Below, piece by piece: positions 1-56,681 of a stretch of 56,681 bases of DNA (position 1 is the first letter of the stretch; the number at the start of each line of letters is the position of its first letter). The DNA is from Betaproteobacteria bacterium (lineage in GTDB: Bacteria > Pseudomonadota > Gammaproteobacteria > Burkholderiales > SG8-41): positions 1-56,681 of the forward strand of contig JACPTK010000028.1 of assembly GCA_016192825.1 (NCBI GenBank), given 5' to 3'. The position numbers and the translations under genes were made by a program. The notes under the pieces are model-generated. The model was not told the origin of the DNA, did not search any database, and saw only the letters and a program-made list of their open reading frames with translations.

Positions 1-47
1 AAGCCAAGTAACGTCCACTCTCCCGCGACGCCAGGCACCGGGCCCGC

Positions 48-141
48 TGATCGAATTGCTGTGGAACCCCTGATCGCTTTGCCGTGGAACGACTGATCGA
101 CATCACCGTGGAATCGGTGATCGATTTGCGTGGAATACGCA
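48..141. repeat. IS21-like terminal multiple repeat
   Basis: Four copies of the pattern TGATCG-N4-GC-N(0-1)-GTGGAA begin at 48, 71, 94 and 118, spaced 23-24 bp, and end in TACGCA near 141. Multiple short terminal repeats of this type are known at the ends of IS21-family elements, where they bind the IstA transposase. I infer that an IS21-like element lies to the left of the window and ends here. No istA or istB coding sequence is inside the window, so the family assignment rests on the repeat architecture alone. Confidence 0.6.
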
Positions 142-600
142 TTCGGCTAAGTGCGTCCTCAGTCGCGGCAATTTGGAGCGTCAAGCCGGCATACATGCGC
201 TTCATTTTGCCTTCTCCGCTTCCCACTAACGCGGCTGCTGGCTGCTTCACGCCGTCACGCCAGCCCCGACACACCAGTTAGGCCTCCGCGCAGACAGTGT
301 GATTGCGCGTCAAATGCGCGACTGATGCGCCGGCTTGCCCCTCCCAGAGGGCCGCGAAGATCCAAAACCTGGTGAACCAAGGCTCCGTCATTGGGCCTCG
401 CTTCCGTCCTCCTGGAAGGGCACCCCTGACCGCTGTCGACCAATAGGGGGGCTTACGACTCGCCTGCAAGCGAACAGCAGTCCCAATTGGCGAACTTGCT
501 CCAGGCCTTCGGTCAAGAATCGCGTCTTGCTTTTCACAACATGGACTATCTAATTTGGGTCTGTCGCCCACATGTCTTTCATGCGCCGCGCATCGCATGC
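142..600. other. intergenic, no gene recognised
   Basis: No convincing coding sequence. Short open frames on both strands give arginine- and proline-rich translations without family features, and no good ribosome binding site precedes them. The stretch lies between the IS21-like end and the FNR-type promoter and could be debris from the insertion. Confidence 0.5.
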
Positions 601-641
601 TTGATCTAGATCAAGCGCACTGGAGTCCCATCGCCTATGAT
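601..641 (+). promoter_or_regulatory. FNR/Anr-type class II promoter
   Basis: TTGATCTAGATCAA at 601-614 is a perfect match to the FNR/Anr consensus TTGAT-N4-ATCAA. A -10-like TATGAT lies at 636-641, which places the transcription start near 648 and the centre of the box at about -41.5, the classical class II activation geometry. No -35 hexamer is needed in that arrangement. The first gene downstream is the Bug protein starting at 796, so the leader would be about 150 nt. I infer oxygen-responsive expression of the catabolic cluster. Confidence 0.6.
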
Positions 642-795
642 GGAAGTGTGGAATTCACAAGAGGGAGCGCGTTAGCCGGCGGGCCAGCCCAATTCCGATG
701 AACCTGATGTGCGCGAGGCTGGGCGAGGATCACTTGGGTTCAGGAATTAGATTGGCCGTCATAGTGCCTTCTTGCCCGGATCGAAAAGGAACAAA

Positions 796-1773
796 GTGAA
801 GACCCTGCATTTTTCGCTGCACTTCTGGCTAGGCTTACTGCTGATGGCCTCTGCCGTGTGCGCACTCGCTCAACAGGGCTATCCATCTCGGCCGGTGCGT
901 TTTGTCGTGCCGTTCGCGCCCGGTGGAAGTACCGATTTCATGGCACGGGCAATGGGACAGAAACTGGCAGAGCGGCTTGGCCAGGCGTTTGTCATCGAGA
1001 ACCGTGCCGGCGCCGGAGGCGCCGTGGGCACTGCTCTGGTGGCAAAGTCCACCCCTGACGGCTACACCGTTCTCCTAGGGCATGTTTCCCCCATGGCGAT
1101 CAATCCTAATCTGGAGAAGGTTCCGTACAACCCGGTCCTCGATTTCACAGCGGCGAGCTTGCTATCGACCTCGCACTTTGTTTTGGTTGTTCATCCTTCA
1201 TTACCAGTGAAGTCGGTTAACGAATTGATTGCACTCGCGAGGACGCGCCCTGGGGAAATTAATTACGCTAGTTCCGGAAGGGGCACTAACCTTTTTCTCA
1301 TCAGCGAACTCTTTAAGTCGCGGGCGAAGATCAATCTCGTTCATATTCCGTACAAGGGAACGGGCCCAGCGGTGATCGCCATGCTTGCTGGTGAAGCGCA
1401 GACCATGTTCGGCAGTGTGACCGGCGTGATAACTCACGTGCGCACCGGTCGGTTGAGAGCGCTGGCAATGACAAGTCCAAAACGGTCGTCGCTGTTACCG
1501 GAAGTTCCCACTCTGACAGAGGCCGGATTGAGCGGTATTGATGTGGGGTCATGGACTGCGCTCGTTGCGCCGGCGGGCACACCGCGCGAGATCATCGCGC
1601 GGCTGAACGCCGAGATTTATCAGATTTCGGCTATGCCTGATTACCGTCAGCAACTCGACAAACAAGCGATCGAGCCATTGACAAGTAGTCCTGAGCAGTA
1701 CATCGCCTTTGTCAAGGCGGAGTTGGAGAAATGGGGCAAAGTCATCAGGGCCTCCCAAGTGAAGTCCGATTGA
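796..1773 (+). CDS. Bug/TctC-family periplasmic solute-binding protein (A)
   Basis: Tripartite tricarboxylate receptor family protein of 325 residues, the usual length. These are exported proteins that bind carboxylates for TTT transporters or for sensing. The N-terminus has a signal peptide (VKTLHFSLHFWLGLLLMASA) followed by AQQGYPSRPVRFVVPFAPGG, the hallmark start of the mature family, and it ends in KWGKVI-x-SQVKSD. The frame is open upstream to a TTG at 772, but GTG at 796 is preferred because AAAGGA lies six bases upstream and the signal peptide then has normal length. It is very similar to the Bug at 5149-6150. No TctA or TctB gene is nearby, so the partner is unknown. Confidence 0.9.
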   Translation: MKTLHFSLHFWLGLLLMASAVCALAQQGYPSRPVRFVVPFAPGGSTDFMARAMGQKLAERLGQAFVIENRAGAGGAVGTALVAKSTPDGYTVLLGHVSPMAINPNLEKVPYNPVLDFTAASLLSTSHFVLVVHPSLPVKSVNELIALARTRPGEINYASSGRGTNLFLISELFKSRAKINLVHIPYKGTGPAVIAMLAGEAQTMFGSVTGVITHVRTGRLRALAMTSPKRSSLLPEVPTLTEAGLSGIDVGSWTALVAPAGTPREIIARLNAEIYQISAMPDYRQQLDKQAIEPLTSSPEQYIAFVKAELEKWGKVIRASQVKSD

Positions 1774-1961
1774 CGAAGACCTATAAATAATAGTTGAGGT
1801 GCTATGAAGGGAATGTCGTTTTCCTTGGGATATCAGTCCGACACTCATATCTTGCTAAATTTCTGCGTCATGTCCCCTGGCGGAGTAGTTACTTGAGGGG
1901 CGTTCTCTGTAGCAGAACCCATTGCGACACCTTTCCTCAATGGTAACGCTTAAAAGGGCGC
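1774..1961. other. short gap before the IS element
   Basis: Contains a 30-codon frame starting ATG at 1804 behind TTGAGGTG, ending TGA near 1896. It is too short to assign and may be the remnant of whatever preceded leuC before the insertion. Otherwise nothing is recognisable. Confidence 0.3.
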
Positions 1962-3281
1962 GGCTCAGCGATCGTTGAACGCTTTTTTGACGTTGACGTG
2001 ACGAAGGCTCAGCGTTCGCGGGACAGTCATGGCTCACCATAGAAGGGTTTGTCGGGTCGATGGTAGGCAAGGGTGTTAAGGAGCGGCTGCTCGGTGGGGG
2101 CACGGCGCCTCAGGGCAAAGCAGCGGATGCAGTGATGATCAAAGTCGACTTCGCAGCGCACCAGGCGATGGAGCCAGTCTTGGCTTACGGCAAAGTGCTG
2201 GCCGAGCAGGTGCACGTAGCCGTTCTCGTCGGTGCGGCGAATGAAGATCATCTGTCCGCGAAGCGGCGTATGCAAGTCGATCTCAAAGTGCTGGGGCATC
2301 GGTCGGCGCGACGGGGCCGCTTCGGCAGCCTGGCAACTACGAGCTCGGTGCGCGGTGATGGAGGCATCCGAACGTGCTTGCAGTTCGCTCACACTGCCCA
2401 CGCGGTGGCGCTGCCAGACCTTGGCCTACCACAGACTGTTGAAGCCCTCGATGCTGTTTTGCATCCCGTGCTCCAGCGGCAGCACGAACACCGGAATCAC
2501 CCCCAGCGCCAGACACAGGCGACTGATGCGGCCCACCGCGTCAGCGAACTGGTGCGCCCCCTGAAACACGGTGTCGTTGTCATACTGGGCATACGCGGGC
2601 AGCCCGTCACGCTGCCAGCGCGTGAGCAGGCAGGGGCCGGTGCCCTTGGCGCTCAATTGCAAGAGCATCCAGGCATCGGTCAATGCCCCATGCAGGCTCT
2701 TGGCGGTTAGCACGTTGACCAGAGGGCCTTCGGCGATCTTCAGATCCTCAATGAAGTCGAAGCAATCCACCTCAGCGCACCCCGCTGCCACATCCGGCAG
2801 ATACCAGCCCTTCGGTGGCGCGGGTCGGCGCACACGCCCGTGAGCATCGGTTGCCCCATGGCGCCTAAGGACGCGATTGATCGTGGCTCGCGACGCCAGC
2901 ACGTGAGGCAGCTCCTCGCGCAGTGCCCGCTCGATGGCATCGGCCCCATACTCGCCCAAGGTGCTGTCTTCGCGCAGGCTCTCCCGAAGTCCACGATCCG
3001 TTGTTCGACTTGCGCCCCCGTGCGGTTCCAGCCACGCGCGCAGCCCGGACTTCGATCCGAGAAATCCGCCCGGTCCAAGCGCTTGCCTTGAGCACGCCTC
3101 ACCCAAAAGGCCACGTTGCCCACGCTGACATCGAACTGAACAGCCACCGATTTCAAGCTTGCTCCCGAACGTACGGCTTGAACCATCGCTCGCCGAACTT
3201 GCTCAGCAGAACTATTTTACCCATGGCTAGTGACCTCAAAGAACCCCAAACTTACTCCAAGCGTTCAACGATCGCTGAGCC
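1962..3281. mobile_element. insertion sequence bounded by 23-bp perfect inverted repeats
   Basis: GGCTCAGCGATCGTTGAACG (plus CTT) at 1962-1984 is repeated exactly in inverse orientation at 3259-3281. Outside these, TTAAAAGGGC (about 1951) and GCCCTTCTTAA (about 3285) still resemble each other inversely, so the true ends may lie about 10 bp further out. The element carries one transposase pseudogene on the minus strand. Its right end lies only about 5-17 bp before the leuC-like start at 3299, so it separates leuC from the upstream Bug gene and from the FNR-type promoter. No clear target-site duplication was seen. Confidence 0.8.
2027..3224 (-). pseudogene. integrase-type (DDE, rve) transposase, frameshifted and with an internal stop
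   Basis: Reads on the minus strand as an N-terminal helix-turn-helix (ASLKSVAVQFDVSVGNVAFW) followed by an rve-type catalytic core. Candidate catalytic residues are D in AEVDCFDF, D in QYDNDTVFQG and E in NSIEGFNSLW, the last two with roughly the expected spacing. A one-base deletion near 2990 breaks the frame, an in-frame TAG sits at 2426-2428 just after FNSLW, and the frame from ATG 3224 into the HTH also needs correction. The C-terminal part resumes in the same frame to 2027. IS481-like is my best family guess. It should not make an active transposase. Confidence 0.8.
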
Positions 3282-3298
3282 CTGGCCCTTCTTAAAAA

Positions 3299-4633
3299 AT
3301 GAGCAATGAGCGGGTAAGTGCATCTGGTTCTGCGCACAACGGCACTAGATCCTTGGCACAAACGATGGCCGAGAAACTGCTGACGCGACACAATTTGACG
3401 GGCAAGCCCGTTCAAGGTGGCGACATTGTTGAGGCCCGAATTGACGGAGCAATGTGCCACTATCAAGCGGCGGAACCGATGCTTGACATCGCGAGTCTAG
3501 CCGGATTCAAGGATGGGTTGCCGCGCGTCTGGGACCCGGAGCGCGTTTTCATTCTGCTCGATCACCATCAACCGACGCTCAGCCAGGCACAGGCAGACCA
3601 GAATGCGTTGATACGTAGGGAAGTTGAACGCCTGGGTATCAGGATTTTTCAGGACGCCGAGCCTGGTATTTGCCACCAGATGATGGCTGATTATGGCTTG
3701 ATGCGGCCGGGTGAGCTGATCGTCGGCAATGATTCTCATACTATTGGCTACGGCGCGTTTAATGCTGGCAGTGCTGGAATTACGCGGGCGGACATGATGT
3801 TCGTGTTGTTGTTTGGCGAACTTTGGTTTCAGGTTCCACAAACAGTCAAAGTGACCTTGGATGGACGGCAGCCTGGCTACCCAATCGCCAAGGACATCAT
3901 TCTGTATCTTGCCGGCAAATATGGTGACGATTTCGCTGGCAGCATGTCGATCGAATATGGAGGATCTTTGGTGCCAGAGCTCACCATCGACAGTCGGATG
4001 TGTCTGTCCGCCCACGGAATTGAGGTGGGTGCAAAGTTTGCGTTTTTTCCATGTGACGAGCGGGTGCGCGAATTTCTGAAGCAACGGACTAATAAACTGT
4101 ACGAACCTGTCACCGCCGATCCTGATGCTTATTACGAAAAGGAAATTCGGCTCAATGTGGATGAAATGCCGTTTGTTGTCGCCAAACCACATCAGTTCGG
4201 TAACGTATGTCCTGTCGACGATGTTGCGGGAACTCGTATCAATCAGGCCCAGATAGGCTCGTGTACTAACGGCCGTTTCGAAGACATTGAAATTGCTGCC
4301 CGCATGCTCAAGGGCCGTAAGGTGTCGACGGGGGTGCGATTCCTAATTTCTCCCGCGTCACAGCAGGTTTATTTGCAATGCCTCCAGGCTGGCCTGATTG
4401 AGCAGCTCGTCAAATCGGGGGCACAAGTGATGACACCTGGATGCGGTATATGTCAGCCCAAAGAAGGATTTCTGTCGGATGGCGAGGTTTGCATCACTGC
4501 CACCACACGCAATTTCAAGGGGCGCAAGGGTAGTCATAAGGCTGATATTTATCTGGGTGGTCCGCTTACTGTCACGGCTGCAGCAGTTATGGGTCATATT
4601 GCGAACCCGAAAGCGGTGTTCGATGAGTTTTGA
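3299..4633 (+). CDS. 3-isopropylmalate dehydratase large-subunit-like hydro-lyase (aconitase superfamily)
   Basis: LeuC-like subunit of 444 residues from the aconitase superfamily, which moves water across 2-hydroxy acids with a [4Fe-4S] cluster. Visible signatures are GNDSHT, IGSCTNGR (first cluster cysteine) and TPGCGICQP (CxxC pair). Together with the overlapping small subunit it should form a two-chain dehydratase. The TTRNFKGRKG motif replaces the usual SNRNFEGR. Its setting beside TcuA-like flavoproteins and Bug receptors, and the absence of leuA or leuB, suggest a catabolic substrate such as cis-aconitate or an alkylmalate rather than leucine synthesis. The start codon lies just outside the IS end, so its original promoter region has been displaced. 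Confidence 0.88.
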   Translation: MSNERVSASGSAHNGTRSLAQTMAEKLLTRHNLTGKPVQGGDIVEARIDGAMCHYQAAEPMLDIASLAGFKDGLPRVWDPERVFILLDHHQPTLSQAQADQNALIRREVERLGIRIFQDAEPGICHQMMADYGLMRPGELIVGNDSHTIGYGAFNAGSAGITRADMMFVLLFGELWFQVPQTVKVTLDGRQPGYPIAKDIILYLAGKYGDDFAGSMSIEYGGSLVPELTIDSRMCLSAHGIEVGAKFAFFPCDERVREFLKQRTNKLYEPVTADPDAYYEKEIRLNVDEMPFVVAKPHQFGNVCPVDDVAGTRINQAQIGSCTNGRFEDIEIAARMLKGRKVSTGVRFLISPASQQVYLQCLQAGLIEQLVKSGAQVMTPGCGICQPKEGFLSDGEVCITATTRNFKGRKGSHKADIYLGGPLTVTAAAVMGHIANPKAVFDEF

Positions 4634-5147
4634 TTTTCGTCGAGTGATTAAGGGCAAGGTTTGGAAGTTCGGTGATTCCATCGAAACAGACGCGATCAAT
4701 CCGTACTATAAGTATCCGGCGATGGAGGGATTGAAGCAGCATACGCTGGAAGCGTATCGGCCGGAATTTCCGAGGCAAGTGAGAGCGGGCGACATTCTAG
4801 TCGCTGGCAGGAATTTTGGCTGCGGTTCGAGCCGTCCTGGTCTGGTATTGCGTGAAGTGGGGATTGCCGCAATCATTGTTGATTCGGTTGCGCGGTTGTT
4901 CCTGCGCAACAGCATCGCACGTGCCATGCCGATCCTCATCGCACCCGGAATCACCACTATTGTCGATGAAGGTGAAACACTCGAGGTCGATTATCCGGTC
5001 GGTGAAGTGCGTAATCCCAGGACCGGGGCAAGCGTTTCCATCCGCAAGTTTCCACCGCTGATCGAGCACATATTGCGTAGTGGCGGATTGCCTGAATTTG
5101 CCCGTCAACGCTATCTCGCGGAAACAATGTCTGTTGAGGAGGAATAA
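4623..5147 (+). CDS. 3-isopropylmalate dehydratase small-subunit-like protein
   Basis: LeuD-like small subunit of 174 residues. The start ATG at 4623 overlaps the large-subunit stop by 11 bases, typical of tight translational coupling. It begins MSFDFRRVIKGKVWKFGDSI and continues ETDAINPYY. The family signature NFGCGSSRPG sits near residue 65, where the small subunit closes over the substrate. The open frame extends upstream to 4479, but that part only shadows leuC. LeuC- and LeuD-like chains together are expected to form the active dehydratase; the substrate cannot be read from the sequence. Confidence 0.88.
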   Translation: MSFDFRRVIKGKVWKFGDSIETDAINPYYKYPAMEGLKQHTLEAYRPEFPRQVRAGDILVAGRNFGCGSSRPGLVLREVGIAAIIVDSVARLFLRNSIARAMPILIAPGITTIVDEGETLEVDYPVGEVRNPRTGASVSIRKFPPLIEHILRSGGLPEFARQRYLAETMSVEEE

Positions 5148-5148
5148 A

Positions 5149-6150
5149 GTGAAGACCCACCGCTTCTCACTTCGCTTCTCACTTCGCTTCTCACTTCGCT
5201 TCTCGCTGGGCTCGCTGTTGATGGCCCTTGCTTTGTCCACGGCTGCCCAACAGGGCTACCCGTCGCGGACGGTCCGCTTTGTCGTCCCGTTCGCGCCCGG
5301 TGGGAGCACCGACTTTATGGCCCGGCTGGCGGGCAAGAACTTGGCAGAGCGACTCGGCCGTCAATTTGTCATTGAAAATCGTCCAGGCGCGGGAGGCATT
5401 GTTGGTACTGACCTAGTAGCAAAGTCCGTCCCCGACGGCTACACGCTACTGCTCGGTTTCTTGGGGCCACTCGCGATCAGTCCCAATCTGGAGACGGTCC
5501 CATACAATCCCGTCACCGATTTCACTGCAGCGAGTCTGCTCTCAACCTCACACTCCGTTCTGGTTGTCCATCCTTCGTTGCCGGTGAGGTCGGTCAAAGA
5601 ACTGATTGCGCTGGCCAAGGCGCGCCCTGGTGAGATTAATTACGCAAGCTCGGGAAGGAGCACCAATAACTATCTCACCAGCGAACTGTTCAAGTCACGG
5701 GCTAACATCAATCTCATCCATATCCCATACAAGGGAACAGGCCCGGCGGCAATCGCAACGCTTTCTGGTGAAGCGCAGGTCATGTTTGGCAGTGTTACCG
5801 GTGTGCTGACCCATGTGCGCACGAACCGGCTCAGAGCACTTGCAATGACAAGTCCGAACCGGTCACCATTGCTGCCGGAAGTTCCCACCCTTGTGGAAGC
5901 CGGTTTGAGCGGAATCGATGTGGGAGCATGGGCGGCGCTCGTTGCGCCAGCGGGCACTCCACGCGAAATTATCGCGCGGCTGAACGCTGAAATTTTTCAT
6001 ATTACCGCGGCGCCTCACTATCGTCAGCAACTTGAGAAGCAGGCAATCGAGCCGTTGACGAGTAGTCCCGAGCAGTTCACCGCGTTCCTCAAAGCCGAAC
6101 TGGAAAAATGGGGCAAGGTCATCAAGGACTCCGGAGTTAAATCCGATTAA
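5149..6150 (+). CDS. Bug/TctC-family periplasmic solute-binding protein (B), repeat-expanded signal peptide
   Basis: Bug family receptor of 333 residues, starting GTG one base after the leuD-like stop with GAGGAGGAATAAA as ribosome binding site. The signal peptide is odd: VKTHRFSLRFSLRFSLRFSL is encoded by a 12-bp tandem repeat (CTTCGCTTCTCA) at 5157-5205, so it holds four RFSL units. The mature part starts AQQGYPSRTVRFVVPFAPGG and ends KVIKDSGVKSD. The protein is a close paralogue of the Bug at 796-1773, and the two flank the IS and leuCD. Copy-number changes of the 12-bp unit would keep the frame and alter the charged leader. Confidence 0.9.
   Translation: MKTHRFSLRFSLRFSLRFSLGSLLMALALSTAAQQGYPSRTVRFVVPFAPGGSTDFMARLAGKNLAERLGRQFVIENRPGAGGIVGTDLVAKSVPDGYTLLLGFLGPLAISPNLETVPYNPVTDFTAASLLSTSHSVLVVHPSLPVRSVKELIALAKARPGEINYASSGRSTNNYLTSELFKSRANINLIHIPYKGTGPAAIATLSGEAQVMFGSVTGVLTHVRTNRLRALAMTSPNRSPLLPEVPTLVEAGLSGIDVGAWAALVAPAGTPREIIARLNAEIFHITAAPHYRQQLEKQAIEPLTSSPEQFTAFLKAELEKWGKVIKDSGVKSD
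5157..5205. repeat. 12-bp in-frame tandem repeat in a signal peptide
   Basis: About 3.7 copies of CTTCGCTTCTCA. Each unit encodes four residues of the RFSL series in the leader of the Bug protein starting at 5149. The corresponding place in the paralogue at 796 has only two imperfect units (HFSLHFWL). Confidence 0.85.
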
Positions 6151-6177
6151 CTGACAGCCCCTTGAAGGACACCGATA

Positions 6178-6368
6178 TGGGACTATGAATCAGATGTTGT
6201 CATGATCGGATACGGCGACGCCGGGTCCACAGCTCCCATGGTTCGCTTTATAACCGCATCTATCCCGGTGGAGGAAACATCAGCGAAACGCTCGCGTTCG
6301 GTCGAATTGCTGGCAAGAACTCCGCATGGAGTTGCCACTGTCGGGGTAACGAACTAGCGTCAACTTAG
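6178..6368 (+). pseudogene. deletion scar of an FAD-dependent oxidoreductase (N- and C-terminal ends joined)
   Basis: The plus strand encodes WDYESDVVMIGYGDAGSTA from 6178, which is the typical N-terminal FAD-binding start of fumarate-reductase/KstD-like flavoproteins. After a frame change near 6235 it continues HGSLYNRIYPGGGNISETLA and FGRIAGKNSA, the typical C-terminal end of the same family, to a TAG at 6368. About 400 central codons are missing. The scar lies between Bug B and the TcuA-like gene at 6396, so a third flavoprotein once stood here. Identification comes from recognising both family ends, not from an alignment. Confidence 0.7.
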
Positions 6369-6395
6369 TGTTTGTAATCAACCAAGGACAATATC

Positions 6396-7874
6396 ATGCA
6401 GTTCGATGTCGTGGTAGTCGGCAAAGGCAACGCAGCACTGTGCGCAGCACTTGCAGCCAGAGACAAGGGTGCCCGAGTGGCAATGCTGGAAGCCGCACCG
6501 GTGGGCGAATCCGGCGGCAACAGCCGCTTCGCCACTGCCGCCATGCGGTTCGCATACGGCTCGGTCGAGGACCTGAAGCGGCTGGCGGAAATCTCAGACG
6601 AAGAGGTGAAGAACACCGATTGGGACACCAACACTACGGATCAGTTCTACGACGATCTGTATCGCACCACGAACTTTCGCACCGACCCTCAACTCAGCGA
6701 AATTCTGGTCACCCAGAGCCTCGACGCCATGGTGTGGCTTCGCAGCCAGGGTGTACGCTTCGTGCCAAACTACGCGGTGCAGTCGGTCGTCGTCGCGGGC
6801 AGGCGTAAATTCTTCGGCCGCATGCCGTTCGAGATATCGGGCGGGGGCGCAGGTCTAGTACAGTACCTTACCAACACTGCGGCCAAGAAAGGCATCGAAA
6901 TTTTCTACGAAACGCGCGCGGTGTCCCTTATCTACGACGGCGAGCGCGTGCTTGGCGTAAACGCTAAGAGCCGCGGCAAGCCTGTTGAATTCCGCGGGCG
7001 CTCGGTAGTGCTTGCATGTGGCGGCTTTGAAGCCAATCCCGAGTGGCGCACACGCTACCTCGGTCCGGGCTGGGAGCTCGCGAAAGTACGCGGCACGCGC
7101 TTCAACATGGGCGAAGGCTTGAAGATGGCGCTTGACATTGGAGCCTGCCCCTACGGCAACTGGTCAGGTCGCCACTCGGCGTCATGGGAACGCCACGCGC
7201 CGGACGTAGGCGACCCGAATATGCCGCACTACTCCTACCGGCGGCACAGCTACCCACTGTCTCTCATGATAAACGCGGATGGCAAGCGCTTCGTGGACGA
7301 GGGAGCGGAGTTTTTCAACTACACCTACGCCAAGTACGGTGCCGAGCTGCTGAAACAGCCGGAACAGTTCGCGTGGCAGGTGTTCGATGCGAAGGTAAAA
7401 GCGCTTCTACTCCCCTCGTATAGCGGCAAGATTGTCACACGGGTCACCGCCGACACGCTGGAAGAGCTTGCTGCCAAGATGGAAGACGTTAATCCAGAGG
7501 GATTTCTGAAGACAGTGCGCGAGTTCAACGCGGCGGTGCGCACCGAGGTTCCTTTTGATCCTACCATCAAGGACGGGCGCTGCACGGTAGGGATCGAACC
7601 GCGGAAGTCGAACTGGGCGAATCCGCTCGACACTCCACCGTTCGAGGCCTACAACACGACATGCGGGATCACGTTCACGTTTGGCGGCCTACGCATCAAT
7701 CCCGAGAACGGCCGGGTCCTCGACGTGAATCTGTATCCAATCTCCGGACTCTATACGGCTGGAGAAATGGTCGGCGGCATTTTCTACTTCAATTATCCGG
7801 CTGGCGCCGGCCTCGTCTCCGGGACGGTGTTCGGCAGGATCGCCGGCAACGGCGCGGCGGAGCAGGTGGCCTGA
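6396..7874 (+). CDS. TcuA-like FAD-dependent dehydrogenase (1)
   Basis: Flavoprotein of 492 residues in the succinate dehydrogenase/fumarate reductase flavoprotein superfamily, closest in my judgement to tricarballylate dehydrogenase TcuA, which oxidises tricarballylate to cis-aconitate. The dinucleotide-binding motif VVVGKGNAALCAALAARDKG is at residues 5-24, GGNSRFA follows near 40, and MINADGKRFVDEG and YTAGEMVGGIFYFNYPAG are superfamily landmarks in the second half. The usual GGGNAA reads GKGNAA. It ends in TGATG overlap with the next Bug gene. It shares extensive similarity with the protein at 11625-13124. No TcuB electron-transfer partner is visible, so the electron acceptor is unknown. 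Confidence 0.82.
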   Translation: MQFDVVVVGKGNAALCAALAARDKGARVAMLEAAPVGESGGNSRFATAAMRFAYGSVEDLKRLAEISDEEVKNTDWDTNTTDQFYDDLYRTTNFRTDPQLSEILVTQSLDAMVWLRSQGVRFVPNYAVQSVVVAGRRKFFGRMPFEISGGGAGLVQYLTNTAAKKGIEIFYETRAVSLIYDGERVLGVNAKSRGKPVEFRGRSVVLACGGFEANPEWRTRYLGPGWELAKVRGTRFNMGEGLKMALDIGACPYGNWSGRHSASWERHAPDVGDPNMPHYSYRRHSYPLSLMINADGKRFVDEGAEFFNYTYAKYGAELLKQPEQFAWQVFDAKVKALLLPSYSGKIVTRVTADTLEELAAKMEDVNPEGFLKTVREFNAAVRTEVPFDPTIKDGRCTVGIEPRKSNWANPLDTPPFEAYNTTCGITFTFGGLRINPENGRVLDVNLYPISGLYTAGEMVGGIFYFNYPAGAGLVSGTVFGRIAGNGAAEQVA

Positions 7875-8911
7875 TGCTCGGACCAGACGCCAACCTTGGT
7901 GGGCAACTGATCCAGGGCGGGCCTGAGGTCACCGTGCGTATTGCTCGACCCATCTGCCGTGCGTTCGCGCTTGCTGCGGCATTGGCCGCCGGGGTCAGCG
8001 CCGCACAGGACTACCCGACCAAGTCGATCCGCATGATCGTGGGTTTTTCGCCCGGCGGCGGAACGGATATCGTGGCGCGGATCATCGCGCCCGGATTGAG
8101 CGAGCGTCTGAAACAGCAGATTGTCATAGACAACCGCCCCGGCGCCACGGGCACGATCGGCGCCCATCTGGTTGCCAGGGCGGCGTCCGATGGCTACACG
8201 TTGCTGATGGGAAGCGTCAGCTCCAATGCGATTGCGGCGAGCGTGCTGAGCAACATCCAGTACGATTCCAGGAAGGATTTCGCGCCTGTGACGTTGGCCA
8301 CGTCGGTGCCGCATCTCGTCGTGGTCCACCCCTCGCTCAAGGTGAAGTCGGTCACGGAGCTGATTGCCAACGCCCGAACGCATCCCGGCAAACTGTCGTT
8401 TCCTTCGACAGGCATTGGAAGCAGTTCCCACCTCGCGGGAGAAGTGTTCAAGATGATGGGCAGCGTCGATCTGTTGCACATTCCCTACAAGGGAGCGGGG
8501 CAATCGATGCAGGATCAGCTTGCCGGTCAGGTGCCGGTGGCTTTCAACACCGTGCCCGCGTCCCTGCGATACGTGAGGGCCGGAAGCCTCAATGCGCTGG
8601 CGGTGCTCGCGACGACGCGCTCGCCGCTGCTGCCCGACATCCCGACGATCGCCGAGGCCGGCTTGCCGGGCGCCGAGGCGACGACATGGTATGGCGTCTT
8701 TGCGCCGGCGAATACCTCGCCGAGGATCGTGCGCAGGCTGCACGCCGAGGTCAACGCGGTGATGCGTTTGCCCGAGGTCCGGAAGGCGCTGGTCGCCAAC
8801 GGCGCCGACGATACGGTGACCGGAACGCCGGAAGCATTCGCGGCCATGGTCGATGCCGAGATTGCCAAGTACGCCAAGGTGGTGAAGGCCGCCGGTGTGC
8901 GCGCGGACTAA
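7874..8911 (+). CDS. Bug/TctC-family periplasmic solute-binding protein (C)
   Basis: Bug receptor with mature start AAQDYPTKSIRMIVGFSPGG and end KVVKAAGVRAD. ATG at 7874 overlaps the stop of the flavoprotein by one base (TGATG), implying coupling. A GTG at 7934 behind TGAGGTCACC would give a more normal signal peptide (VRIARPICRAFALAAALAAG) and may be the real start, giving 325 residues instead of 345. It is less similar to Bug A and B than those are to each other. As with the others, no TctAB pair is nearby. Confidence 0.88.
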   Translation: MLGPDANLGGQLIQGGPEVTVRIARPICRAFALAAALAAGVSAAQDYPTKSIRMIVGFSPGGGTDIVARIIAPGLSERLKQQIVIDNRPGATGTIGAHLVARAASDGYTLLMGSVSSNAIAASVLSNIQYDSRKDFAPVTLATSVPHLVVVHPSLKVKSVTELIANARTHPGKLSFPSTGIGSSSHLAGEVFKMMGSVDLLHIPYKGAGQSMQDQLAGQVPVAFNTVPASLRYVRAGSLNALAVLATTRSPLLPDIPTIAEAGLPGAEATTWYGVFAPANTSPRIVRRLHAEVNAVMRLPEVRKALVANGADDTVTGTPEAFAAMVDAEIAKYAKVVKAAGVRAD

Positions 8912-9046
8912 TACCGCCGCGTTCATGACGGCGCGTCCCGCGCTGGAGGGGACGCCCAAACCGGTCACGCGGCGCGCACGAGGCTCGCCACGCATCGGGA
9001 CGCGGCGCCGGCAAGCACAGCGGCTTCCTGAAGCAAGCGAGGAACC

Positions 9047-10450
9047 ATGCCATACCTGAGCGAGAGCGGTGAAATCAGCATTGCGGTCAGCGGGGATGCG
9101 ATGCTCACCCAGGGGCTCCGGATGTACCAGGAGCCCGCTTTTCTCAAGCTCCGCGATATCCAGAACGACGCGGACGTTTCGCTCACCAATCTGGAGATGA
9201 CCTACCACATGCACGGTGAGGGTACGCCCCAACCGGAGACGGAGTGGACGCCCACCTGTGCGGAGCCCAGGTTCCTTGATGATCTGAAGTGGTTCGGGAT
9301 CGACGCCGTGGCGTGCGCCAACAACCACGCCTTCGATTACGGCGAAGGTGGGTTGCTGGCCAACATCAGGAACCTTGAGGCGTTCGACATTCCCCACGCG
9401 GGTGCGGGCCGCAATCTGAACGAGGCGCGCATGCCCTGCTACGTGAGTACTTCTCGAGGCCGTGTCGCGCTTCTTTCCTGCGCCTCTTCCTTTCTCTGGC
9501 AGGGCCGCGCCGGTCCCTCCGGGCCCACGATTCCGGGGCGCCCCGGCATAAGCTATCTGCGGCATCGCGTTACCTATACGGCGCCAAAGTCCTTTTGCGA
9601 CGAGTTGAGGCTCGCCATTGAAAAACTGGGGCCGGACATGCGGCGCCGGCCCCCGAATCCGGGCGGGTCGGTACCCTTCTCGTTCGGCCCGGCGCCGCAA
9701 CCCCACGAGCCACTCAATCCTATCGGAAAGGACGGCGACACCGAGGTCTACTTTCTGGGACACCGGTTCGTGCACGGGGACAGTTTCGGGATGGGCACCG
9801 AGCCGGTCGAGGAGGATGTGAACGACATCTGTCGGTGGGTACGGGACGCCCGCCGGCAGTCGCCATGGACCGTTGTCACCAGCCACACCCACGAACGCGG
9901 GCGCAGCCGCTCGGTGCCGCCGGACTTTCTGGTGGCCTTCGCACACCGTTGCATTGACGAGGGCGCCGATCTCTTCTTCGGGCACGGGCCCCACATTAAT
10001 TGGGGCATGGAGATCTACAAGGGCAAACCGATCTTCTACAGTCTCGGCAATTTCATCTACACCAACAACACCCTGAGCCATATAGCGCCGGACGCGTACG
10101 TTCGGATGGGAATGAACCCCTGGGAGCATACGCCGGCGGATTTCTTCGACCAGAAACGCGGCTCGCGGTATCGCCCCGATGAGTATCCCGGCGGCTACCC
10201 CGCGGAAGGACCGAACCCGTCTCCGGCAGAAGGCGTCCTAGCGGTGGTCGATTTCCGCGAAAAGGCGCTTCGGGAGGTTCGCCTATATCCGCTCGATACG
10301 CGGCCGGGAACGCACCGCAGCATGGCCGGTCGGCCGATGCTGGCGGAGGGCGCAATTGCACAAGCCATCCTGACGCGGATGAAGCACCTTTCCGGCCTTT
10401 TCGGCGTCAAAGTCGACATCGAGAATGACGTGGGATACGTGCGGCTGTAG
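9047..10450 (+). CDS. CapA-family metallophosphatase-like protein
   Basis: Protein of 467 residues with the PGA_cap fold of CapA/PgsA proteins, related to calcineurin-like metallophosphoesterases. Motifs: [11 protein letters not shown] near 15, [22 protein letters not shown] near 90, [12 protein letters not shown] near 280 and [11 protein letters not shown] near 310, which supply the Asp/Asn/His metal ligands; [10 protein letters not shown] follows. AGCGAGGA precedes the ATG. There is no signal peptide, so it is probably cytoplasmic and not a capsule protein. Homologues of this sort sit in catabolic clusters of proteobacteria without proven function. Here it lies between two Bug genes in the same direction, so a hydrolase in the same pathway is possible. 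Confidence 0.75.
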
Positions 10451-10472
10451 CGCCACGCATCACGGAGGAAAA

Positions 10473-11450
10473 ATGAAAACCTTGCACATGGCAGTTTGTG
10501 TCTTAGTGGGCGTCTCAATGCTGAACCTCGCGGGTGGTGCCGGCGCCCAGCAGGGCTATCCATCGCGGCCAATTCGGTTCATCGTGCCGTTCGCGCCCGG
10601 CGCCGGAACTGACTTCGTAGCCCGATTGGTGGGCAGGAAGCTCACGGAGCGGCTTGGCCAACAGGTAATCGTCGAAAACCGTACCGGTGCCAGCGGCACC
10701 ATCGGCACGGATCTAGTGGCGAAGTCTGCGCCCGATGGTTATACCCTGCTCCTGGGGTTCTTGGGGCCGCTCGCACTCAACCCCAACCTTGAGAAAGTTC
10801 CATATAGCCCCCAGCGTGATTTTGCCGGGGTAAGCCTGCTTGCATCGGCGTACAGCGTACTGGTCGTTCATCCTTCGTTGCCGGTAAAAACGGTCAAGGA
10901 CCTGATCGGATTGGCCAAGGCACGCCCCGGCGAACTGAATTACGCGTCCAGCGGCACCGGCACCAACGTTTACCTGGTCAGTGAGCTTTTCAAGATGCGG
11001 ACGGGTATCGATATGGCCCACATACCATACAAAGGCACAGCGCCTGCAGCCATTGCGCTGTTGAGCGGTGAGGCCCAGGTACTGTTCGGGAGCGTCATCG
11101 GCGTCCTCCCACACGTGCGAACAAACCGGTTGAGAGCGCTTGCCGTGCTGAGCCCGAAACGGTCACGGCTGCTTTCGAGTGTCCCCACGCTCGTGGAGGC
11201 AGGAGTGGGCGGTGTAGATGTGGCATTCTGGTATGCGCTGGTCGTTCCCGCGGCGACCCCCAGTGAAATTGTCGCACGGCTGCACGCGGATATTGTCGCG
11301 ATCGCCACAACGCCCGACTATCAGACGCAGCTCGAGCGACAGGGGTTGGAGCTGATCACGAGCCGACCCGAGCAATTTTCCGCCTTCCTGCAGTCCGAGT
11401 TGGACAAGTGGGGTAAGGTGATCAAAGCTGCCGGCATCAGGGCTGATTAA
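10473..11450 (+). CDS. Bug/TctC-family periplasmic solute-binding protein (D)
   Basis: Bug receptor of 325 residues. The ATG at 10473 is preceded by CGGAGGAAAA, a strong site, and gives the signal peptide MKTLHMAVCVLVGVSMLNLA ending at GAGAQQGYPSRPIRF. It shares long blocks with Bug A and B (VPFAPGAGTDFVARL, HIPYKGTAPAAIALLSGEAQ) and ends KVIKAAGIRAD. It precedes the second TcuA-like gene, so a Bug-TcuA unit occurs twice in this island. Confidence 0.92.
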   Translation: MKTLHMAVCVLVGVSMLNLAGGAGAQQGYPSRPIRFIVPFAPGAGTDFVARLVGRKLTERLGQQVIVENRTGASGTIGTDLVAKSAPDGYTLLLGFLGPLALNPNLEKVPYSPQRDFAGVSLLASAYSVLVVHPSLPVKTVKDLIGLAKARPGELNYASSGTGTNVYLVSELFKMRTGIDMAHIPYKGTAPAAIALLSGEAQVLFGSVIGVLPHVRTNRLRALAVLSPKRSRLLSSVPTLVEAGVGGVDVAFWYALVVPAATPSEIVARLHADIVAIATTPDYQTQLERQGLELITSRPEQFSAFLQSELDKWGKVIKAAGIRAD

Positions 11451-11624
11451 CCGGGGGCCGCCCTTGTCTGCCGGCAGCGGAGGTATCGACTCCGGCCAGT
11501 GCGGCAAGCAGGCCTGTCCCCGATATCGCGCGAGCCTCCATGAGGACGGCGGCGTGCCGGGACAGGAAAGTCTGTCTCCCGATGCGTTGTTGCCATTTAC
11601 CCAGCACTGCACAAGAAGGATGTC

Positions 11625-13124
11625 ATGAAAAAATCGACCTACGATGTCATCGTTGTCGGCGGGGGAAACGCCGCGCTTTGCACCGCGCTGTCGGCCCGGG
11701 AACAGGGCGTCAGTGTCCTCGTGCTGGAGCGAGCGCCGCTTGAAAAGCGCGGTGGGAACAGCGCGTTTACCGGTGGCAGCTTCCGCATGGTGTACCACGG
11801 ACTCGAAGACGTCATCAAGGTGGTGCCGGATCTTTCCAAGGAAGAAATCGCCAACACCGATTTCGGTGAATATACGACCGAGCAGTACCTCGACGATCTG
11901 GGCCGCATTACGCAGTATTACACCGACCCGGACCTGGCTGAGACGTTGGTCCGCCAGAGCACTGATACCGTGCGGTGGATTCAACAGCAAGGCGTGCGTT
12001 TCCTGCCGTTTTATGGCTTGTATGCGCACAAACACAAAGGCCGCTTCAAATTTTTCGGGGGCGTCGTCGTTACCGCTAGCGGCGGCGGGATCGGGCTGGT
12101 CGATGCAGAGTACAAGGCGGCCGAAAAGCGTGGTGTCGAAGTGCGCTACCGGGCCCGCGTAACCGACTTGCTGCGTACGCCTTCAGGAATCGCGGGCGTG
12201 CGGGTGAGCATGGACGGCCTTGAGGAGGAGATCGGCGCACGCGCGGTCGTGCTCGCATGCGGAGGTTTCGAGGCCAACCGCGAATGGCGAACGCGCTATC
12301 TGGGACCCGGCTGGGATGTGGCGAAGGTGCGGGGCACTCGATATAACACCGGTGAGGGCATTCGCATGGCGCTCGACATCGGCGCGCAACCCTATGGCCA
12401 GTGGTCGGGCTGCCACGCCGTTTCAGGGGAACGATATGCGCCGGACTTCGGCGCGCTCGATTCTCCATCGCGATCGTTTCGTCACGCCTACCCGTTCAGC
12501 ATCATGGTCAATGCCGAGGGGAAGCGCTTCGTCGACGAAGGAGCGGACTTCCGCGGCTTTACCTATGCGAAGTACGGCCGGATTGTGCTGCAGCAGCCGG
12601 CGAGCTATGCGTGGCAAGTTTTCGATTCCCAGGTCGCCCACCTGCTGATGGAAGGATATCGACAGCGGGATGCGACCAAGGTGGAGGCGAACACGCTCGA
12701 GGAGCTGGTTCGCAAAATGCAGGACGTTGATCCCGCCCAATTCTTGACCACGGTGCGCGAGTTCAATGCGGCCATCCAGCGTCAAGTGCCATTCGACCCG
12801 AATGTGAAGGATGGGAGGGGTACCGTCGGGCTGGCCGTCAACAAGTCAAACTGGGCCAATCCGATTGAGAAGCCTCCATTCTTGGCCTTCGCGGTCGGTT
12901 GCGGCATCACCTTTACCTTTGGAGGACTCAAGATCGACACGTCCGCCCACGTTCTTGACATGGAGGACGCGCCACTTCCCGGGCTTTATGCCGCGGGCGA
13001 GCTGGTCGGCGGTATTTTCTACTTTAACTATCCCGGCAGCTCTGGCTTGATGGCCGGATCCGTTTTCGGAAAAATCGCCGGCCGTGAGGCTGCGTTATTC
13101 GCCGGGAGCCGATCGGCCGTTTAG
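11625..13124 (+). CDS. TcuA-like FAD-dependent dehydrogenase (2)
   Basis: Paralogue (499 residues) of the flavoprotein at 6396-7874. It has the canonical FAD motif VVGGGNAALCTALSAREQG near residue 10, then RGGNSAFTGGSFRM, MVNAEGKRFVDEGADFRGF and YAAGELVGGIFYFNYPGSSG. GAAGGATGTC precedes the ATG. It should be a soluble dehydrogenase of a tricarboxylate-like substrate. Where the first copy has GGNSRFATAA this one has GGNSAFTGGS, close to the flavin, so the two may differ in substrate. The gene ends at the edge of the decayed transporter copy. Confidence 0.83.
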   Translation: MKKSTYDVIVVGGGNAALCTALSAREQGVSVLVLERAPLEKRGGNSAFTGGSFRMVYHGLEDVIKVVPDLSKEEIANTDFGEYTTEQYLDDLGRITQYYTDPDLAETLVRQSTDTVRWIQQQGVRFLPFYGLYAHKHKGRFKFFGGVVVTASGGGIGLVDAEYKAAEKRGVEVRYRARVTDLLRTPSGIAGVRVSMDGLEEEIGARAVVLACGGFEANREWRTRYLGPGWDVAKVRGTRYNTGEGIRMALDIGAQPYGQWSGCHAVSGERYAPDFGALDSPSRSFRHAYPFSIMVNAEGKRFVDEGADFRGFTYAKYGRIVLQQPASYAWQVFDSQVAHLLMEGYRQRDATKVEANTLEELVRKMQDVDPAQFLTTVREFNAAIQRQVPFDPNVKDGRGTVGLAVNKSNWANPIEKPPFLAFAVGCGITFTFGGLKIDTSAHVLDMEDAPLPGLYAAGELVGGIFYFNYPGSSGLMAGSVFGKIAGREAALFAGSRSAV

Positions 13125-13640
13125 CGGGTCATCGCCGCGATCGCGCGGGTGGGCGTCGGGGTAACTCGCGTCCAGCAATTGCAGCATAAACACGCTGATA
13201 TTGGCCACGCGGCCATGTCACCTGATCGAGAACGGGAACGCCAGTGGGAACAGCAGCGCGATGCGCGACACCCGCAGCAGCTCGCGGAGGCTGCCCACCA
13301 GCCGCGCGCGCCACGGGCCAGCGGTGACCTGTTTCAACTCGCGCACGTACAACGCGACTAACAGGCCGCCGCTCAGCATGAACCCGGCGCTCACCCAGTA
13401 AAGCGCGTGCTGCCGGTCCACCATCGCGGCGAGCGTCGACGCCGACGACCGGCCCCATCGCGTGTCCCACCTGCCCGCCAGCCTGCGCGAGTGATACCGC
13501 GCTGCCGATGTGCGTGGGGGGCACATGTCTTCGACCGCGCGTTCGACGGCGTAAAGGTAACGAACTGCGTCCACATCTGCTATGGCTACAGCTCGCGCCA
13601 GAGATGCGGCGAGAACGATCAATAGACGCCACGGTCGGCG
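13125..13640 (-). pseudogene. decayed partial copy of the adjacent MFS transporter
   Basis: On the minus strand the text PPTHIGSAVSLAQAGGQVGH and, after a frame change, VDRQHALYWVSAGFMLSGGL, then PWRARLVGSLRELL, FPFSI, a TGA stop and ISVFMLQLLDASYPDAH are all recognisable counterparts of the intact transporter at 13791-15029. At least one frameshift and one nonsense codon are present and both ends are missing. It looks like a tandem duplicate in decay. Confidence 0.75.
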
Positions 13641-13790
13641 GTCGGCGATCGCCTCGCCTCAACGAGAAAATCGAAAAATCCTGCGCGCTCCGGGCAATGG
13701 TTATAGGGGATGCCCTAAGCCCACTCACGTAAGGCCGACTGGATGAATCGCTTGGCCATGCCATCTGAATTACCCTCCGGTCGAGAACTC
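13641..13790. other. spacer between the decayed and intact MFS copies
   Basis: No gene or clear signal; may be further remains of the duplicate. Confidence 0.3.
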
Positions 13791-15029
13791 TCACCCCCTT
13801 TTCTTCCCGCTGCGCAACCACAGCGCGAGGCCGCCCAGCATAACAATGCTGGACAGGGCGAAGTAGGCGCGCAGCCCGAACGCGGGGCCGATCAGCCCGG
13901 CGGCGAACGGCGCCACGCCCATCGCGAGGAACTGGAACGCGGAGGCGTAGGCAATGGCGCGCGCGTCCATGCCGGCCGGTGCGTGCCGGCGCAGAAGCTG
14001 GAAGATCGCCGTCTGCATGCCGGCCGCGGTCAGCCCGAACGCAATCCGCGTCAGCACCAGCTGCAGCGGGGTTTCCAGCAGGAACAGCGGCAGGTGGGTC
14101 ACGACGGTGGCCGAGGCGGCGAACGCCAGCACGCGCGCGGGCCCGATGCGGTCCAGTATCTGTCCCCACAGCGGCGTCGCGACCAGCATCGAGATCGCCA
14201 GTGCCATCGCCGCGGCGCCCACCCAGAATGCCTCCGCACCGAAATCCGCGCCGCGCGCCTCGAACAGCCGCAGCACGAACATGCTGATGATGGTCACGCT
14301 GCCTTGCCACATAATCGAGAAGACGAACATCAGCAGTAAGAGCACGCCGACGCGCGGCACCGCCAGCAGTTCGCGCAGGCTGCCGAGCAGCCGCGGCCGC
14401 CACGGTCCGGGTGCGAGCTGCTTGACCTCGCGCACGTAAAGCGTGACCAGAATGCCGCCGCTCAGCATGAAAGCGGCGCTGAACCAGTAGAGCGCGTGCT
14501 GCCGGTCGAGCAACCCGGACAGCGCGGCGCCGATGACCGGCCCCAGCGCGTGACCCACCTGCCCGCCGGTCTGCGCGAGCGACACCGCGCTGCCCATGCG
14601 CGTGGGTGGCGTGTTGGCCACCAGCAGCGAGACGCCCGCCGGTGTGAAGCCGTTGAACACGGCGACCAGCATCAACAGCACGGCGAACCACACCGGGGAC
14701 GGCGCGAACGGCACCAGCATCATCGTGACGCCCATGCCCAGCATGGCGCGCAGCACCATCAGCTTGCGGCCGTAGTGATCGGCGATGCCGCCCCAGAGAG
14801 GACTGGCGACCGTGCTGACCAGGTAGAACGCGAGCAGCATGGTGCCGACCCACGTCTCCAGGTTCTCGTGTACCCCCAGACCGCGCACCATCAGCGGCAC
14901 GAACGGCCACGCGAGGTTGAAGCCGAGCCCGCACAGCAGGTTGGCGAACGGCAGCACGCGCCGGTTGCGGCGCCAATGGGGATACTGCCGCGATTCCTCG
15001 TCGGCGGCGGCTGCGGCAGGGCGGGTCAT
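13791..15029 (-). CDS. MFS transporter (DHA1-like efflux type)
   Basis: Twelve-segment major facilitator of about 412 residues. The inter-helix motif GGIADHYGRKLMVLRAM is present after helix 2, and motif-C-like GSAVSLAQTGGQVGHALGP lies in helix 5, which points to the drug/proton antiporter side of the family. ATG at 15029 (MTRPAAAAADEESRQ) is preferred to the TTG at 15083, although neither has a strong ribosome binding site. A decayed copy lies immediately downstream. The substrate is unknown. Confidence 0.85.
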   Translation of the reverse strand: MTRPAAAAADEESRQYPHWRRNRRVLPFANLLCGLGFNLAWPFVPLMVRGLGVHENLETWVGTMLLAFYLVSTVASPLWGGIADHYGRKLMVLRAMLGMGVTMMLVPFAPSPVWFAVLLMLVAVFNGFTPAGVSLLVANTPPTRMGSAVSLAQTGGQVGHALGPVIGAALSGLLDRQHALYWFSAAFMLSGGILVTLYVREVKQLAPGPWRPRLLGSLRELLAVPRVGVLLLLMFVFSIMWQGSVTIISMFVLRLFEARGADFGAEAFWVGAAAMALAISMLVATPLWGQILDRIGPARVLAFAASATVVTHLPLFLLETPLQLVLTRIAFGLTAAGMQTAIFQLLRRHAPAGMDARAIAYASAFQFLAMGVAPFAAGLIGPAFGLRAYFALSSIVMLGGLALWLRSGKKRG

Positions 15030-15200
15030 CGAAGCTGTGGACGGCGGCAATCGGCTGGCGGCGGGACCTCGTCGCTGTAGCAAACGACCCCGGTGCCTCT
15101 GACTGCCGGAACGGAAAAGCGATGCCGAATGATAGCATCTTGAAAATCCAGGCCTCGGCCCGCACCATCCGGATAACGCAAATCAGAAAGCAGGTCCCGC

Positions 15201-16052
15201 GTGAAATCTCCGTTCGTTCTGGATGTGACGGCCGCCACGTTCGAAAAGGACGTGATCGAGGCTTCGAAGCGGGTCCCGGTGATCGTGGATTTCTGGGCGC
15301 CGTGGTGCGGGCCGTGCCGCGCGCTTGGGCCGATCCTGGAAAAGCTCGCCGCCGAGTACGCCGGACGCTTCCGGCTCGCCAAGGTGAACTCGGACGAGAG
15401 CCTCGAGCTCTCGCAGGCGTTCAACGTGCGCTCGATCCCGGACGTGCGCGCCTTCCGCGGCGGGCAGCAGGTGGATCAGTTCATGGGCGCGCTGCCCGAG
15501 TCGCACGTGCGCGCGTTCATCGAGCGCGTCGTGCCCTCGCCCGCCGAAGTCGAACGGCTGCGCGCCGCGGAATTGCGCGCGGCGCCCGATCTTGCGGGCG
15601 CGACGGCCGCGCTGCGCAATGCGGTGGATCTCGACCCCGTCCATCACCTCGCCCGCATCGACCTCGCCGAGTTGCTGATCGAGGCCGGCCAGCATCAGGA
15701 AGCCGCCCGGCACCTCGACGGCGTGCGCCAGAACGTGGACTGGGACGCGCGCGTCGCTGCGCTCAAGCAGGCGATCGCCTTCGCGAGCGCGGGCGGCAGC
15801 GAGAGCGATCTTTCGGCGCGGGTCGCCGCAAACCCGTCCGATCTCGAGGCGCGCCTCGCGCTCGCCGGGGCGCTCGCAGCGCGCAAGGCCTGGCGCGAGG
15901 CGATGGACCAGCTGCTCGAGATCATCCGGCGCGACAAGTCCTGGCGCAACGGCGAGGCGCGACGGCAGATGCTCGCGATCTTCAATCTTGCCACGGCGCA
16001 GGCCGACCTCGTCTCCGAGTACCGGCGCAAGCTGGGCAGCGCGCTCTACTAA
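15201..16052 (+). CDS. thioredoxin-TPR co-chaperone of the CnoX/YbbN type
   Basis: Protein of 283 residues with an N-terminal thioredoxin domain (1-110; DFWAPWCGPC with the CGPC active site at 36-39, cis-Pro in IPDVRAF) and a C-terminal helical region of TPR-like repeats. The E. coli relative CnoX (YbbN) protects proteins from oxidation and hands them to GroEL. E. coli lost the first cysteine, while this protein keeps both and so could be redox-active. The start is GTG at 15201 with AAAGCAGG upstream. Confidence 0.88.
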   Translation: MKSPFVLDVTAATFEKDVIEASKRVPVIVDFWAPWCGPCRALGPILEKLAAEYAGRFRLAKVNSDESLELSQAFNVRSIPDVRAFRGGQQVDQFMGALPESHVRAFIERVVPSPAEVERLRAAELRAAPDLAGATAALRNAVDLDPVHHLARIDLAELLIEAGQHQEAARHLDGVRQNVDWDARVAALKQAIAFASAGGSESDLSARVAANPSDLEARLALAGALAARKAWREAMDQLLEIIRRDKSWRNGEARRQMLAIFNLATAQADLVSEYRRKLGSALY

Positions 16053-16149
16053 AGCCAGTAATACACGCAGTTCGACTCTTACCCCTTATCACGCCATTCA
16101 AGCCCTATCCCTCATCCCTCATCCCTCATCCCTCATCCCTAAGTTCGGC
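16053..16149. repeat. heptamer array TCATCCC
   Basis: Between the thioredoxin-like gene and the convergent GST; about five copies of TCATCCC with period 7 at 16103-16140. No other content. Confidence 0.85.
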
Positions 16150-16752
16150 TTACTCGCGCATGGCGCGCGCCCGCTTCGCCGCCGGGCGCTCCCAGCAGCG
16201 ATGGAGCCAGGCTTTCACGTGCGGCCACTTGCCGAGATCCATCTTCAACCCGCGGTAGAGCGCCCCGGCGACGTTGAGGTCCGCCACCGAGAACGACGGG
16301 CCGGCGAGCCACGCCGATTTCGCGAGCGCGGCCTCCAGCGCACCCAGCGCCGGCTCGACCTCCTTCCACGCCGCTTCGGCGGCCTTCGGATCGCGCTCGG
16401 CCTCGGGCAGCTCCTGCGTGTGCCTGACGTAGTTGACGATCGGGCGATCGAGGCGGTCGGTCTCCCAAAGGCACCACTGCCAGGCGAGCGCCTCGTGCCT
16501 CGGGTCCTGCGGATAGAGCGCGCCGTGCTTCTTCGCGAGGTAGAGATTGATCGCCATCGACTCCGACAGGACGAACCCGTCGTCGTCGATCACCGGCACG
16601 CGGTAATTGGGATTGAGCGCGCGGAATTCGGGCGTGCGGGTCTCCGGCGCGCGCGGCAGCCAGTCCTTGTGATCGTAGGTCAGACCCAGTTCTCCCGCCA
16701 TCCACAGTACGCGGAGGGTCCGGGATTTCGCCGAACCGTATATGCGCAGCAT
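16150..16752 (-). CDS. glutathione S-transferase family protein
   Basis: GST of 200 residues. The N-terminal thioredoxin-like domain starts MLRIYGSAKSRTLRVLWMAG; the serine near position 7 or 10 is the likely thiolate-activating residue. The conserved NPNYRVPVIDDD and LSESMAINLYLAKK segments form the glutathione site. The C-terminal helical domain has LAGPSFSVADLNVAG, the N-capping motif. It is probably a cytosolic conjugating or detoxifying enzyme; the class is uncertain. It is convergent with the thioredoxin-like gene. Confidence 0.88.
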   Translation of the reverse strand: MLRIYGSAKSRTLRVLWMAGELGLTYDHKDWLPRAPETRTPEFRALNPNYRVPVIDDDGFVLSESMAINLYLAKKHGALYPQDPRHEALAWQWCLWETDRLDRPIVNYVRHTQELPEAERDPKAAEAAWKEVEPALGALEAALAKSAWLAGPSFSVADLNVAGALYRGLKMDLGKWPHVKAWLHRCWERPAAKRARAMRE

Positions 16753-17077
16753 ATTTTTTCTCCCCAGTGCGATTGGGATGGCAGTCTACGCGAGATTGGG
16801 CGCGCACGCGAAGCCTCGCCGTAGAAGCTTTACCGCCAAGGGCGCGAAGGAAGAAAAAAGCCTAAACGCAAAGGACGCCAAGACAACGCCACGGGTGGCA
16901 TGCAGGAGACGCGGCGGGTCATTTAGGCGCTGGACAGGGGCCTTTACCGGCGGCTCGTGTTGTGATTTTCCTTGGCGTTCTTCGTGTCCTTCGCGGTGAG
17001 GCTTTTCCTTTCATTGGCGTCCTTCGCGGTGAGGCTTTAGACTTTCGCCTCCCTCTCGTTACTAAAAAGGAAAAAGC
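16753..17077. repeat. intergenic CGCCAAG/GACGC repeat units in inverted orientation
   Basis: Holds units such as ACCGCCAAGGGCGCGAAGG (near 16829) and AAAGGACGCCAAGACAACG (near 16869), and on the other side their inverse forms TTGGCGTTCTTCGTGTCC and GTCCTTCGCGGTGAGGCTTT, the last occurring twice (near 16990 and 17018). Similar units lie at 43153-43230 and inside dnaE2 near 39513. No coding sequence was seen. Confidence 0.65.
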
Positions 17078-17980
17078 ATGGCCGCAGCCAGCAACCTGCC
17101 GGACGTTCTGGAAACGACCGAAGCCGAGCGCCTTGCCACGGGCTTCGTCTTCACCGAAGGCCCGCTCTGGCATCCGGACGGCTACTGGTTCTTCGTCGAC
17201 CTTCGCCGCAACCGGCTCCACCGCATGACGCCGGGCCGGGCGCCGGAGCTCTTCATGGAGACCGCCGGCGGCAACGGCACGACCTTCGACCTGGACGGGC
17301 GGCTCGTCATCTGCGAGGGCGACGCGCGGCGCGTGTCGCGTATCGGCGCGAACGGCAAGCTCGAGACGATCGTGGACAACTTCCAGGGCGGGCGCCTCAA
17401 CCGCCCGAACGACGTCGTGTGCCGCTCCGACGGCAGCCTCTACTTCACCGACCCGGACAAGCGCGTGCCCTACTCGCAGCGCGAGATTCCCGGGCCCGCC
17501 GGCATCGCCAACACCTGGGACGGCGCGCGCGTCTACCGCGTCGCGCCCGGCGGCGGGATCAGCGTGCTCGCGCTCTGCGAGTACCCGAACGGCCTCGCGT
17601 TCTCCCCCGACGAGCGCACGCTGTATGTCGCGAACACGCGCTCCACCCAGTACATTCATGCGCTGGGGCTCGACGCCGCGGGCAACCTCGCGCGGCGGCG
17701 CATCTTCGCCGACCTGAACGAGGGCGCCGAGCCGGGCATCCCCGACGGCCTGAAGGTGGACAGCCAGGGCCGCGTCTACTGCACCGGGCCGGGCGGCATC
17801 TGGGTGTTCACCCCGAACGGAAAGCGCATCGGCATCGTTCAGTTTCCCGAACAGGCGGTGAACTTCGCGTTCGGCGGCGCGGACCTGCGGACGCTGTTCT
17901 GCTGCGCCCATACCTCCGTCTACATCCTGAGGGTCAAGGTGCCGGGGAATCCGCATCCCTGGTACCGGCTGCGCCGGTAA
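17078..17980 (+). CDS. SMP-30/gluconolactonase/LRE family protein
   Basis: Six-bladed beta-propeller of 300 residues. Family landmarks: FTEGPLWHPDG near residue 25 (metal-binding Glu), GRLNRPNDVVCRSDGSLYFT near 105 (Asn and Asp ligands), YPNGLAFSPDERTLYVANT near 170 and IPDGLKVDSQGRVYCTGPGG near 225 (catalytic Asp). Such enzymes hydrolyse sugar lactones or related esters with a divalent metal. The metal residues appear intact, so activity is likely; the substrate is open. No signal peptide. Confidence 0.88.
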   Translation: MAAASNLPDVLETTEAERLATGFVFTEGPLWHPDGYWFFVDLRRNRLHRMTPGRAPELFMETAGGNGTTFDLDGRLVICEGDARRVSRIGANGKLETIVDNFQGGRLNRPNDVVCRSDGSLYFTDPDKRVPYSQREIPGPAGIANTWDGARVYRVAPGGGISVLALCEYPNGLAFSPDERTLYVANTRSTQYIHALGLDAAGNLARRRIFADLNEGAEPGIPDGLKVDSQGRVYCTGPGGIWVFTPNGKRIGIVQFPEQAVNFAFGGADLRTLFCCAHTSVYILRVKVPGNPHPWYRLRR

Positions 17981-18079
17981 GGGATGAGGGCGGAGGGATG
18001 AGGGATGAAAGATGACTCCCCTGTGCGGGAGACTCATCACCCATCACTCATCACCCGTCACCCATCACCGGGTCTCAGG
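17981..18079. repeat. heptamer-type arrays (GGATGAG and CATCACC)
   Basis: Gap between two convergent genes filled with GGATGAG-like units followed by CATCACC/CATCACT-like units, both with period 7 and some substitutions. Confidence 0.75.
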
Positions 18080-19303
18080 TCATCCATTCGCCGCATCCGC
18101 GGCGACAGTGGGCTCGTCCGGCAGCAGCAGCACGATCGCGGCCTTGATCGCGGCGATGCCGGCCATGATCCACAGCGCGTTGGAAAACCCGATCCCTTTC
18201 ACCAGCGGCCCGAGCACCCATACCGCGCCCGAGCTGAAGCCGAAGGCGACCGTGAGCCGCATGCCGGCCACCCGCGAGCGCAGCCGGTCGTCCACGTAGC
18301 GCACGATCATGGCGTCGGTGAAGGGGATCGAGCCGAAGATGAACACCATCACCGCCAGCAGCGCGGCGAACAGCCACCAGTCCTGCGTGTGAGCGGCGAA
18401 GATGAGCAGCGGCACCTGGGCGACGGACATCCAGAGCTGCAGCGGCTTGAACGGCATGGTGTCGATCAGCCTGCCGACGACGATCTGCGCGAGCGAGGCG
18501 ATCGCATAGATCGTCGCTAGCAGGGTGCCGATGATCGCCGGGTCCTCGATCAAGCCCTTGAAGCCTTCGGACAGCAGCTGCGCGTTGCCGTTGGTCGTGA
18601 AGTTGAACAGCACCGTGCTCACGGCCGCGGCGGCGGTCATCACCGCGAACGCACGGATCAGCATTTCGGGCGTCAGCGACACTTTCGCCTTGCCGCCCTT
18701 GCGTTTCGACGGCGCCTCGGTTTCCTTCGGGCACGCCATCGCAAAAACGATCCCACAGGCGACCGACACGAGGCCGGGAATCGCGAAGGCGGCGCGCCAG
18801 CCGATCCACTTGACGAGAAACCCGGTCGCCAGCGCGGCGACGGCGATGCCGAGATTGCCGGCGAGCCCGTTCAGACCGATCACCGCGCCCGGATTCGGCA
18901 CGTTCTGCACCAGCATCGGAATGCCCACCGGATGGTAGATCGCGGCGAAGGCGCCGAGCAGCGTCAGCGCGGCGGCGAGCTGCCAGGCGTCCTGCGTGAG
19001 GGACACCAGCACCGCGGCCACGCCCATGCCGAGGAAAAATATGATCATCATGACGCGGCGGCCCCACAGGTCGCCCAGGCGGCCGGCGGGCAGCGCGCCG
19101 AGGCCGAACAGCGCGAAGGCGCCGACGCTGTAGGGCATCAGGTCGGTCCAGTCGGCATAGCCGAACTCGGCGGCGACCGACGCGACGGCCGTCGCGAAGA
19201 TCAGCAGGAACATGTGGTCGATCGCGTGACCCGCGTTCAGCAGGAGGTTCACGACGCGGGGAAACCCGCTGGGGACGGGAGCGGTCTGGGCGAGGGTGGT
19301 CAT
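18080..19303 (-). CDS. MFS transporter
   Basis: Major facilitator of 407 residues starting MTTLAQTAPVPSGFPRVVNL. The conserved loop motif GRLGDLWGRRVMMI follows helix 2, a lysine-rich central loop (APSKRKGGKAKVSL) separates the two halves, and twelve hydrophobic stretches are visible. The first helix contains HAIDHMFLLIFATAV. It differs from the MFS at 13791. It is convergent with the lactonase-like gene. Substrate unknown. Confidence 0.85.
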   Translation of the reverse strand: MTTLAQTAPVPSGFPRVVNLLLNAGHAIDHMFLLIFATAVASVAAEFGYADWTDLMPYSVGAFALFGLGALPAGRLGDLWGRRVMMIIFFLGMGVAAVLVSLTQDAWQLAAALTLLGAFAAIYHPVGIPMLVQNVPNPGAVIGLNGLAGNLGIAVAALATGFLVKWIGWRAAFAIPGLVSVACGIVFAMACPKETEAPSKRKGGKAKVSLTPEMLIRAFAVMTAAAAVSTVLFNFTTNGNAQLLSEGFKGLIEDPAIIGTLLATIYAIASLAQIVVGRLIDTMPFKPLQLWMSVAQVPLLIFAAHTQDWWLFAALLAVMVFIFGSIPFTDAMIVRYVDDRLRSRVAGMRLTVAFGFSSGAVWVLGPLVKGIGFSNALWIMAGIAAIKAAIVLLLPDEPTVAADAANG

Positions 19304-19404
19304 GGCGCGTGAGTGTGCTTGAGGGCGTGCCGTCTGTCTTTCGATGTCTTACAGTACTATATCGAGAAATGGACACCGCCGACTGACGGCAGCCGACCGG
19401 ATCT

Positions 19405-20217
19405 TTACCGGGCACCCGGCTTGTTACGGGGACCGCCGCCGAATACAAAAACTTCGACGAACGCCGCGACCAGCGCTCCCGGCATGGCGATGTAGGCTGC
19501 CTGAACCCCGGTCCCGCCCGCGAATGGCCCTGCAATCCTGTCCGCGGCAAGCATGCCGGCGGTGACCAGCAGGTAGATCCACGCGCATGCCGGGATGCCC
19601 CGCCATCGCACGGCGCTGCGCGCACGCAGTCCCAGCCAGGCGGTCCCCCCGAGCCCCCACAGCGCGACCAGCCACTTCACCTGCTGTACCGACAGGTCGA
19701 TCGCCAGCGATGCGACGAGAAGCAGCAACAACGGCGCGATCAGGAGGTACAGCAGCGCCCCCAGCGAAAGCAGGGCCCACTGCCCGAAATCTGCGACCAG
19801 GTCGCCCTGCTGGCGCAGCCACGCCGGCTCGTTGCCCGCGGCATAACGGGGCATCGCTGCCAGGCGCAGATAGCGCGAGAGCGCCTGGCCGGCCCTGAAA
19901 CTGAATGCGAGCTGCGCGGCCAGGAGCATGACCAGCCCGATCCTGCTTTCAGCGAGCCAGGACAGCGGCAGCGTCGCCGTGCCCAACGATGCGAACACCA
20001 CGAATCCCGCCGGCATGCGCACCACGAACACATCCCCCAGGGATATGAAGTAGGCGATTCCGAAGCCGAACGCCCAGAGGATCGCGGCGACCAGGCCGAA
20101 GTTATCCTCGGTGACGGTCCACCACGCGAACCGCGCCGCCAGCGCGAGCAGAACCAGCACCACCACCAGATAGACCACCCAGTCCATGAAACCACGCTGG
20201 CGATGGGGAAGGTTCAT
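19405..20217 (-). CDS. polytopic membrane protein of unknown function
   Basis: Not recognised. It has 270 residues with about eight hydrophobic segments (for example VVYLVVVLVLLALAARFAWW near 15 and LLYLLIAPLLLLLVASLAI near 160) and few charged residues between them. The codon use resembles the neighbours. A second start at MDWVVY (11 residues in) would remove the charged leader MNLPHRQRGF. No motif suggests an enzyme or a transport class. Confidence 0.7.
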   Translation of the reverse strand: MNLPHRQRGFMDWVVYLVVVLVLLALAARFAWWTVTEDNFGLVAAILWAFGFGIAYFISLGDVFVVRMPAGFVVFASLGTATLPLSWLAESRIGLVMLLAAQLAFSFRAGQALSRYLRLAAMPRYAAGNEPAWLRQQGDLVADFGQWALLSLGALLYLLIAPLLLLLVASLAIDLSVQQVKWLVALWGLGGTAWLGLRARSAVRWRGIPACAWIYLLVTAGMLAADRIAGPFAGGTGVQAAYIAMPGALVAAFVEVFVFGGGPRNKPGAR

Positions 20218-20353
20218 CGATTCATAACCCTGCGAATTCGCTCGTCGCGATTTCGCGGGCGGCGCGGCGCAACTCGAACGAAGGATGGCCAGCGAAGCAC
20301 GGGAAGCCGATGTCAGGTCATCCTTCCGCCTTCAGGCCGCTGGCTACGCGGTC

Positions 20354-21316
20354 TCACTCGACACGCATGCCGGATTCCTTGACCACTTTCGCCCACTTCT
20401 GGACTTCGCGACGCACGTGCTCCGCGAACTGCTCCGGCGTCGAGCCGACGAGCTCGAGGTCGGTCTTGCCGAACCGGCTCTTCACGTCGGGATTGGAGAC
20501 CGCCTTCACCGTCGCCGCGTGCAGGCGGGCAACGATCTCGTTCGGCGTGCCCGCCGGAACCATCAAGCCGTACCAGGAGGTCACTTCGTAGCCGGGCACG
20601 CCGGCCTCGATCAGGGTCGGCACGTTGGGCGCCATGGACGAGCGCTTCGGGCTGGTCACCGCGAGCGCGCGCAGTTTCCCGGCCCGGACGTGCGGTGTCA
20701 CCGCGCTGGTGGAGGGGAAGCCGACCGATGCCTCGCCGCTGATCACCGCGGTAATGGCCTGCGGCGTGCCTTTGTAATTGACTTCCGTCATCCGGGTGCC
20801 GGCCATGCTGTCGAGCAGTTTCGCCGCGAGCCTGATCGCGGCACCCGAGGTGGCGACGTTGATCTCGCCCGGCCGCTTCTTCGCGAACGCGATCAGTTCC
20901 TTCACCGATCTCGCAGGCAGCGAGGGATGCGTTGCCAGCGTGAACGAGCCGGACGCGACCAGCGTGACCGGCGCGAAGTCCTGGAGGAGGTCGTAACCGA
21001 GCCGGCTGTAGAGCGACACGCTGATCGAGTGGGCGATGTTGCCCATCATCACCGTGTAGCCGTCGGGCGGCGACTTGGCGGCGACCTCGGCGCCCAGGTT
21101 GCCCGCCGCGCCGGCGCGGTTGTCGATCACCACCTGCTGCCCGAGCGCCGCCGCGAGCTGCGGCTGCACGAAGCGCGCAACGATATCATTGGCGCTGCCC
21201 GCCGGAAACGGCACGAGCAGTCGCACCGGCCGGGTCGGGTACTGGGCCTGGGCCGGCGCGATCCCCGCCAGCATAAAGGCAAGAATGATCAAGCCACTGC
21301 AAGACATTATTTTCAT
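20354..21316 (-). CDS. Bug/TctC-family periplasmic solute-binding protein (E)
   Basis: Bug receptor of 320 residues. ATG at 21316 lies behind GAGGAGGAAACC and gives the signal peptide MKIMSCSGLIILAFMLAGIA followed by PAQAQYPTRPVRLLVPFPAG. The C-terminus KWAKVVKESGMRVE is typical. It has no TctAB neighbours and no obvious pathway partners; ettA lies upstream on the same strand across a repeat-filled gap. Confidence 0.92.
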   Translation of the reverse strand: MKIMSCSGLIILAFMLAGIAPAQAQYPTRPVRLLVPFPAGSANDIVARFVQPQLAAALGQQVVIDNRAGAAGNLGAEVAAKSPPDGYTVMMGNIAHSISVSLYSRLGYDLLQDFAPVTLVASGSFTLATHPSLPARSVKELIAFAKKRPGEINVATSGAAIRLAAKLLDSMAGTRMTEVNYKGTPQAITAVISGEASVGFPSTSAVTPHVRAGKLRALAVTSPKRSSMAPNVPTLIEAGVPGYEVTSWYGLMVPAGTPNEIVARLHAATVKAVSNPDVKSRFGKTDLELVGSTPEQFAEHVRREVQKWAKVVKESGMRVE

Positions 21317-21361
21317 GGTTTCCTCCTCGAATTGACCCACGTCCACAGGACTCTACCACTT

Positions 21362-21430
21362 GGCGATGGGTGATGGGTCATCCCTCGACCTTCGGGTGAC
21401 TCATCACCCATCACCCATCACTCATCACCG
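21362..21430. repeat. heptamer array GATGGGT / CATCACC
   Basis: Period-7 units GATGGGT-like and CATCACC-like on either side of a short centre, immediately next to the palindrome at 21432-21468. Confidence 0.75.
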
Positions 21431-21431
21431 C

Positions 21432-21468
21432 TAAGGAGTGTGTCGGGGCAAAGCCCGACACACTCCTA
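21432..21468. repeat. TAG-type palindromic repeat, copy 1
   Basis: On the minus strand it reads TAGGAGTGTGTCGGGCTTTG followed by the inverse arm CCCCGACACACTCCTTA. It is identical over 37 bp to the copy at 40342-40378. The first TAG is the stop codon of ettA. It can fold into a long hairpin but has no U-tract. Confidence 0.9.
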
Positions 21469-23133
21469 GACTTTGAGCGGCTTGAAGCGGATGCGGTGCG
21501 GCTTAGCGCCTTCCTCGCCGAGGCGCCTCTTCTTGTCCGCCTCGTATTCCTGGTAGTTGCCGTCGAACAGCGCCACCCGGGAGTCGCCCTCGAACGCGAG
21601 GATGTGCGTGGCGATGCGATCGAGGAACCAGCGGTCGTGCGAGATCACAAGCACGGACCCGGCGAACTCCAGCAGCGCGTCCTCGAGCGCGCGCAGCGTC
21701 TCCACGTCGAGGTCGTTGGAAGGCTCGTCGAGCAGTAGCACGTTGGCGCCCGAGAGCATGATCTTGGCGAGGTGCAGGCGCCCGCGCTCGCCGCCCGAGA
21801 GGCTGCCCACCTTCTTCCCCTGGTCGGTGCCCTTGAAGTTGAATCGGCCGAGATAGGCGCGCGAAGGCATCTCGAACTTGCCGACCTTGAGGATATCCGC
21901 CCCGCTGGAGACGAACTCGAACACGGTCTGGTCGTTCGCCAGAGCGTCGCGCGACTGGTCCACGTGCGCGAGCTTCGCCGTCGGCCCGATCGCCACTTCG
22001 CCGCGGTCCGGCTTCTCGGCCCCGGTGGTCATGCGGAACAACGTGGACTTGCCGGCGCCGTTCGGCCCGATGATCCCGACGATCGCGCCGGGCGGCACGC
22101 GGAAGGACAGGTCGTCTATCAGCAGGCGCTCGCCGTAGCCCTTGGAGACGCCCTTGAACTCGATCACGCTGTCGCCCAGGCGCTCGGCGACGGGAATGAA
22201 GATTTCCTGGGTCTCGTTGCGCTTCTGGTACTCGTACGAGTTCAGCTCCTCGAAGCGGGCGATGCGCGCCTTGGCCTTGGCCTGCCGCCCCTTGGGGTTC
22301 TGGCGGACCCACTCGAGCTCTTTCTTCAGCGCCTTCTGGCGCGCCGACTCGGTGGCTTCCTCCTGCTTGAGCCGCGCCTCTTTCTGCTCGAGCCAGGAGC
22401 TGTAGTTCCCCTGCCACGGAATGCCGTAGCCGCGGTCGAGCTCGAGGATCCACTGGGCGGCGTTGTCGAGGAAATAGCGGTCGTGGGTCACCGCCACCAC
22501 GGTGCCGGGGAATTTCAGCAGGTACTGCTCCAGCCACTCGACGCTCTCGGCATCGAGGTGGTTGGTGGGCTCGTCGAGGAGCAGCATGTCGGGCCGGGAA
22601 AGCAGCAGCCGGCACAACGCCACCCGGCGCTTCTCGCCGCCGGAGAGCGGCCCGATCTTCGCCTCCCACGGCGGCAGGCGCAGGGCGTCGGCCGCGATTT
22701 CCAGTTGATGGTCGGTTTCGCCGCCGCCGCTCGCCGCGAGGATCGCCTCGTACTTGCTCTGCTCGGCTGCCAGCTTGTCGAAGTCGGCGCCCTCCTCCGC
22801 GTAGGCCGCGTAGATCTCCTCCAGCTTGCGCTTGGCCTCGATGACCTCGCCCATGCCCTCTTCCACCGTCTCGCGCACGGACCTGTCCGGATCGAGCCGG
22901 GGTTCCTGGGGCAGGAATCCCACGCGCAGGCCGGGCATAGGGATCGCTTCACCGTCGAAAGCCGTATCCACGCCCGCCATGATCCTGAGCAGGCTCGACT
23001 TGCCGGCGCCGTTCAATCCCAGCACGCCGATCTTGGCGCCGGGAAAGAAGGACAGCGAGATGTCCTTGAGAATCGCGCGCCGGGGTGGCACAACCTTGCC
23101 GACCGCGCGCATGGTGTACACGTATTGAGCCAT
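21466..23133 (-). CDS. ettA: energy-dependent translational throttle protein EttA (ABC-F)
   Basis: ABC-F ATPase of 555 residues, the same length as E. coli EttA. It binds the ribosomal E site and gates the first elongation step by ATP/ADP ratio. Two ABC domains: Walker A GLNGAGKSS near 38 with signature LSGGEKRRVALCRLL, and GPNGAGKST near 335 with LSGGERGRLHLAKIM. The arm and P-site tether linker (RQKALKKELEWVRQNPKGRQ) lie between them. ATG at 23133 (MAQYVYTMRAVGKVVPPRR) matches the known start. The TAG stop is supplied by a palindromic repeat. Confidence 0.95.
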   Translation of the reverse strand: MAQYVYTMRAVGKVVPPRRAILKDISLSFFPGAKIGVLGLNGAGKSSLLRIMAGVDTAFDGEAIPMPGLRVGFLPQEPRLDPDRSVRETVEEGMGEVIEAKRKLEEIYAAYAEEGADFDKLAAEQSKYEAILAASGGGETDHQLEIAADALRLPPWEAKIGPLSGGEKRRVALCRLLLSRPDMLLLDEPTNHLDAESVEWLEQYLLKFPGTVVAVTHDRYFLDNAAQWILELDRGYGIPWQGNYSSWLEQKEARLKQEEATESARQKALKKELEWVRQNPKGRQAKAKARIARFEELNSYEYQKRNETQEIFIPVAERLGDSVIEFKGVSKGYGERLLIDDLSFRVPPGAIVGIIGPNGAGKSTLFRMTTGAEKPDRGEVAIGPTAKLAHVDQSRDALANDQTVFEFVSSGADILKVGKFEMPSRAYLGRFNFKGTDQGKKVGSLSGGERGRLHLAKIMLSGANVLLLDEPSNDLDVETLRALEDALLEFAGSVLVISHDRWFLDRIATHILAFEGDSRVALFDGNYQEYEADKKRRLGEEGAKPHRIRFKPLKV

Positions 23134-23239
23134 CAGTCGGTGTCCGCCCCTGAAAAAATGCGACAGCATAGCGGAAACGCGCAACTCACGGAGCGATTCC
23201 GAACGCGCGGCAAGGGTCGCCGTGGCCCCGCTAAATATC

Positions 23240-23268
23240 TGGAATTCAAGGGGATTCGCGTGTATAAT
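23240..23268 (+). promoter_or_regulatory. candidate sigma-70 promoter
   Basis: TGGAAT at about 23240 and TATAAT near 23263 are 17 bp apart. The -10 is perfect and the -35 is poor (3 of 6). It points toward a terminator only about 20 bp downstream and then toward the small gene at 23355. Confidence 0.45.
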
Positions 23269-23280
23269 GCGTTCATCAGA

Positions 23281-23309
23281 AGGCCCGGAACCGCCGGGCT
23301 TTTTTTCTT
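23281..23309 (+). terminator. rho-independent terminator
   Basis: GGCCCGGAACCGCCGGGC is a G+C-rich stem-loop followed by seven T residues. It lies immediately after the candidate promoter, so it would end a very short RNA or act as an attenuator for the genes at 23355-23953. Confidence 0.75.
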
Positions 23310-23313
23310 TACC

Positions 23314-23340
23314 TAGCAGACTGTCGGAGTCAACTCCGGA
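23314..23340. repeat. TAG-type palindromic repeat, decayed copy
   Basis: TAGCAGACTGTCGGAGTCAA followed by CTCCGGA resembles the left arm and centre of the copy at 40512-40549; the right arm is missing. Confidence 0.5.
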
Positions 23341-23354
23341 AAGCGATATCAGCC

Positions 23355-23612
23355 ATGAGCATCATGAGACAGACCCGGTCAGTGGACTGGACGAAGGAAC
23401 GAATCGCCGCGCTGGCCACGCCCGAAGTGAAGCAACTGCGCGCCAACGCGGAGCGGCTCAACGACCCGGAAATCGTGGAGCGGTGCAACGAGGTGCTCAG
23501 CGAACGCCCGCGGAGCGGCGTCCCCAAGCGCAAGACCACCGTCGCGAAGCCGGGGAGCGTCGCCCGCACCCGGGGCAAGAAGAAGGATTCAGAGCTGGGC
23601 GGTGCCGCATGA
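23355..23612 (+). CDS. small protein of unknown function
   Basis: Not recognised. It has 85 residues, with a helical, charged first half (VDWTKERIAALATPEVKQLR) and a basic tail ending RTRGKKKDSELGGAA. Its stop overlaps the start of the next gene (ATGA), so the two are probably one transcript. The basic tail would suit nucleic-acid or ribosome binding, but nothing shows this directly. Confidence 0.6.
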   Translation: MSIMRQTRSVDWTKERIAALATPEVKQLRANAERLNDPEIVERCNEVLSERPRSGVPKRKTTVAKPGSVARTRGKKKDSELGGAA

Positions 23613-23953
23613 GCATTCCTATCAGGGCGCGCGCGCGGTTCATGATCGGGAAATACGAGGTGATCGCGGAGCCGATCCCGTACTCGACGCAGATGCTGCG
23701 CTACAACGTGTATCTCGACAAGACGCGGATCGGAGCCACGGTGAGCATGCCATCGGAGTCCGACTGCCGGTTCCTGGAAAAGCCGCCGGTCGTTCCCCCG
23801 CTCAAGGTCTTCAACATGACGGGCCGGCCCGGCCGTCCGAAAAAGGGCGCCGTGAAGCCCGCCGTTGTCCTGGAGAGGGACCAACCCGGTTTCCGGGAAA
23901 AACTGCCTTCCGACGTAACGCTCGACGGACTCGGAAAACCGGAGGACCGCTAG
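23609..23953 (+). CDS. small protein of unknown function, coupled to the previous gene
   Basis: Not recognised. It has 114 residues starting MSIPIRARARFMIGKYEVIA. The first half (about 1-55) has beta-type alternation (YNVYLDKTRIGATVS). A proline- and lysine-rich segment MTGRPGRPKKGAVKPAVV follows; GRPRK-like sequences resemble AT-hooks, but a single one is weak evidence. ATGA overlap with the upstream gene. The TAG stop at 23951 is the first codon of a palindromic repeat. Confidence 0.6.
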   Translation: MSIPIRARARFMIGKYEVIAEPIPYSTQMLRYNVYLDKTRIGATVSMPSESDCRFLEKPPVVPPLKVFNMTGRPGRPKKGAVKPAVVLERDQPGFREKLPSDVTLDGLGKPEDR

Positions 23954-24002
23954 GAGTTTATCGGACTTGGGCCGACAAACTCCTAATGCAAAACCGCCTG
24001 CG
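23951..24002. repeat. TAG-type palindromic repeat, copy 2, with GCAAAACCGCC tail
   Basis: TAGGAGTTTATCGGACTTGG and the inverse arm GCCGACAAACTCCTA form the palindrome at 23951-23985, followed by ATGCAAAACCGCCTGCGC. The same tail follows the copy at 40342 and, inverted, precedes the copy at 40512. The first TAG ends the upstream gene. Confidence 0.85.
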
Positions 24003-24013
24003 CAAAAACGGAA

Positions 24014-24046
24014 GAAAAAAGCCGGGCGTGAGCCCGGCTTTTTTGC
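24014..24046. terminator. bidirectional rho-independent terminator
   Basis: Stem GCCGGGC/GCCCGGC with a short loop, preceded by seven A residues and followed by six T residues, so it can stop transcription from both the small gene pair (plus) and the cold shock gene (minus). Confidence 0.85.
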
Positions 24047-24060
24047 GCAGTGCCGACCGC

Positions 24061-24267
24061 TCAAACGGCCTGGATGTTGCTGGCCTGCGTCTTGCCTTTG
24101 TTGCCGGTGGTGATCTCGAAGGACACCTTCTGGCCTTCCTTCAGCGACTTGAATCCCTGCATGTTGATCGCCGAGAAGTGGGCGAAAAGATCCTCGCCGC
24201 CGCCGTCAGGCGTAATGAAACCAAAACCCTTCGCATCGTTGAACCACTTGACCGTACCGGTTGCCAT
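24061..24267 (-). CDS. cold shock domain protein
   Basis: CspA-family protein of 68 residues starting [23 protein letters not shown]1 (KGFGFI) and RNP2 (DLFAHFSAI) are intact. It binds single-stranded RNA and DNA and melts RNA structure. ATG at 24267 follows GAGGAACGTCAC. The leader upstream (24268 to about 24500) is long and contains hairpin-forming sequence, as in other csp genes with post-transcriptional control. Confidence 0.95.
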
Positions 24268-24516
24268 TGTGACGTTCCTCAAAAAATAAGGGCTGAGCCC
24301 GAACTCGTGTTTAGTTTATCTCAAAGCCCCAGAAGAACGGACGAACAGCAAGTCACCTACCCCAAGTACTCTAGACTAAACATCGAGCGCGCACCTTATA
24401 GGGGAAGCCGGGCCGCGTCAAGTGAAATAATCGTGATGGATGATGGAGTTAGTCAGGCATGACGCGGTTTGTGCGCGTATAGTGGATGGTGGACCTCAAC
24501 TGACCGGACCCGGGTC
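24268..24516 (-). other. probable long 5' leader of the cold shock gene
   Basis: No competing gene. On the minus strand GTTCGGGCTCAGCCC followed by TTATTTTTTG can fold just upstream of the ribosome binding site. A long structured leader is usual for csp genes; here it is inferred. Confidence 0.4.
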
Positions 24517-24672
24517 GTGACCGACGAAGCCTACATCGCTGCCTACCAGAAGCTCGCAAGCCAGTACCACAACAATCAGACGAGCATGGCGGATTACCTG
24601 GCCGCCATCCAAAAACTGAAGGAGCAATACCTCAAGGGCAGGAACAGCGCCGCGCTTCCCGCCGTTCCTTAG
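24517..24672 (+). CDS. small hypothetical protein
   Basis: Open frame of 51 codons from GTG at 24517 (VTDEAYIAAYQKLASQYHNN), amphipathic and helical with a YLAAIQKLKEQYLKG stretch. The composition looks coding, but no family is recognised and the ribosome binding site is poor. The frame extends upstream to 24469. Confidence 0.4.
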   Translation: MTDEAYIAAYQKLASQYHNNQTSMADYLAAIQKLKEQYLKGRNSAALPAVP

Positions 24673-24930
24673 AGCCCGTCCTGGATTGACCGGAACGGCC
24701 CCGGACCCGGGGAGATTGCCGGCTACGAAGTCCAGCTCATTGAAAGAGACTTCATTTCAATAGCTTGCCGCAGCTTGTAGTCCCCTTCAGCAGCCGCGTT
24801 CCTTCCTTCTCGCCGGACCCGTCCCGTTACTTCGACCGCGCCGAACGTGCCTCGCACGGTCCGACGCGAAAATGATAAATTGGCGGCTCGCCGGACCGTC
24901 CCCGGTTACCCATTCGGAGGAGTGAGCCCC

Positions 24931-25818
24931 ATGGAGCGCAAGAAGGCCAGCGACTTCCCGCAGGAAGTTCTCGATCTGTTCGACGGCTACGTCCACGGCG
25001 GCATGAACCGCCGCGAATTTCTGGACCGCGCCGCGAAGTACGCGGTCGGCGGCTTCACCGCCGCGGCGATGCTGGAGAGCCTCAAGCCCAATTTCGCGTG
25101 GGCACAGCAGGTCGCGAAAGACGACAAGCGCATCCAGACGCAATACCTGGACTACGGTTCGCCCCAGGGCTCCGGCAAGATGAAGGGCTATCTCGCGCGG
25201 CCGACGAAAGCCGGCAAGCTGCCCGCCGTGCTGGTGATCCACGAGAACCGCGGCTTGAACCCGTACATCGAGGACGTCGCGCGGCGCCTCGCGGTGCAGG
25301 GCTACCTCGCCTTCGCGCCGGACGCGCTCGCGCCGGTCGGGGGCTACCCCGGCGACGAGGTCAAGGCCGTAGGGATGTTCGCCAAGCTCGACGCCAAGAA
25401 ACGGTTCGAGGACCTGCTTGCCGGCGCCGGCGTCCTGAAGTCGCGCCCCGAGTTCAGCGGCAAGCTCGGCGCAGTCGGATTCTGCTTCGGCGGCCTCGTC
25501 GTGAATCAGATTGCGACTCGCATGCCGGATCTGGCGGCCGGCGTGCCGTTCTACGGCAGGCAAGTCAGTGCCGCCGACACCGCCAAGATCAAGGCGCCGC
25601 TCCTGATCCATTACGCCGGCCTCGACGTGGGCGTCAACAGCGGCTGGCCGGCGTGGGAGACTGCGCTACAGACCAACAAGGTGCGCTATCAGGTGCATTT
25701 CTACGAGGGCGTGAATCACGCGTTCCACAACGACACCACGCCGCGCTACGACGCCGCCGCCGCCAAGCTGGCGTGGTCGCGCACCCTCGCCTTCTTCAAG
25801 CAACACCTCAAGGGATAA
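24931..25818 (+). CDS. dienelactone hydrolase family protein with Tat-like signal
   Basis: Alpha/beta-hydrolase of 295 residues. The N-terminus carries NRREFLDRAAKYAVGGFTAA, a twin-arginine-like export signal. The nucleophile elbow GFCFGG supplies a cysteine, as in dienelactone hydrolases, with a histidine in GVNHAFHND and an Asp expected near HYAGLDVGV. It resembles YghX-type proteins. ATG at 24931 follows GGAGGAGTGAGCCCC; the longer frame from 24847 is not supported. Likely an exported or membrane-associated hydrolase of unknown ester. Confidence 0.88.
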   Translation: MERKKASDFPQEVLDLFDGYVHGGMNRREFLDRAAKYAVGGFTAAAMLESLKPNFAWAQQVAKDDKRIQTQYLDYGSPQGSGKMKGYLARPTKAGKLPAVLVIHENRGLNPYIEDVARRLAVQGYLAFAPDALAPVGGYPGDEVKAVGMFAKLDAKKRFEDLLAGAGVLKSRPEFSGKLGAVGFCFGGLVVNQIATRMPDLAAGVPFYGRQVSAADTAKIKAPLLIHYAGLDVGVNSGWPAWETALQTNKVRYQVHFYEGVNHAFHNDTTPRYDAAAAKLAWSRTLAFFKQHLKG

Positions 25819-25846
25819 CGAGTTATCCCGAAATTGCGGAGTAGAG

Positions 25847-26554
25847 ATGTCCTCCAAATACATGCTGTGCAGCTTCAAGACCTGCCCCTGGGTCCAGCGC
25901 GCCGCGATCGTGCTGCGGGCGAAGCAGGTGCCGTACGACATCACCTACATCGACCGTGACAAGCGGCCCGAGTGGTTTCTCAAGGTATCGCCGCACTCGA
26001 AGGTGCCGGTGCTGGTGGTGGACGGCAAGGACGCGCTGTTCGAGTCGAACGCCATCGCCGAATACCTGGACGAGACGGTGGCGCCGCGGCTGCACCCCGA
26101 GGACCCGCTCGCGCGCGCGCGCAACCGCGCGTGGACCGACTTTGTCCCCACCTTCGCCAGCGCGGTGTCGAGCACGATGTATGCCGACTCCGACGAAGAG
26201 TTCGCCGAGAAGGCGGCGAGGATTTCCAGCCCATTCGGCAAGCTCGACGAAGCGCTCGCCAGACGCGGCAACGCCGGCCCCTGCTTCAACGGCCCGGCGT
26301 TCTCGCTGGTGGACGCGGCCTACGCGCCGTTCCTGCAGCGCTACACCTTCATGGATCGCCTGCGCCCGCTCGGCATCATCGAGTCGTTTCCCCATCTCGC
26401 CGCGTGGCGCGACGCCCTCCTCGCGCACCCGGCGGTCAAGGCCTCGACCGTCGCGAACATCGAGGCGGTCTGGCAGGAGAACCTGATCCTGCGCAAGCGC
26501 TGGCTCGGGCAGTTCGTTCCGACGAGCGTCCTCGGCGCCAGCGCCGCCGCCTGA
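25847..26554 (+). CDS. glutathione S-transferase family protein
   Basis: GST of 235 residues. The redox-type motif is at SFKTCPWVQRAAIVL (CPW near residue 13), as in omega, GSTFuA or CLIC-like GSTs rather than serine or tyrosine types. SPHSKVPVLVVDG holds the cis-proline, and LFESNAIAEYLDE is the glutathione segment. The second domain has FNGPAFSLVDAAYAPFL. A thiol-transferase or dehalogenation-like activity is more likely than simple conjugation. It starts 28 bases after the hydrolase and probably shares its transcript. Confidence 0.88.
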   Translation: MSSKYMLCSFKTCPWVQRAAIVLRAKQVPYDITYIDRDKRPEWFLKVSPHSKVPVLVVDGKDALFESNAIAEYLDETVAPRLHPEDPLARARNRAWTDFVPTFASAVSSTMYADSDEEFAEKAARISSPFGKLDEALARRGNAGPCFNGPAFSLVDAAYAPFLQRYTFMDRLRPLGIIESFPHLAAWRDALLAHPAVKASTVANIEAVWQENLILRKRWLGQFVPTSVLGASAAA

Positions 26555-26915
26555 AGAAAACGGGAGGTTGTCCCGGTCTCGGTGACGAGATACGGGTGGT
26601 CCGGCGCTTCTCCAGTATCAGTCCCGGCACGAGCCCCGGCAGCGGCACGGCGCAGAGTACGAGCGCGGGCCAGATGACCGCGTTGATCTGGTACATCGCG
26701 CCGCGCTGCCGCATGCCGTCCTCCCTCGTCGCCGGACGCGCACTTCGGATTCTCGTCCACGAATGCCACCCCATGGTGACTGCCCCGTCAAATCGTTTAC
26801 AAAATCAATAATTTGTTTTAGGCTTGCTCCCCCGCCTCTCCCGAAGGAGCAAGGAGGAAGGCGGAAGGATGAATGGCGCCGGCCATCGGTCACGCCACAT
26901 CGGGAAGGGGAACCC
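26555..26915. other. intergenic, no gene recognised
   Basis: Low-complexity G+C-rich stretches with CCGGCACGAGCCCCGGCAG near 26627, an AT-rich island near 26790-26825 and a CCGAAGGAGCAAGGAGG segment near 26843. The AT-rich island could hold a promoter for the gene at 26916, but I cannot fix hexamers. Confidence 0.4.
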
Positions 26916-27905
26916 ATTTCGAAACTCAAATTGACCATCGCGACCACGGATTACGATCATTTCCGCGATTACCGGATGGGCGTCGTCAACGCGGAAGGCA
27001 TCGATCTCAACTGGCTCAACCTGGGCCACCACGAGTGCTTCGCCCGCTTCACGGCCAACCGCGAGTTCGACCTGTCCGAGCTGTCCTTCGCGAAGTTCGC
27101 GACCCAGGTGACCCGCGAGGACAGCGACATCATCGGGCTTCCGGTCGTCTGCTCGCGGCTGTTCCGCTTCAGTGCCTTTTACGTGAACAAGAAAAGCAAG
27201 ATCCGGACCGTGATGGACCTGAAGGGCAAGAAGGTCGGCTCGCCGGAATGGGCGCATTCGGCCGCCGTGTACATGCGCGGCTGGATGCACAACGACATGG
27301 GCGTGAAGCTGACGGACGTGCACTGGGTCCAGGCGGGCGCGAACGCGCCCGGGCGCAAGGAGAAGGTCGAGCTGCATCTCCCCAAGGGGCTGACACTGAC
27401 GCGCGTCGCCGACAAGTCCCTGAGCGAGCTGCTCGCCGCAGGCGAGATCGACTGCGCCATCATCGCGCGCCCGCCGACCTGCTTCCTGGAAGGCCATCCC
27501 GACGTGGAGCGCCTCTTCCCGAACTATCACGAGATGGAGGAGGAATATTACGAGCGCACCAAGGTCTGGCCGATCATGCACATCATCGCGATGAGAAAGC
27601 GGATCCTGGACGAGCATCCCTGGGCCTCGCGCAACCTCTACAACGCATTCCTGGAATCGAAGCGCCGCAGCATCGAGCGCCTGCTCGATCCGGCCGTGTC
27701 ACGCTACCCGCTGGCGTGGCTGTCCACCTACGCGCGCACGATGCGCGACATGTTCGGCGGCGACCCGTTTCCCTACGGCATCGAGGAAAACCGCCCGACC
27801 TGGGAACAGATGGCGCTCTACACCTACCAGCAGGGCATCGCGCACCGGCAGTTCAGGCCCGAGGAGATCTTCCCCGAAGGGATCATGACCAAGGTCGTCA
27901 TCTAA
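26916..27905 (+). CDS. 4,5-dihydroxyphthalate decarboxylase-like / type II periplasmic-binding-fold protein
   Basis: About 329 residues in the family that includes Pht5-type dihydroxyphthalate decarboxylase and substrate-binding-like enzymes. It begins SKLKLTIATTDYDHFRDYRM and has the family segments FDLSELSFAKFATQV, GLPVVCSRLFRFSAFYVN and LKGKKVGSPEW. There is no signal peptide. No ATG fits: family members usually begin MSKLKL, and here the codon in that place is ATT at 26916, six bases after GAAGGGGAA. The next in-frame candidate is TTG at 26931. It precedes two class II aldolase genes, so an aromatic-acid or hydroxy-acid route is possible. Confidence 0.78.
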   Translation: MSKLKLTIATTDYDHFRDYRMGVVNAEGIDLNWLNLGHHECFARFTANREFDLSELSFAKFATQVTREDSDIIGLPVVCSRLFRFSAFYVNKKSKIRTVMDLKGKKVGSPEWAHSAAVYMRGWMHNDMGVKLTDVHWVQAGANAPGRKEKVELHLPKGLTLTRVADKSLSELLAAGEIDCAIIARPPTCFLEGHPDVERLFPNYHEMEEEYYERTKVWPIMHIIAMRKRILDEHPWASRNLYNAFLESKRRSIERLLDPAVSRYPLAWLSTYARTMRDMFGGDPFPYGIEENRPTWEQMALYTYQQGIAHRQFRPEEIFPEGIMTKVVI

Positions 27906-27940
27906 CTTCATCCTTCGGCTGACTCAGCACCGCTTTTCTA

Positions 27941-28687
27941 ATGGCGCAAGCGCCTCAAACCGGCGGTCCCGTTGCTCCAGCGATCCTCGCAGACCTGGCC
28001 GCGGCCAGCCGCGTCCTGGCCGCCCAGGACGTCGTGGACGGTTTCGGCCACGTCTCGATGCGCCTTCCGTCGGCGCCCGACCGCTACCTGATGGCGCGCT
28101 CGATCGCGCCGGCGCTGGTGACGCCCGACGACATCATCGAATACGACCTGGACAGCAATCCCCGCAATGCCGACGGCCGCTCGAGCTTCCTCGAGCGCTT
28201 CATCCACGGGGAAATCTACAAGGCCCGGCCGGATATCCGCTCCGTGGTGCATAGCCATTCACCGTCGGTGATCCCGTTCGGGCTCGTCGGCGTGCCGATG
28301 CAGGCGATGTTCCACAACGCGGCCTTCATCGCGGCGGGCGTGCCGGTGTTCGACATCCGCGAGAAGTTCGGCGCCACCGACATGCTGGTCGGCAACGGGG
28401 TGAAGGGTGTGGCGCTCGCCGAGATCATGGGCAAGAAGGACGTCGTGCTCATGCGCGCGCACGGGAGCGTCGCCTGCGGGCGGACGTTGCAGGCTGCGGT
28501 ATTCCGCGCCGTTTACACCGAGGTGAATGCGCGCATCCAGCACTGGACCGTGGCGCTCGGGCGCGGCGCGCCGATGGCCTCGCTCGACGACGAGGAAGGC
28601 CGCCTTGCGGACGTGCCCAACCAGACCGCCGGCATGCGCGCCTGGGACCTCTGGCGTAGCCAGGTCCGGAGCGCAGTAAACTGGTAG
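27941..28687 (+). CDS. class II aldolase/adducin family protein (1)
   Basis: Zinc-dependent aldolase-fold protein of 248 residues, related to fuculose-phosphate aldolase and to decarboxylases of hydroxylated aromatic acids. Metal ligands are visible as VVHSHSPS near 103 and as MRAHGSVACG near 170; the acidic residue is in SFLERFIHGEIY. It lies 35 bases after the decarboxylase-like gene, which suggests one operon. The substrate may be a carboxylated hydroxyaromatic rather than a sugar phosphate. Confidence 0.88.
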   Translation: MAQAPQTGGPVAPAILADLAAASRVLAAQDVVDGFGHVSMRLPSAPDRYLMARSIAPALVTPDDIIEYDLDSNPRNADGRSSFLERFIHGEIYKARPDIRSVVHSHSPSVIPFGLVGVPMQAMFHNAAFIAAGVPVFDIREKFGATDMLVGNGVKGVALAEIMGKKDVVLMRAHGSVACGRTLQAAVFRAVYTEVNARIQHWTVALGRGAPMASLDDEEGRLADVPNQTAGMRAWDLWRSQVRSAVNW

Positions 28688-28851
28688 CGCTCCGGCGGAG
28701 GGATGAGGGATGAGGGATGACTCCCGCAGCGTAGAAGCCTTATCCCTTATCCCTTATCCCTTATCCCTTATCCCTTATCCCTTATCCCTTATCCCTTATC
28801 CCTTATCCCCTATCACGTATCACGAATCACGGGTTTGATCAGGAGCACGTC
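28688..28851. repeat. heptamer array TTATCCC, about ten copies
   Basis: After GGATGAGGGATGAGGGATG, the heptamer TTATCCC is repeated without interruption from about 28740 to 28808, then decays into TATCACG units. Confidence 0.95.
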
Positions 28852-29559
28852 ATGCCAGATATCGCATCGAAGGACCGGACGGACGCCGGCTCGGTGATCG
28901 GGCTGAAGCAGCAGCTGGTGGACTGCATCCGCATGCTGGAACAGTCCGACATTATCGACTACAACGGCCATTGCAGCATCCGCCTCGGCGAGGATCGCAT
29001 GCTGATCAACATCGGCTCGTGCCAGCGCAGCCGGCTCACGGTCGAGGACATCTGCGCCATCGACTTCGAAGGCAACGTGATCGAGGGCAAGGGCAGGCCG
29101 CCGCTGGAGTTCCACTTGCATGCCGGCGTCTACCGGGCGCGGCCGGACGTGAAGGCGGTCGTGCACGCGCACCCCAAGTGGTCCACTTTCCTGACCATGG
29201 TCGGCCAGAGCTACCAGCCGGTGTACGCGCAGGGCTCGCTGGTCTGGCCGATGCCGGTACTCGACTCGCCGAACTCGATCAACAACCCGGTGATGGCCAA
29301 GCGCCTGGCGGACACGCTCGGCGACCGGCCGGCGGCGATGATGAAGTCGCACGGCGCGGTGACGGTCGGCAAGGGCATCGTCGAGGCGTTCGTGCTCGCC
29401 AACTACCTCGAGGAGAACGCCTACCGCCAGTACATGGCGCTGCAGATCGGCAAGCCCTACGCGTTCAGCGAGAAGGAAGTGGCGCTGTGCCGCGAGAAGC
29501 TCTGGACCGAGAGCCTGTTCAAGCGCACCTGGGATCATTTCCGCGCCAAGCTGGATTGA
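28852..29559 (+). CDS. class II aldolase/adducin family protein (2)
   Basis: Second family member (235 residues), divergent from the first. Metal ligands are in VVHAHPKWST near 100 and MKSHGAVTVGKG near 165; the catalytic acid is in LEFHLHAGVYR. GATCAGGAGCACGTC precedes the ATG. The heptamer array separates it from the first copy, but direction and family suggest the same pathway. Confidence 0.88.
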   Translation: MPDIASKDRTDAGSVIGLKQQLVDCIRMLEQSDIIDYNGHCSIRLGEDRMLINIGSCQRSRLTVEDICAIDFEGNVIEGKGRPPLEFHLHAGVYRARPDVKAVVHAHPKWSTFLTMVGQSYQPVYAQGSLVWPMPVLDSPNSINNPVMAKRLADTLGDRPAAMMKSHGAVTVGKGIVEAFVLANYLEENAYRQYMALQIGKPYAFSEKEVALCREKLWTESLFKRTWDHFRAKLD

Positions 29560-29569
29560 GCGCGGAAAT

Positions 29570-29643
29570 GATGCAGCGGGATACGGGATACGAGATACGG
29601 GATACGGGATATCTCGCATCACGCATCACGCATCTCGCATCGC
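29570..29643. repeat. heptamer arrays GGATACG and CGCATCA
   Basis: Gap between convergent genes: GGATACG/AGATACG units followed by CGCATCA/CGCATCT units, all with period 7. Confidence 0.85.
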
Positions 29644-30501
29644 TCATCCCTCGTGCGCCGGGATGCTCTTCTCCATCAGCGCCCGCAGCTCGGGCGTGAC
29701 CTCGACGTCGATGCCGAACCACGCCTTCCAGGCGGGCCTTCCTTGGTGCAGCAGCATGCCGAGGCCGTTTACGGTGCGGTTTCCGCTTTTTCTCGCGGCC
29801 GCCAGGAACGGCGTCTCGAGCGGGATGTAGATGATGTCGGCGGCGAGCGCGCTCTTCGGCAGCTTGTCGAGACGGATGTCGAGGGCGGGCTGGCCGACCA
29901 TGCCCTGGCTGGTGGCGTTGACCACCATCGCCGCGCCGTCCAGCGCGTCGTGGCGCTGCGCCCACGGCAGCGCCTTAATCGGGCCGCCGAAGTCGGAAGC
30001 GATGCCCTGGGCGCGCGCAAACGTGCGGTTGACGAGCCGGATCTCTCGCGCGCCCTCCTGCAGCAGGCCGTAGCAGACCGCGCGCGAGCCGCCGCCGGCG
30101 CCCAGCACCACGGCCGGGCCGGCATCCGCCCGCCAGCCCGGCTGGGCCTGCCTCAAATTGTGTATGAAGCCGTAGCAATCGTTGTTGCCGCCGGCGAGCG
30201 ACCCGTCGGGCCGGACGACCACGCAGCTGATCGCGCCGATGCTTCTGGCCACCGTGTCGACCTCGTCGACGATCGTCATGGCCTGCTGCTTGTGCGGGAT
30301 GGTCAGGTTGCAGCCCGCGAAGCCCAGCGGATGCAACGCGCGCAACGCCGCGGCGAGGCCCTCGGGGGGAATCGCGAGCGGCACGTAGGTCCCCGCCAGA
30401 TCGTGACGCCGGAACCAGTAGTTGTGCAGCAGCGGCGAGCGGGAGTGCATGACGGGCCAGCCCATGACGCCGGTAAGGAGGAAGCGATCGGGATGTGCCA
30501 T
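29644..30501 (-). CDS. shikimate dehydrogenase family protein
   Basis: 285-residue NADP-dependent dehydrogenase of the AroE family, reducing 3-dehydroshikimate to shikimate. Motifs: VMGWPVMHSRSPLLHNYWF (substrate serines), NLTIPHKQQA (catalytic Lys), NDCYGF (Asp), GAGGGSRAVCYGLL (nucleotide fold), NRTFARA (NADP Arg) and NATSQGM. ATG at 30501 (MAHPDRF) is chosen; the longer frame from 30546 reads MFLRRVP, which comes from a repeat also found before imuA. The AroE-like paralogues of catabolic regions (YdiB, quinate dehydrogenases) cannot be excluded. Confidence 0.88.
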   Translation of the reverse strand: MAHPDRFLLTGVMGWPVMHSRSPLLHNYWFRRHDLAGTYVPLAIPPEGLAAALRALHPLGFAGCNLTIPHKQQAMTIVDEVDTVARSIGAISCVVVRPDGSLAGGNNDCYGFIHNLRQAQPGWRADAGPAVVLGAGGGSRAVCYGLLQEGAREIRLVNRTFARAQGIASDFGGPIKALPWAQRHDALDGAAMVVNATSQGMVGQPALDIRLDKLPKSALAADIIYIPLETPFLAAARKSGNRTVNGLGMLLHQGRPAWKAWFGIDVEVTPELRALMEKSIPAHEG

Positions 30502-30526
30502 TGGGCAGAACCGGTGACGAGTGAAT

Positions 30527-30549
30527 GGAACTCGTCTCAAAAACAAAAT
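30527..30549. repeat. dispersed repeat TTTGTTTTTGAGACGAGTTCC
   Basis: On the minus strand this stretch reads as TTTGTTTTTGAGACGAGTTC plus CA; the same sequence with one change lies at about 34770 upstream of imuA. Both read MFLRRVP when translated. Confidence 0.65.
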
Positions 30550-30731
30550 TCGGGTCTTGGCTTGCAGTATCTTTAAGATACGTTCCAGTGATGAGCGCCC
30601 GGTCAGGGGCGAAACGAAGATTAGCAGAATTCACCGGGTTTCAACCCCATCTTGCCAGGTTCGCTTTTAGGAGGAACAATAAGGTCAGCTCGGTCTGACC
30701 CCTATACATCAAGGCGAGGGAGGGCTAAAGC

Positions 30732-30968
30732 ATGTTTGCGATCATCTGCAAAGCAGACGGTTTTCCGGTAAGCCGCCATGTTGGGAACGAAACTCCGGAT
30801 CTCGTCGTGACCTGGACCTCACAAGCCGCGGCCAGCGCTTTCCTCGCCGCTAAGGGCATCCAGGCCGACTACCAGGTGGTCGCGCTCACCGACGACTCTC
30901 TCGGCCGCATGGCCCAGGCGCTGGGCTGCCCGGCTGACGCCATCGCGTTCGACGCCTATCCCGGCTAG
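30732..30968 (+). CDS. small hypothetical protein
   Basis: 78 residues starting MFAIICKADGFPVSRHVGNE, behind GGGAGGGCTAAAGC. It has a compact alternating pattern (PDLVVTWTSQAAASAFLAAK) like a small alpha/beta fold and an acidic C-terminus. Family unknown. It overlaps the end of the truncated Bug gene tail-to-tail by 4 bases. Confidence 0.55.
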   Translation: MFAIICKADGFPVSRHVGNETPDLVVTWTSQAAASAFLAAKGIQADYQVVALTDDSLGRMAQALGCPADAIAFDAYPG

Positions 30969-31625
30969 TCGGCCCTCATCCGCCGTTCCTTGATCACGAC
31001 CGCCCACTTCTTCAGCTCGGATTCCAGGGTGGCCGCCGCCTGCTCCGGCGTGCTCCCGACTACATCGAGACCGTCCGCCTCGAACCGCCGGATCGTCTCG
31101 GGAAAGCTCATGGCCTTCCGGAAGTGATCGTTCAGCGTGCCGATGATTTCGCGGGGAGTGCCTTTGGGCGCGGCCAGCACGAACCAGGCGACGAACTCAT
31201 AGCCCGGCAGACCGGATTCGGCGATCGTCGGCACCCCGGGCAGGGCCGCCACCGGCTTCAGGCTGGTCACTCCGAGCGCGCGCAGCCGGCCCGACTTCAC
31301 GAATCCCACCGCGCCGGCAACGCCTGAAAACGCGACGCCCACCTCGCCGCTGATCGCCGCAACCAGCGCGGGACCGCCGCCCTTGAACTGGACGGCGACG
31401 ATGTTCGCCTTGCCGAGATAGTTGAACAGCTCGCCGGCGATGTGCGGGTTCGTGCCGACCCCCGCGGAGGCGTAGTTGAGGTCGCCGGGGCGGGATTTGG
31501 CGAGTTGCAGCAGCTCGCGAACCGACCGCGCCGGCACCGACGGATGCACGCTCAGGAACGAGGGTGTCGTCGACAGGATCGAGATCGGCTCGAAATCCCT
31601 GAGCACGTTGTACGGCACCTTGATA
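30965..31625 (-). pseudogene. 5'-truncated Bug/TctC-family gene
   Basis: The last 220 residues of a Bug protein are intact (KVPYNVLRDFEPISILSTTP through to VVIKERRMRAD), but the signal peptide and about the first 95 residues of the mature part are missing. Upstream of KVPYN the frame runs into GGTGATA/GGGATAA and CTTCATC heptamer-type repeats, which give the false start MKAEGGPALGGSLIPYHLSP. Without a signal peptide it could not be exported or bind ligand, so I call it a pseudogene. The break coincides exactly with the repeat. Confidence 0.8.
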
Positions 31626-31725
31626 GGTGATAGGTGATAAGGGATAAGGCTCCCGCCCAGCGCGGGTCCTCCTTCCGCCTTCATCCTTCATCCTTCATCC
31701 TTAGGACGTGCCCCCTCATCCCTCG
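31626..31725. repeat. heptamer arrays GGTGATA / CTTCATC
   Basis: AGGTGATAGGTGATAAGGG and CCTTCATCCTTCATCCTTCA, each with period 7, occupy the gap between the truncated and the complete Bug gene. Confidence 0.85.
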
Positions 31726-32715
31726 TCACTCGGCCCTGATCCCCGCCGCCTTCACCACCTTGCCCCACCTCGCCAGCTCGCTTCTCAGGTGGGCGCCGAA
31801 TTGCTCCGGCGTCGTGGTCGAGATGTCGAGCGACAGTTTGCTGAACCTCGCCCGCACGTCCGGCGCCTGCATGGCATCCATTATCGTCTTGTGCAGCTTC
31901 GCCAGGATCGGCTTCGGCAGCCCCGCGGGCGCGAACACCCCGAACCAGTTGGAGACGGTCATGCCCGGAACGCCGCTTTCCTCGAACGTCGGGACGTCGG
32001 GAAAGGCGCGCGCGCGTTTCAGCGTGCTGACCGCCAGCGCGCGCAGCCGCCCCGCGCGGACGTGACCGACGATGCCGGGCGCCGTTGGAAACGCCGCCTG
32101 GATCTGGCCCGCGATCACGTCGGCGTTCGCCAGCGCGATGCTCTTGTACGGCACGTGGACGATGTTCACGCCGGCGGCGAGCTTGAACAGCTCGCCCGTC
32201 ATGTGCGTCACCGAGCCGCTGCCGCCCGATCCGTAGTTGAGCTTGCCGGGCTGCGCGCGCGCCAACGCGACGAACTCCTTCGCCGTCTTCGCCGAAAACG
32301 CGGGATTCACAATGAGCACCTGCGGCGCGGTCGCCAGCAGCGTGATCGGCGTGAAGTCCCTGATCGGATCGTACGGCACGTGCTTCAGGACGTGCACGTT
32401 GATCGTGTGCGGCGAATCGCCGACCAGCAGCGTATAGCCGTCCGGCGTCGCCTTCGCCACGAGATCGCGCCCGATCGAGCCCGACGCGCCGGGCCGGTTG
32501 TCGATCACGAACTGCTGTCCGAGCAACTCCCGCAGCTTCTCGCCGAGCACGCGCGCGGTCGTGTCGGACGACCCCCCGGGCGCGTACGGGATGACCACCC
32601 GCACCGGCCGCACCGGGTATGCCTGCGCACCCGCCCCCAAGGCATAAGTCAAAAGGCACAAGGCAAAAGTGACTTTCTGCAAACAGCTGCCAGACAGCAT
32701 CCGATGGGTTTTCAC
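31726..32715 (-). CDS. Bug/TctC-family periplasmic solute-binding protein (G)
   Basis: Bug receptor of 329 residues with mature start GAQAYPVRPVRVVIPYAPGG and end KVVKAAGIRAE. GTG at 32715 (VKTHRMLSGSCLQKV) follows GGAGACCTCGGC and is preferred; ATG at 32700 is an alternative. The hydrophobic core of the signal peptide, VTFALCLLTYALG, is encoded by TTTTGCCTTGTGCCTTTTGA-type low-complexity sequence that resembles intergenic repeats. Confidence 0.88.
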   Translation of the reverse strand: MKTHRMLSGSCLQKVTFALCLLTYALGAGAQAYPVRPVRVVIPYAPGGSSDTTARVLGEKLRELLGQQFVIDNRPGASGSIGRDLVAKATPDGYTLLVGDSPHTINVHVLKHVPYDPIRDFTPITLLATAPQVLIVNPAFSAKTAKEFVALARAQPGKLNYGSGGSGSVTHMTGELFKLAAGVNIVHVPYKSIALANADVIAGQIQAAFPTAPGIVGHVRAGRLRALAVSTLKRARAFPDVPTFEESGVPGMTVSNWFGVFAPAGLPKPILAKLHKTIMDAMQAPDVRARFSKLSLDISTTTPEQFGAHLRSELARWGKVVKAAGIRAE

Positions 32716-32839
32716 GCCGAGGTCTCCTTGCGCACGGTCCGCGTCATTGCCATTCGCCATTCGCCATTCGCCTTCAACATTATGCTCCCGCCTTCCGAAA
32801 TCCTATAATCCGCCTGCCTCCCGATCCCGCGTCCAGATC

Positions 32840-33565
32840 ATGAACCCCCAGATCCGCAGCGCCGGCCCTTCGGCCCTCAAGGTGCTCACGTCCCACAGCT
32901 CGTTTTCGGTGCTCGACGCGCTGGCGCCCGCGTTCGAGCAGGCGGGCGGGCGGCAGTATGCGGTGGAAGCCGACTCGGCCAGGACAATGCTCGCCCGCAT
33001 CAAGGCCGGCGAGACGGCGGATGTCGCCGTGCTCGGCAAGGCGGCGGTGGACGAGATGGCGGAGCTGGGCATCGTCGTCGCCGGCAGCCGCCGCCCCTTT
33101 GCCCGCGCCCGCGTCGGCGTCGCCGTCCGCGCGGGCGCGCCGCGGCCCGACATCTCGTCGGTCGAGGCCTTCAAGCGCTCGATGCTCAATGCCAGCTCGA
33201 TCGCGCATACCGTGCACGGCGCGAGCGGCATGTACGTCCCGGTCCTGATGGAACGCCTCGGCATCGCGGAGCAGACGAAGCCGAAGACCGTCACGCGCCC
33301 GGGCGGCTACATCGCCCGGGTCGTCGCCGCGGGCGAGGCCGAGATCGCCATCCAGCAGATCGTGGAACTGCTGGCGGTGCCCGGCGTCGATCTGGTCGGG
33401 CCGCTGCCGGACGAAATCCAGAAGGTATTCGAGACCATGGCCGGGATCTTCACGGCATCGCGACAGCAAGCGGAGGCGGAAGCGCTATTGAAGTTTCTCC
33501 TCGCCCCGGCCAACGCTGCGGTGTTCAAGGAAAAGGGCCTCGAGTACGTCGGTAAACAGGCATGA
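32840..33565 (+). CDS. ModA-like substrate-binding-domain protein
   Basis: 241 residues with the type II periplasmic-binding fold seen in molybdate-binding ModA. LKVLTSHSSFSVLDALAPAF is the first strand and helix, MLARIKAGETADVAVLGKAA the ligand-loop equivalent, and IQQIVELLAVPGVDLVGPLP the second lobe. It ends LKFLLAPANAAVFKEKGLEY, the family C-terminus. ATG at 32840 gives no signal peptide, unlike true ModA, so it may act in the cytoplasm or may have lost its leader. It has no ABC transporter genes beside it. Confidence 0.78.
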   Translation: MNPQIRSAGPSALKVLTSHSSFSVLDALAPAFEQAGGRQYAVEADSARTMLARIKAGETADVAVLGKAAVDEMAELGIVVAGSRRPFARARVGVAVRAGAPRPDISSVEAFKRSMLNASSIAHTVHGASGMYVPVLMERLGIAEQTKPKTVTRPGGYIARVVAAGEAEIAIQQIVELLAVPGVDLVGPLPDEIQKVFETMAGIFTASRQQAEAEALLKFLLAPANAAVFKEKGLEYVGKQA

Positions 33566-33567
33566 AG

Positions 33568-33606
33568 TTGCCAGTTGTCAGTTGTCAGTTGTCAGTTGTC
33601 AGTGAG
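33568..33606. repeat. heptamer array GTTGTCA
   Basis: GTTGTCA repeated about five times with period 7, starting only 3 bases after the stop of the ModA-like gene. Confidence 0.95.
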
Positions 33607-34144
33607 GGATGACCCTCGCAGCGAAGCAATCGGGGCGCATACGATCGGTTTCGCTGACGCACGTCAGCGGAACAGGGTGGGCGGCGGGGGCGGTCCAGCG
33701 GGCCCATTCCAAACTCTTGGAGAGCTACGCCCCAGCCGCGGCCGGGTGGCGGAATGGCCGGTGACTGATCCGATTCTCCCGGTACTGGTACTGACTCAAG
33801 ACAACGCGACGGCCAAGTGAATTGCCAGAATGCGCTCGGGAGAACGGAGCAGGCGCCGGCCGTTTCGACAGGACCCGGCCAGCGGCTGAGCGGCCGCTTG
33901 CCGAAGGCAGAAGTCAGAAGCCAGGAGTCAGAAGGCGGAAAGGTAAGAATTCTCCCACCACCCCGGCGCCGCTAGTGCCCCCCGTCCATCCCGCCGAGCT
34001 GCATCTCGCCGGGCGTTCGGCAGCTCAAAGGTGCGCAGGCACCTTTACTCCCACCACCCCGGCGCTTCGCGCCACCCCTCCTCCGGCAGGAGGGGAAGGC
34101 TGTAAATCAGGCGGTTAGGGGCCCCGCCGCCGACAGGTTGCGCG
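33607..34144. other. intergenic with low-complexity repeats, no gene recognised
   Basis: Contains two copies of CCCACCACCCCGGCGC-type sequence (about 33955 and 34049), CAGAAGTCAGAAGCCAGGAG units (period 7 to 8), and a G-rich stretch. An 81-codon frame at 33575-33820 starts inside the heptamer array and is not credible. Confidence 0.5.
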
Positions 34145-34160
34145 GCGAACGATCGTTCGC
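34145..34160 (+). promoter_or_regulatory. probable LexA operator of the SOS cassette
   Basis: GCGAACGATCGTTCGC is a perfect 16-bp palindrome ending 12 bases before the lexA ATG. It contains GAAC-N4-GTTC, the form of the Gram-positive LexA (Cheo) box, not the CTG-N10-CAG box of most beta- and gammaproteobacteria. No further copy was found before imuA, imuB or dnaE2, so the cassette probably has a single control point here. Confidence 0.7.
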
Positions 34161-34172
34161 TAGCATATCGCC

Positions 34173-34748
34173 ATGTCCGACGACCCGGATTATCTCGGCA
34201 GGCTGCGGGATTACTACGCCCGGCACCGGGTGTTGCCGTCCTACTCCCGCATCGGCGGCCTCCTGGGCTTCAGCTCCAAGGCCTCCGTCGCCAAGCTGGT
34301 GGGCCGGCTGCAGGCGGCGGGCTACCTGGAGTTCACCGCGGACCGGCGGCTCAAGCCCGGCCGCCGCTTCTTCGAGAGGTCCGTCGCGGGCAGCAAGGTG
34401 GCCGCCGGCTTTCCCAGCGCGGTCGCCGACGACCTGCAGGACGACGTCGCCATCGACCAGGACCTGGTCCGCCATCCTTCCCGCACGGTGCTGGTGACCG
34501 TCAAGGGCGACTCCATGATCGACGCTGGCCTGCTGCCCGGTGACCGGGCGGTGGTCGAGCGGCGCCACACTGCCGCCGAGGGCGACATCGTCGTGGCGAT
34601 CGTGGACAACGAGTCGACGATCAAGCGCCTCGCGAAAGAGCGCGGCCGCTTCGTCTTGAAGCCGGAGAACAAGGCCTACCCCATCCTGCGGCCGAAGGAG
34701 CTGGAAATCTTCGGCGTCGTCGTCGGCAGCTATCGCAAGTACCGATAA
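34173..34748 (+). CDS. lexA: LexA-family SOS repressor
   Basis: 191-residue repressor/protease. The N-terminal winged helix has LPSYSRIGGLLGFSSKASVA (21-40). The self-cleavage bond is Ala78-Gly79 in KVAAGFPS. The catalytic dyad is Ser114 (KGDSMIDAG) and Lys151 (STIKRLAK). RecA-stimulated cleavage would derepress the cassette. The recognition helix differs from ordinary proteobacterial LexA, in line with the unusual palindrome. Its place at the head of imuA-imuB-dnaE2 matches the second LexA (LexA2) known from several proteobacteria; whether the genome has another lexA cannot be seen here. Confidence 0.93.
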   Translation: MSDDPDYLGRLRDYYARHRVLPSYSRIGGLLGFSSKASVAKLVGRLQAAGYLEFTADRRLKPGRRFFERSVAGSKVAAGFPSAVADDLQDDVAIDQDLVRHPSRTVLVTVKGDSMIDAGLLPGDRAVVERRHTAAEGDIVVAIVDNESTIKRLAKERGRFVLKPENKAYPILRPKELEIFGVVVGSYRKYR

Positions 34749-34840
34749 TCTTGTAAATCCTGTCCATTTCTTGTTTTTGAGGCGAGTTCCAGCCCGCTCC
34801 AATCCTGTGAAATCTTGTAAATCCTGTCTAATTTTCAACC
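34749..34840. repeat. AATCCTGT-type repeat overlapping the imuA start
   Basis: TTGTAAATCCTGTCC, AATCCTGTG, AAATCTTGT and AAATCCTGT units with a period of about 9. Similar units lie at 52965-52995. The first codons of imuA are made of this sequence. Confidence 0.7.
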
Positions 34841-35526
34841 ATCCCGCGATCTGGCGCGGCGACCGGCTGGGCGGCGTCGCGACGCCGAGCGTGCCGACGG
34901 GATTTTCTGAATTGGACGCGGCGCTGCCCGGCGGCGGCTGGCCGGCCGCGGCGCTCACGGAAATCCTGCCGCAGCACGAAGGCATCGGCGAGCTGCGCCT
35001 GCTGGGGCCCGCGCTCGCCGCGCTGTCCGCGCAGCGGCGCACGCTGGTATGGGTCGCGCCCCCTTATCTGCCCTACGCGCCGGCGCTCCAGGCCGCCGGC
35101 ATCGACCTCGCCCGCCTCGTCGTCGTCAGGACGCGCTCGCCGAAGCAGGCGCTGTGGGCGATCGAGCAGGCCCTGCGCTCGAGCGCCTGCGGCGCGGTGC
35201 TCGCCTGGCCGGAGGAAATCCGCTGGCCCGAGCTGCGCCGCCTGCAGCTCGCGACCGAGGGCGGCCGGGCGCTCGCCGTGCTGTTCCGCCCCGCGCGCGC
35301 CGCCGGCGACGCCTCGCCCGCCGCGCTGCGCCTCGGCCTCGACACCCACGCGGGCGGGCTCGCGGCGCGCATCCTGAAGCGCCGCGGCGCCATGCTCGAC
35401 AAGCCGCTCCTGCTGCCGCTGCAGCCAGTCGTGAGCAGGAGCCACTCCGCCAACCATGCTGTGGATCGCCCTTCACTTTCCGCTCCTGCCCCTCGAATCG
35501 TTCCTGCCGGCATCATCCCGCTCTGA
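34807..35526 (+). CDS. imuA: translesion synthesis accessory protein ImuA (SulA/RecA-like)
   Basis: About 239 residues. ImuA is a RecA-like domain without a full ATP site that works with ImuB and DnaE2 in damage-induced mutagenesis. It begins HPAIWRGDRLGG and has VPTGFSELDAALPGGGWPAA, the RecA-like start, and LLGPALAALSAQRRTLVWVA. No ATG is available; GTG at 34807 lies inside an AATCCTGT-type repeat and gives a normal N-terminus, while TTG at 34771 lies in the MFLRRVP repeat. The last 71 bases overlap imuB, so the C-terminal 23 residues are probably not conserved. Confidence 0.85.
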   Translation: MKSCKSCLIFNHPAIWRGDRLGGVATPSVPTGFSELDAALPGGGWPAAALTEILPQHEGIGELRLLGPALAALSAQRRTLVWVAPPYLPYAPALQAAGIDLARLVVVRTRSPKQALWAIEQALRSSACGAVLAWPEEIRWPELRRLQLATEGGRALAVLFRPARAAGDASPAALRLGLDTHAGGLAARILKRRGAMLDKPLLLPLQPVVSRSHSANHAVDRPSLSAPAPRIVPAGIIPL

Positions 35527-36883
35527 ATCGTGGGCCGTCGCCGACGGCCCCGGCGTCATGATGTGCAACCCGCGAGCCCGCGCTCAGGGAGTCCGCCCGG
35601 GAATGAGTCTCGCCGCGGCGTGCGCGCTCGCGCCGGACCTCCGCCACCGCCCGCGGGACGCGGCGGCGGAAGACGCGGCGCTCGGGCAGATCGCGGCCTG
35701 GTCGGTGCAGTTCACCCCCGCCGTCTCGCTGCAGCCGCCGCGCGGCCTGCTGCTGGAAATCGAAGGCAGCCTGCGGCTGCTCGGCGGGATCGGGAGCATC
35801 CTGGAAGCGATCAGGCGCGGCGTCGCGGACATGGGCTACACCGTGTCGCTCGCCTGCGCGCCGACGGTCTCGGCGGCGTGGCTCCTCGCGCGCGGCGGAA
35901 CCGAGCGGGTCTTCGCCGGTCAGCGCGCCATCCGGGAGGCGATCTCGCCGCTGCCGGTGCGCGTGCTCGACTGCGAGGCGCAGGCGCTCGACACGCTGGC
36001 GGCAATCGGCGCGCGGACGATCGGCGATCTCCTCGCCCTGCCGCGCGACGGCGTGGCGCGGCGCTTCGGGCAGCGGCTGCTCGATCAACTCGACCGCGCG
36101 CTGGGGGAGCGGCCCGAGGCGCGCGCGTTCTTCACCGCCGCGCCGCGCTTCGACGCGGCGATCGAGCTCGCGGCGGGGACCGCGAGCGCCGAAGCGCTGC
36201 TGTTTCCCGCCCGGCGGCTGCTGACCCAGCTCGCCGGCTACCTCGCGGGGCGCTGCGCCGGAATCCAGGGTTTCAACCTGGTCCTGCGGCACGAGGACGC
36301 GCCGGACACCGTGCTCGAGATCGGGCTCGCCGCGCCGTCGCGCGAGGCCGACCGGTTCGTTCTCCTCGCCCGCGAGCGGCTGGCGGCCACGGCCCTCGCG
36401 GCGCCGGTCACCCGGGTCGGGGTCGAAGCCGGGGAAATCCTCACGCTCGCGGGAGAGCCGGGGAATCTCTTTCCCGACCACGCGGGCGACGCGGGCGACT
36501 GGGCGCGGCTCGTCGAGCGCCTGCGCGCGCGGCTCGGGCCGGACGCCGTGCACGGGCTCGCGCCGCGCGCCGAGCACCGGCCGGAGCGCGCGTGGCGGGC
36601 GACCGCGCCCGGCGCCCGCGCCGAACAGGCCGGGCGCGCGCCGCGTCCGCTGTGGCTGATCGAGCAGCCGCGCCCGCTCGCGGAAGTGAACTCGAAGCCG
36701 CGCTACCGCGACGGCGCCCTCGCCCTCCTCGCGGGTCCCGAGCGCATCGAGTCGGGCTGGTGGGACGGGGCCGACGTGAAGCGCGATTACTTCATCGCGC
36801 AGACGCCCGACCGGGCCACGCTCTGGGTCTATCGCGATCGCAGGAGGCCGGGGGGGTGGTTTTTGCATGGCATTTTTGGTTAA
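35456..36883 (+). CDS. imuB: Y-family polymerase-like protein ImuB
   Basis: 475 residues of the DinB/Y-polymerase superfamily. It starts MLWIALHFPLLPLESFLPAS and has the family segments VRPGMSLAAACALAPDL, LLLEIEGSLRLLGG, LACAPTVSAAWLLARGG and LLALPRDGVARRFGQRLLDQ. ImuB proteins usually lack the catalytic acidic residues and act as the hub that joins ImuA, DnaE2 and the beta clamp; the absence of a DVD-type motif at the N-terminus here agrees. ATG at 35456 overlaps imuA by 71 bases. It ends WVYRDRRRPGGWFLHGIFG. Confidence 0.92.
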   Translation: MLWIALHFPLLPLESFLPASSRSESWAVADGPGVMMCNPRARAQGVRPGMSLAAACALAPDLRHRPRDAAAEDAALGQIAAWSVQFTPAVSLQPPRGLLLEIEGSLRLLGGIGSILEAIRRGVADMGYTVSLACAPTVSAAWLLARGGTERVFAGQRAIREAISPLPVRVLDCEAQALDTLAAIGARTIGDLLALPRDGVARRFGQRLLDQLDRALGERPEARAFFTAAPRFDAAIELAAGTASAEALLFPARRLLTQLAGYLAGRCAGIQGFNLVLRHEDAPDTVLEIGLAAPSREADRFVLLARERLAATALAAPVTRVGVEAGEILTLAGEPGNLFPDHAGDAGDWARLVERLRARLGPDAVHGLAPRAEHRPERAWRATAPGARAEQAGRAPRPLWLIEQPRPLAEVNSKPRYRDGALALLAGPERIESGWWDGADVKRDYFIAQTPDRATLWVYRDRRRPGGWFLHGIFG

Positions 36884-36975
36884 GGATGACGCAAATGCTG
36901 CGTGAGGGCGGGAGAGCGGGAGAGCGATAGAACCCGGTTTTTCGATCTCACGATCTCCCGACTTCACGGATTCTC
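36884..36975. repeat. GCGGGAGA-type repeat between imuB and dnaE2
   Basis: GGGCGGGAGAGCGGGAGAGC and inverse forms such as CGATCTCACGATCTCCCG fill the 92-bp gap; they can pair with each other. No ribosome binding site of good quality is left before dnaE2. Confidence 0.6.
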
Positions 36976-39900
36976 ATGGTTTCGTTGCCCGCCTACGCCG
37001 AGCTGCACTGCGTAACCAACTTCACGTTCCTGCGCGGCGCGTCGCATCCCGAGGAGCTGGTCGCGCGCGCGGCGCAACTCGGCTATTGCGCGCTCGCCGT
37101 CACCGACGAGTGCTCGCTCGCCGGCGTGGTGCGCGCGCACGTCGCCGCCAGGGAGCACGGCCTCAAGCTCGTCATCGGCGCCGAGTTCAGGATCGCGGAC
37201 GGCCCGCGCGTCGTGCTGCTCGCGACCGACCGCGCCGCTTACGGCAACCTGTCCCAGCTCATCACGACTGCGCGGCGGCGCAGCGGAAAAGGCAGCTATA
37301 GCGTCCGATGGGACGATATGGATCGAGGAACCCCCGGATGCCTCGCCATCCTCATTCCGCCGGACATTCCGGCCTCGAATCCCCCCTCTCCCTTCCCTCA
37401 TCCCCGCCCTTCTCCCGAGAGGAGAAGGGGGGCTCGAGCCTCCTCTCTCCCCTCGGGAGAGAGGTTGGGAGCGAGGGATGGAGGGGCGGGGGTGAGGGGG
37501 AAATGCGGAGAGGCAAAGGACCCATGGAATGAGGTGGTCGAGGACGCGCGACGGCTCGCGCGCGCTTATGACGGCCGCGCCTGGATCGCCGCCGAGCTGC
37601 TGTGCGGCCCGGACGACCGGGCGCGGCTCGGCGCGCTGAGGGCGCTCGGCGCGGCCGCCGGCCTGCCGCTCGCCGCGGCCGGCGACGTGCACATGCACGT
37701 GCGCTCGCGCCGGGCGCTGCAGGACACGCTGACCGCGATCCGGCTGCGCACCACGGTCGCCGAAGCGCGCGGCGCGCTCTATCCCAACGCCGAGCGCCAC
37801 CTGCGCATGCGCGTGCGGCTCGCGCAGCTCTATCCCCCCGAGCTGCTCGCCGAAACCGTCCGCATCTCGGAGCGCTGCACGTTCTCCCTCGACAGCCTGC
37901 GCTACGAGTACCCGGAGGAGCTTGCGCCGGCGGGTCATACGCCGGCCTCCTATCTGAGGGAGATCACGGAAGCGGGATTGCGCCGGCGCTTTCCCGCCGG
38001 CGTCCCCGGCAACGTGCGCGAGCTGATCGAGCACGAGCTGGCGCTGATCGCCGAGCTGGAGTACGAGCCCTACTTCCTCACCGTGCACGACATCGTGCGG
38101 TTCGCGCACGGCCGCGGCATTCTGTGCCAGGGGCGCGGCTCGGCCGCCAATTCCGCGGTGTGCTACGCGCTCGGCATCACCGAGGTGGACCCGGCGCGCA
38201 TGAACATGCTGTTCGAGCGTTTCATCTCGCGCGAGAGGAACGAGCCTCCCGACATCGACGTCGACTTCGAGCACCAGCGGCGCGAGGAGGTCATCCAGTA
38301 CCTCTACAACAAGTACGGCCGCGACCGCGCCGCGCTCGCCGCCACGGTGATCACCTACCGCACCAGGAGCGCGATCCGCGACGCCGGCAAGGCGCTCGGC
38401 TTCGATTTGCAGCAGGTGGACCGCCTGTCCCGCTCGTTCGCGTGGTGGGACGGCAAGCATTCCGTGAGCCAGCGCCTCGCCGAGGCGGGGTTCTCCGCCG
38501 ACAGCCCGCAGGTCGAGCGCCTGGTCGAGCTGGTCGGCACGCTTGCCGGCTTCCCCCGGCACCTGTCGCAGCACACCGGCGGCTTCGTGTTCGCGCGCGG
38601 GCTCTTGTCGCGCCTCGTGCCGATCGAGAACGCGGCGATGCCGGCGCGGAGCGTCATCCAGTGGGACAAGGACGACCTCGATGCGCTGGGGCTGCTCAAA
38701 GTGGACGTGCTCGCGCTCGGCATGCTCTCCGCGATCCGCCGGGCGCTGGACATGATCGGCGCCTGGCGCGGGACGACGTTCACCATGAGCGACGTGCCGC
38801 CCGAGGACCCGGCGGTGTACGAGATGATCCAGCACGCGGATACGATCGGCGTGTTCCAGATCGAGTCGCGCGCGCAGATGAGCATGCTGCCGCGGCTGAA
38901 GCCCGCCAGCTACTACGACCTCGTGATCGAGGTCGCGATCGTGCGCCCCGGGCCGATCCAGGGCGGCATGGTCCATCCCTACCTGCGCCGGCGCCAGGGC
39001 ATCGAGCCGGTCACCTGCCCGAGCGAAGCGGTCAAGTCGGTGCTCGCGCGCACGCTCGGCGTGCCGATCTTCCAGGAGCAGGTGATGCAGCTCGCGATCG
39101 TCGCCGCCGGCTTCACGCCCGGCGAGTCCGACAAGCTGCGGCGCTCGATGGCGGCGTGGCGCCGCAAGGGCGGGCTCGAGCATTTCGAGCAACGCCTGGT
39201 CTCGGGCATGCTCGCGCGCGGCTACCGGCGCGAGTTCGCCGAGCAGATCTACCGGCAGATCCTCGGCTTCGGCGAGTACGGCTTTCCCGAGGCTCATTCG
39301 GCAAGCTTCGCGCTGCTGGTGTACGTCTCGGCGTGGATCAAGCGTCACGAGCCGGCGGCGTTCCTCGCGGCGCTCCTGAACAGCCAGCCGATGGGCTTCT
39401 ACGCGCCGTCGCAGCTCGTGCAGGACGCGCGGCGGCACGACGTCGCCGTGCTGCCGGTGGACGTCACCGTCAGCGACTGGGACTGCGTCCTCGAGAAAAG
39501 CGCGGAATCGAACCGCCAAGACGCCAAGGAAGACACAAGCCCCGACACAAAGGAACTCGAATCACGACTCACGACTCACGAATCACGCTTCTCGGACCGG
39601 GTCGAATCACCAATCACCAATCACCAATCACGCCTTTTGCCACAAGTGCGGCTCGGCCTCAGGATGATCTCCGGCTTCGCCGAGGCGGCCGCGGCGCGCC
39701 TGATCGCGGCGCGCCGCGAGCGCCCATTCGACTCGGTCGAAGACATGGCCCGGCGCTCGCAACTGAACCGCCGCGACTTGAAGCTCCTCGCCGCCGCGGG
39801 CGCCTTGAAGCCGCTGGCCGCGCACCGCCGCCTGGCGCATTGGGAAGCCGCGGGGATCGAGCGCGCCACGCCCGTTCTCGGCGACTGCCCGATCGACGAG

Positions 39901-40344
39901 CCGCTGCCGCAACTCGCTCCGCCGGGCGAGGCGGACGAGTTGATCGCCGACTACGCGAGCCTCGGCCTCACGCTCGGCCGCCACCCGCTCGCGCTGCTGC
40001 GGCCGCGGCTCGCGCGCATGCGGCTCGCCACCGCAGCCGCACTGCGCGAGCTTCCGCACGGCCGCCCCGCGCGCGCCGCTGGCATCGTCGTCGGCCGCCA
40101 GCGGCCCGACACCGCTTCAGGGGTGATCTTCGTCACGCTGGAGGACGAGACGGGCAGCGTCAACGTGATCGTCTGGCGCGATCTCGCCGAGCGCCAGCGG
40201 CGCGAATTGCTGGGTTCGCGCTTGATGGGGGTTTACGGAACCCTGGAGAGAGAGGGAGAAGTCGTCCATCTCATCGCAAAGCAGCTCGTTAACCACAGTG
40301 AGCTATTGGGAGCACTGGAGACTTCGAGCCGGGATTTCCACTAG
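36976..40344 (+). CDS. dnaE2: error-prone DNA polymerase DnaE2 (ImuC) with two in-frame repeat insertions
   Basis: C-family polymerase of 1122 residues, the replicating subunit of the ImuAB-DnaE2 translesion system. PHP domain at 1-110 (AELHCVTNFTFLRGASHPEE). Catalytic acids in PDIDVDFEHQRREEVIQY (near 417). An OB-fold nucleic-acid domain is near the C-terminus (GVIFVTLEDETGSVNVIVW). Two stretches do not belong to the family: about residues 133-183 (proline/arginine-rich, from a CTCCCGAGAGGAGAAGG-type palindromic repeat) and about 844-890 (ESNRQDAKEDTSPDTKELES and following, from CGCCAAG and AATCACC/CGACTCA repeats). Both keep the frame. The TAG stop belongs to a palindromic repeat. Confidence 0.92.
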   Translation: MVSLPAYAELHCVTNFTFLRGASHPEELVARAAQLGYCALAVTDECSLAGVVRAHVAAREHGLKLVIGAEFRIADGPRVVLLATDRAAYGNLSQLITTARRRSGKGSYSVRWDDMDRGTPGCLAILIPPDIPASNPPSPFPHPRPSPERRRGARASSLPSGERLGARDGGAGVRGKCGEAKDPWNEVVEDARRLARAYDGRAWIAAELLCGPDDRARLGALRALGAAAGLPLAAAGDVHMHVRSRRALQDTLTAIRLRTTVAEARGALYPNAERHLRMRVRLAQLYPPELLAETVRISERCTFSLDSLRYEYPEELAPAGHTPASYLREITEAGLRRRFPAGVPGNVRELIEHELALIAELEYEPYFLTVHDIVRFAHGRGILCQGRGSAANSAVCYALGITEVDPARMNMLFERFISRERNEPPDIDVDFEHQRREEVIQYLYNKYGRDRAALAATVITYRTRSAIRDAGKALGFDLQQVDRLSRSFAWWDGKHSVSQRLAEAGFSADSPQVERLVELVGTLAGFPRHLSQHTGGFVFARGLLSRLVPIENAAMPARSVIQWDKDDLDALGLLKVDVLALGMLSAIRRALDMIGAWRGTTFTMSDVPPEDPAVYEMIQHADTIGVFQIESRAQMSMLPRLKPASYYDLVIEVAIVRPGPIQGGMVHPYLRRRQGIEPVTCPSEAVKSVLARTLGVPIFQEQVMQLAIVAAGFTPGESDKLRRSMAAWRRKGGLEHFEQRLVSGMLARGYRREFAEQIYRQILGFGEYGFPEAHSASFALLVYVSAWIKRHEPAAFLAALLNSQPMGFYAPSQLVQDARRHDVAVLPVDVTVSDWDCVLEKSAESNRQDAKEDTSPDTKELESRLTTHESRFSDRVESPITNHQSRLLPQVRLGLRMISGFAEAAAARLIAARRERPFDSVEDMARRSQLNRRDLKLLAAAGALKPLAAHRRLAHWEAAGIERATPVLGDCPIDEPLPQLAPPGEADELIADYASLGLTLGRHPLALLRPRLARMRLATAAALRELPHGRPARAAGIVVGRQRPDTASGVIFVTLEDETGSVNVIVWRDLAERQRRELLGSRLMGVYGTLEREGEVVHLIAKQLVNHSELLGALETSSRDFH
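37375..37520. repeat. palindromic CTCCCGAGNGGAG repeat inside dnaE2
   Basis: CCTTCTCCCGAGAGGAGAAG at about 37409 and CTCTCCCCTCGGGAGAGAGG at about 37461 are hairpins of the same type as CTCTCCCGAGGGGAGAAGGG near 41073, which is intergenic. Here the repeat is read as protein. Confidence 0.85.
39505..39645. repeat. heptamer and CGCCAAG repeats inside dnaE2
   Basis: AACCGCCAAGACGCCAAGGA near 39511, then CACGACTCACGACTCACG (period 7) near 39564 and AATCACCAATCACCAATCAC (period 7) near 39604. All are types otherwise found between genes in this window. Confidence 0.9.
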
Positions 40345-40549
40345 GAGTGTGTCGGGCTTTGCCCCGACACACTCCTTACGCAAAACCGCCCGCAGGCAAA
40401 CGACAGCATTGGATGCGAAATACCTGAATTCGCCGCTGTTCCTGCACTTCCTGGTGGCAAGAACACGCTTTTCACTCCACTCTGTCGTAAGTCAGCGGGC
40501 GGTTTTGCATTTAGCAGCCTGTCGGAACTTCAAGTCCGACAGGCTGCTA
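40342..40549. repeat. REPIN-like doublet of TAG-type palindromes, copies 3 and 4
   Basis: Palindrome TAGGAGTGTGTCGGGCTTTG (plus inverse arm) at 40342-40378 is followed by ACGCAAAACCGCCCGC. About 100 bp further the mirror arrangement appears: GCGGGCGGTTTTGCATT at 40495-40511 and then the palindrome TAGCAGCCTGTCGGAACTTC (plus inverse arm) at 40512-40549. Two inverted copies around a short centre resemble REPIN/BIME units. The first TAG ends dnaE2. Confidence 0.85.
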
Positions 40550-40811
40550 GTGCCTTGAAACCAATTGAATTCAAGTATATAAATGACGATATCCGGGCAG
40601 CCCCGCCCCCGCCGCCCGATCGCCAGTAATCACCGCTTGCCGCGCCGCCCCGATCCCGCGGCGTGGCCCCTCCAGGCTCAGACCCCGCCTGACCGCCGTT
40701 GGCGCCGCTGTGTCGGCGCTTGTTGCGCGCGCAGGGTTTTCGTTCGCGGGACCCAACCCGAAGAACGAGCCCAGTGCGCAGGGACAGCAGGAGTCGGGAA
40801 CGAGGATCGAG
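40550..40811. other. intergenic, no gene recognised
   Basis: G+C-rich with a frame from GTG 40710 that joins the small membrane protein below; the upstream part of that frame has no membrane or family features and is probably leader. Confidence 0.4.
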
Positions 40812-41024
40812 ATGGAGGCCGCAGCCGAAGAATTCGCCGCCGTGCGCAGCCGGTACGAGCAGTACTGGGCGGCGCAAGTCGCGCGGCTCGAGCAAACCCT
40901 TTACCGGCTGCACATTCTGAAGCAGGGCGTCGAGCTGTTGCTGCTGGTGAGCAGCTACCTGATCTATTACTTTCTCGATTGCATCGCGGTCGTCATAGCG
41001 ATGCCCCTGCCCCTCGTCCGCTAA
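40812..41024 (+). CDS. small single-span membrane protein, unknown
   Basis: 70 residues from ATG 40812 (MEAAAEEFAAVRSRYEQYWA), behind ACGAGGATCGAG. An amphipathic helix of about 45 residues (possible coiled coil) is followed by the hydrophobic segment GVELLLLVSSYLIYYFLDCI and VVIAMPLPLVR. The frame can be extended to 40710. Function unknown. Confidence 0.5.
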   Translation: MEAAAEEFAAVRSRYEQYWAAQVARLEQTLYRLHILKQGVELLLLVSSYLIYYFLDCIAVVIAMPLPLVR

Positions 41025-41347
41025 CGAGCTTTGCGTAAGTGCTTTACGCCGCTCGACCCTCACCCCTTCCCCCTCTCCCGAGGGGAGAAGGGGAAGGGAT
41101 AGCGAAAATGGCCAGTAAGCGATTTCCGAAAGACTGGCAAGCAGGCGCGGCGCCGGGAACGGCACGACGAGTGGCGGGTTTCCCGACGCGCAGGCGTCGG
41201 CCGCTTACAGCGATTTCGCCCGGCACTGGCACGTGCCGGCGGTTTTCGATGCGCGCCTCCACCCGCCACCCCGAGGGGAAGGGGGGACCGGGGCCGGGCG
41301 CGCTTGTGCGCGACCTGTCTCGCTGATCCGCTGTGCGCGAAGCGCCG
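41025..41347. repeat. intergenic with CTCCCGAGGGGAG palindromic repeat
   Basis: CTCTCCCGAGGGGAGAAGGG near 41073 forms a hairpin of the family also found inside dnaE2. A CCACCCCGAGGGGAAGGGGG relative lies near 41265. No gene was recognised. Confidence 0.7.
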
Positions 41348-41533
41348 CTATGTCAGCAGCGCAAGCACGATCAGCAGCAGCGCCAGAGCCTGGAACCCGA
41401 CCCGCGCGCCCATCCACTGCTCGCTTCTCAAGTGGCCCACCTCGCCATCGGTGGCCATCGAGGTGATGCCGGCGATGAGCGAGCCTATCGTGGCCAGCAA
41501 GGCGGTGAGAACCAGTGCTGTCATCATGGTCAT
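41348..41533 (-). CDS. small two-span membrane protein, HIG1-like
   Basis: 61 residues with two hydrophobic helices (ALVLTALLATIGSLIAGITS and ARVGFQALALLLIVLALL) joined by a polar loop EVGHLRSEQWMGARVG. This layout and the RxGFQALAL segment resemble bacterial HIG1/twin-transmembrane proteins associated with cytochrome oxidase. TAGGAGGTCGTC precedes the start. An FNR-like box lies about 60 bases upstream at the class II position, which fits a low-oxygen role. Family assignment is moderate. Confidence 0.65.
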   Translation of the reverse strand: MTMMTALVLTALLATIGSLIAGITSMATDGEVGHLRSEQWMGARVGFQALALLLIVLALLT

Positions 41534-41564
41534 GACGACCTCCTATTGGGATAAAGCAGGATCC

Positions 41565-41605
41565 AATTTATGCCTGCCTGCGGGGGGCCCCTTGATCAAG
41601 GTCAA
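41565..41605 (-). promoter_or_regulatory. FNR/Anr-like class II promoter for the HIG1-like gene
   Basis: TTGATCAAGGTCAA at 41592-41605 matches TTGAT-N4-ATCAA with one change. On the minus strand a -10-like TAAATT lies at 41570-41565, about 31 bases from the centre of the box, the expected distance for activation at -41.5. The box is nearly symmetric, so it could also serve the plus strand. Confidence 0.5.
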
Positions 41606-41792
41606 GGACCCTCCAAATAAAGGGGTGAGGCGGGCATGCGCCGGGCGCCAACGTGGGTAATCGGGGAACCGGGCCGCTCCCCGCCATTCGCATTCCCCCC
41701 CCCAACCGTCATCGGCTTTGTTGCCGGGCGTGGAGCGCAAGGGTATTCTTCGGCTGCGGCCCCGCCGGCCCGCGCCAACAAGGAGAGCCCGA

Positions 41793-42254
41793 ATGGAAGT
41801 CAAAGCAGGTACCGCAGCGCCGGATTTCGCGCTTCCCGCGCACAACACCGATCAACAGGTCTCGCTGGCCAGCTACCGGGGCCGGCCGGTCGTGGTCGCG
41901 TTCATGCCGTTCGCCTTCACCGGCGGGTGAACGAACCAGGTCAACGGGTTCCGTGCGAACTACGACGAATTCAAGAAGCTGAACTGCGAGATCCTGCAAC
42001 TCAGCGCCGATCCCACGCCCAGTCTCAAGGGATGGGCGGAAAAACTGGGCGGCGTGCCCTTCCCCCTGCTCTCGGATTTCTGGCCGCACGGCGCGGTCGG
42101 CAAGGCCTACGGCATCTTCAACGAGGAGCGCGGGATGGACAAGCGCGCGGCCTACGTGCTCGACGCCAAGGGCATCGTCCGCTACGCGAAGCTCTACGAT
42201 CCGGGAACGATACCCGAGAGCAAGGAGCTGCTCGAGCAGCTGCGCAAGCTCTGA
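41793..42254 (+). CDS. AhpE/BCP-type peroxiredoxin, probable selenoprotein (UGA at codon 46)
   Basis: 153 residues if UGA at 41928-41930 is read as selenocysteine. Before it: MEVKAGTAAPDFALPAHNTD and VVVAFMPFAFTGG; after it: TNQVNGFRANYDEFKKLNCE and FPLLSDFWPHGAVGKAYGIF. In AhpE-like peroxiredoxins the residue after FxFTG-x is the peroxidatic cysteine, exactly where the UGA falls. The reading frame is clean on both sides, and AAGGAGAGCCCGA precedes the ATG. A hairpin follows (41945-41964). The enzyme would reduce peroxides with high efficiency. A chance nonsense mutation is the alternative, but it would have to hit this one codon. Standard gene calling will truncate or miss it. Confidence 0.82.
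41945..41964 (+). promoter_or_regulatory. candidate bacterial SECIS hairpin
   Basis: CGGGTTC pairs with GAACTACG (one bulged A, one G-U) around the loop CGTGC. The loop begins about 21 nt after the UGA and has a G in its first two positions, which fits bacterial SECIS rules as I remember them. A competing hairpin GAACC/GGTTC with an AGGTC-containing loop lies at 41933-41951, but closer to the UGA than usual. Confidence 0.5.
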
Positions 42255-42290
42255 TCCGCGCGGCGGCCCGGGGCGGAATTCAGCGTCCGG

Positions 42291-43097
42291 TCAGGTCGCC
42301 AGGGCGCGCAGCGCCTTGACCCGCTCGGTCCCCGCGGCCAGCATCAGGTTCCACTCGCTCGCGGACGTGATGAACTGCGCGCCGAGCTTGACCACCGCCG
42401 CCATCGCCTTCGCCGCGTCGGCGCCCCCGTAGAGACCGCCCACGCCGGTGAATTTGCCGTGGGCGCGGCACGCCTTCACCACGCGCTCGACGGCCGCCAG
42501 CACCTCGGGGTGCGACAGCTCGCCGGGGTGCCCGAGGTCGGTCGACAGGTCGTTGGTGCCGATGTGGATCACGTCCACGCCGGGCACCGCCGCGATGGTC
42601 TCGATGTTGTCGAGCGCCGCCTTGCTCTCGATCATCAGGATCAGCAGCGTCGCGTCGTTGATCGCCTTGCGCGCCTCGGGCGCCGGCACCGCGCGGTAGC
42701 CGAAATGCGCCCAGCCGCCGAACGCGCCGCGGTTGCCCACCGGCGGGTACTTGCAGGCCGCGACCGAATTGCGCGCGTCCTCGGCCGTGGTAACTTCGGG
42801 CATGATGATGCCGAGCGCGCCGTTGTCGAGCATGCGCAGCGCCGCGGCATAGTCCTTCTCCGGCACGCGCACGAGCGGCGCCACGCCCATGTTCATCGCG
42901 GCCACCGCCATCTGCGAGACCTCGTGCTCCGGGATCACGCCGTGCTGCAGGTCGAAGAACAGTCCGTCGAAGCCGCAGGTGCGGGCGGCGAGCGCGATGT
43001 CCACGGTGCGCGCGTGGCGCACCATCAGGTTGAGCGCCAGCTCGCCTTTTTTCAGCCGCTCGGCAACCGGATTCGACAGTTGGGGCGAAGCGCTCAT
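42291..43097 (-). CDS. HpcH/HpaI aldolase/citrate lyase family protein
   Basis: 268-residue metal-dependent class II pyruvate aldolase-like TIM barrel. FDGLFFDLQHGVIPEHEV, PLVRVPEKDYAAALRMLDNG and IIMPEVTTAEDARNSVAACK hold the Arg and Glu of the active site; LILMIESKAALDNIETIAAV and HIGTNDLSTDLGHPGE supply the metal ligands. It resembles 2,4-dihydroxyhept-2-enedioate aldolases and macrophomate-synthase-like lyases. ATG at 43097 follows AAGGAGATGGC. The substrate is probably a 4-hydroxy-2-oxo acid. Confidence 0.9.
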   Translation of the reverse strand: MSASPQLSNPVAERLKKGELALNLMVRHARTVDIALAARTCGFDGLFFDLQHGVIPEHEVSQMAVAAMNMGVAPLVRVPEKDYAAALRMLDNGALGIIMPEVTTAEDARNSVAACKYPPVGNRGAFGGWAHFGYRAVPAPEARKAINDATLLILMIESKAALDNIETIAAVPGVDVIHIGTNDLSTDLGHPGELSHPEVLAAVERVVKACRAHGKFTGVGGLYGGADAAKAMAAVVKLGAQFITSASEWNLMLAAGTERVKALRALAT

Positions 43098-43121
43098 GCC
43101 ATCTCCTTGTTTCAAAATGCG

Positions 43122-43226
43122 TGATTCGTGATTGGTGATTGGTGAATGGACTTGTTTCTTCGCGCCTTTGCGTCTTTGCGGCTAATTTAATTTGATCTTC
43201 CTGGCGGTCTTGGCGGTCTTGGCGGT
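43122..43226. repeat. GTGATTG-type heptamers and GGCGGTCTT nonamers
   Basis: GTGATTCGTGATTGGTGATT (period 7) is followed by TTCGCGCCTTTGCGTCTTTG and GGCGGTCTTGGCGGTCTTGG (period 9). The latter relates to the CGCCAAGAC units elsewhere. Confidence 0.8.
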
Positions 43227-45017
43227 TCAGAATTTCGCGGGATCGAGGGCCAGCACGCTGTCCGCCCCGCGCGTCACCTCGCGCGCGAGCGTCGCCGCCC
43301 TCGGCAGCTCATGCTCCCCGTAAAAGCGCGCGGTCGCGAGCTTGCCGTGCAGGAAATCGCGGTCCGCGTCCGGCTGCTTGAGCCGCTCCTGCGCGATCAA
43401 CGCCGCGCGCGCCATCATCCAGCCGCCCGCCACGGTGCCGAAGAGCTTGAGGTACGGCACCGACACCGCCGCCACCGCCTTGGGGGCGGATGGGAAGGTC
43501 TCGACGATCCAGCGGGTTGCGGATTCCAGATGATCGACGGCCTCTTTCAGATTGGCGCGCGCAGATGCCAGTTCCTCGCCAACCGCGGCCAGCCGCGCGT
43601 CAATCTGGCGCATCGCGCCGATCGCCGCCAGCGCGGACGCGCCCTTCTCGAAGCCCACCTTGCGGCCGACGAGGTCGTTCGCCTGGATGCCGGTGGTGCC
43701 CTCGTAGATGGTGGTGATGCGCGCGTCGCGCAGGTACTGGGCCGCGCCGGTCTCCTCGACGAAGCCCATGCCGCCGTGCACCTGGATGCCGGTGGAGGCG
43801 ATTTCCACGCCCTGCTCGGTGCACCAGCCTTTGACGACCGGCGTCAGCAGGTCGAGCAACCCCTGGCTGCGCCGCTTCTCCGCGGGATCGGGGTGGTGCC
43901 GCGCCCTGTCGAGCGCCGCGGCCGTGAAATAGGCGAGCGCGCGCATCGCCTCGGTCTGCGCGCGCATGCTCATCAGCATCCGGCGCACATCCGGGTGATG
44001 GATGATGGTGACGCGGTCGCCGCCGCGCTGGCCGATCTCGCGGCCCTGCACGCGCGTCCTGGCGTACTCCAGCGCGTGCTGGTAGGCGCGCTCCGCGACC
44101 GCCACGCCCTCCACGCCGACCGAGAGCCGCGCGTGGTTCATCATCGTGAACATGTACTCGAGCCCGCGGTTCTCCTCGCCGACGAGGTAGCCGATCGCGC
44201 CCTTCTGGTCGCCGTACGCCAGCACGCAGGTCGGGCTCGCGTGGATGCCCAGCTTGTGCTCGATCGACACGCAGCGGATGTCGTTGCGCTCCCCGAGCGC
44301 ACCGTCGGGCTTCACCCGGAACTTCGGCACGATGAACAGCGAGATCCCCTTCACGCCCTCCGGCGCGTCCGGGGTGCGCGCGAGCACGAGGTGCACGATG
44401 TTCTCCGTCAGGTCGTGCTCGCCCCACGTGATGAAGATCTTGGTGCCCTGGATGCGGTAGTGGCTGCCCTCGCGCACCGCGCGCGCGCGCACCGCCGAGA
44501 GGTCAGAGCCCGCCTGCGGCTCGGTGAGGTTCATGGTGCCGGTCCATTCGCCCGAGGTGAGCTTCGGCATCCAGGCCTTCTGCTGCTCCGGCGAGCCGTG
44601 GGCCTTCAGCGCCTCGAGCACGCCCGAGGTGAGCATGGGGCACAGGCACAGCGCCATGTTGGCGCTCTTCCAGATCTCCTGCACCGGGGTGGAGACGATG
44701 TGCGGCAGGCCTTGCCCGCCGAACTCCGCCGGCCCGCCGAGGCCGTTCCAGCCCGCTTCGATGAACTGGCGGTACGCTTCCTTGAACCCCTTGGGAGCCG
44801 TGACCTTGCCGTCGGCGAGCGTCGCGCCCGCCTTGTCGCCGTCCCGGTTGAGCGGATCGAGCACTTCCTGCGCGAATTTCGCCGCCTCGGACAGCACCGC
44901 GTCCACCAGCTCGGCGTTGACCTCCTGGCAGCCCGGCAGCGCCGAGATTTCCGAGAGCCCCGCCAGCTCCCGGATGGCGAACCGCATGTCCTTCAATGGC
45001 GCGGCGTAGCTCGACAC
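43227..45017 (-). CDS. acyl-CoA dehydrogenase, long form
   Basis: 596 residues, as in the longer acyl-CoA dehydrogenases with an extra C-terminal domain (such as DmdC). MNLTEPQAGSDLSAVRARAV is the flavin/substrate loop, IFITWGEHDLTENIVHLVLA follows, and IQVHGGMGFVEETGAAQYLR and ITTIYEGTTGIQANDLVGRK carry the catalytic-base region of the family. The start is GTG (MSSYAAPLKDMRF) behind AGGAATAGACC. It passes electrons to EtfAB, whose genes lie directly upstream. Confidence 0.93.
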   Translation of the reverse strand: MSSYAAPLKDMRFAIRELAGLSEISALPGCQEVNAELVDAVLSEAAKFAQEVLDPLNRDGDKAGATLADGKVTAPKGFKEAYRQFIEAGWNGLGGPAEFGGQGLPHIVSTPVQEIWKSANMALCLCPMLTSGVLEALKAHGSPEQQKAWMPKLTSGEWTGTMNLTEPQAGSDLSAVRARAVREGSHYRIQGTKIFITWGEHDLTENIVHLVLARTPDAPEGVKGISLFIVPKFRVKPDGALGERNDIRCVSIEHKLGIHASPTCVLAYGDQKGAIGYLVGEENRGLEYMFTMMNHARLSVGVEGVAVAERAYQHALEYARTRVQGREIGQRGGDRVTIIHHPDVRRMLMSMRAQTEAMRALAYFTAAALDRARHHPDPAEKRRSQGLLDLLTPVVKGWCTEQGVEIASTGIQVHGGMGFVEETGAAQYLRDARITTIYEGTTGIQANDLVGRKVGFEKGASALAAIGAMRQIDARLAAVGEELASARANLKEAVDHLESATRWIVETFPSAPKAVAAVSVPYLKLFGTVAGGWMMARAALIAQERLKQPDADRDFLHGKLATARFYGEHELPRAATLAREVTRGADSVLALDPAKF

Positions 45018-45092
45018 GGTCTATTCCTGCGGATGAGCGTGGAACATCGCATTTGGCCGGCGACGCCAGACACGCCGCGCCATCATCGGAAC

Positions 45093-46019
45093 TCATAGCT
45101 CGGCTGTGAGTTCCGGTACGGCCTTGAAGAGGTCCTCGACCAGCCAGTAGTTGGCGACGGCGAAGATCGGCGCCTCCGCATCCTTGTTGATCGCGACGAT
45201 CACCTTGCTGTCCTTCATGCCGGCGAGGTGCTGGATCGCGCCCGAGATGCCGACCGCGATGTAGAGCTCGGGCGCGACGATCTTGCCGGTCTGCCCGACC
45301 TGATAATCGTTGGGCACGAAGCCCGAATCGACCGCGGCGCGCGAAGCGCCGACAGCGGCTCCCAGCTTGTCCGCAAGCGCATCCAGGATCTTGAAGTTCT
45401 CCGCGCTGCCCATGCCACGGCCGCCGGAGACGATGATGCGCGCGGCGGTCAGCTCGGGACGGGCCGACCTGGTGAGCTCCTGCCCGTTGAATTTCGACAG
45501 TCCCGCATCGGGCCCCGGCGCAAGGGTTTCGACGGCGGCACTGCCGCCCTCGCCAGCGGCGTCGAACGCCGTGCCGCGGACCGTCACCACCTTGATCTTG
45601 TCGGCCGATTTCACCGTCGCCATCACGTTGCCGGCGTAGGTCGGGCGCACGAAGGTGTCGGGCGCCGCCACGCCGCTGATGTCGGAGATCTGCTGCACGT
45701 CGAGCAGCGCCGCAATGCGCGGCATCAGGTTCTTGCCGAAGCCGGTGGCCGGCGCGACGATGTGCGTGTAATTCGCCGCGAGCGGCACGATCAGCGCCGC
45801 GAGGTTCTCCGCGAGAAAGCCCTGGTAATGCGGCGCGTCGCAATGCAGCACCTTCTTCACGCCCGCGAGCTTCGCGGCCGTCTTCGCCGCGTCGCCGCAC
45901 TGGTGCCCGGCGACGAGCGCCGTGACGTCGCCGCCCATCTTCGCCGCCGCCGTGACGGCATTCGCCGTCCCCGGCTTCAGCAGTTTTCCATCATGTTCCG
46001 CTATAACCAGGACTGCCAT
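45093..46019 (-). CDS. etfA: electron transfer flavoprotein alpha subunit
   Basis: 308 residues, starting [20 protein letters not shown]. The FAD-binding C-terminal half has [59 protein letters not shown] and [19 protein letters not shown], all ETF-alpha signatures. With EtfB it forms the FAD/AMP heterodimer that carries electrons from acyl-CoA dehydrogenases to ETF-quinone oxidoreductase. It lies between etfB and the acyl-CoA dehydrogenase gene. Confidence 0.96.
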
Positions 46020-46039
46020 GATCTATCCGTTCGTTCTTG

Positions 46040-46118
46040 GGTTTCTAATTGACTCGTCACCAGTCACCAGTCACCAGTCACCAGTCACGAGCCACGAGCC
46101 ACGAGCCACGAGTCACTC
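46040..46118. repeat. heptamer arrays CAGTCAC and GAGCCAC
   Basis: CAGTCAC repeated about four times and GAGCCAC about three times, period 7, between etfB and etfA inside one operon. Confidence 0.92.
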
Positions 46119-46121
46119 AGA

Positions 46122-46871
46122 TCAAATGATCTTGGCTTCGTTCTTCAGCTTGGCGACGAGTTCCTTCACGTCCGCCACCTTGACGCCGGCGCCGCGCTTG
46201 GCCGGCTCCTCGACCTTGAGCGTCGTGAGGCGCGGCGCCACGTCCACGCCCAGCGCGTCCGGTTTCACCACCTCGAGCGGCTTCTTCTTCGCCTTCATGA
46301 TGTTGGGCAGCGTGACGTAGCGCGGCTCGTTCAGGCGCAGGTCGGCGGTCACCACCGCGGGAAGCCGGATGGCGATTTTCTCGAGCCCGCCGTCGATCTC
46401 GCGCGTGACATCCGCATTGTCGCCGTTGATCTCGATTTTCGAGATGAACGCCGCCTGCGGCCAGCCGAGCAGCGCCGCGAGCATCTGCCCCGACTGGTTG
46501 GAATCGTCGTCGATCGCCTGCTTGCCCATGATGACCAGCTTCGGGCTTTCCTTCGCGACGATCGCCTTCATCACCTTCGCCACCGCGAGCGGCTGCACGT
46601 CGACTTCGGTCTCCACGAGGATGCCGCGGTCCACGCCCATCGCCATGGCCGTGCGCAGCGTCTCCTGGCACTGCGGCGCGCCGATCGAGACCGCCACGAT
46701 CTCGGACACGACGCCCGCCTCCTTCATGCGCACGGCCTGCTCGACCGCGATCTCGCAGAAGGGGTTCATCGTCATCTTGACGTTCGCGGTCTCGACGCCG
46801 CTGCCGTCGGATTTCACGCGCACCTTGACGTAGGGGTCGATCACGCGCTTTACGGTCACCAGAACCTTCAT
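46122..46871 (-). CDS. etfB: electron transfer flavoprotein beta subunit
   Basis: 249 residues, starting [20 protein letters not shown]. The family pattern [20 protein letters not shown] binds AMP, with [20 protein letters not shown] and [20 protein letters not shown], the EtfB signature. First of the etfB-etfA-acyl-CoA dehydrogenase set. AGGAGTCCA lies before the ATG. Confidence 0.96.
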
Positions 46872-47016
46872 TGGACTCCTGGAATGCCTCTCGGCTTCGG
46901 AACGGGAGGGGCTGCCATTCTACCGCATGGCGGCGGCGCGATAAACGGCGGACCACACTGTGGTCGGCGGACGGGCAAGCGCCCGGATGGACCTGCGGCG
47001 GCTTCAGCCGTTCAGC

Positions 47017-48408
47017 TTAGTACGGGAGCCACGTCAGGAGAATGGCGAAGAACGGCAGCAGCGCGAACATCAGGGTGATGCAATAGCCGAACATGTCGCG
47101 CGCCCGCATGCCGGTGAGCCCGAGCAGCGCGATCGCCCAGAACGGCTGGAACAGGTTCGTCCACGCATCGCCGGTAGCGAATGCGATGATCGTCTTGCCG
47201 ACCGGCACCCCCAGGCTCTGCCCGGCGCGCAATATGGTCTCACCGAGCACGGCCCATTCCCCGCCCCCGGACGGCACGAAAAGATTGACCAGCCCCGAGG
47301 CGAGCCACGCCATCATCGGGTAAGTGGTGGGGTTGGCGATATTGATCAGCCAGCCTGCCATGATCACGCCGAGCCCGGAAAGGCCGATCATGCCCATGAT
47401 CCCGGCGTAGAACGGGAACTGCAGGATAACGCCGGCGGAGGCACGAACCGCATCGTAGAAGGCGAGCAAGTATTGATAGGGACGCAGAAACAGGGCGAGC
47501 CCGACGATGAGGAAAATGAATATGACGATGTTGAGATCGAGCGTGCCGCCGCGCCAGAAGTGCATCACGATGTAGATGATGCCCATCACTGCGATGAGAC
47601 CTCCGAGAATGACGCTGTTGTTGATGCGGTCGGCCCAGCTGGCGTCGCCCTTCGACGCTGCCGCGGCCTCTTTGCCCCCGCCGCTCTTTACCGCTTCGGG
47701 CAACCAGTGCTCGATGCCGCGGCAGCGCTCCGCCGTCTTGGGCGCAAGCAGGTACAGGATCAACGGCACGTAGATCAGGCTCAGGACCGTCAGCCAGATC
47801 GCGTAGCCGGAGAAGATCGTGTCCGACGTCGGCACGACGCCGATCAGCTTTTCGAAGACGTGGCCCTTGGTGGCGCTCAACAGCGGCGCCGACCCCGACG
47901 GCCCCCAGTGCCAGCTCACGCCCAGCCCCGCGTAACCGGCGGTGCACAGCACCGGGTAGTGGACTGGAATGCCTTTAGCGTAGGCGCGCTTTCCCACCTC
48001 GACTGCCATGATGGCGCCGACGATGAGCCCGAAGCCCCAGTTGATCCAGGAAAAGACGAGCGCAAGCACGGTGACCAGCACCACGGCCTGCCCGCCGGTC
48101 CTGGGCAGATCCGCAATTCGGTCCAGCGCCGGCCGGACGAACGGCGCGTGGGCCAGCACGTAGCCCGTGACGAGGATCAGGACCATCTGCATGGCGAAGG
48201 TATGCAGGTTCCAGAATCCTTTGTACCAATTCAGCACCATCTGCTCCGCCGTCTTTCCGGCGAAGATCATTCCCATGACGAAGGCAATGAAGGTGAGCAG
48301 AATCGCGAAGAGAAAGGGGTCCGGAAGCCATTTCTGCACGTTTCCGGCGACGCGCTCGCCGATCCGCTCGAAGACAGGTATGCGGGAAGCTTCAGACGCG
48401 GTTGTCAT
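47017..48408 (-). CDS. short-chain fatty acid transporter, AtoE family
   Basis: 463-residue integral membrane protein with about 12 hydrophobic segments. MTTASEASRIPVFERIGERV starts the chain behind GGAGGGACCGCC (ATG at 48408). WLPDPFLFAILLTFIAFVMG, WHWGPSGSAPLLSATKGH and LVNLFVPSGGGEWAVLGETI are AtoE-type conserved stretches. It probably imports short-chain fatty acids such as acetoacetate or butyrate for the acyl-CoA ligase and dehydrogenase encoded around it. Confidence 0.88.
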   Translation of the reverse strand: MTTASEASRIPVFERIGERVAGNVQKWLPDPFLFAILLTFIAFVMGMIFAGKTAEQMVLNWYKGFWNLHTFAMQMVLILVTGYVLAHAPFVRPALDRIADLPRTGGQAVVLVTVLALVFSWINWGFGLIVGAIMAVEVGKRAYAKGIPVHYPVLCTAGYAGLGVSWHWGPSGSAPLLSATKGHVFEKLIGVVPTSDTIFSGYAIWLTVLSLIYVPLILYLLAPKTAERCRGIEHWLPEAVKSGGGKEAAAASKGDASWADRINNSVILGGLIAVMGIIYIVMHFWRGGTLDLNIVIFIFLIVGLALFLRPYQYLLAFYDAVRASAGVILQFPFYAGIMGMIGLSGLGVIMAGWLINIANPTTYPMMAWLASGLVNLFVPSGGGEWAVLGETILRAGQSLGVPVGKTIIAFATGDAWTNLFQPFWAIALLGLTGMRARDMFGYCITLMFALLPFFAILLTWLPY

Positions 48409-48550
48409 GGCGGTCCCTCCCCCGAAGGATGACCGGTTATTCCGCGCCGGATGAAGCCCCCCTGTCAAGAGGCGCGGAATTCTCGCGTCTTTTGAAGAAC
48501 CTGTGTCCGTGTTCCGGCCCGAGACAACGCACGCGGCCTCCGCGGCCGCG

Positions 48551-50214
48551 TCACCTGTCGATCGCGGACGCCGATTTTACCCGCTCGCGCAGGATGAATT
48601 TCTGGATTTTCCCGGTGGAGGTCTTGGGCAGCGCGCCGATCACCACGCGCCGCGGCGCCTTGAAGTGCGCCAGGCGCCCGCGGCAATACTCGACGATCTC
48701 GGACTCGGTCGCCTGCGCGCCCTCCTTCAGCTCGACGAAGGCGCACGGCACCTCGCCCCACCGGGCGTCGGGCTGGGCCACCACGGCGGCCGCCATCACG
48801 GCCGGATGCCGGTAGAGCACGTCCTCCACCTCGAGCGAGGAGATGTTCTCGCCGCCCGAGATGATGACGTCCTTGGCGCGGTCCTTGATCTTGACGTAGC
48901 CGTCCGACTGCATCACGCCGAGATCGCCCGTGTGAAACCAGCCGCCCGCGAACGCCTCGCGCGTCGCCGTCTCGTTCGCGAGGTAGCCTTTCATGGTCAG
49001 GTTGCCGCGGAACATCACCTCGCCCATCGTCTCGCCGTCCCACGGCACCGGCGCCATCGTCGCCGGATCGAGTACCGTCATGCATTCCTGGGCGTGGTAC
49101 CAGACGCCCTGGCGGCCGTTCATTTCCACGCGCTTCTCGAGCGGCAGGCGGTCCCACTCCTCGTGCCGGGCGCATACGGCCGCCGGCCCATAGGTCTCGG
49201 TGAGCCCGTAGACGTGGGTGATGTCGAAACCCATCTTCTCCATGCCCTCGATGATCGCGGCGGGCGGCGCGGCGGCCGCGACCAGGCAGGACACCTTGTG
49301 GCGGATGCCCGCCTTCCACTCCTGCGGCGCGTTGATCAGCAGGCTGTGCACGATCGGCGCGCCGCAGTAATGGGTCACGCGGTGCTCGCGGATCAGATCG
49401 AAGATGCGCTTCGCGTCCACCTTGCGCAGGCAGACGTTGGTGCCGGCCGCCGCGGCGACGGTCCAGGTGAAGCACCAGCCGTTGCAGTGGAACATCGGCA
49501 GCGTCCACAGGTAGACCGGGTGCGGCGGCATCCCCCAGGACACGATGTTGGAGAGCGCGTTCAGGTACGCGCCGCGGTGATGATAGACGACGCCCTTGGG
49601 ATTGCCGGTGGTGCCGGAGGTGTAGTTGAGCGAGATCGCGTCCCATTCATCATCCGGAATTCGCCAGGCGAATTCCGGATCACCTGCTGCAATAAATTGC
49701 TCGTAGGTCGTCCCTCCGATGAATTTTCCGCCACTAATCTCGGGATCGTCCACGTCGATTACCAATGGCTTCACCTTGGCAATCCCCAGTGCGCTCTCGA
49801 TCGTGGCGGAAAATTCCCGGTCGGTGACGAGCACCCGCGCCCGCGCGTGATCGAGCATGAAGGCGATCGCCTCCGCGTCGAGGCGCGTGTTGAGCGTGTT
49901 CAGCACCGCGCCGGCCATCGCAACGCCGAAGTGCAGCTCGTACATGGCCGGGACGTTGGGCAGCATCGCCGCGACCGTGTCGCCGCGGCCCACACCGGCC
50001 CGTGCGAGGGCGGAAGCGAGTTTCCGGCAGCGTCCGTAGACCTCGCGCCACGTGAGCCGCCAGCCACCGTGGATCACCGCGACGCGCCCGGGGTAGATGT
50101 GCGCCGTGCGCGCGAGCAGCGACAGGGGCGAGAGCGGCGCGTAGTTTGCCGCGTTCTTGCCGAGCCCCGCGTCGTATGGGCTGTCGCGAGCCATGCGGCT
50201 TGCCCCGTCCGGCA

Positions 50215-50215
<1 letters not shown>
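48551..50215 (-). CDS. acyl-CoA ligase (AMP-forming, medium-chain/DmdB-like)
   Basis: 554 residues of the ANL superfamily. AMP-binding motif YTSGTTGNPKGVVYHHRG near 190, ITHVYGLTETYGPAAVCARH (A5 region), GWFHTGDLGVMQSDGYVKIK (A7) and LPKTSTGKIQKFILRE with the catalytic lysine near the end. Members with HVYGLTETYGP activate medium-chain or methylmercaptopropionate-type acids. ATG at 50215 overlaps the radA stop (TGATG-type), so it is coupled to a DNA repair gene; MARDSPYDAG (50194) is an alternative start. It should supply acyl-CoA to the dehydrogenase downstream. Confidence 0.92.
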
Positions 50216-51585
<1,370 letters not shown>

Positions 51586-51599
51586 TGCTTGATACGGCG

Positions 51600-51704
51600 T
51601 GACTGGTGACTGGTGACTGGTGACTGGTGACTCGGATCATATACGGCTTCGCCGCCTGCCGTTTAACGTTCCCTGTTCAGCGTTCACCGTTCACTGGTCA
51701 CCGG
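51600..51704. repeat. heptamer arrays GTGACTG and GTTCACC
   Basis: GTGACTG is repeated about five times (51601-51635), and GTTCACCGTTCACTGGTCAC-type units follow near 51680, all with period 7. Confidence 0.93.
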
Positions 51705-52778
51705 TCACTGTGCGCGCTCGCGCACCGGGACGCGCGGGGCGAGCGCGCAAAGCAACTGGTAGCTCACCGTCCCCGCCGCCTCGGCGACGCGTTCCGCGGG
51801 CACGCCCTCGCCCCACAGCACGACACGCGAGCCGGGGCGCGCTTCCGCAACGTCCGTCAGGTCCACGCACAGCAAGTCCATGGAGACGCGCCCGACGGTG
51901 CCCGTCATCCGGTCCGCCACCCGGACCGGCGTTCCGTTCGGGGCGTGGCGCGGATAACCATCGGCATAGCCGCAGGCGACGACGCCGATCCGCATGGGCC
52001 GTTCCGCCCGGAACATCCCGCCATAGCCCACCGTATCTCCGGGCCGGAGATCCTGCACCGCGATGAGGCGGCTCTCGAGCGTCATGGCGGGCTTCAATCC
52101 CGAAGCCTCGCCGGTCTCCCCGGGGAACGGCGAACAGCCGTAGAGCATGATGCCGGGCCGCACCCAGCCCGCATGGGTCTCGGGGTGCCGCAGGATGGCG
52201 GCGGAGTTGGCGAGACTGAGCGGCATCGCGCCCCACCCCGGCAGCTGCCGCAGGCGTTCCATCTGCCAGGCGACCCCGCGCTCGCCGTCCGCGTCCGCGA
52301 AGTGCGTCATGAGCGTGATGGCGCCGACGCCCGGGTTGCGCCGCAACCGCTCGAGCACGCCGGCGTAATCCCCCGGCGCCAGTCCCAGCCGGTTCATGCC
52401 GGTGTTCACCTTGAGCAGCACGTCGAGCTTCGCGCTCGCCGGCAGCGCCTCGAGCGCGGCGACCTGGTCCAGGCAGTGGACCACGGGCGCGAGCCGGTGC
52501 TCCACCAGCACCGCCAGCTCGCCCGGCTCGAAGAATCCCTCGAGCAGCACGATGCGGCTCCGGACACCCGCCTCCCGCAATCGCACCGCCTCTTCCAGCT
52601 CGAGCAGCGCGTAGCCGTCCGCCGCCGACAGCGCCGCGGCCGCCCGCAGCAGTCCATGACCGTAGGCATTCGCCTTGATCACGGCCATCACCTCCGAGCG
52701 CGGCGCGTGCCGGCGCACGACCGCGAGGTTGTGCTTCAGCGCCGCGGAATCGATGCTGGCGAAGGTGGGGCGGGACAT
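51705..52778 (-). CDS. alr: alanine racemase
   Basis: 357-residue PLP enzyme that makes D-alanine for peptidoglycan. The Schiff-base lysine is Lys35 in VMAVIKANAYGHGL; the second-domain tyrosine is in DTVGYGGMFRAER; GRVSMDLLCVDLTDV is the family signature. It starts MSRPTFASIDSAALKHNLAV. radA and lplT neighbours are usual for betaproteobacterial alr. Confidence 0.95.
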   Translation of the reverse strand: MSRPTFASIDSAALKHNLAVVRRHAPRSEVMAVIKANAYGHGLLRAAAALSAADGYALLELEEAVRLREAGVRSRIVLLEGFFEPGELAVLVEHRLAPVVHCLDQVAALEALPASAKLDVLLKVNTGMNRLGLAPGDYAGVLERLRRNPGVGAITLMTHFADADGERGVAWQMERLRQLPGWGAMPLSLANSAAILRHPETHAGWVRPGIMLYGCSPFPGETGEASGLKPAMTLESRLIAVQDLRPGDTVGYGGMFRAERPMRIGVVACGYADGYPRHAPNGTPVRVADRMTGTVGRVSMDLLCVDLTDVAEARPGSRVVLWGEGVPAERVAEAAGTVSYQLLCALAPRVPVRERAQ

Positions 52779-52784
52779 CGCTGA

Positions 52785-53011
52785 ACTGCGTGATTCGTGA
52801 ATCGTGATTGGTGAACGGTGATTGGAGCCTGCGTTTCCTGCCGCCCTGACTCGAGCAGCTACCTCGCCCCCCTCGCCGGTGGCCGCAACCCGGTTTGAAA
52901 CCGCGAATCAATACCAGAATAGACAGGATCAACCGGATCGACAGGAACTGCGTCGGTTCCTGATTTTGTTGATCCTGTGAATCCTGTCCATTTCTCGTTC
53001 CTGCAACGGGT
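52785..53011. repeat. GTGATTG heptamers and AATCCTGT units
   Basis: GTGATTCGTGAATCGTGATT (period 7) near 52789 and TTGATCCTGTGAATCCTGTC near 52969, the latter like the sequence before imuA. No gene. Confidence 0.75.
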
Positions 53012-53920
53012 TTATCCGCCGTCGGCCAGCTTCTTCATCCTGGCGGTGGCGAACTCGACGAACGTGGTCAGCAGCTTCGAGCGGAACCTCTCCTTGGGAT
53101 GCACGAAAGAGAAGGTGCGGATCAGCCTCGGCGCGAGCGGCACCGCGACCAGCGTGCCGAGCTTGCGCTCCTTGATTACCGTCACGCGAGAGACGATGGA
53201 TACGCCGAGCCCGGTCTCCACCACGCCCTTGATCGCCTCGATGCTGCCGAGCTCCATCACGACGTTGAGGTCCTCGAGCGCGACGCTGCACTGCCGCAGG
53301 TGCTGGTCGGTGTATTCGCGCGTGCCGGAGCCAAGCTCCCGGTTGACGTAGGGTTCGCCCGGCAGCTGGCGCGGCTCGATTTTCGCCGCCTTCGCAAACC
53401 GGTGCGAGGGCGCGCAGATCAGCACCAGCTCGTCCTCGCAGCATTCCTCGGTGCGCAGGGCCGGCAGGTGGGACGGCGACTCGATCAGGCCGACGTCGAG
53501 CGCGTGATCGGCGACGCGGCTCTCGATCGTCTCGGAGTTGCCGACCGTCATGTGCGCGTGCACCTGGGGATGCTGCGCCTTGAACTCGCCGAGTATGCGC
53601 GGCAGGATGTACTGCGCGATGGTGAGGCTCGCGCCGAGCAGCAGCGGGCCGCCCATCGCGCCGGTGAGCTCTCCCACCCGCTGCTCCATTTCGTCCGACA
53701 TGCCGAGGATGCGCTCGGCGTAGTCCATCACGAGCCGGCCCGCGGGGGTGAGCGCGATCCTGCCGTGACTGCGGTCGAACAAACGCGCGTTGAAGTGCTC
53801 CTCGAGCTGCTTGATCTGGAACGTGACCGCCGGCTGCGTCATGAACAGCTGTTCCGCGGCCTTGGTGAAGCTCAGATGCTTCGCCACGGTGTGAAAGACC
53901 TGAAGGCGGCGGTCGGCCAT
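53012..53920 (-). CDS. LysR-family transcriptional regulator
   Basis: 302 residues. The winged HTH covers residues 1-60 (LQVFHTVAKHLSFTKAAEQL, MTQPAVTFQIKQLEEHFNAR), followed by the periplasmic-binding-fold effector domain (GPLLLGASLTIAQYILPRIL). It resembles CysL/CbbR-type regulators, with RELGSGTREYTDQHL in the effector pocket. It is divergent from lplT, but the targets cannot be read from the sequence. Confidence 0.9.
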   Translation of the reverse strand: MADRRLQVFHTVAKHLSFTKAAEQLFMTQPAVTFQIKQLEEHFNARLFDRSHGRIALTPAGRLVMDYAERILGMSDEMEQRVGELTGAMGGPLLLGASLTIAQYILPRILGEFKAQHPQVHAHMTVGNSETIESRVADHALDVGLIESPSHLPALRTEECCEDELVLICAPSHRFAKAAKIEPRQLPGEPYVNRELGSGTREYTDQHLRQCSVALEDLNVVMELGSIEAIKGVVETGLGVSIVSRVTVIKERKLGTLVAVPLAPRLIRTFSFVHPKERFRSKLLTTFVEFATARMKKLADGG

Positions 53921-54264
53921 GCTTCGGTGATGAGTGACGAGTGAAGGGTGACGCGCGCCGCGTGGCGGACCCGCGCGCGCCGTTATCTTGCTCCTCGCTC
54001 CTCACCCCGCTTTCTGCGACCAAAAAGGGTTACTATTCAACCACATTTCGCGTCATCTGTGGTATAAAACGCCAGCCGCGATACCAAGGATGAGGAATGA
54101 AGGATGAGGGATGAGGAAAAAACCGCAGGCCCAGCGTTAGCCGGGGTTCGGTCTTCATCCCTCCGCCCTCATCCCTCCGCCCTCATCCCTCCGCAATGAT
54201 GTCCCGCCGGCGCCCGCACTCTCCGGGCCGCGTCAGGAACGGTTAGCTGGCAACGAGGCGGCGC
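53921..54264. repeat. divergent intergenic with heptamer arrays
   Basis: TGATGAGTGACGAGTGAAGG (period 7) near 53930, GGATGAGGAATGAAGGATGA near 54089 and CCCTCATCCCTCCGCCCTCA near 54178. TATAAA at about 54063 could be a -10 toward lplT, but no -35 is convincing. Confidence 0.65.
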
Positions 54265-55560
54265 ATGCCATTCGGCTTCTACATTATCATGGCGGCGCAG
54301 TTCTTCTCGTCGCTCGCCGACAACGCGCTGCTGGTCGCGGCGATCGCGCTGCTCATCCAGATGGCGGCACCGGAGTGGATGACGCCGCTGCTCAAGTTCT
54401 TCTTCACCGTGTCCTACGTGTTCTTCGCCGCGTTCGTTGGCGCGTTCGCGGACTCGATGCCGAAGGGCCGCGTCATGTTCATCACTAACCTGCTGAAGAT
54501 CGCGGGCTGCCTGCTGCTGTTTTCCTTCGCCTGGGTGTGGAAGCCCGGCGATGCGTCCTATGCCTGGGTGCTGTTCGCTTACAGCATCGTCGGGCTTGGC
54601 GCGGCGGCCTACTCTCCCGCCAAGTACGGGATCCTGACGGAATACCTGCCCCACCAGAAACTCGTCGTCGCCAACGGCTGGATCGAGGGGCTGACCGTGC
54701 TCTCCATCATCCTCGGCACGGTGCTGGGCGGCGCCCTGATCAGCCCGAGCGTGTCGGCCGGCCTGCTTGCGCTGGACATACCGAGCATCGACACCGGCAT
54801 CGACTCGCCCGCCGAGGCGGCGATCCTGGTGATTATCGTGTTCTACGCGATTGCCGCGGTGTTCAACCTCTACATCCCCGACACTGGCGTGGACCATCGC
54901 GCGCCCAGCAAGAACCCCCTGTTTCTGCTGCACGAGTTCATGCACTGCGTAAAACTCCTGTGGAGCGACAAGCTCGGCCAGATCTCGCTCGCCAGCACGA
55001 CCCTCTTCTGGGGCGCCGGCGCCACGCTGCAATTCATCGTGCTCAAGTGGGCCGAGGCGGCCCTCGGCTATTCGCTGCCGCAGGCGACCACCTTGCAGGG
55101 CATTTTTGCAGTGGGGATCGCCGCCGGGGCGGTGATCGCCGCGAAGCTCGTGCCGCTCCGGCGCGCCACCGGCGTCGTGCCGACGGGCATCGCGATGGGC
55201 CTCATCGTCATCGTGATGATCTTCGTGCGCCAGGTGGAGGTCGCGATCCCGCTCATGATCCTGCTCGGTGCGCTCGCCGGCTACTTCGTGGTGCCGATGA
55301 ACGCGCTGCTGCAGCACCGCGGCCACATCCTGATAGGCGCCGGCCACTCGATCGCGGTGCAGAATTTCAACGAGAACCTGTCGATCCTCGTGATGCTCGG
55401 GGTCTACGCCGCCTTGATCTGGTTCAATTTCTCGATCTATGCAGTGATCGTGCTGTTCGGGCTGTTCGTCGCGATCGCGATGGCGCTGGTGCGGAAGCGG
55501 CACCTCCACAACGCGCGCAGCGGGCTGCTGCCGGCCATACCGGCTGACGCCAGCCACTAA
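54265..55560 (+). CDS. lplT: lysophospholipid transporter LplT
   Basis: 431-residue MFS protein with about 12 helices that flips lysophospholipids into the inner membrane for re-acylation. It starts MPFGFYIIMAAQFFSSLADN (the conserved FxxSLADNALL), and has GLGAAAYSPAKYGILTEYLP and VVPMNALLQHRGHILIGAGH with SIAVQNFNENL, all LplT landmarks. The usual Aas acyltransferase partner is not fused and not seen here. It is divergent from the LysR gene and close to alr. Confidence 0.95.
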   Translation: MPFGFYIIMAAQFFSSLADNALLVAAIALLIQMAAPEWMTPLLKFFFTVSYVFFAAFVGAFADSMPKGRVMFITNLLKIAGCLLLFSFAWVWKPGDASYAWVLFAYSIVGLGAAAYSPAKYGILTEYLPHQKLVVANGWIEGLTVLSIILGTVLGGALISPSVSAGLLALDIPSIDTGIDSPAEAAILVIIVFYAIAAVFNLYIPDTGVDHRAPSKNPLFLLHEFMHCVKLLWSDKLGQISLASTTLFWGAGATLQFIVLKWAEAALGYSLPQATTLQGIFAVGIAAGAVIAAKLVPLRRATGVVPTGIAMGLIVIVMIFVRQVEVAIPLMILLGALAGYFVVPMNALLQHRGHILIGAGHSIAVQNFNENLSILVMLGVYAALIWFNFSIYAVIVLFGLFVAIAMALVRKRHLHNARSGLLPAIPADASH

Positions 55561-55700
55561 AACACGGGAGCGCGGGAAATCGGGAGATCGGAAGAGCGAA
55601 ATACCGGGGTTTCCCTCTCCCGCTCTACCGCCCTCGCGCCCTTACGGATTTTGTCCCTCTCCCGCCCTCACGCTCTCACGCCCTCCCGTACTTTGGGCCG
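55561..55700. repeat. CGGGAGA / CCCTCAC-type repeats
   Basis: AATCGGGAGATCGGAAGAGC and, further on, CTCTCCCGCCCTCACGCTCT with CACGCCCTCCCG fill the convergent gap; imperfect periods of 7 to 8. Confidence 0.65.
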
Positions 55701-56213
55701 TCAGGCCGCCTGGAACTTCAGGCGCTTAACCTTCTCCATGTTCACGCCCTCGATGCGGATCAGCCGCGTGGGACCCGCGCGCGACGGCGAATGGAGGTCG
55801 CCTTCGTTGTAGACGTGCGCGATGCCGGGCGTGAGCTTGTAGGTCCGGAGCTTCTTCACCTTGCCCGCCTTGTCCTCGGTGGCGGACTCCAGCAGCTGGT
55901 AATCGCTCATCTCGGTCTCGCCGCGCGCCTGGCCGTAGATCGCCCATGAGGGCCCGTGATCGTGCGGCGGGGAAACCTTCGCGCCCTGGTAGTGATGCGC
56001 CAGGATGCAGAAGCGCAGCTCGGGATCCTCGTAGAGAATCTTGCGCTCGGGCGTCTTGTCGTCGAGGTAGCGGGTCACGAACGCTTTGTCCTTGAGAGTG
56101 GATTCCAGCAGCGCGCGCACCTTCTCGCGCCCCGCGGGCCCCGGCTCGGCCTTCAACAGGTCATGGCATTTCGCGGCAAACTGTTCCAGCGTGGTTGCGG
56201 TGGCAGTGGTCAT
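55701..56213 (-). CDS. cupin protein, cysteine-dioxygenase-like
   Basis: 170 residues with a single double-stranded beta-helix. PPHDHGPSWAIYGQARGETE gives two of the metal histidines and the Glu, and IAHVYNEGDLHSPSRAG gives the third. This is the arrangement of cysteine-dioxygenase-like and related predicted metal enzymes. ATG at 56213 (MTTATATTLEQFAAKCHDLL) follows AAAGGAGGCCGAAC. Thiol oxidation is possible; the substrate is unknown. Confidence 0.83.
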   Translation of the reverse strand: MTTATATTLEQFAAKCHDLLKAEPGPAGREKVRALLESTLKDKAFVTRYLDDKTPERKILYEDPELRFCILAHHYQGAKVSPPHDHGPSWAIYGQARGETEMSDYQLLESATEDKAGKVKKLRTYKLTPGIAHVYNEGDLHSPSRAGPTRLIRIEGVNMEKVKRLKFQAA

Positions 56214-56282
56214 GTTCGGCCTCCTTTGTGGGGACGAAAATAGCATTTCCAGCGCAGGGTGGGAAGCCGGACATCATTTCCG

Positions 56283-56515
56283 GGTGATTCGTGACTTGAT
56301 GCAGCGTGACGTGGTACCGCGTGACATGGCACCTCGTGACTTGATGATTCGTGTTCGGCCCAGTCGAACTCAGCAGCGCCCCATTACGCCACGCCTCACC
56401 ACGTCACGCCCCATCATGTCACGCCCCATCATGTCACGCCTCACCATGTCACGCCTCACCATGTCACGCCTCACCATGTCACGCCTCACCATGTCACGCC
56501 CCATCATGTCACGCC
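56283..56515. repeat. 15-bp tandem array CCATCATGTCACGCC
   Basis: After GTGAC-TTGATG-type units near 56290-56350, nine to ten copies of a 15-bp unit (C/T)CA(C/T)CATGTCACGCC run from about 56380 to 56515. Two sequence variants alternate in blocks. It ends at the stop codon of the partial gene to the right. Confidence 0.93.
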
Positions 56516-56681
56516 TTACTTTTCGCGGGGATCGTGGAGATCTTCGTCCGGCGCCCGGTACTGGCCGGAGCGTATCTGCTTGACCAGGTTCGCGAGGGCG
56601 AGCGCCGCGTTGCCCACTTCCGCGAAGACGTCCGGGTCCTTGTCGAGGTCTTCGTGGCTCGTCGCGTACGGCTGGTACCAC
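56516..56681 (-). CDS. C-terminal part of an unknown protein, cut by the window edge
   Basis: The minus strand gives 54 residues, WYQPYATSHEDLDKDPDVFA through VGNAALALANLVKQIRSGQY to DLHDPREK and a TAA at 56516. Acidic and helical; the family is not recognised. The gene starts beyond the right edge. Confidence 0.6.
   Translation of the reverse strand, partial: WYQPYATSHEDLDKDPDVFAEVGNAALALANLVKQIRSGQYRAPDEDLHDPREK

What the first reader, a model, noticed from the sequence alone, without database searches (positions are those of the whole stretch)
16053..56520. Intergenic gaps filled with period-7 tandem arrays, each gap with its own heptamer
Read by eye, short arrays with a unit of exactly 7 bp occur at about 16103 (TCATCCC), 18030 (CATCACC), 21400, 28740 (TTATCCC, about ten copies), 29580 (GGATACG then CGCATCA), 31630-31700 (GGTGATA, CTTCATC), 33570 (GTTGTCA), 46060 (CAGTCAC, GAGCCAC), 51601 (GTGACTG), 52789 and 54089. 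The unit differs from gap to gap but the period does not, and operon gaps such as etfB-etfA are included. Heptanucleotide STRR repeats are known from cyanobacteria; I do not know a described counterpart in betaproteobacteria. A constant period with variable sequence suggests a copying mechanism, such as template slippage of a fixed step, rather than spread of one element.
Basis: partly seen in the sequence, partly recalled or inferred. Interest (0 to 1): 0.8.

Follow-up and report, generated by a model that had tools for sequence, protein, structure and literature searches.

The report
Paired seven-base repeats between bacterial genes
Many gaps between genes in this betaproteobacterium hold seven-base repeat arrays, about half of them facing a matching opposed array, that were inserted into once nearly empty gaps and keep their repeat length while their sequence changes between species; the kind is known from Xanthomonas, but its usual explanation (four-stranded DNA) does not fit here.

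Summary
Period 7 dominates intergenic tandem repeats over 1.07 Mb of this genome (93 of 126 best-period arrays). (1) The arrays are not mainly independent: 60 of 123 share the core GTGA (12.1 expected with shuffled letters), and about half have a reverse-complement partner beside them (95 of 189, shuffled flanks 5), purine-rich arm first in 23 of 26 opposed pairs. Opposed pairs filling 119 and 177 bp here face gaps of 9 and 5 bp in a congener. (2) The period varies: opposed pairs with period 8, 9, 13 or 15 occur, and both arms share it (22 of 26; permuted 10.7; 8 of 8 when neither is 7). At the etfB-etfA slot congeners carry 4x GTGAATC-type, 8x CAGGATT-like or 9x GTGACTG/GTGGCTC units: the period persists while the unit turns over. 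This is the Xanthomonas type of inverted heptamer repeat, four-unit preference included, but only 16 of 192 arrays have a G-quadruplex motif. Best mechanism: slippage within arms plus copying between arms (inferred). How pairs disperse is unknown.

The parts
16103..16143 (-). heptamer array, unit TCATCCC, in the gap 16053-16149
17986..18015 (+). purine arm (GGGATGA) of an opposed pair between convergent genes (SGL-domain gene / MFS gene)
18032..18069 (-). pyrimidine arm (ATCACCC) of the same pair
21397..21429 (-). array, unit CATCACC
28694..28722 (+). purine arm (GGGATGA x3) between two class II aldolase genes; in congener G002 the homologous genes are 36 bp apart, measured between protein matches
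28735..28832 (-). pyrimidine arm (TTATCCC x11, then ATCACGN units)
29576..29643 (.). abutting arms GGGATAC and CGCATCA between an aldolase gene and a shikimate dehydrogenase gene; 12 bp between protein matches in G002
31619..31704 (.). opposed arrays GTGATAG / CTTCATC at the 5' end of an N-terminally short TctC reading frame
32746..32775 (.). array, unit GCCATTC
33565..33605 (.). array, unit GTTGTCA, directly after a solute-binding-protein gene
39556..39633 (-). two heptamer arrays (same orientation) inside the DNA polymerase III alpha-type (error-prone) polymerase frame; most of this stretch lies in an in-frame insert absent from two Paraburkholderia homologues
43117..43150 (+). array (GTGATTG) between the acyl-CoA dehydrogenase gene and the HpcH/HpaI-domain gene; 19 bp between protein matches in G002
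46052..46117 (-). nine-unit single array (sense GTGACTG / GTGGCTC) in the etfB-etfA gap
51597..51635 (+). GTGACTG arm of the opposed pair in the alr-radA gap (9 bp between protein matches in G002); alr by Pfam, radA named by me from its domain make-up
51674..51709 (-). [quoted passage not shown]
52787..52825 (+). array GTGATTC/GTGAATC upstream of alr; 10 bp between protein matches in G002
54086..54118 (+). purine arm GGATGAG
54155..54194 (-). opposed arm TCATCCC/TCCGCCC
55573..55685 (.). opposed period-8 arrays (CGGGAAAT ... CTCACGCC)
56290..56516 (.). opposed period-15 arrays (GCGTGACATGGCACC ... CACGCCTCACCATGT)

Best explanation
The arrays belong to a dispersed family of repeat elements of the Xanthomonas type, about half of them arms of opposed pairs. 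A typical GTGA-family pair is two arms, often of four 7-bp units, in inverted orientation, purine-rich arm first, around an unshared spacer of mostly 29-64 bp. Elements entered gaps that were a few bases long. Afterwards arms change in two ways: slippage inside an arm changes copy number and homogenises the unit, and copying between the two arms (quasi-palindrome template switching during replication) gives both arms the same unit type and period. Because slippage copies whatever period is present, the period is inherited while the unit drifts. Coding DNA is mostly spared, presumably by selection. Shown: pairing, polarity, matched period and unit type, insertion relative to congeners, unit turnover at one slot. 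Inferred: slippage and template switching as the processes. Unknown: how elements disperse and where spacers come from.
For: Opposed neighbouring arrays share their period in 22 of 26 pairs, against a mean of 10.7 and a maximum of 18 in 5000 permutations; 8 of 8 when neither is 7. Reverse-complement partners (score at least 11) lie beside 95 of 189 arrays, against 5 of 189 with shuffled flanks; in the smaller set the own flank beats 10 other gaps in 41 of 121, expected 11. The purine arm comes first in 23 of 26 opposed pairs and in 25 of 25 neighbouring GTGA arms of at least three units. The variable base after GTGA is shared between the arms of one element (0.441 against 0.302 permuted, p = 0.0024, 24 elements). 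Spacers are 29-64 bp in 29 of 42 paired elements. Near-empty sites: etfB-etfA 2-3 bp in five family relatives and alr-radA 8-9 bp in G002, G023 and G049; L038:15598-15776 5 bp in G002. Of 37 slots compared, 24 carry an array in G000 and 6 of those are at most 15 bp in some congener. Unit turnover at one slot: four GTGAATC-type units (G002, G004, G006), eight CAGGATT/CAGGGAT units (G005), nine GTGACTG/GTGGCTC units (G000). Period turnover at one slot: 7 in G000 and G005, degenerate in G001, 13 in both arms in G004 and G008. Template switching is said to homogenise inverted-repeat arms (PMC8604942, start of abstract seen in the listing).
Against: Arms do not match unit by unit: in-register identity of the variable base is 0.393 against 0.433 out of register in the same element, which simple hairpin copying would not predict. 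Neighbouring arrays that are not opposed also tend to share the period (6 of 8, permuted 2.7, maximum 6), so the period match is not special to opposed arms. Four-unit arms have partly conserved borders and a four-unit peak (67 of 175 GTGA arms; 57 have two, 32 three, 12 five), which drift plus slippage does not explain. Spacers of different elements show no similarity apart from the period-15 type, so copies do not look like ordinary transposition. Slots occupied in G000 are not significantly more often occupied in a congener (Fisher p 0.2 to 1). About half of the arrays have no clear partner. No strain-level pair was available to see copy number change.
Confidence: 0.48

Rival explanations
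1. Binding-site arrays: each arm of about four GTGANT units is a recognition site for an unidentified protein (architectural, recombinase-like or regulatory), and selection keeps the core while the base after GTGA stays free.
For: In 76 four-unit arms (44 from G000, 32 from relatives) the base after GTGA is almost random (0.02-0.14 bits); the outer flank is A-rich at three positions (47-67%) and the inner border is S-G-A (G 93%, A 51%); four units is the commonest size. The four-unit array between etfB and etfA is nearly the same in G004 and G006 although third codon positions of etfB are only 64% identical between them.
Against: The GTGA core was the search criterion, so its conservation in the logo is built in. 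Other unit families and periods show the same opposed layout. The same gap in other congeners has a different unit or none.
Confidence: 0.2
2. RNA hairpins: transcribed arms pair and act as terminators or as 3'-end or intercistronic mRNA stabilisers, under selection at the RNA level.
For: Gaps with arrays (68) fold more strongly than gaps without (80 of 282 sampled): mean z -1.6 to -4.1 against -0.3 to -2.0 by gap type and strand. By inspection some opposed arms pair fully only with G-U pairs (28694-28832).
Against: No strand asymmetry: the sense strand is the more stable in 24 of 45 co-directional array gaps, as in controls (26 of 56). Variable positions are not compensated in register. Arrays occur in divergent gaps too (16 of 107, against 93 of 462 co-directional and 23 of 105 convergent). 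Spacers fold no better than control intergenic DNA (32 against 32, p = 0.42).
Confidence: 0.15
3. Fixed-step slippage: a polymerase property favours 7-base steps anywhere, so arrays arise independently in each gap.
For: Period 7 dominates in this genome and in other family members with different units. A preference for 7 in many bacteria has been attributed to the DNA segment held by the polymerase (a 2007 hypothesis as cited in PMC4692102 and PMC4679880).
Against: Shared unit families (60 of 123 against 12.1); 73 of 75 unit classes (190 of 192 arrays) join one single-substitution network (null mean 36.1, maximum 60 of 300), though 755 of 1172 possible classes lie within one step of an own unit, so this test is weak; opposed pairing and insertion of whole pairs; periods 8, 9, 13 and 15; few arrays in coding DNA; absence from most of the order (11 of 300 genomes match a GTGANTS triplet; other heptamers were not searched there).
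Confidence: 0.1
4. G-quadruplex elements, as proposed for Xanthomonas and Nostoc.
For: Same opposed layout and four-unit preference as the GGGNATC repeats (PMC4692102).
Against: Only 16 of 192 period-7 arrays have four G-tracts on either strand, yet the GTGA family, whose unit has no GGG, shows the same four-unit peak.
Confidence: 0.03
5. REP-like elements moved by a Y1 (RAYT) transposase.
For: Intergenic, often palindromic, dispersed; G000 has 8 Y1_Tnp matches.
Against: G005 has no Y1_Tnp match but 124 pattern matches; G104 has 7 Y1_Tnp and 0 pattern matches. No shared hairpin core.
Confidence: 0.04

Closest known systems
GGGNATC heptameric repeats of Xanthomonas (Rehm et al. 2015, PMC4692102)
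   Same: 7-bp units with free positions; over-represented in non-coding DNA; dispersed over the genome; 70 and 75 cases of two sites in convergent orientation close together; preference for four units; length and sequence variation between close relatives
   Different: Here most units have no GGG and lack a quadruplex motif; many unit families and several periods coexist in one genus; near-empty orthologous gaps and unit or period turnover at a slot are seen
Heptanucleotide repeats of cyanobacteria (STRR of Calothrix; GGGGA(T/C)T of Nostoc)
   Same: heptanucleotide, intergenic, dispersed
   Different: only a few paired repeats in Nostoc according to PMC4692102; other units
TAACTGA repeats of Beggiatoaceae (PMC4679880)
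   Same: abundant intergenic heptamer direct repeats, often just upstream of genes
   Different: one fixed heptamer, related heptamers rarely repeated, one inverted set reported
REP / REPIN palindromes with RAYT (features recalled)
   Same: intergenic palindromic repeats in many copies
   Different: shared hairpin core and linked transposase; neither found here
Quasi-palindrome template switching
   Same: homogenises the arms of inverted repeats (PMC8604942, abstract start)
   Different: not known to me as a source of paired tandem arrays (own knowledge)

Membership tests
Xanthomonas-type inverted heptamer repeats | tandem 7-bp units concentrated in intergenic DNA | tested here: met
   30 against 1.6 exact runs per 100 kb; 93 intergenic and 9 coding best-period-7 arrays
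Xanthomonas-type inverted heptamer repeats | arrays close together in convergent orientation | tested here: met
   25 of 25 neighbouring GTGA arms of at least three units; 23 of 26 opposed pairs of any unit; about half of all arrays have a partner
Xanthomonas-type inverted heptamer repeats | preference for four units | tested here: met
   of 175 GTGA arms 57 have two units (near the detection floor), 32 three, 67 four, 12 five, 7 more; other unit families not counted
Xanthomonas-type inverted heptamer repeats | G-tracts able to form a G-quadruplex | tested here: not met
   16 of 192 arrays have the motif on either strand
Xanthomonas-type inverted heptamer repeats | transcribed repeats | not testable with these tools
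   no transcriptome on hand
REP / REPIN | copy number linked to a Y1 transposase | tested here: not met
   G005: 0 Y1_Tnp, 124 pattern matches; G104: 7 and 0; 26 genomes examined
REP / REPIN | conserved hairpin core shared by copies | tested here: not met
   22 regex-found GTGA elements: one spacer pair with E < 0.01, both of the period-15 type
MITE | conserved interior between terminal inverted repeats | tested here: not met
MITE | target-site duplication | not tested
   near-empty sites were printed but not analysed for duplications
Cyanobacterial STRR | heptanucleotide tandem repeats dispersed in intergenic DNA | tested here: met
   the published STRR units themselves were not searched for
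Known structured RNA | match to an Rfam family | tested here: not met
   no match in the whole window at gathering score
   opposed pairs with periods 8, 9, 13 and 15

The most novel reading that the evidence does not exclude
An undescribed sequence-specific process writes paired tetra-heptamer blocks (A-rich flank, CGTGANT then three more units, SGA border; inverted; purine arm first) around newly captured, unrelated spacers into gaps between genes, and then keeps the two arms alike in unit and period while the unit drifts. Opposed repeat pairs, with period 7 in Xanthomonas and 7, 8, 9, 13 or 15 here, would then be one class of self-correcting palindromic elements across bacteria, and not G-quadruplex signals or ordinary slippage.
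Probability: 0.2. Interest if true: 0.85.

Novelty: new variant of a known kind. Interest (0 to 1): 0.57.

Why it matters
Heptamer repeats are over-represented among long simple repeats in many bacterial genomes, and their role is unexplained (PMC4692102, PMC4679880). This genus separates explanations: the same opposed, four-unit layout exists without G-tracts, so G-quadruplexes are not the general cause; and the match of unit and period between opposed arms points to copying between arms. Congeners with near-empty, occupied and re-written versions of the same gap make the birth and turnover of such arrays directly testable.

Tried and rejected
RNA-level selection: sense and antisense folding do not differ. 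Nested hairpin in the spacer: it looked so by eye in several elements, but 32 spacers fold no better than 32 control stretches. Unit-by-unit compensation between arms: not found. RAYT transposase: no association. Loss of the hairpin nuclease SbcC: no SbcC_Walker_B match in the 7 same-genus genomes searched (G000 included), but also none in several array-poor genomes, and one array-rich genome (G035, 8% contamination) has it; by my grouping on the GTGANTS pattern alone, 1 of 10 array-rich and 4 of 16 other genomes reach the family cut-off; inconclusive. Slot persistence across congeners: not significant. Rfam: nothing. Named relatives around the 28852-29559 aldolase gene (the 80 kept of 126 hits, 1.16 Mb, all scanned) hold only 3 period-7 arrays, so the feature is lineage-limited; the GTGANTS triplet occurs in 24 of 60 relatives and 11 of 300 order members, with a second hot spot in one genus of another family. 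Single-substitution network of units: supportive but weak. Literature: over the held open-access library; those listings showed no paper on such pairs in Betaproteobacteria, and most subscription papers are not held.
Full report
What is there. The window (contig 27 of a 5.1-Mb draft genome) has period-7 arrays at all the listed places. In 804 kb of the same genome, exact period-7 runs occur at 30 per 100 kb of intergenic DNA and 1.6 per 100 kb of coding DNA; periods other than 7 and its multiples are rarer, period 15 being the next. With 1.07 Mb and the best period kept at each place, intergenic arrays number 93 for period 7, 8 for 8, 6 for 9, 1 for 12, 4 for 14, 10 for 15 and 4 for 18; coding arrays with period 7 number 9. 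Genes were called by a simple codon-usage script, so these labels are approximate.

Anatomy. About half of the arrays face a matching array: 95 of 189 have a reverse-complement partner (score at least 11) within 130 bp, against 5 of 189 with shuffled flanks. The layout is a purine-rich arm, a spacer and a pyrimidine-rich arm: 23 of 26 opposed pairs of any unit, and 25 of 25 neighbouring GTGA arms of at least three units. In 76 four-unit arms from G000 and relatives the unit is mostly (C/G/A)GTGANT; the base after GTGA is nearly free, the outer flank is rich in A at three positions, and the arm is followed by S-G-A. The search required GTGA, so the core in that logo is built in; the borders and the free base are not. 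Of 175 GTGA arms in G000, 57 have two units, 32 three, 67 four, 12 five and 7 more. Among 42 paired GTGA elements 8 are 4+4 and 8 are 2+2, the latter mostly of the period-15 type; spacers are 29-64 bp in 29 of 42. Spacers of 22 regex-found elements gave one similar pair, of the period-15 type; of 13 further matches in the sample, 12 come from that type and 1 covers arm sequence. Spacers are not unusually structured.

Kinship of units. 60 of 123 unit consensuses contain GTGA, against a mean of 12.1 and a maximum of 24 when the letters of each unit are shuffled. The 75 unit classes of 192 arrays almost all join one single-substitution network (73 classes; null mean 36.1, maximum 60 of 300). This is weak evidence, because 755 of 1172 possible classes lie within one step of an own unit; the mean distance between classes is only slightly below the null (2.95 against 3.07). 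So 'each gap its own heptamer' is better read as a cloud of heptamers with one dominant family.

Insertion. Gap lengths in relatives are measured between protein matches, so they include the stop codon and are good to a few codons. In congener G002, which shares 260 of 304 sampled 50-mers of locus L154 with the named MAG RIFCSPLOWO2_02_FULL_67_26 (locus L051), the alr-radA gap is 9 bp against 119 bp here; it is 8 bp in G023 and G049. In several other relatives the same gap holds several hundred unrelated bases. The gap at L038:15598-15776 is 5 bp in G002, 22 bp with a short single array in G001, and 177 bp with a 13-unit arm here. The etfB-etfA gap, which holds a single array here, is 2-3 bp in five family relatives and 67-112 bp in seven members of the genus. 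Over 29 orthologous gaps shared with G002, the 17 with an array only in G000 have median lengths of 161 bp in G000 and 36 bp in G002; with the more distant congeners no such length difference is seen. I read the near-empty gaps as ancestral because outgroups share them at alr-radA and etfB-etfA; for the third site there is no outgroup.

Turnover. At the etfB-etfA slot G002, G004 and G006 have four GTGAATC-type units, G005 has eight CAGGATT/CAGGGAT units, G000 nine GTGACTG/GTGGCTC units, and G003 and G007 no heptamer array. At L048:17458-17599, G000 and G005 have period-7 pairs, G001 a degenerate one, and G004 and G008 period-13 pairs in both arms. At L038:12805-12967, G000 and G008 have period-15 pairs, G001 a GGGAATG pair like that of Xanthomonas, and G002 5 bp. 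Array presence at a slot is not significantly correlated between G000 and any congener, so I do not claim that slots are fixed.

Matched arms. Arrays detected by self-similarity alone give 34 neighbouring pairs in G000 and relatives, 28 with the same period (permuted mean 13.3, maximum 21 of 5000). Of these, 26 are opposed: 22 share the period (permuted mean 10.7, maximum 18), and 8 of 8 when neither is 7; three of the four mismatches are 7 against 14. The 8 pairs that are not opposed also tend to match (6 of 8, permuted 2.7). Arms find their reverse complement in their own flank more often than in other gaps. Within GTGA elements the free base is more alike between the two arms than between elements (0.441 against 0.302, p = 0.0024), but not unit by unit (0.393 in register, 0.433 out of register). 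This fits repeated exchange between arms combined with slippage, and does not fit selection for base pairing at each position.

Inside a gene. The DNA polymerase III alpha-type frame 36976-40344 (Pfam; its plasmid homologues are annotated as error-prone DNA polymerase) carries a 41-column in-frame insert with heptamers, and a second insert near residue 140, both absent from two Paraburkholderia homologues. The scan printed eight heptamer arrays that lie inside called reading frames, this one among them.

Mechanism. The best-supported account is dispersal by an unknown route, followed by slippage within arms and copying between arms. The period persists because slippage copies the period that is there. 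G-quadruplexes are unlikely as the general cause (16 of 192 arrays have the motif). There is no sign of RNA-strand selection or of a RAYT link. What remains unexplained is the four-unit preference with its borders, the fixed polarity, the dominance of period 7 and the origin of the spacers; these leave room for a sequence-specific process.

Relation to what is known. Of PMC4692102 I read the abstract, introduction, passages and discussion: Xanthomonas has 186 and 183 such arrays, 70 and 75 cases of convergent neighbours, and a preference for four units, which the authors tie to G-quadruplexes while finding no function. Of PMC4679880 I saw abstract lines and passages, which cite four Burkholderia among the ten genomes richest in 5-11-nt repeats and the polymerase-slippage idea. 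The present arrays are the same kind with other units; the new points are the lack of G-tracts, the matched periods, and the near-empty and re-written orthologous gaps.

Noticed in passing
36976-40344: The DNA polymerase III alpha-type (error-prone) frame, beside a Y-family polymerase gene (35456-36883, Pfam IMS), carries two in-frame inserts, one of which contains heptamer arrays.
   Followed up: partly
30965-31684: This TctC frame matches the family only from profile position 60 and begins inside opposed heptamer arrays, so the gene looks N-terminally truncated beside an array.
   Followed up: no
52905-53000: By eye the 52779-53011 gap also holds an opposed ACAGGATC-like repeat of about period 9, so two kinds of element sit in one gap; ACAGGATTA-type period-9 arrays recur elsewhere in the genome (L011, L013, L023).
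   Followed up: partly
56290-56516: Period-15 elements (GTGACATGGTGCGGC type) form a second dispersed family, also at L038, L019 and in congener G008.
   Followed up: partly
L132-L134, L139, L144, L145 (between alr and radA): In six relatives the alr-radA gap holds 523-696 bp that look mutually similar by eye and may be a small gene; it was not identified.
   Followed up: no
L188, L194, L213, L219, L226, L233, L247: Some viral contigs carry the GTGANTS triplet on both strands close together, which suggests the same opposed pairs; whether these contigs are truly viral was not checked.
   Followed up: no
G177, G272, G301: The reversed (control) pattern matches 32, 36 and 16 times in these three genomes of one genus (g23, family f15), which suggests another heptamer family there.
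   Followed up: no
L020, L025: Two short contigs of the own genome read as N throughout and had to be discounted.
   Followed up: yes
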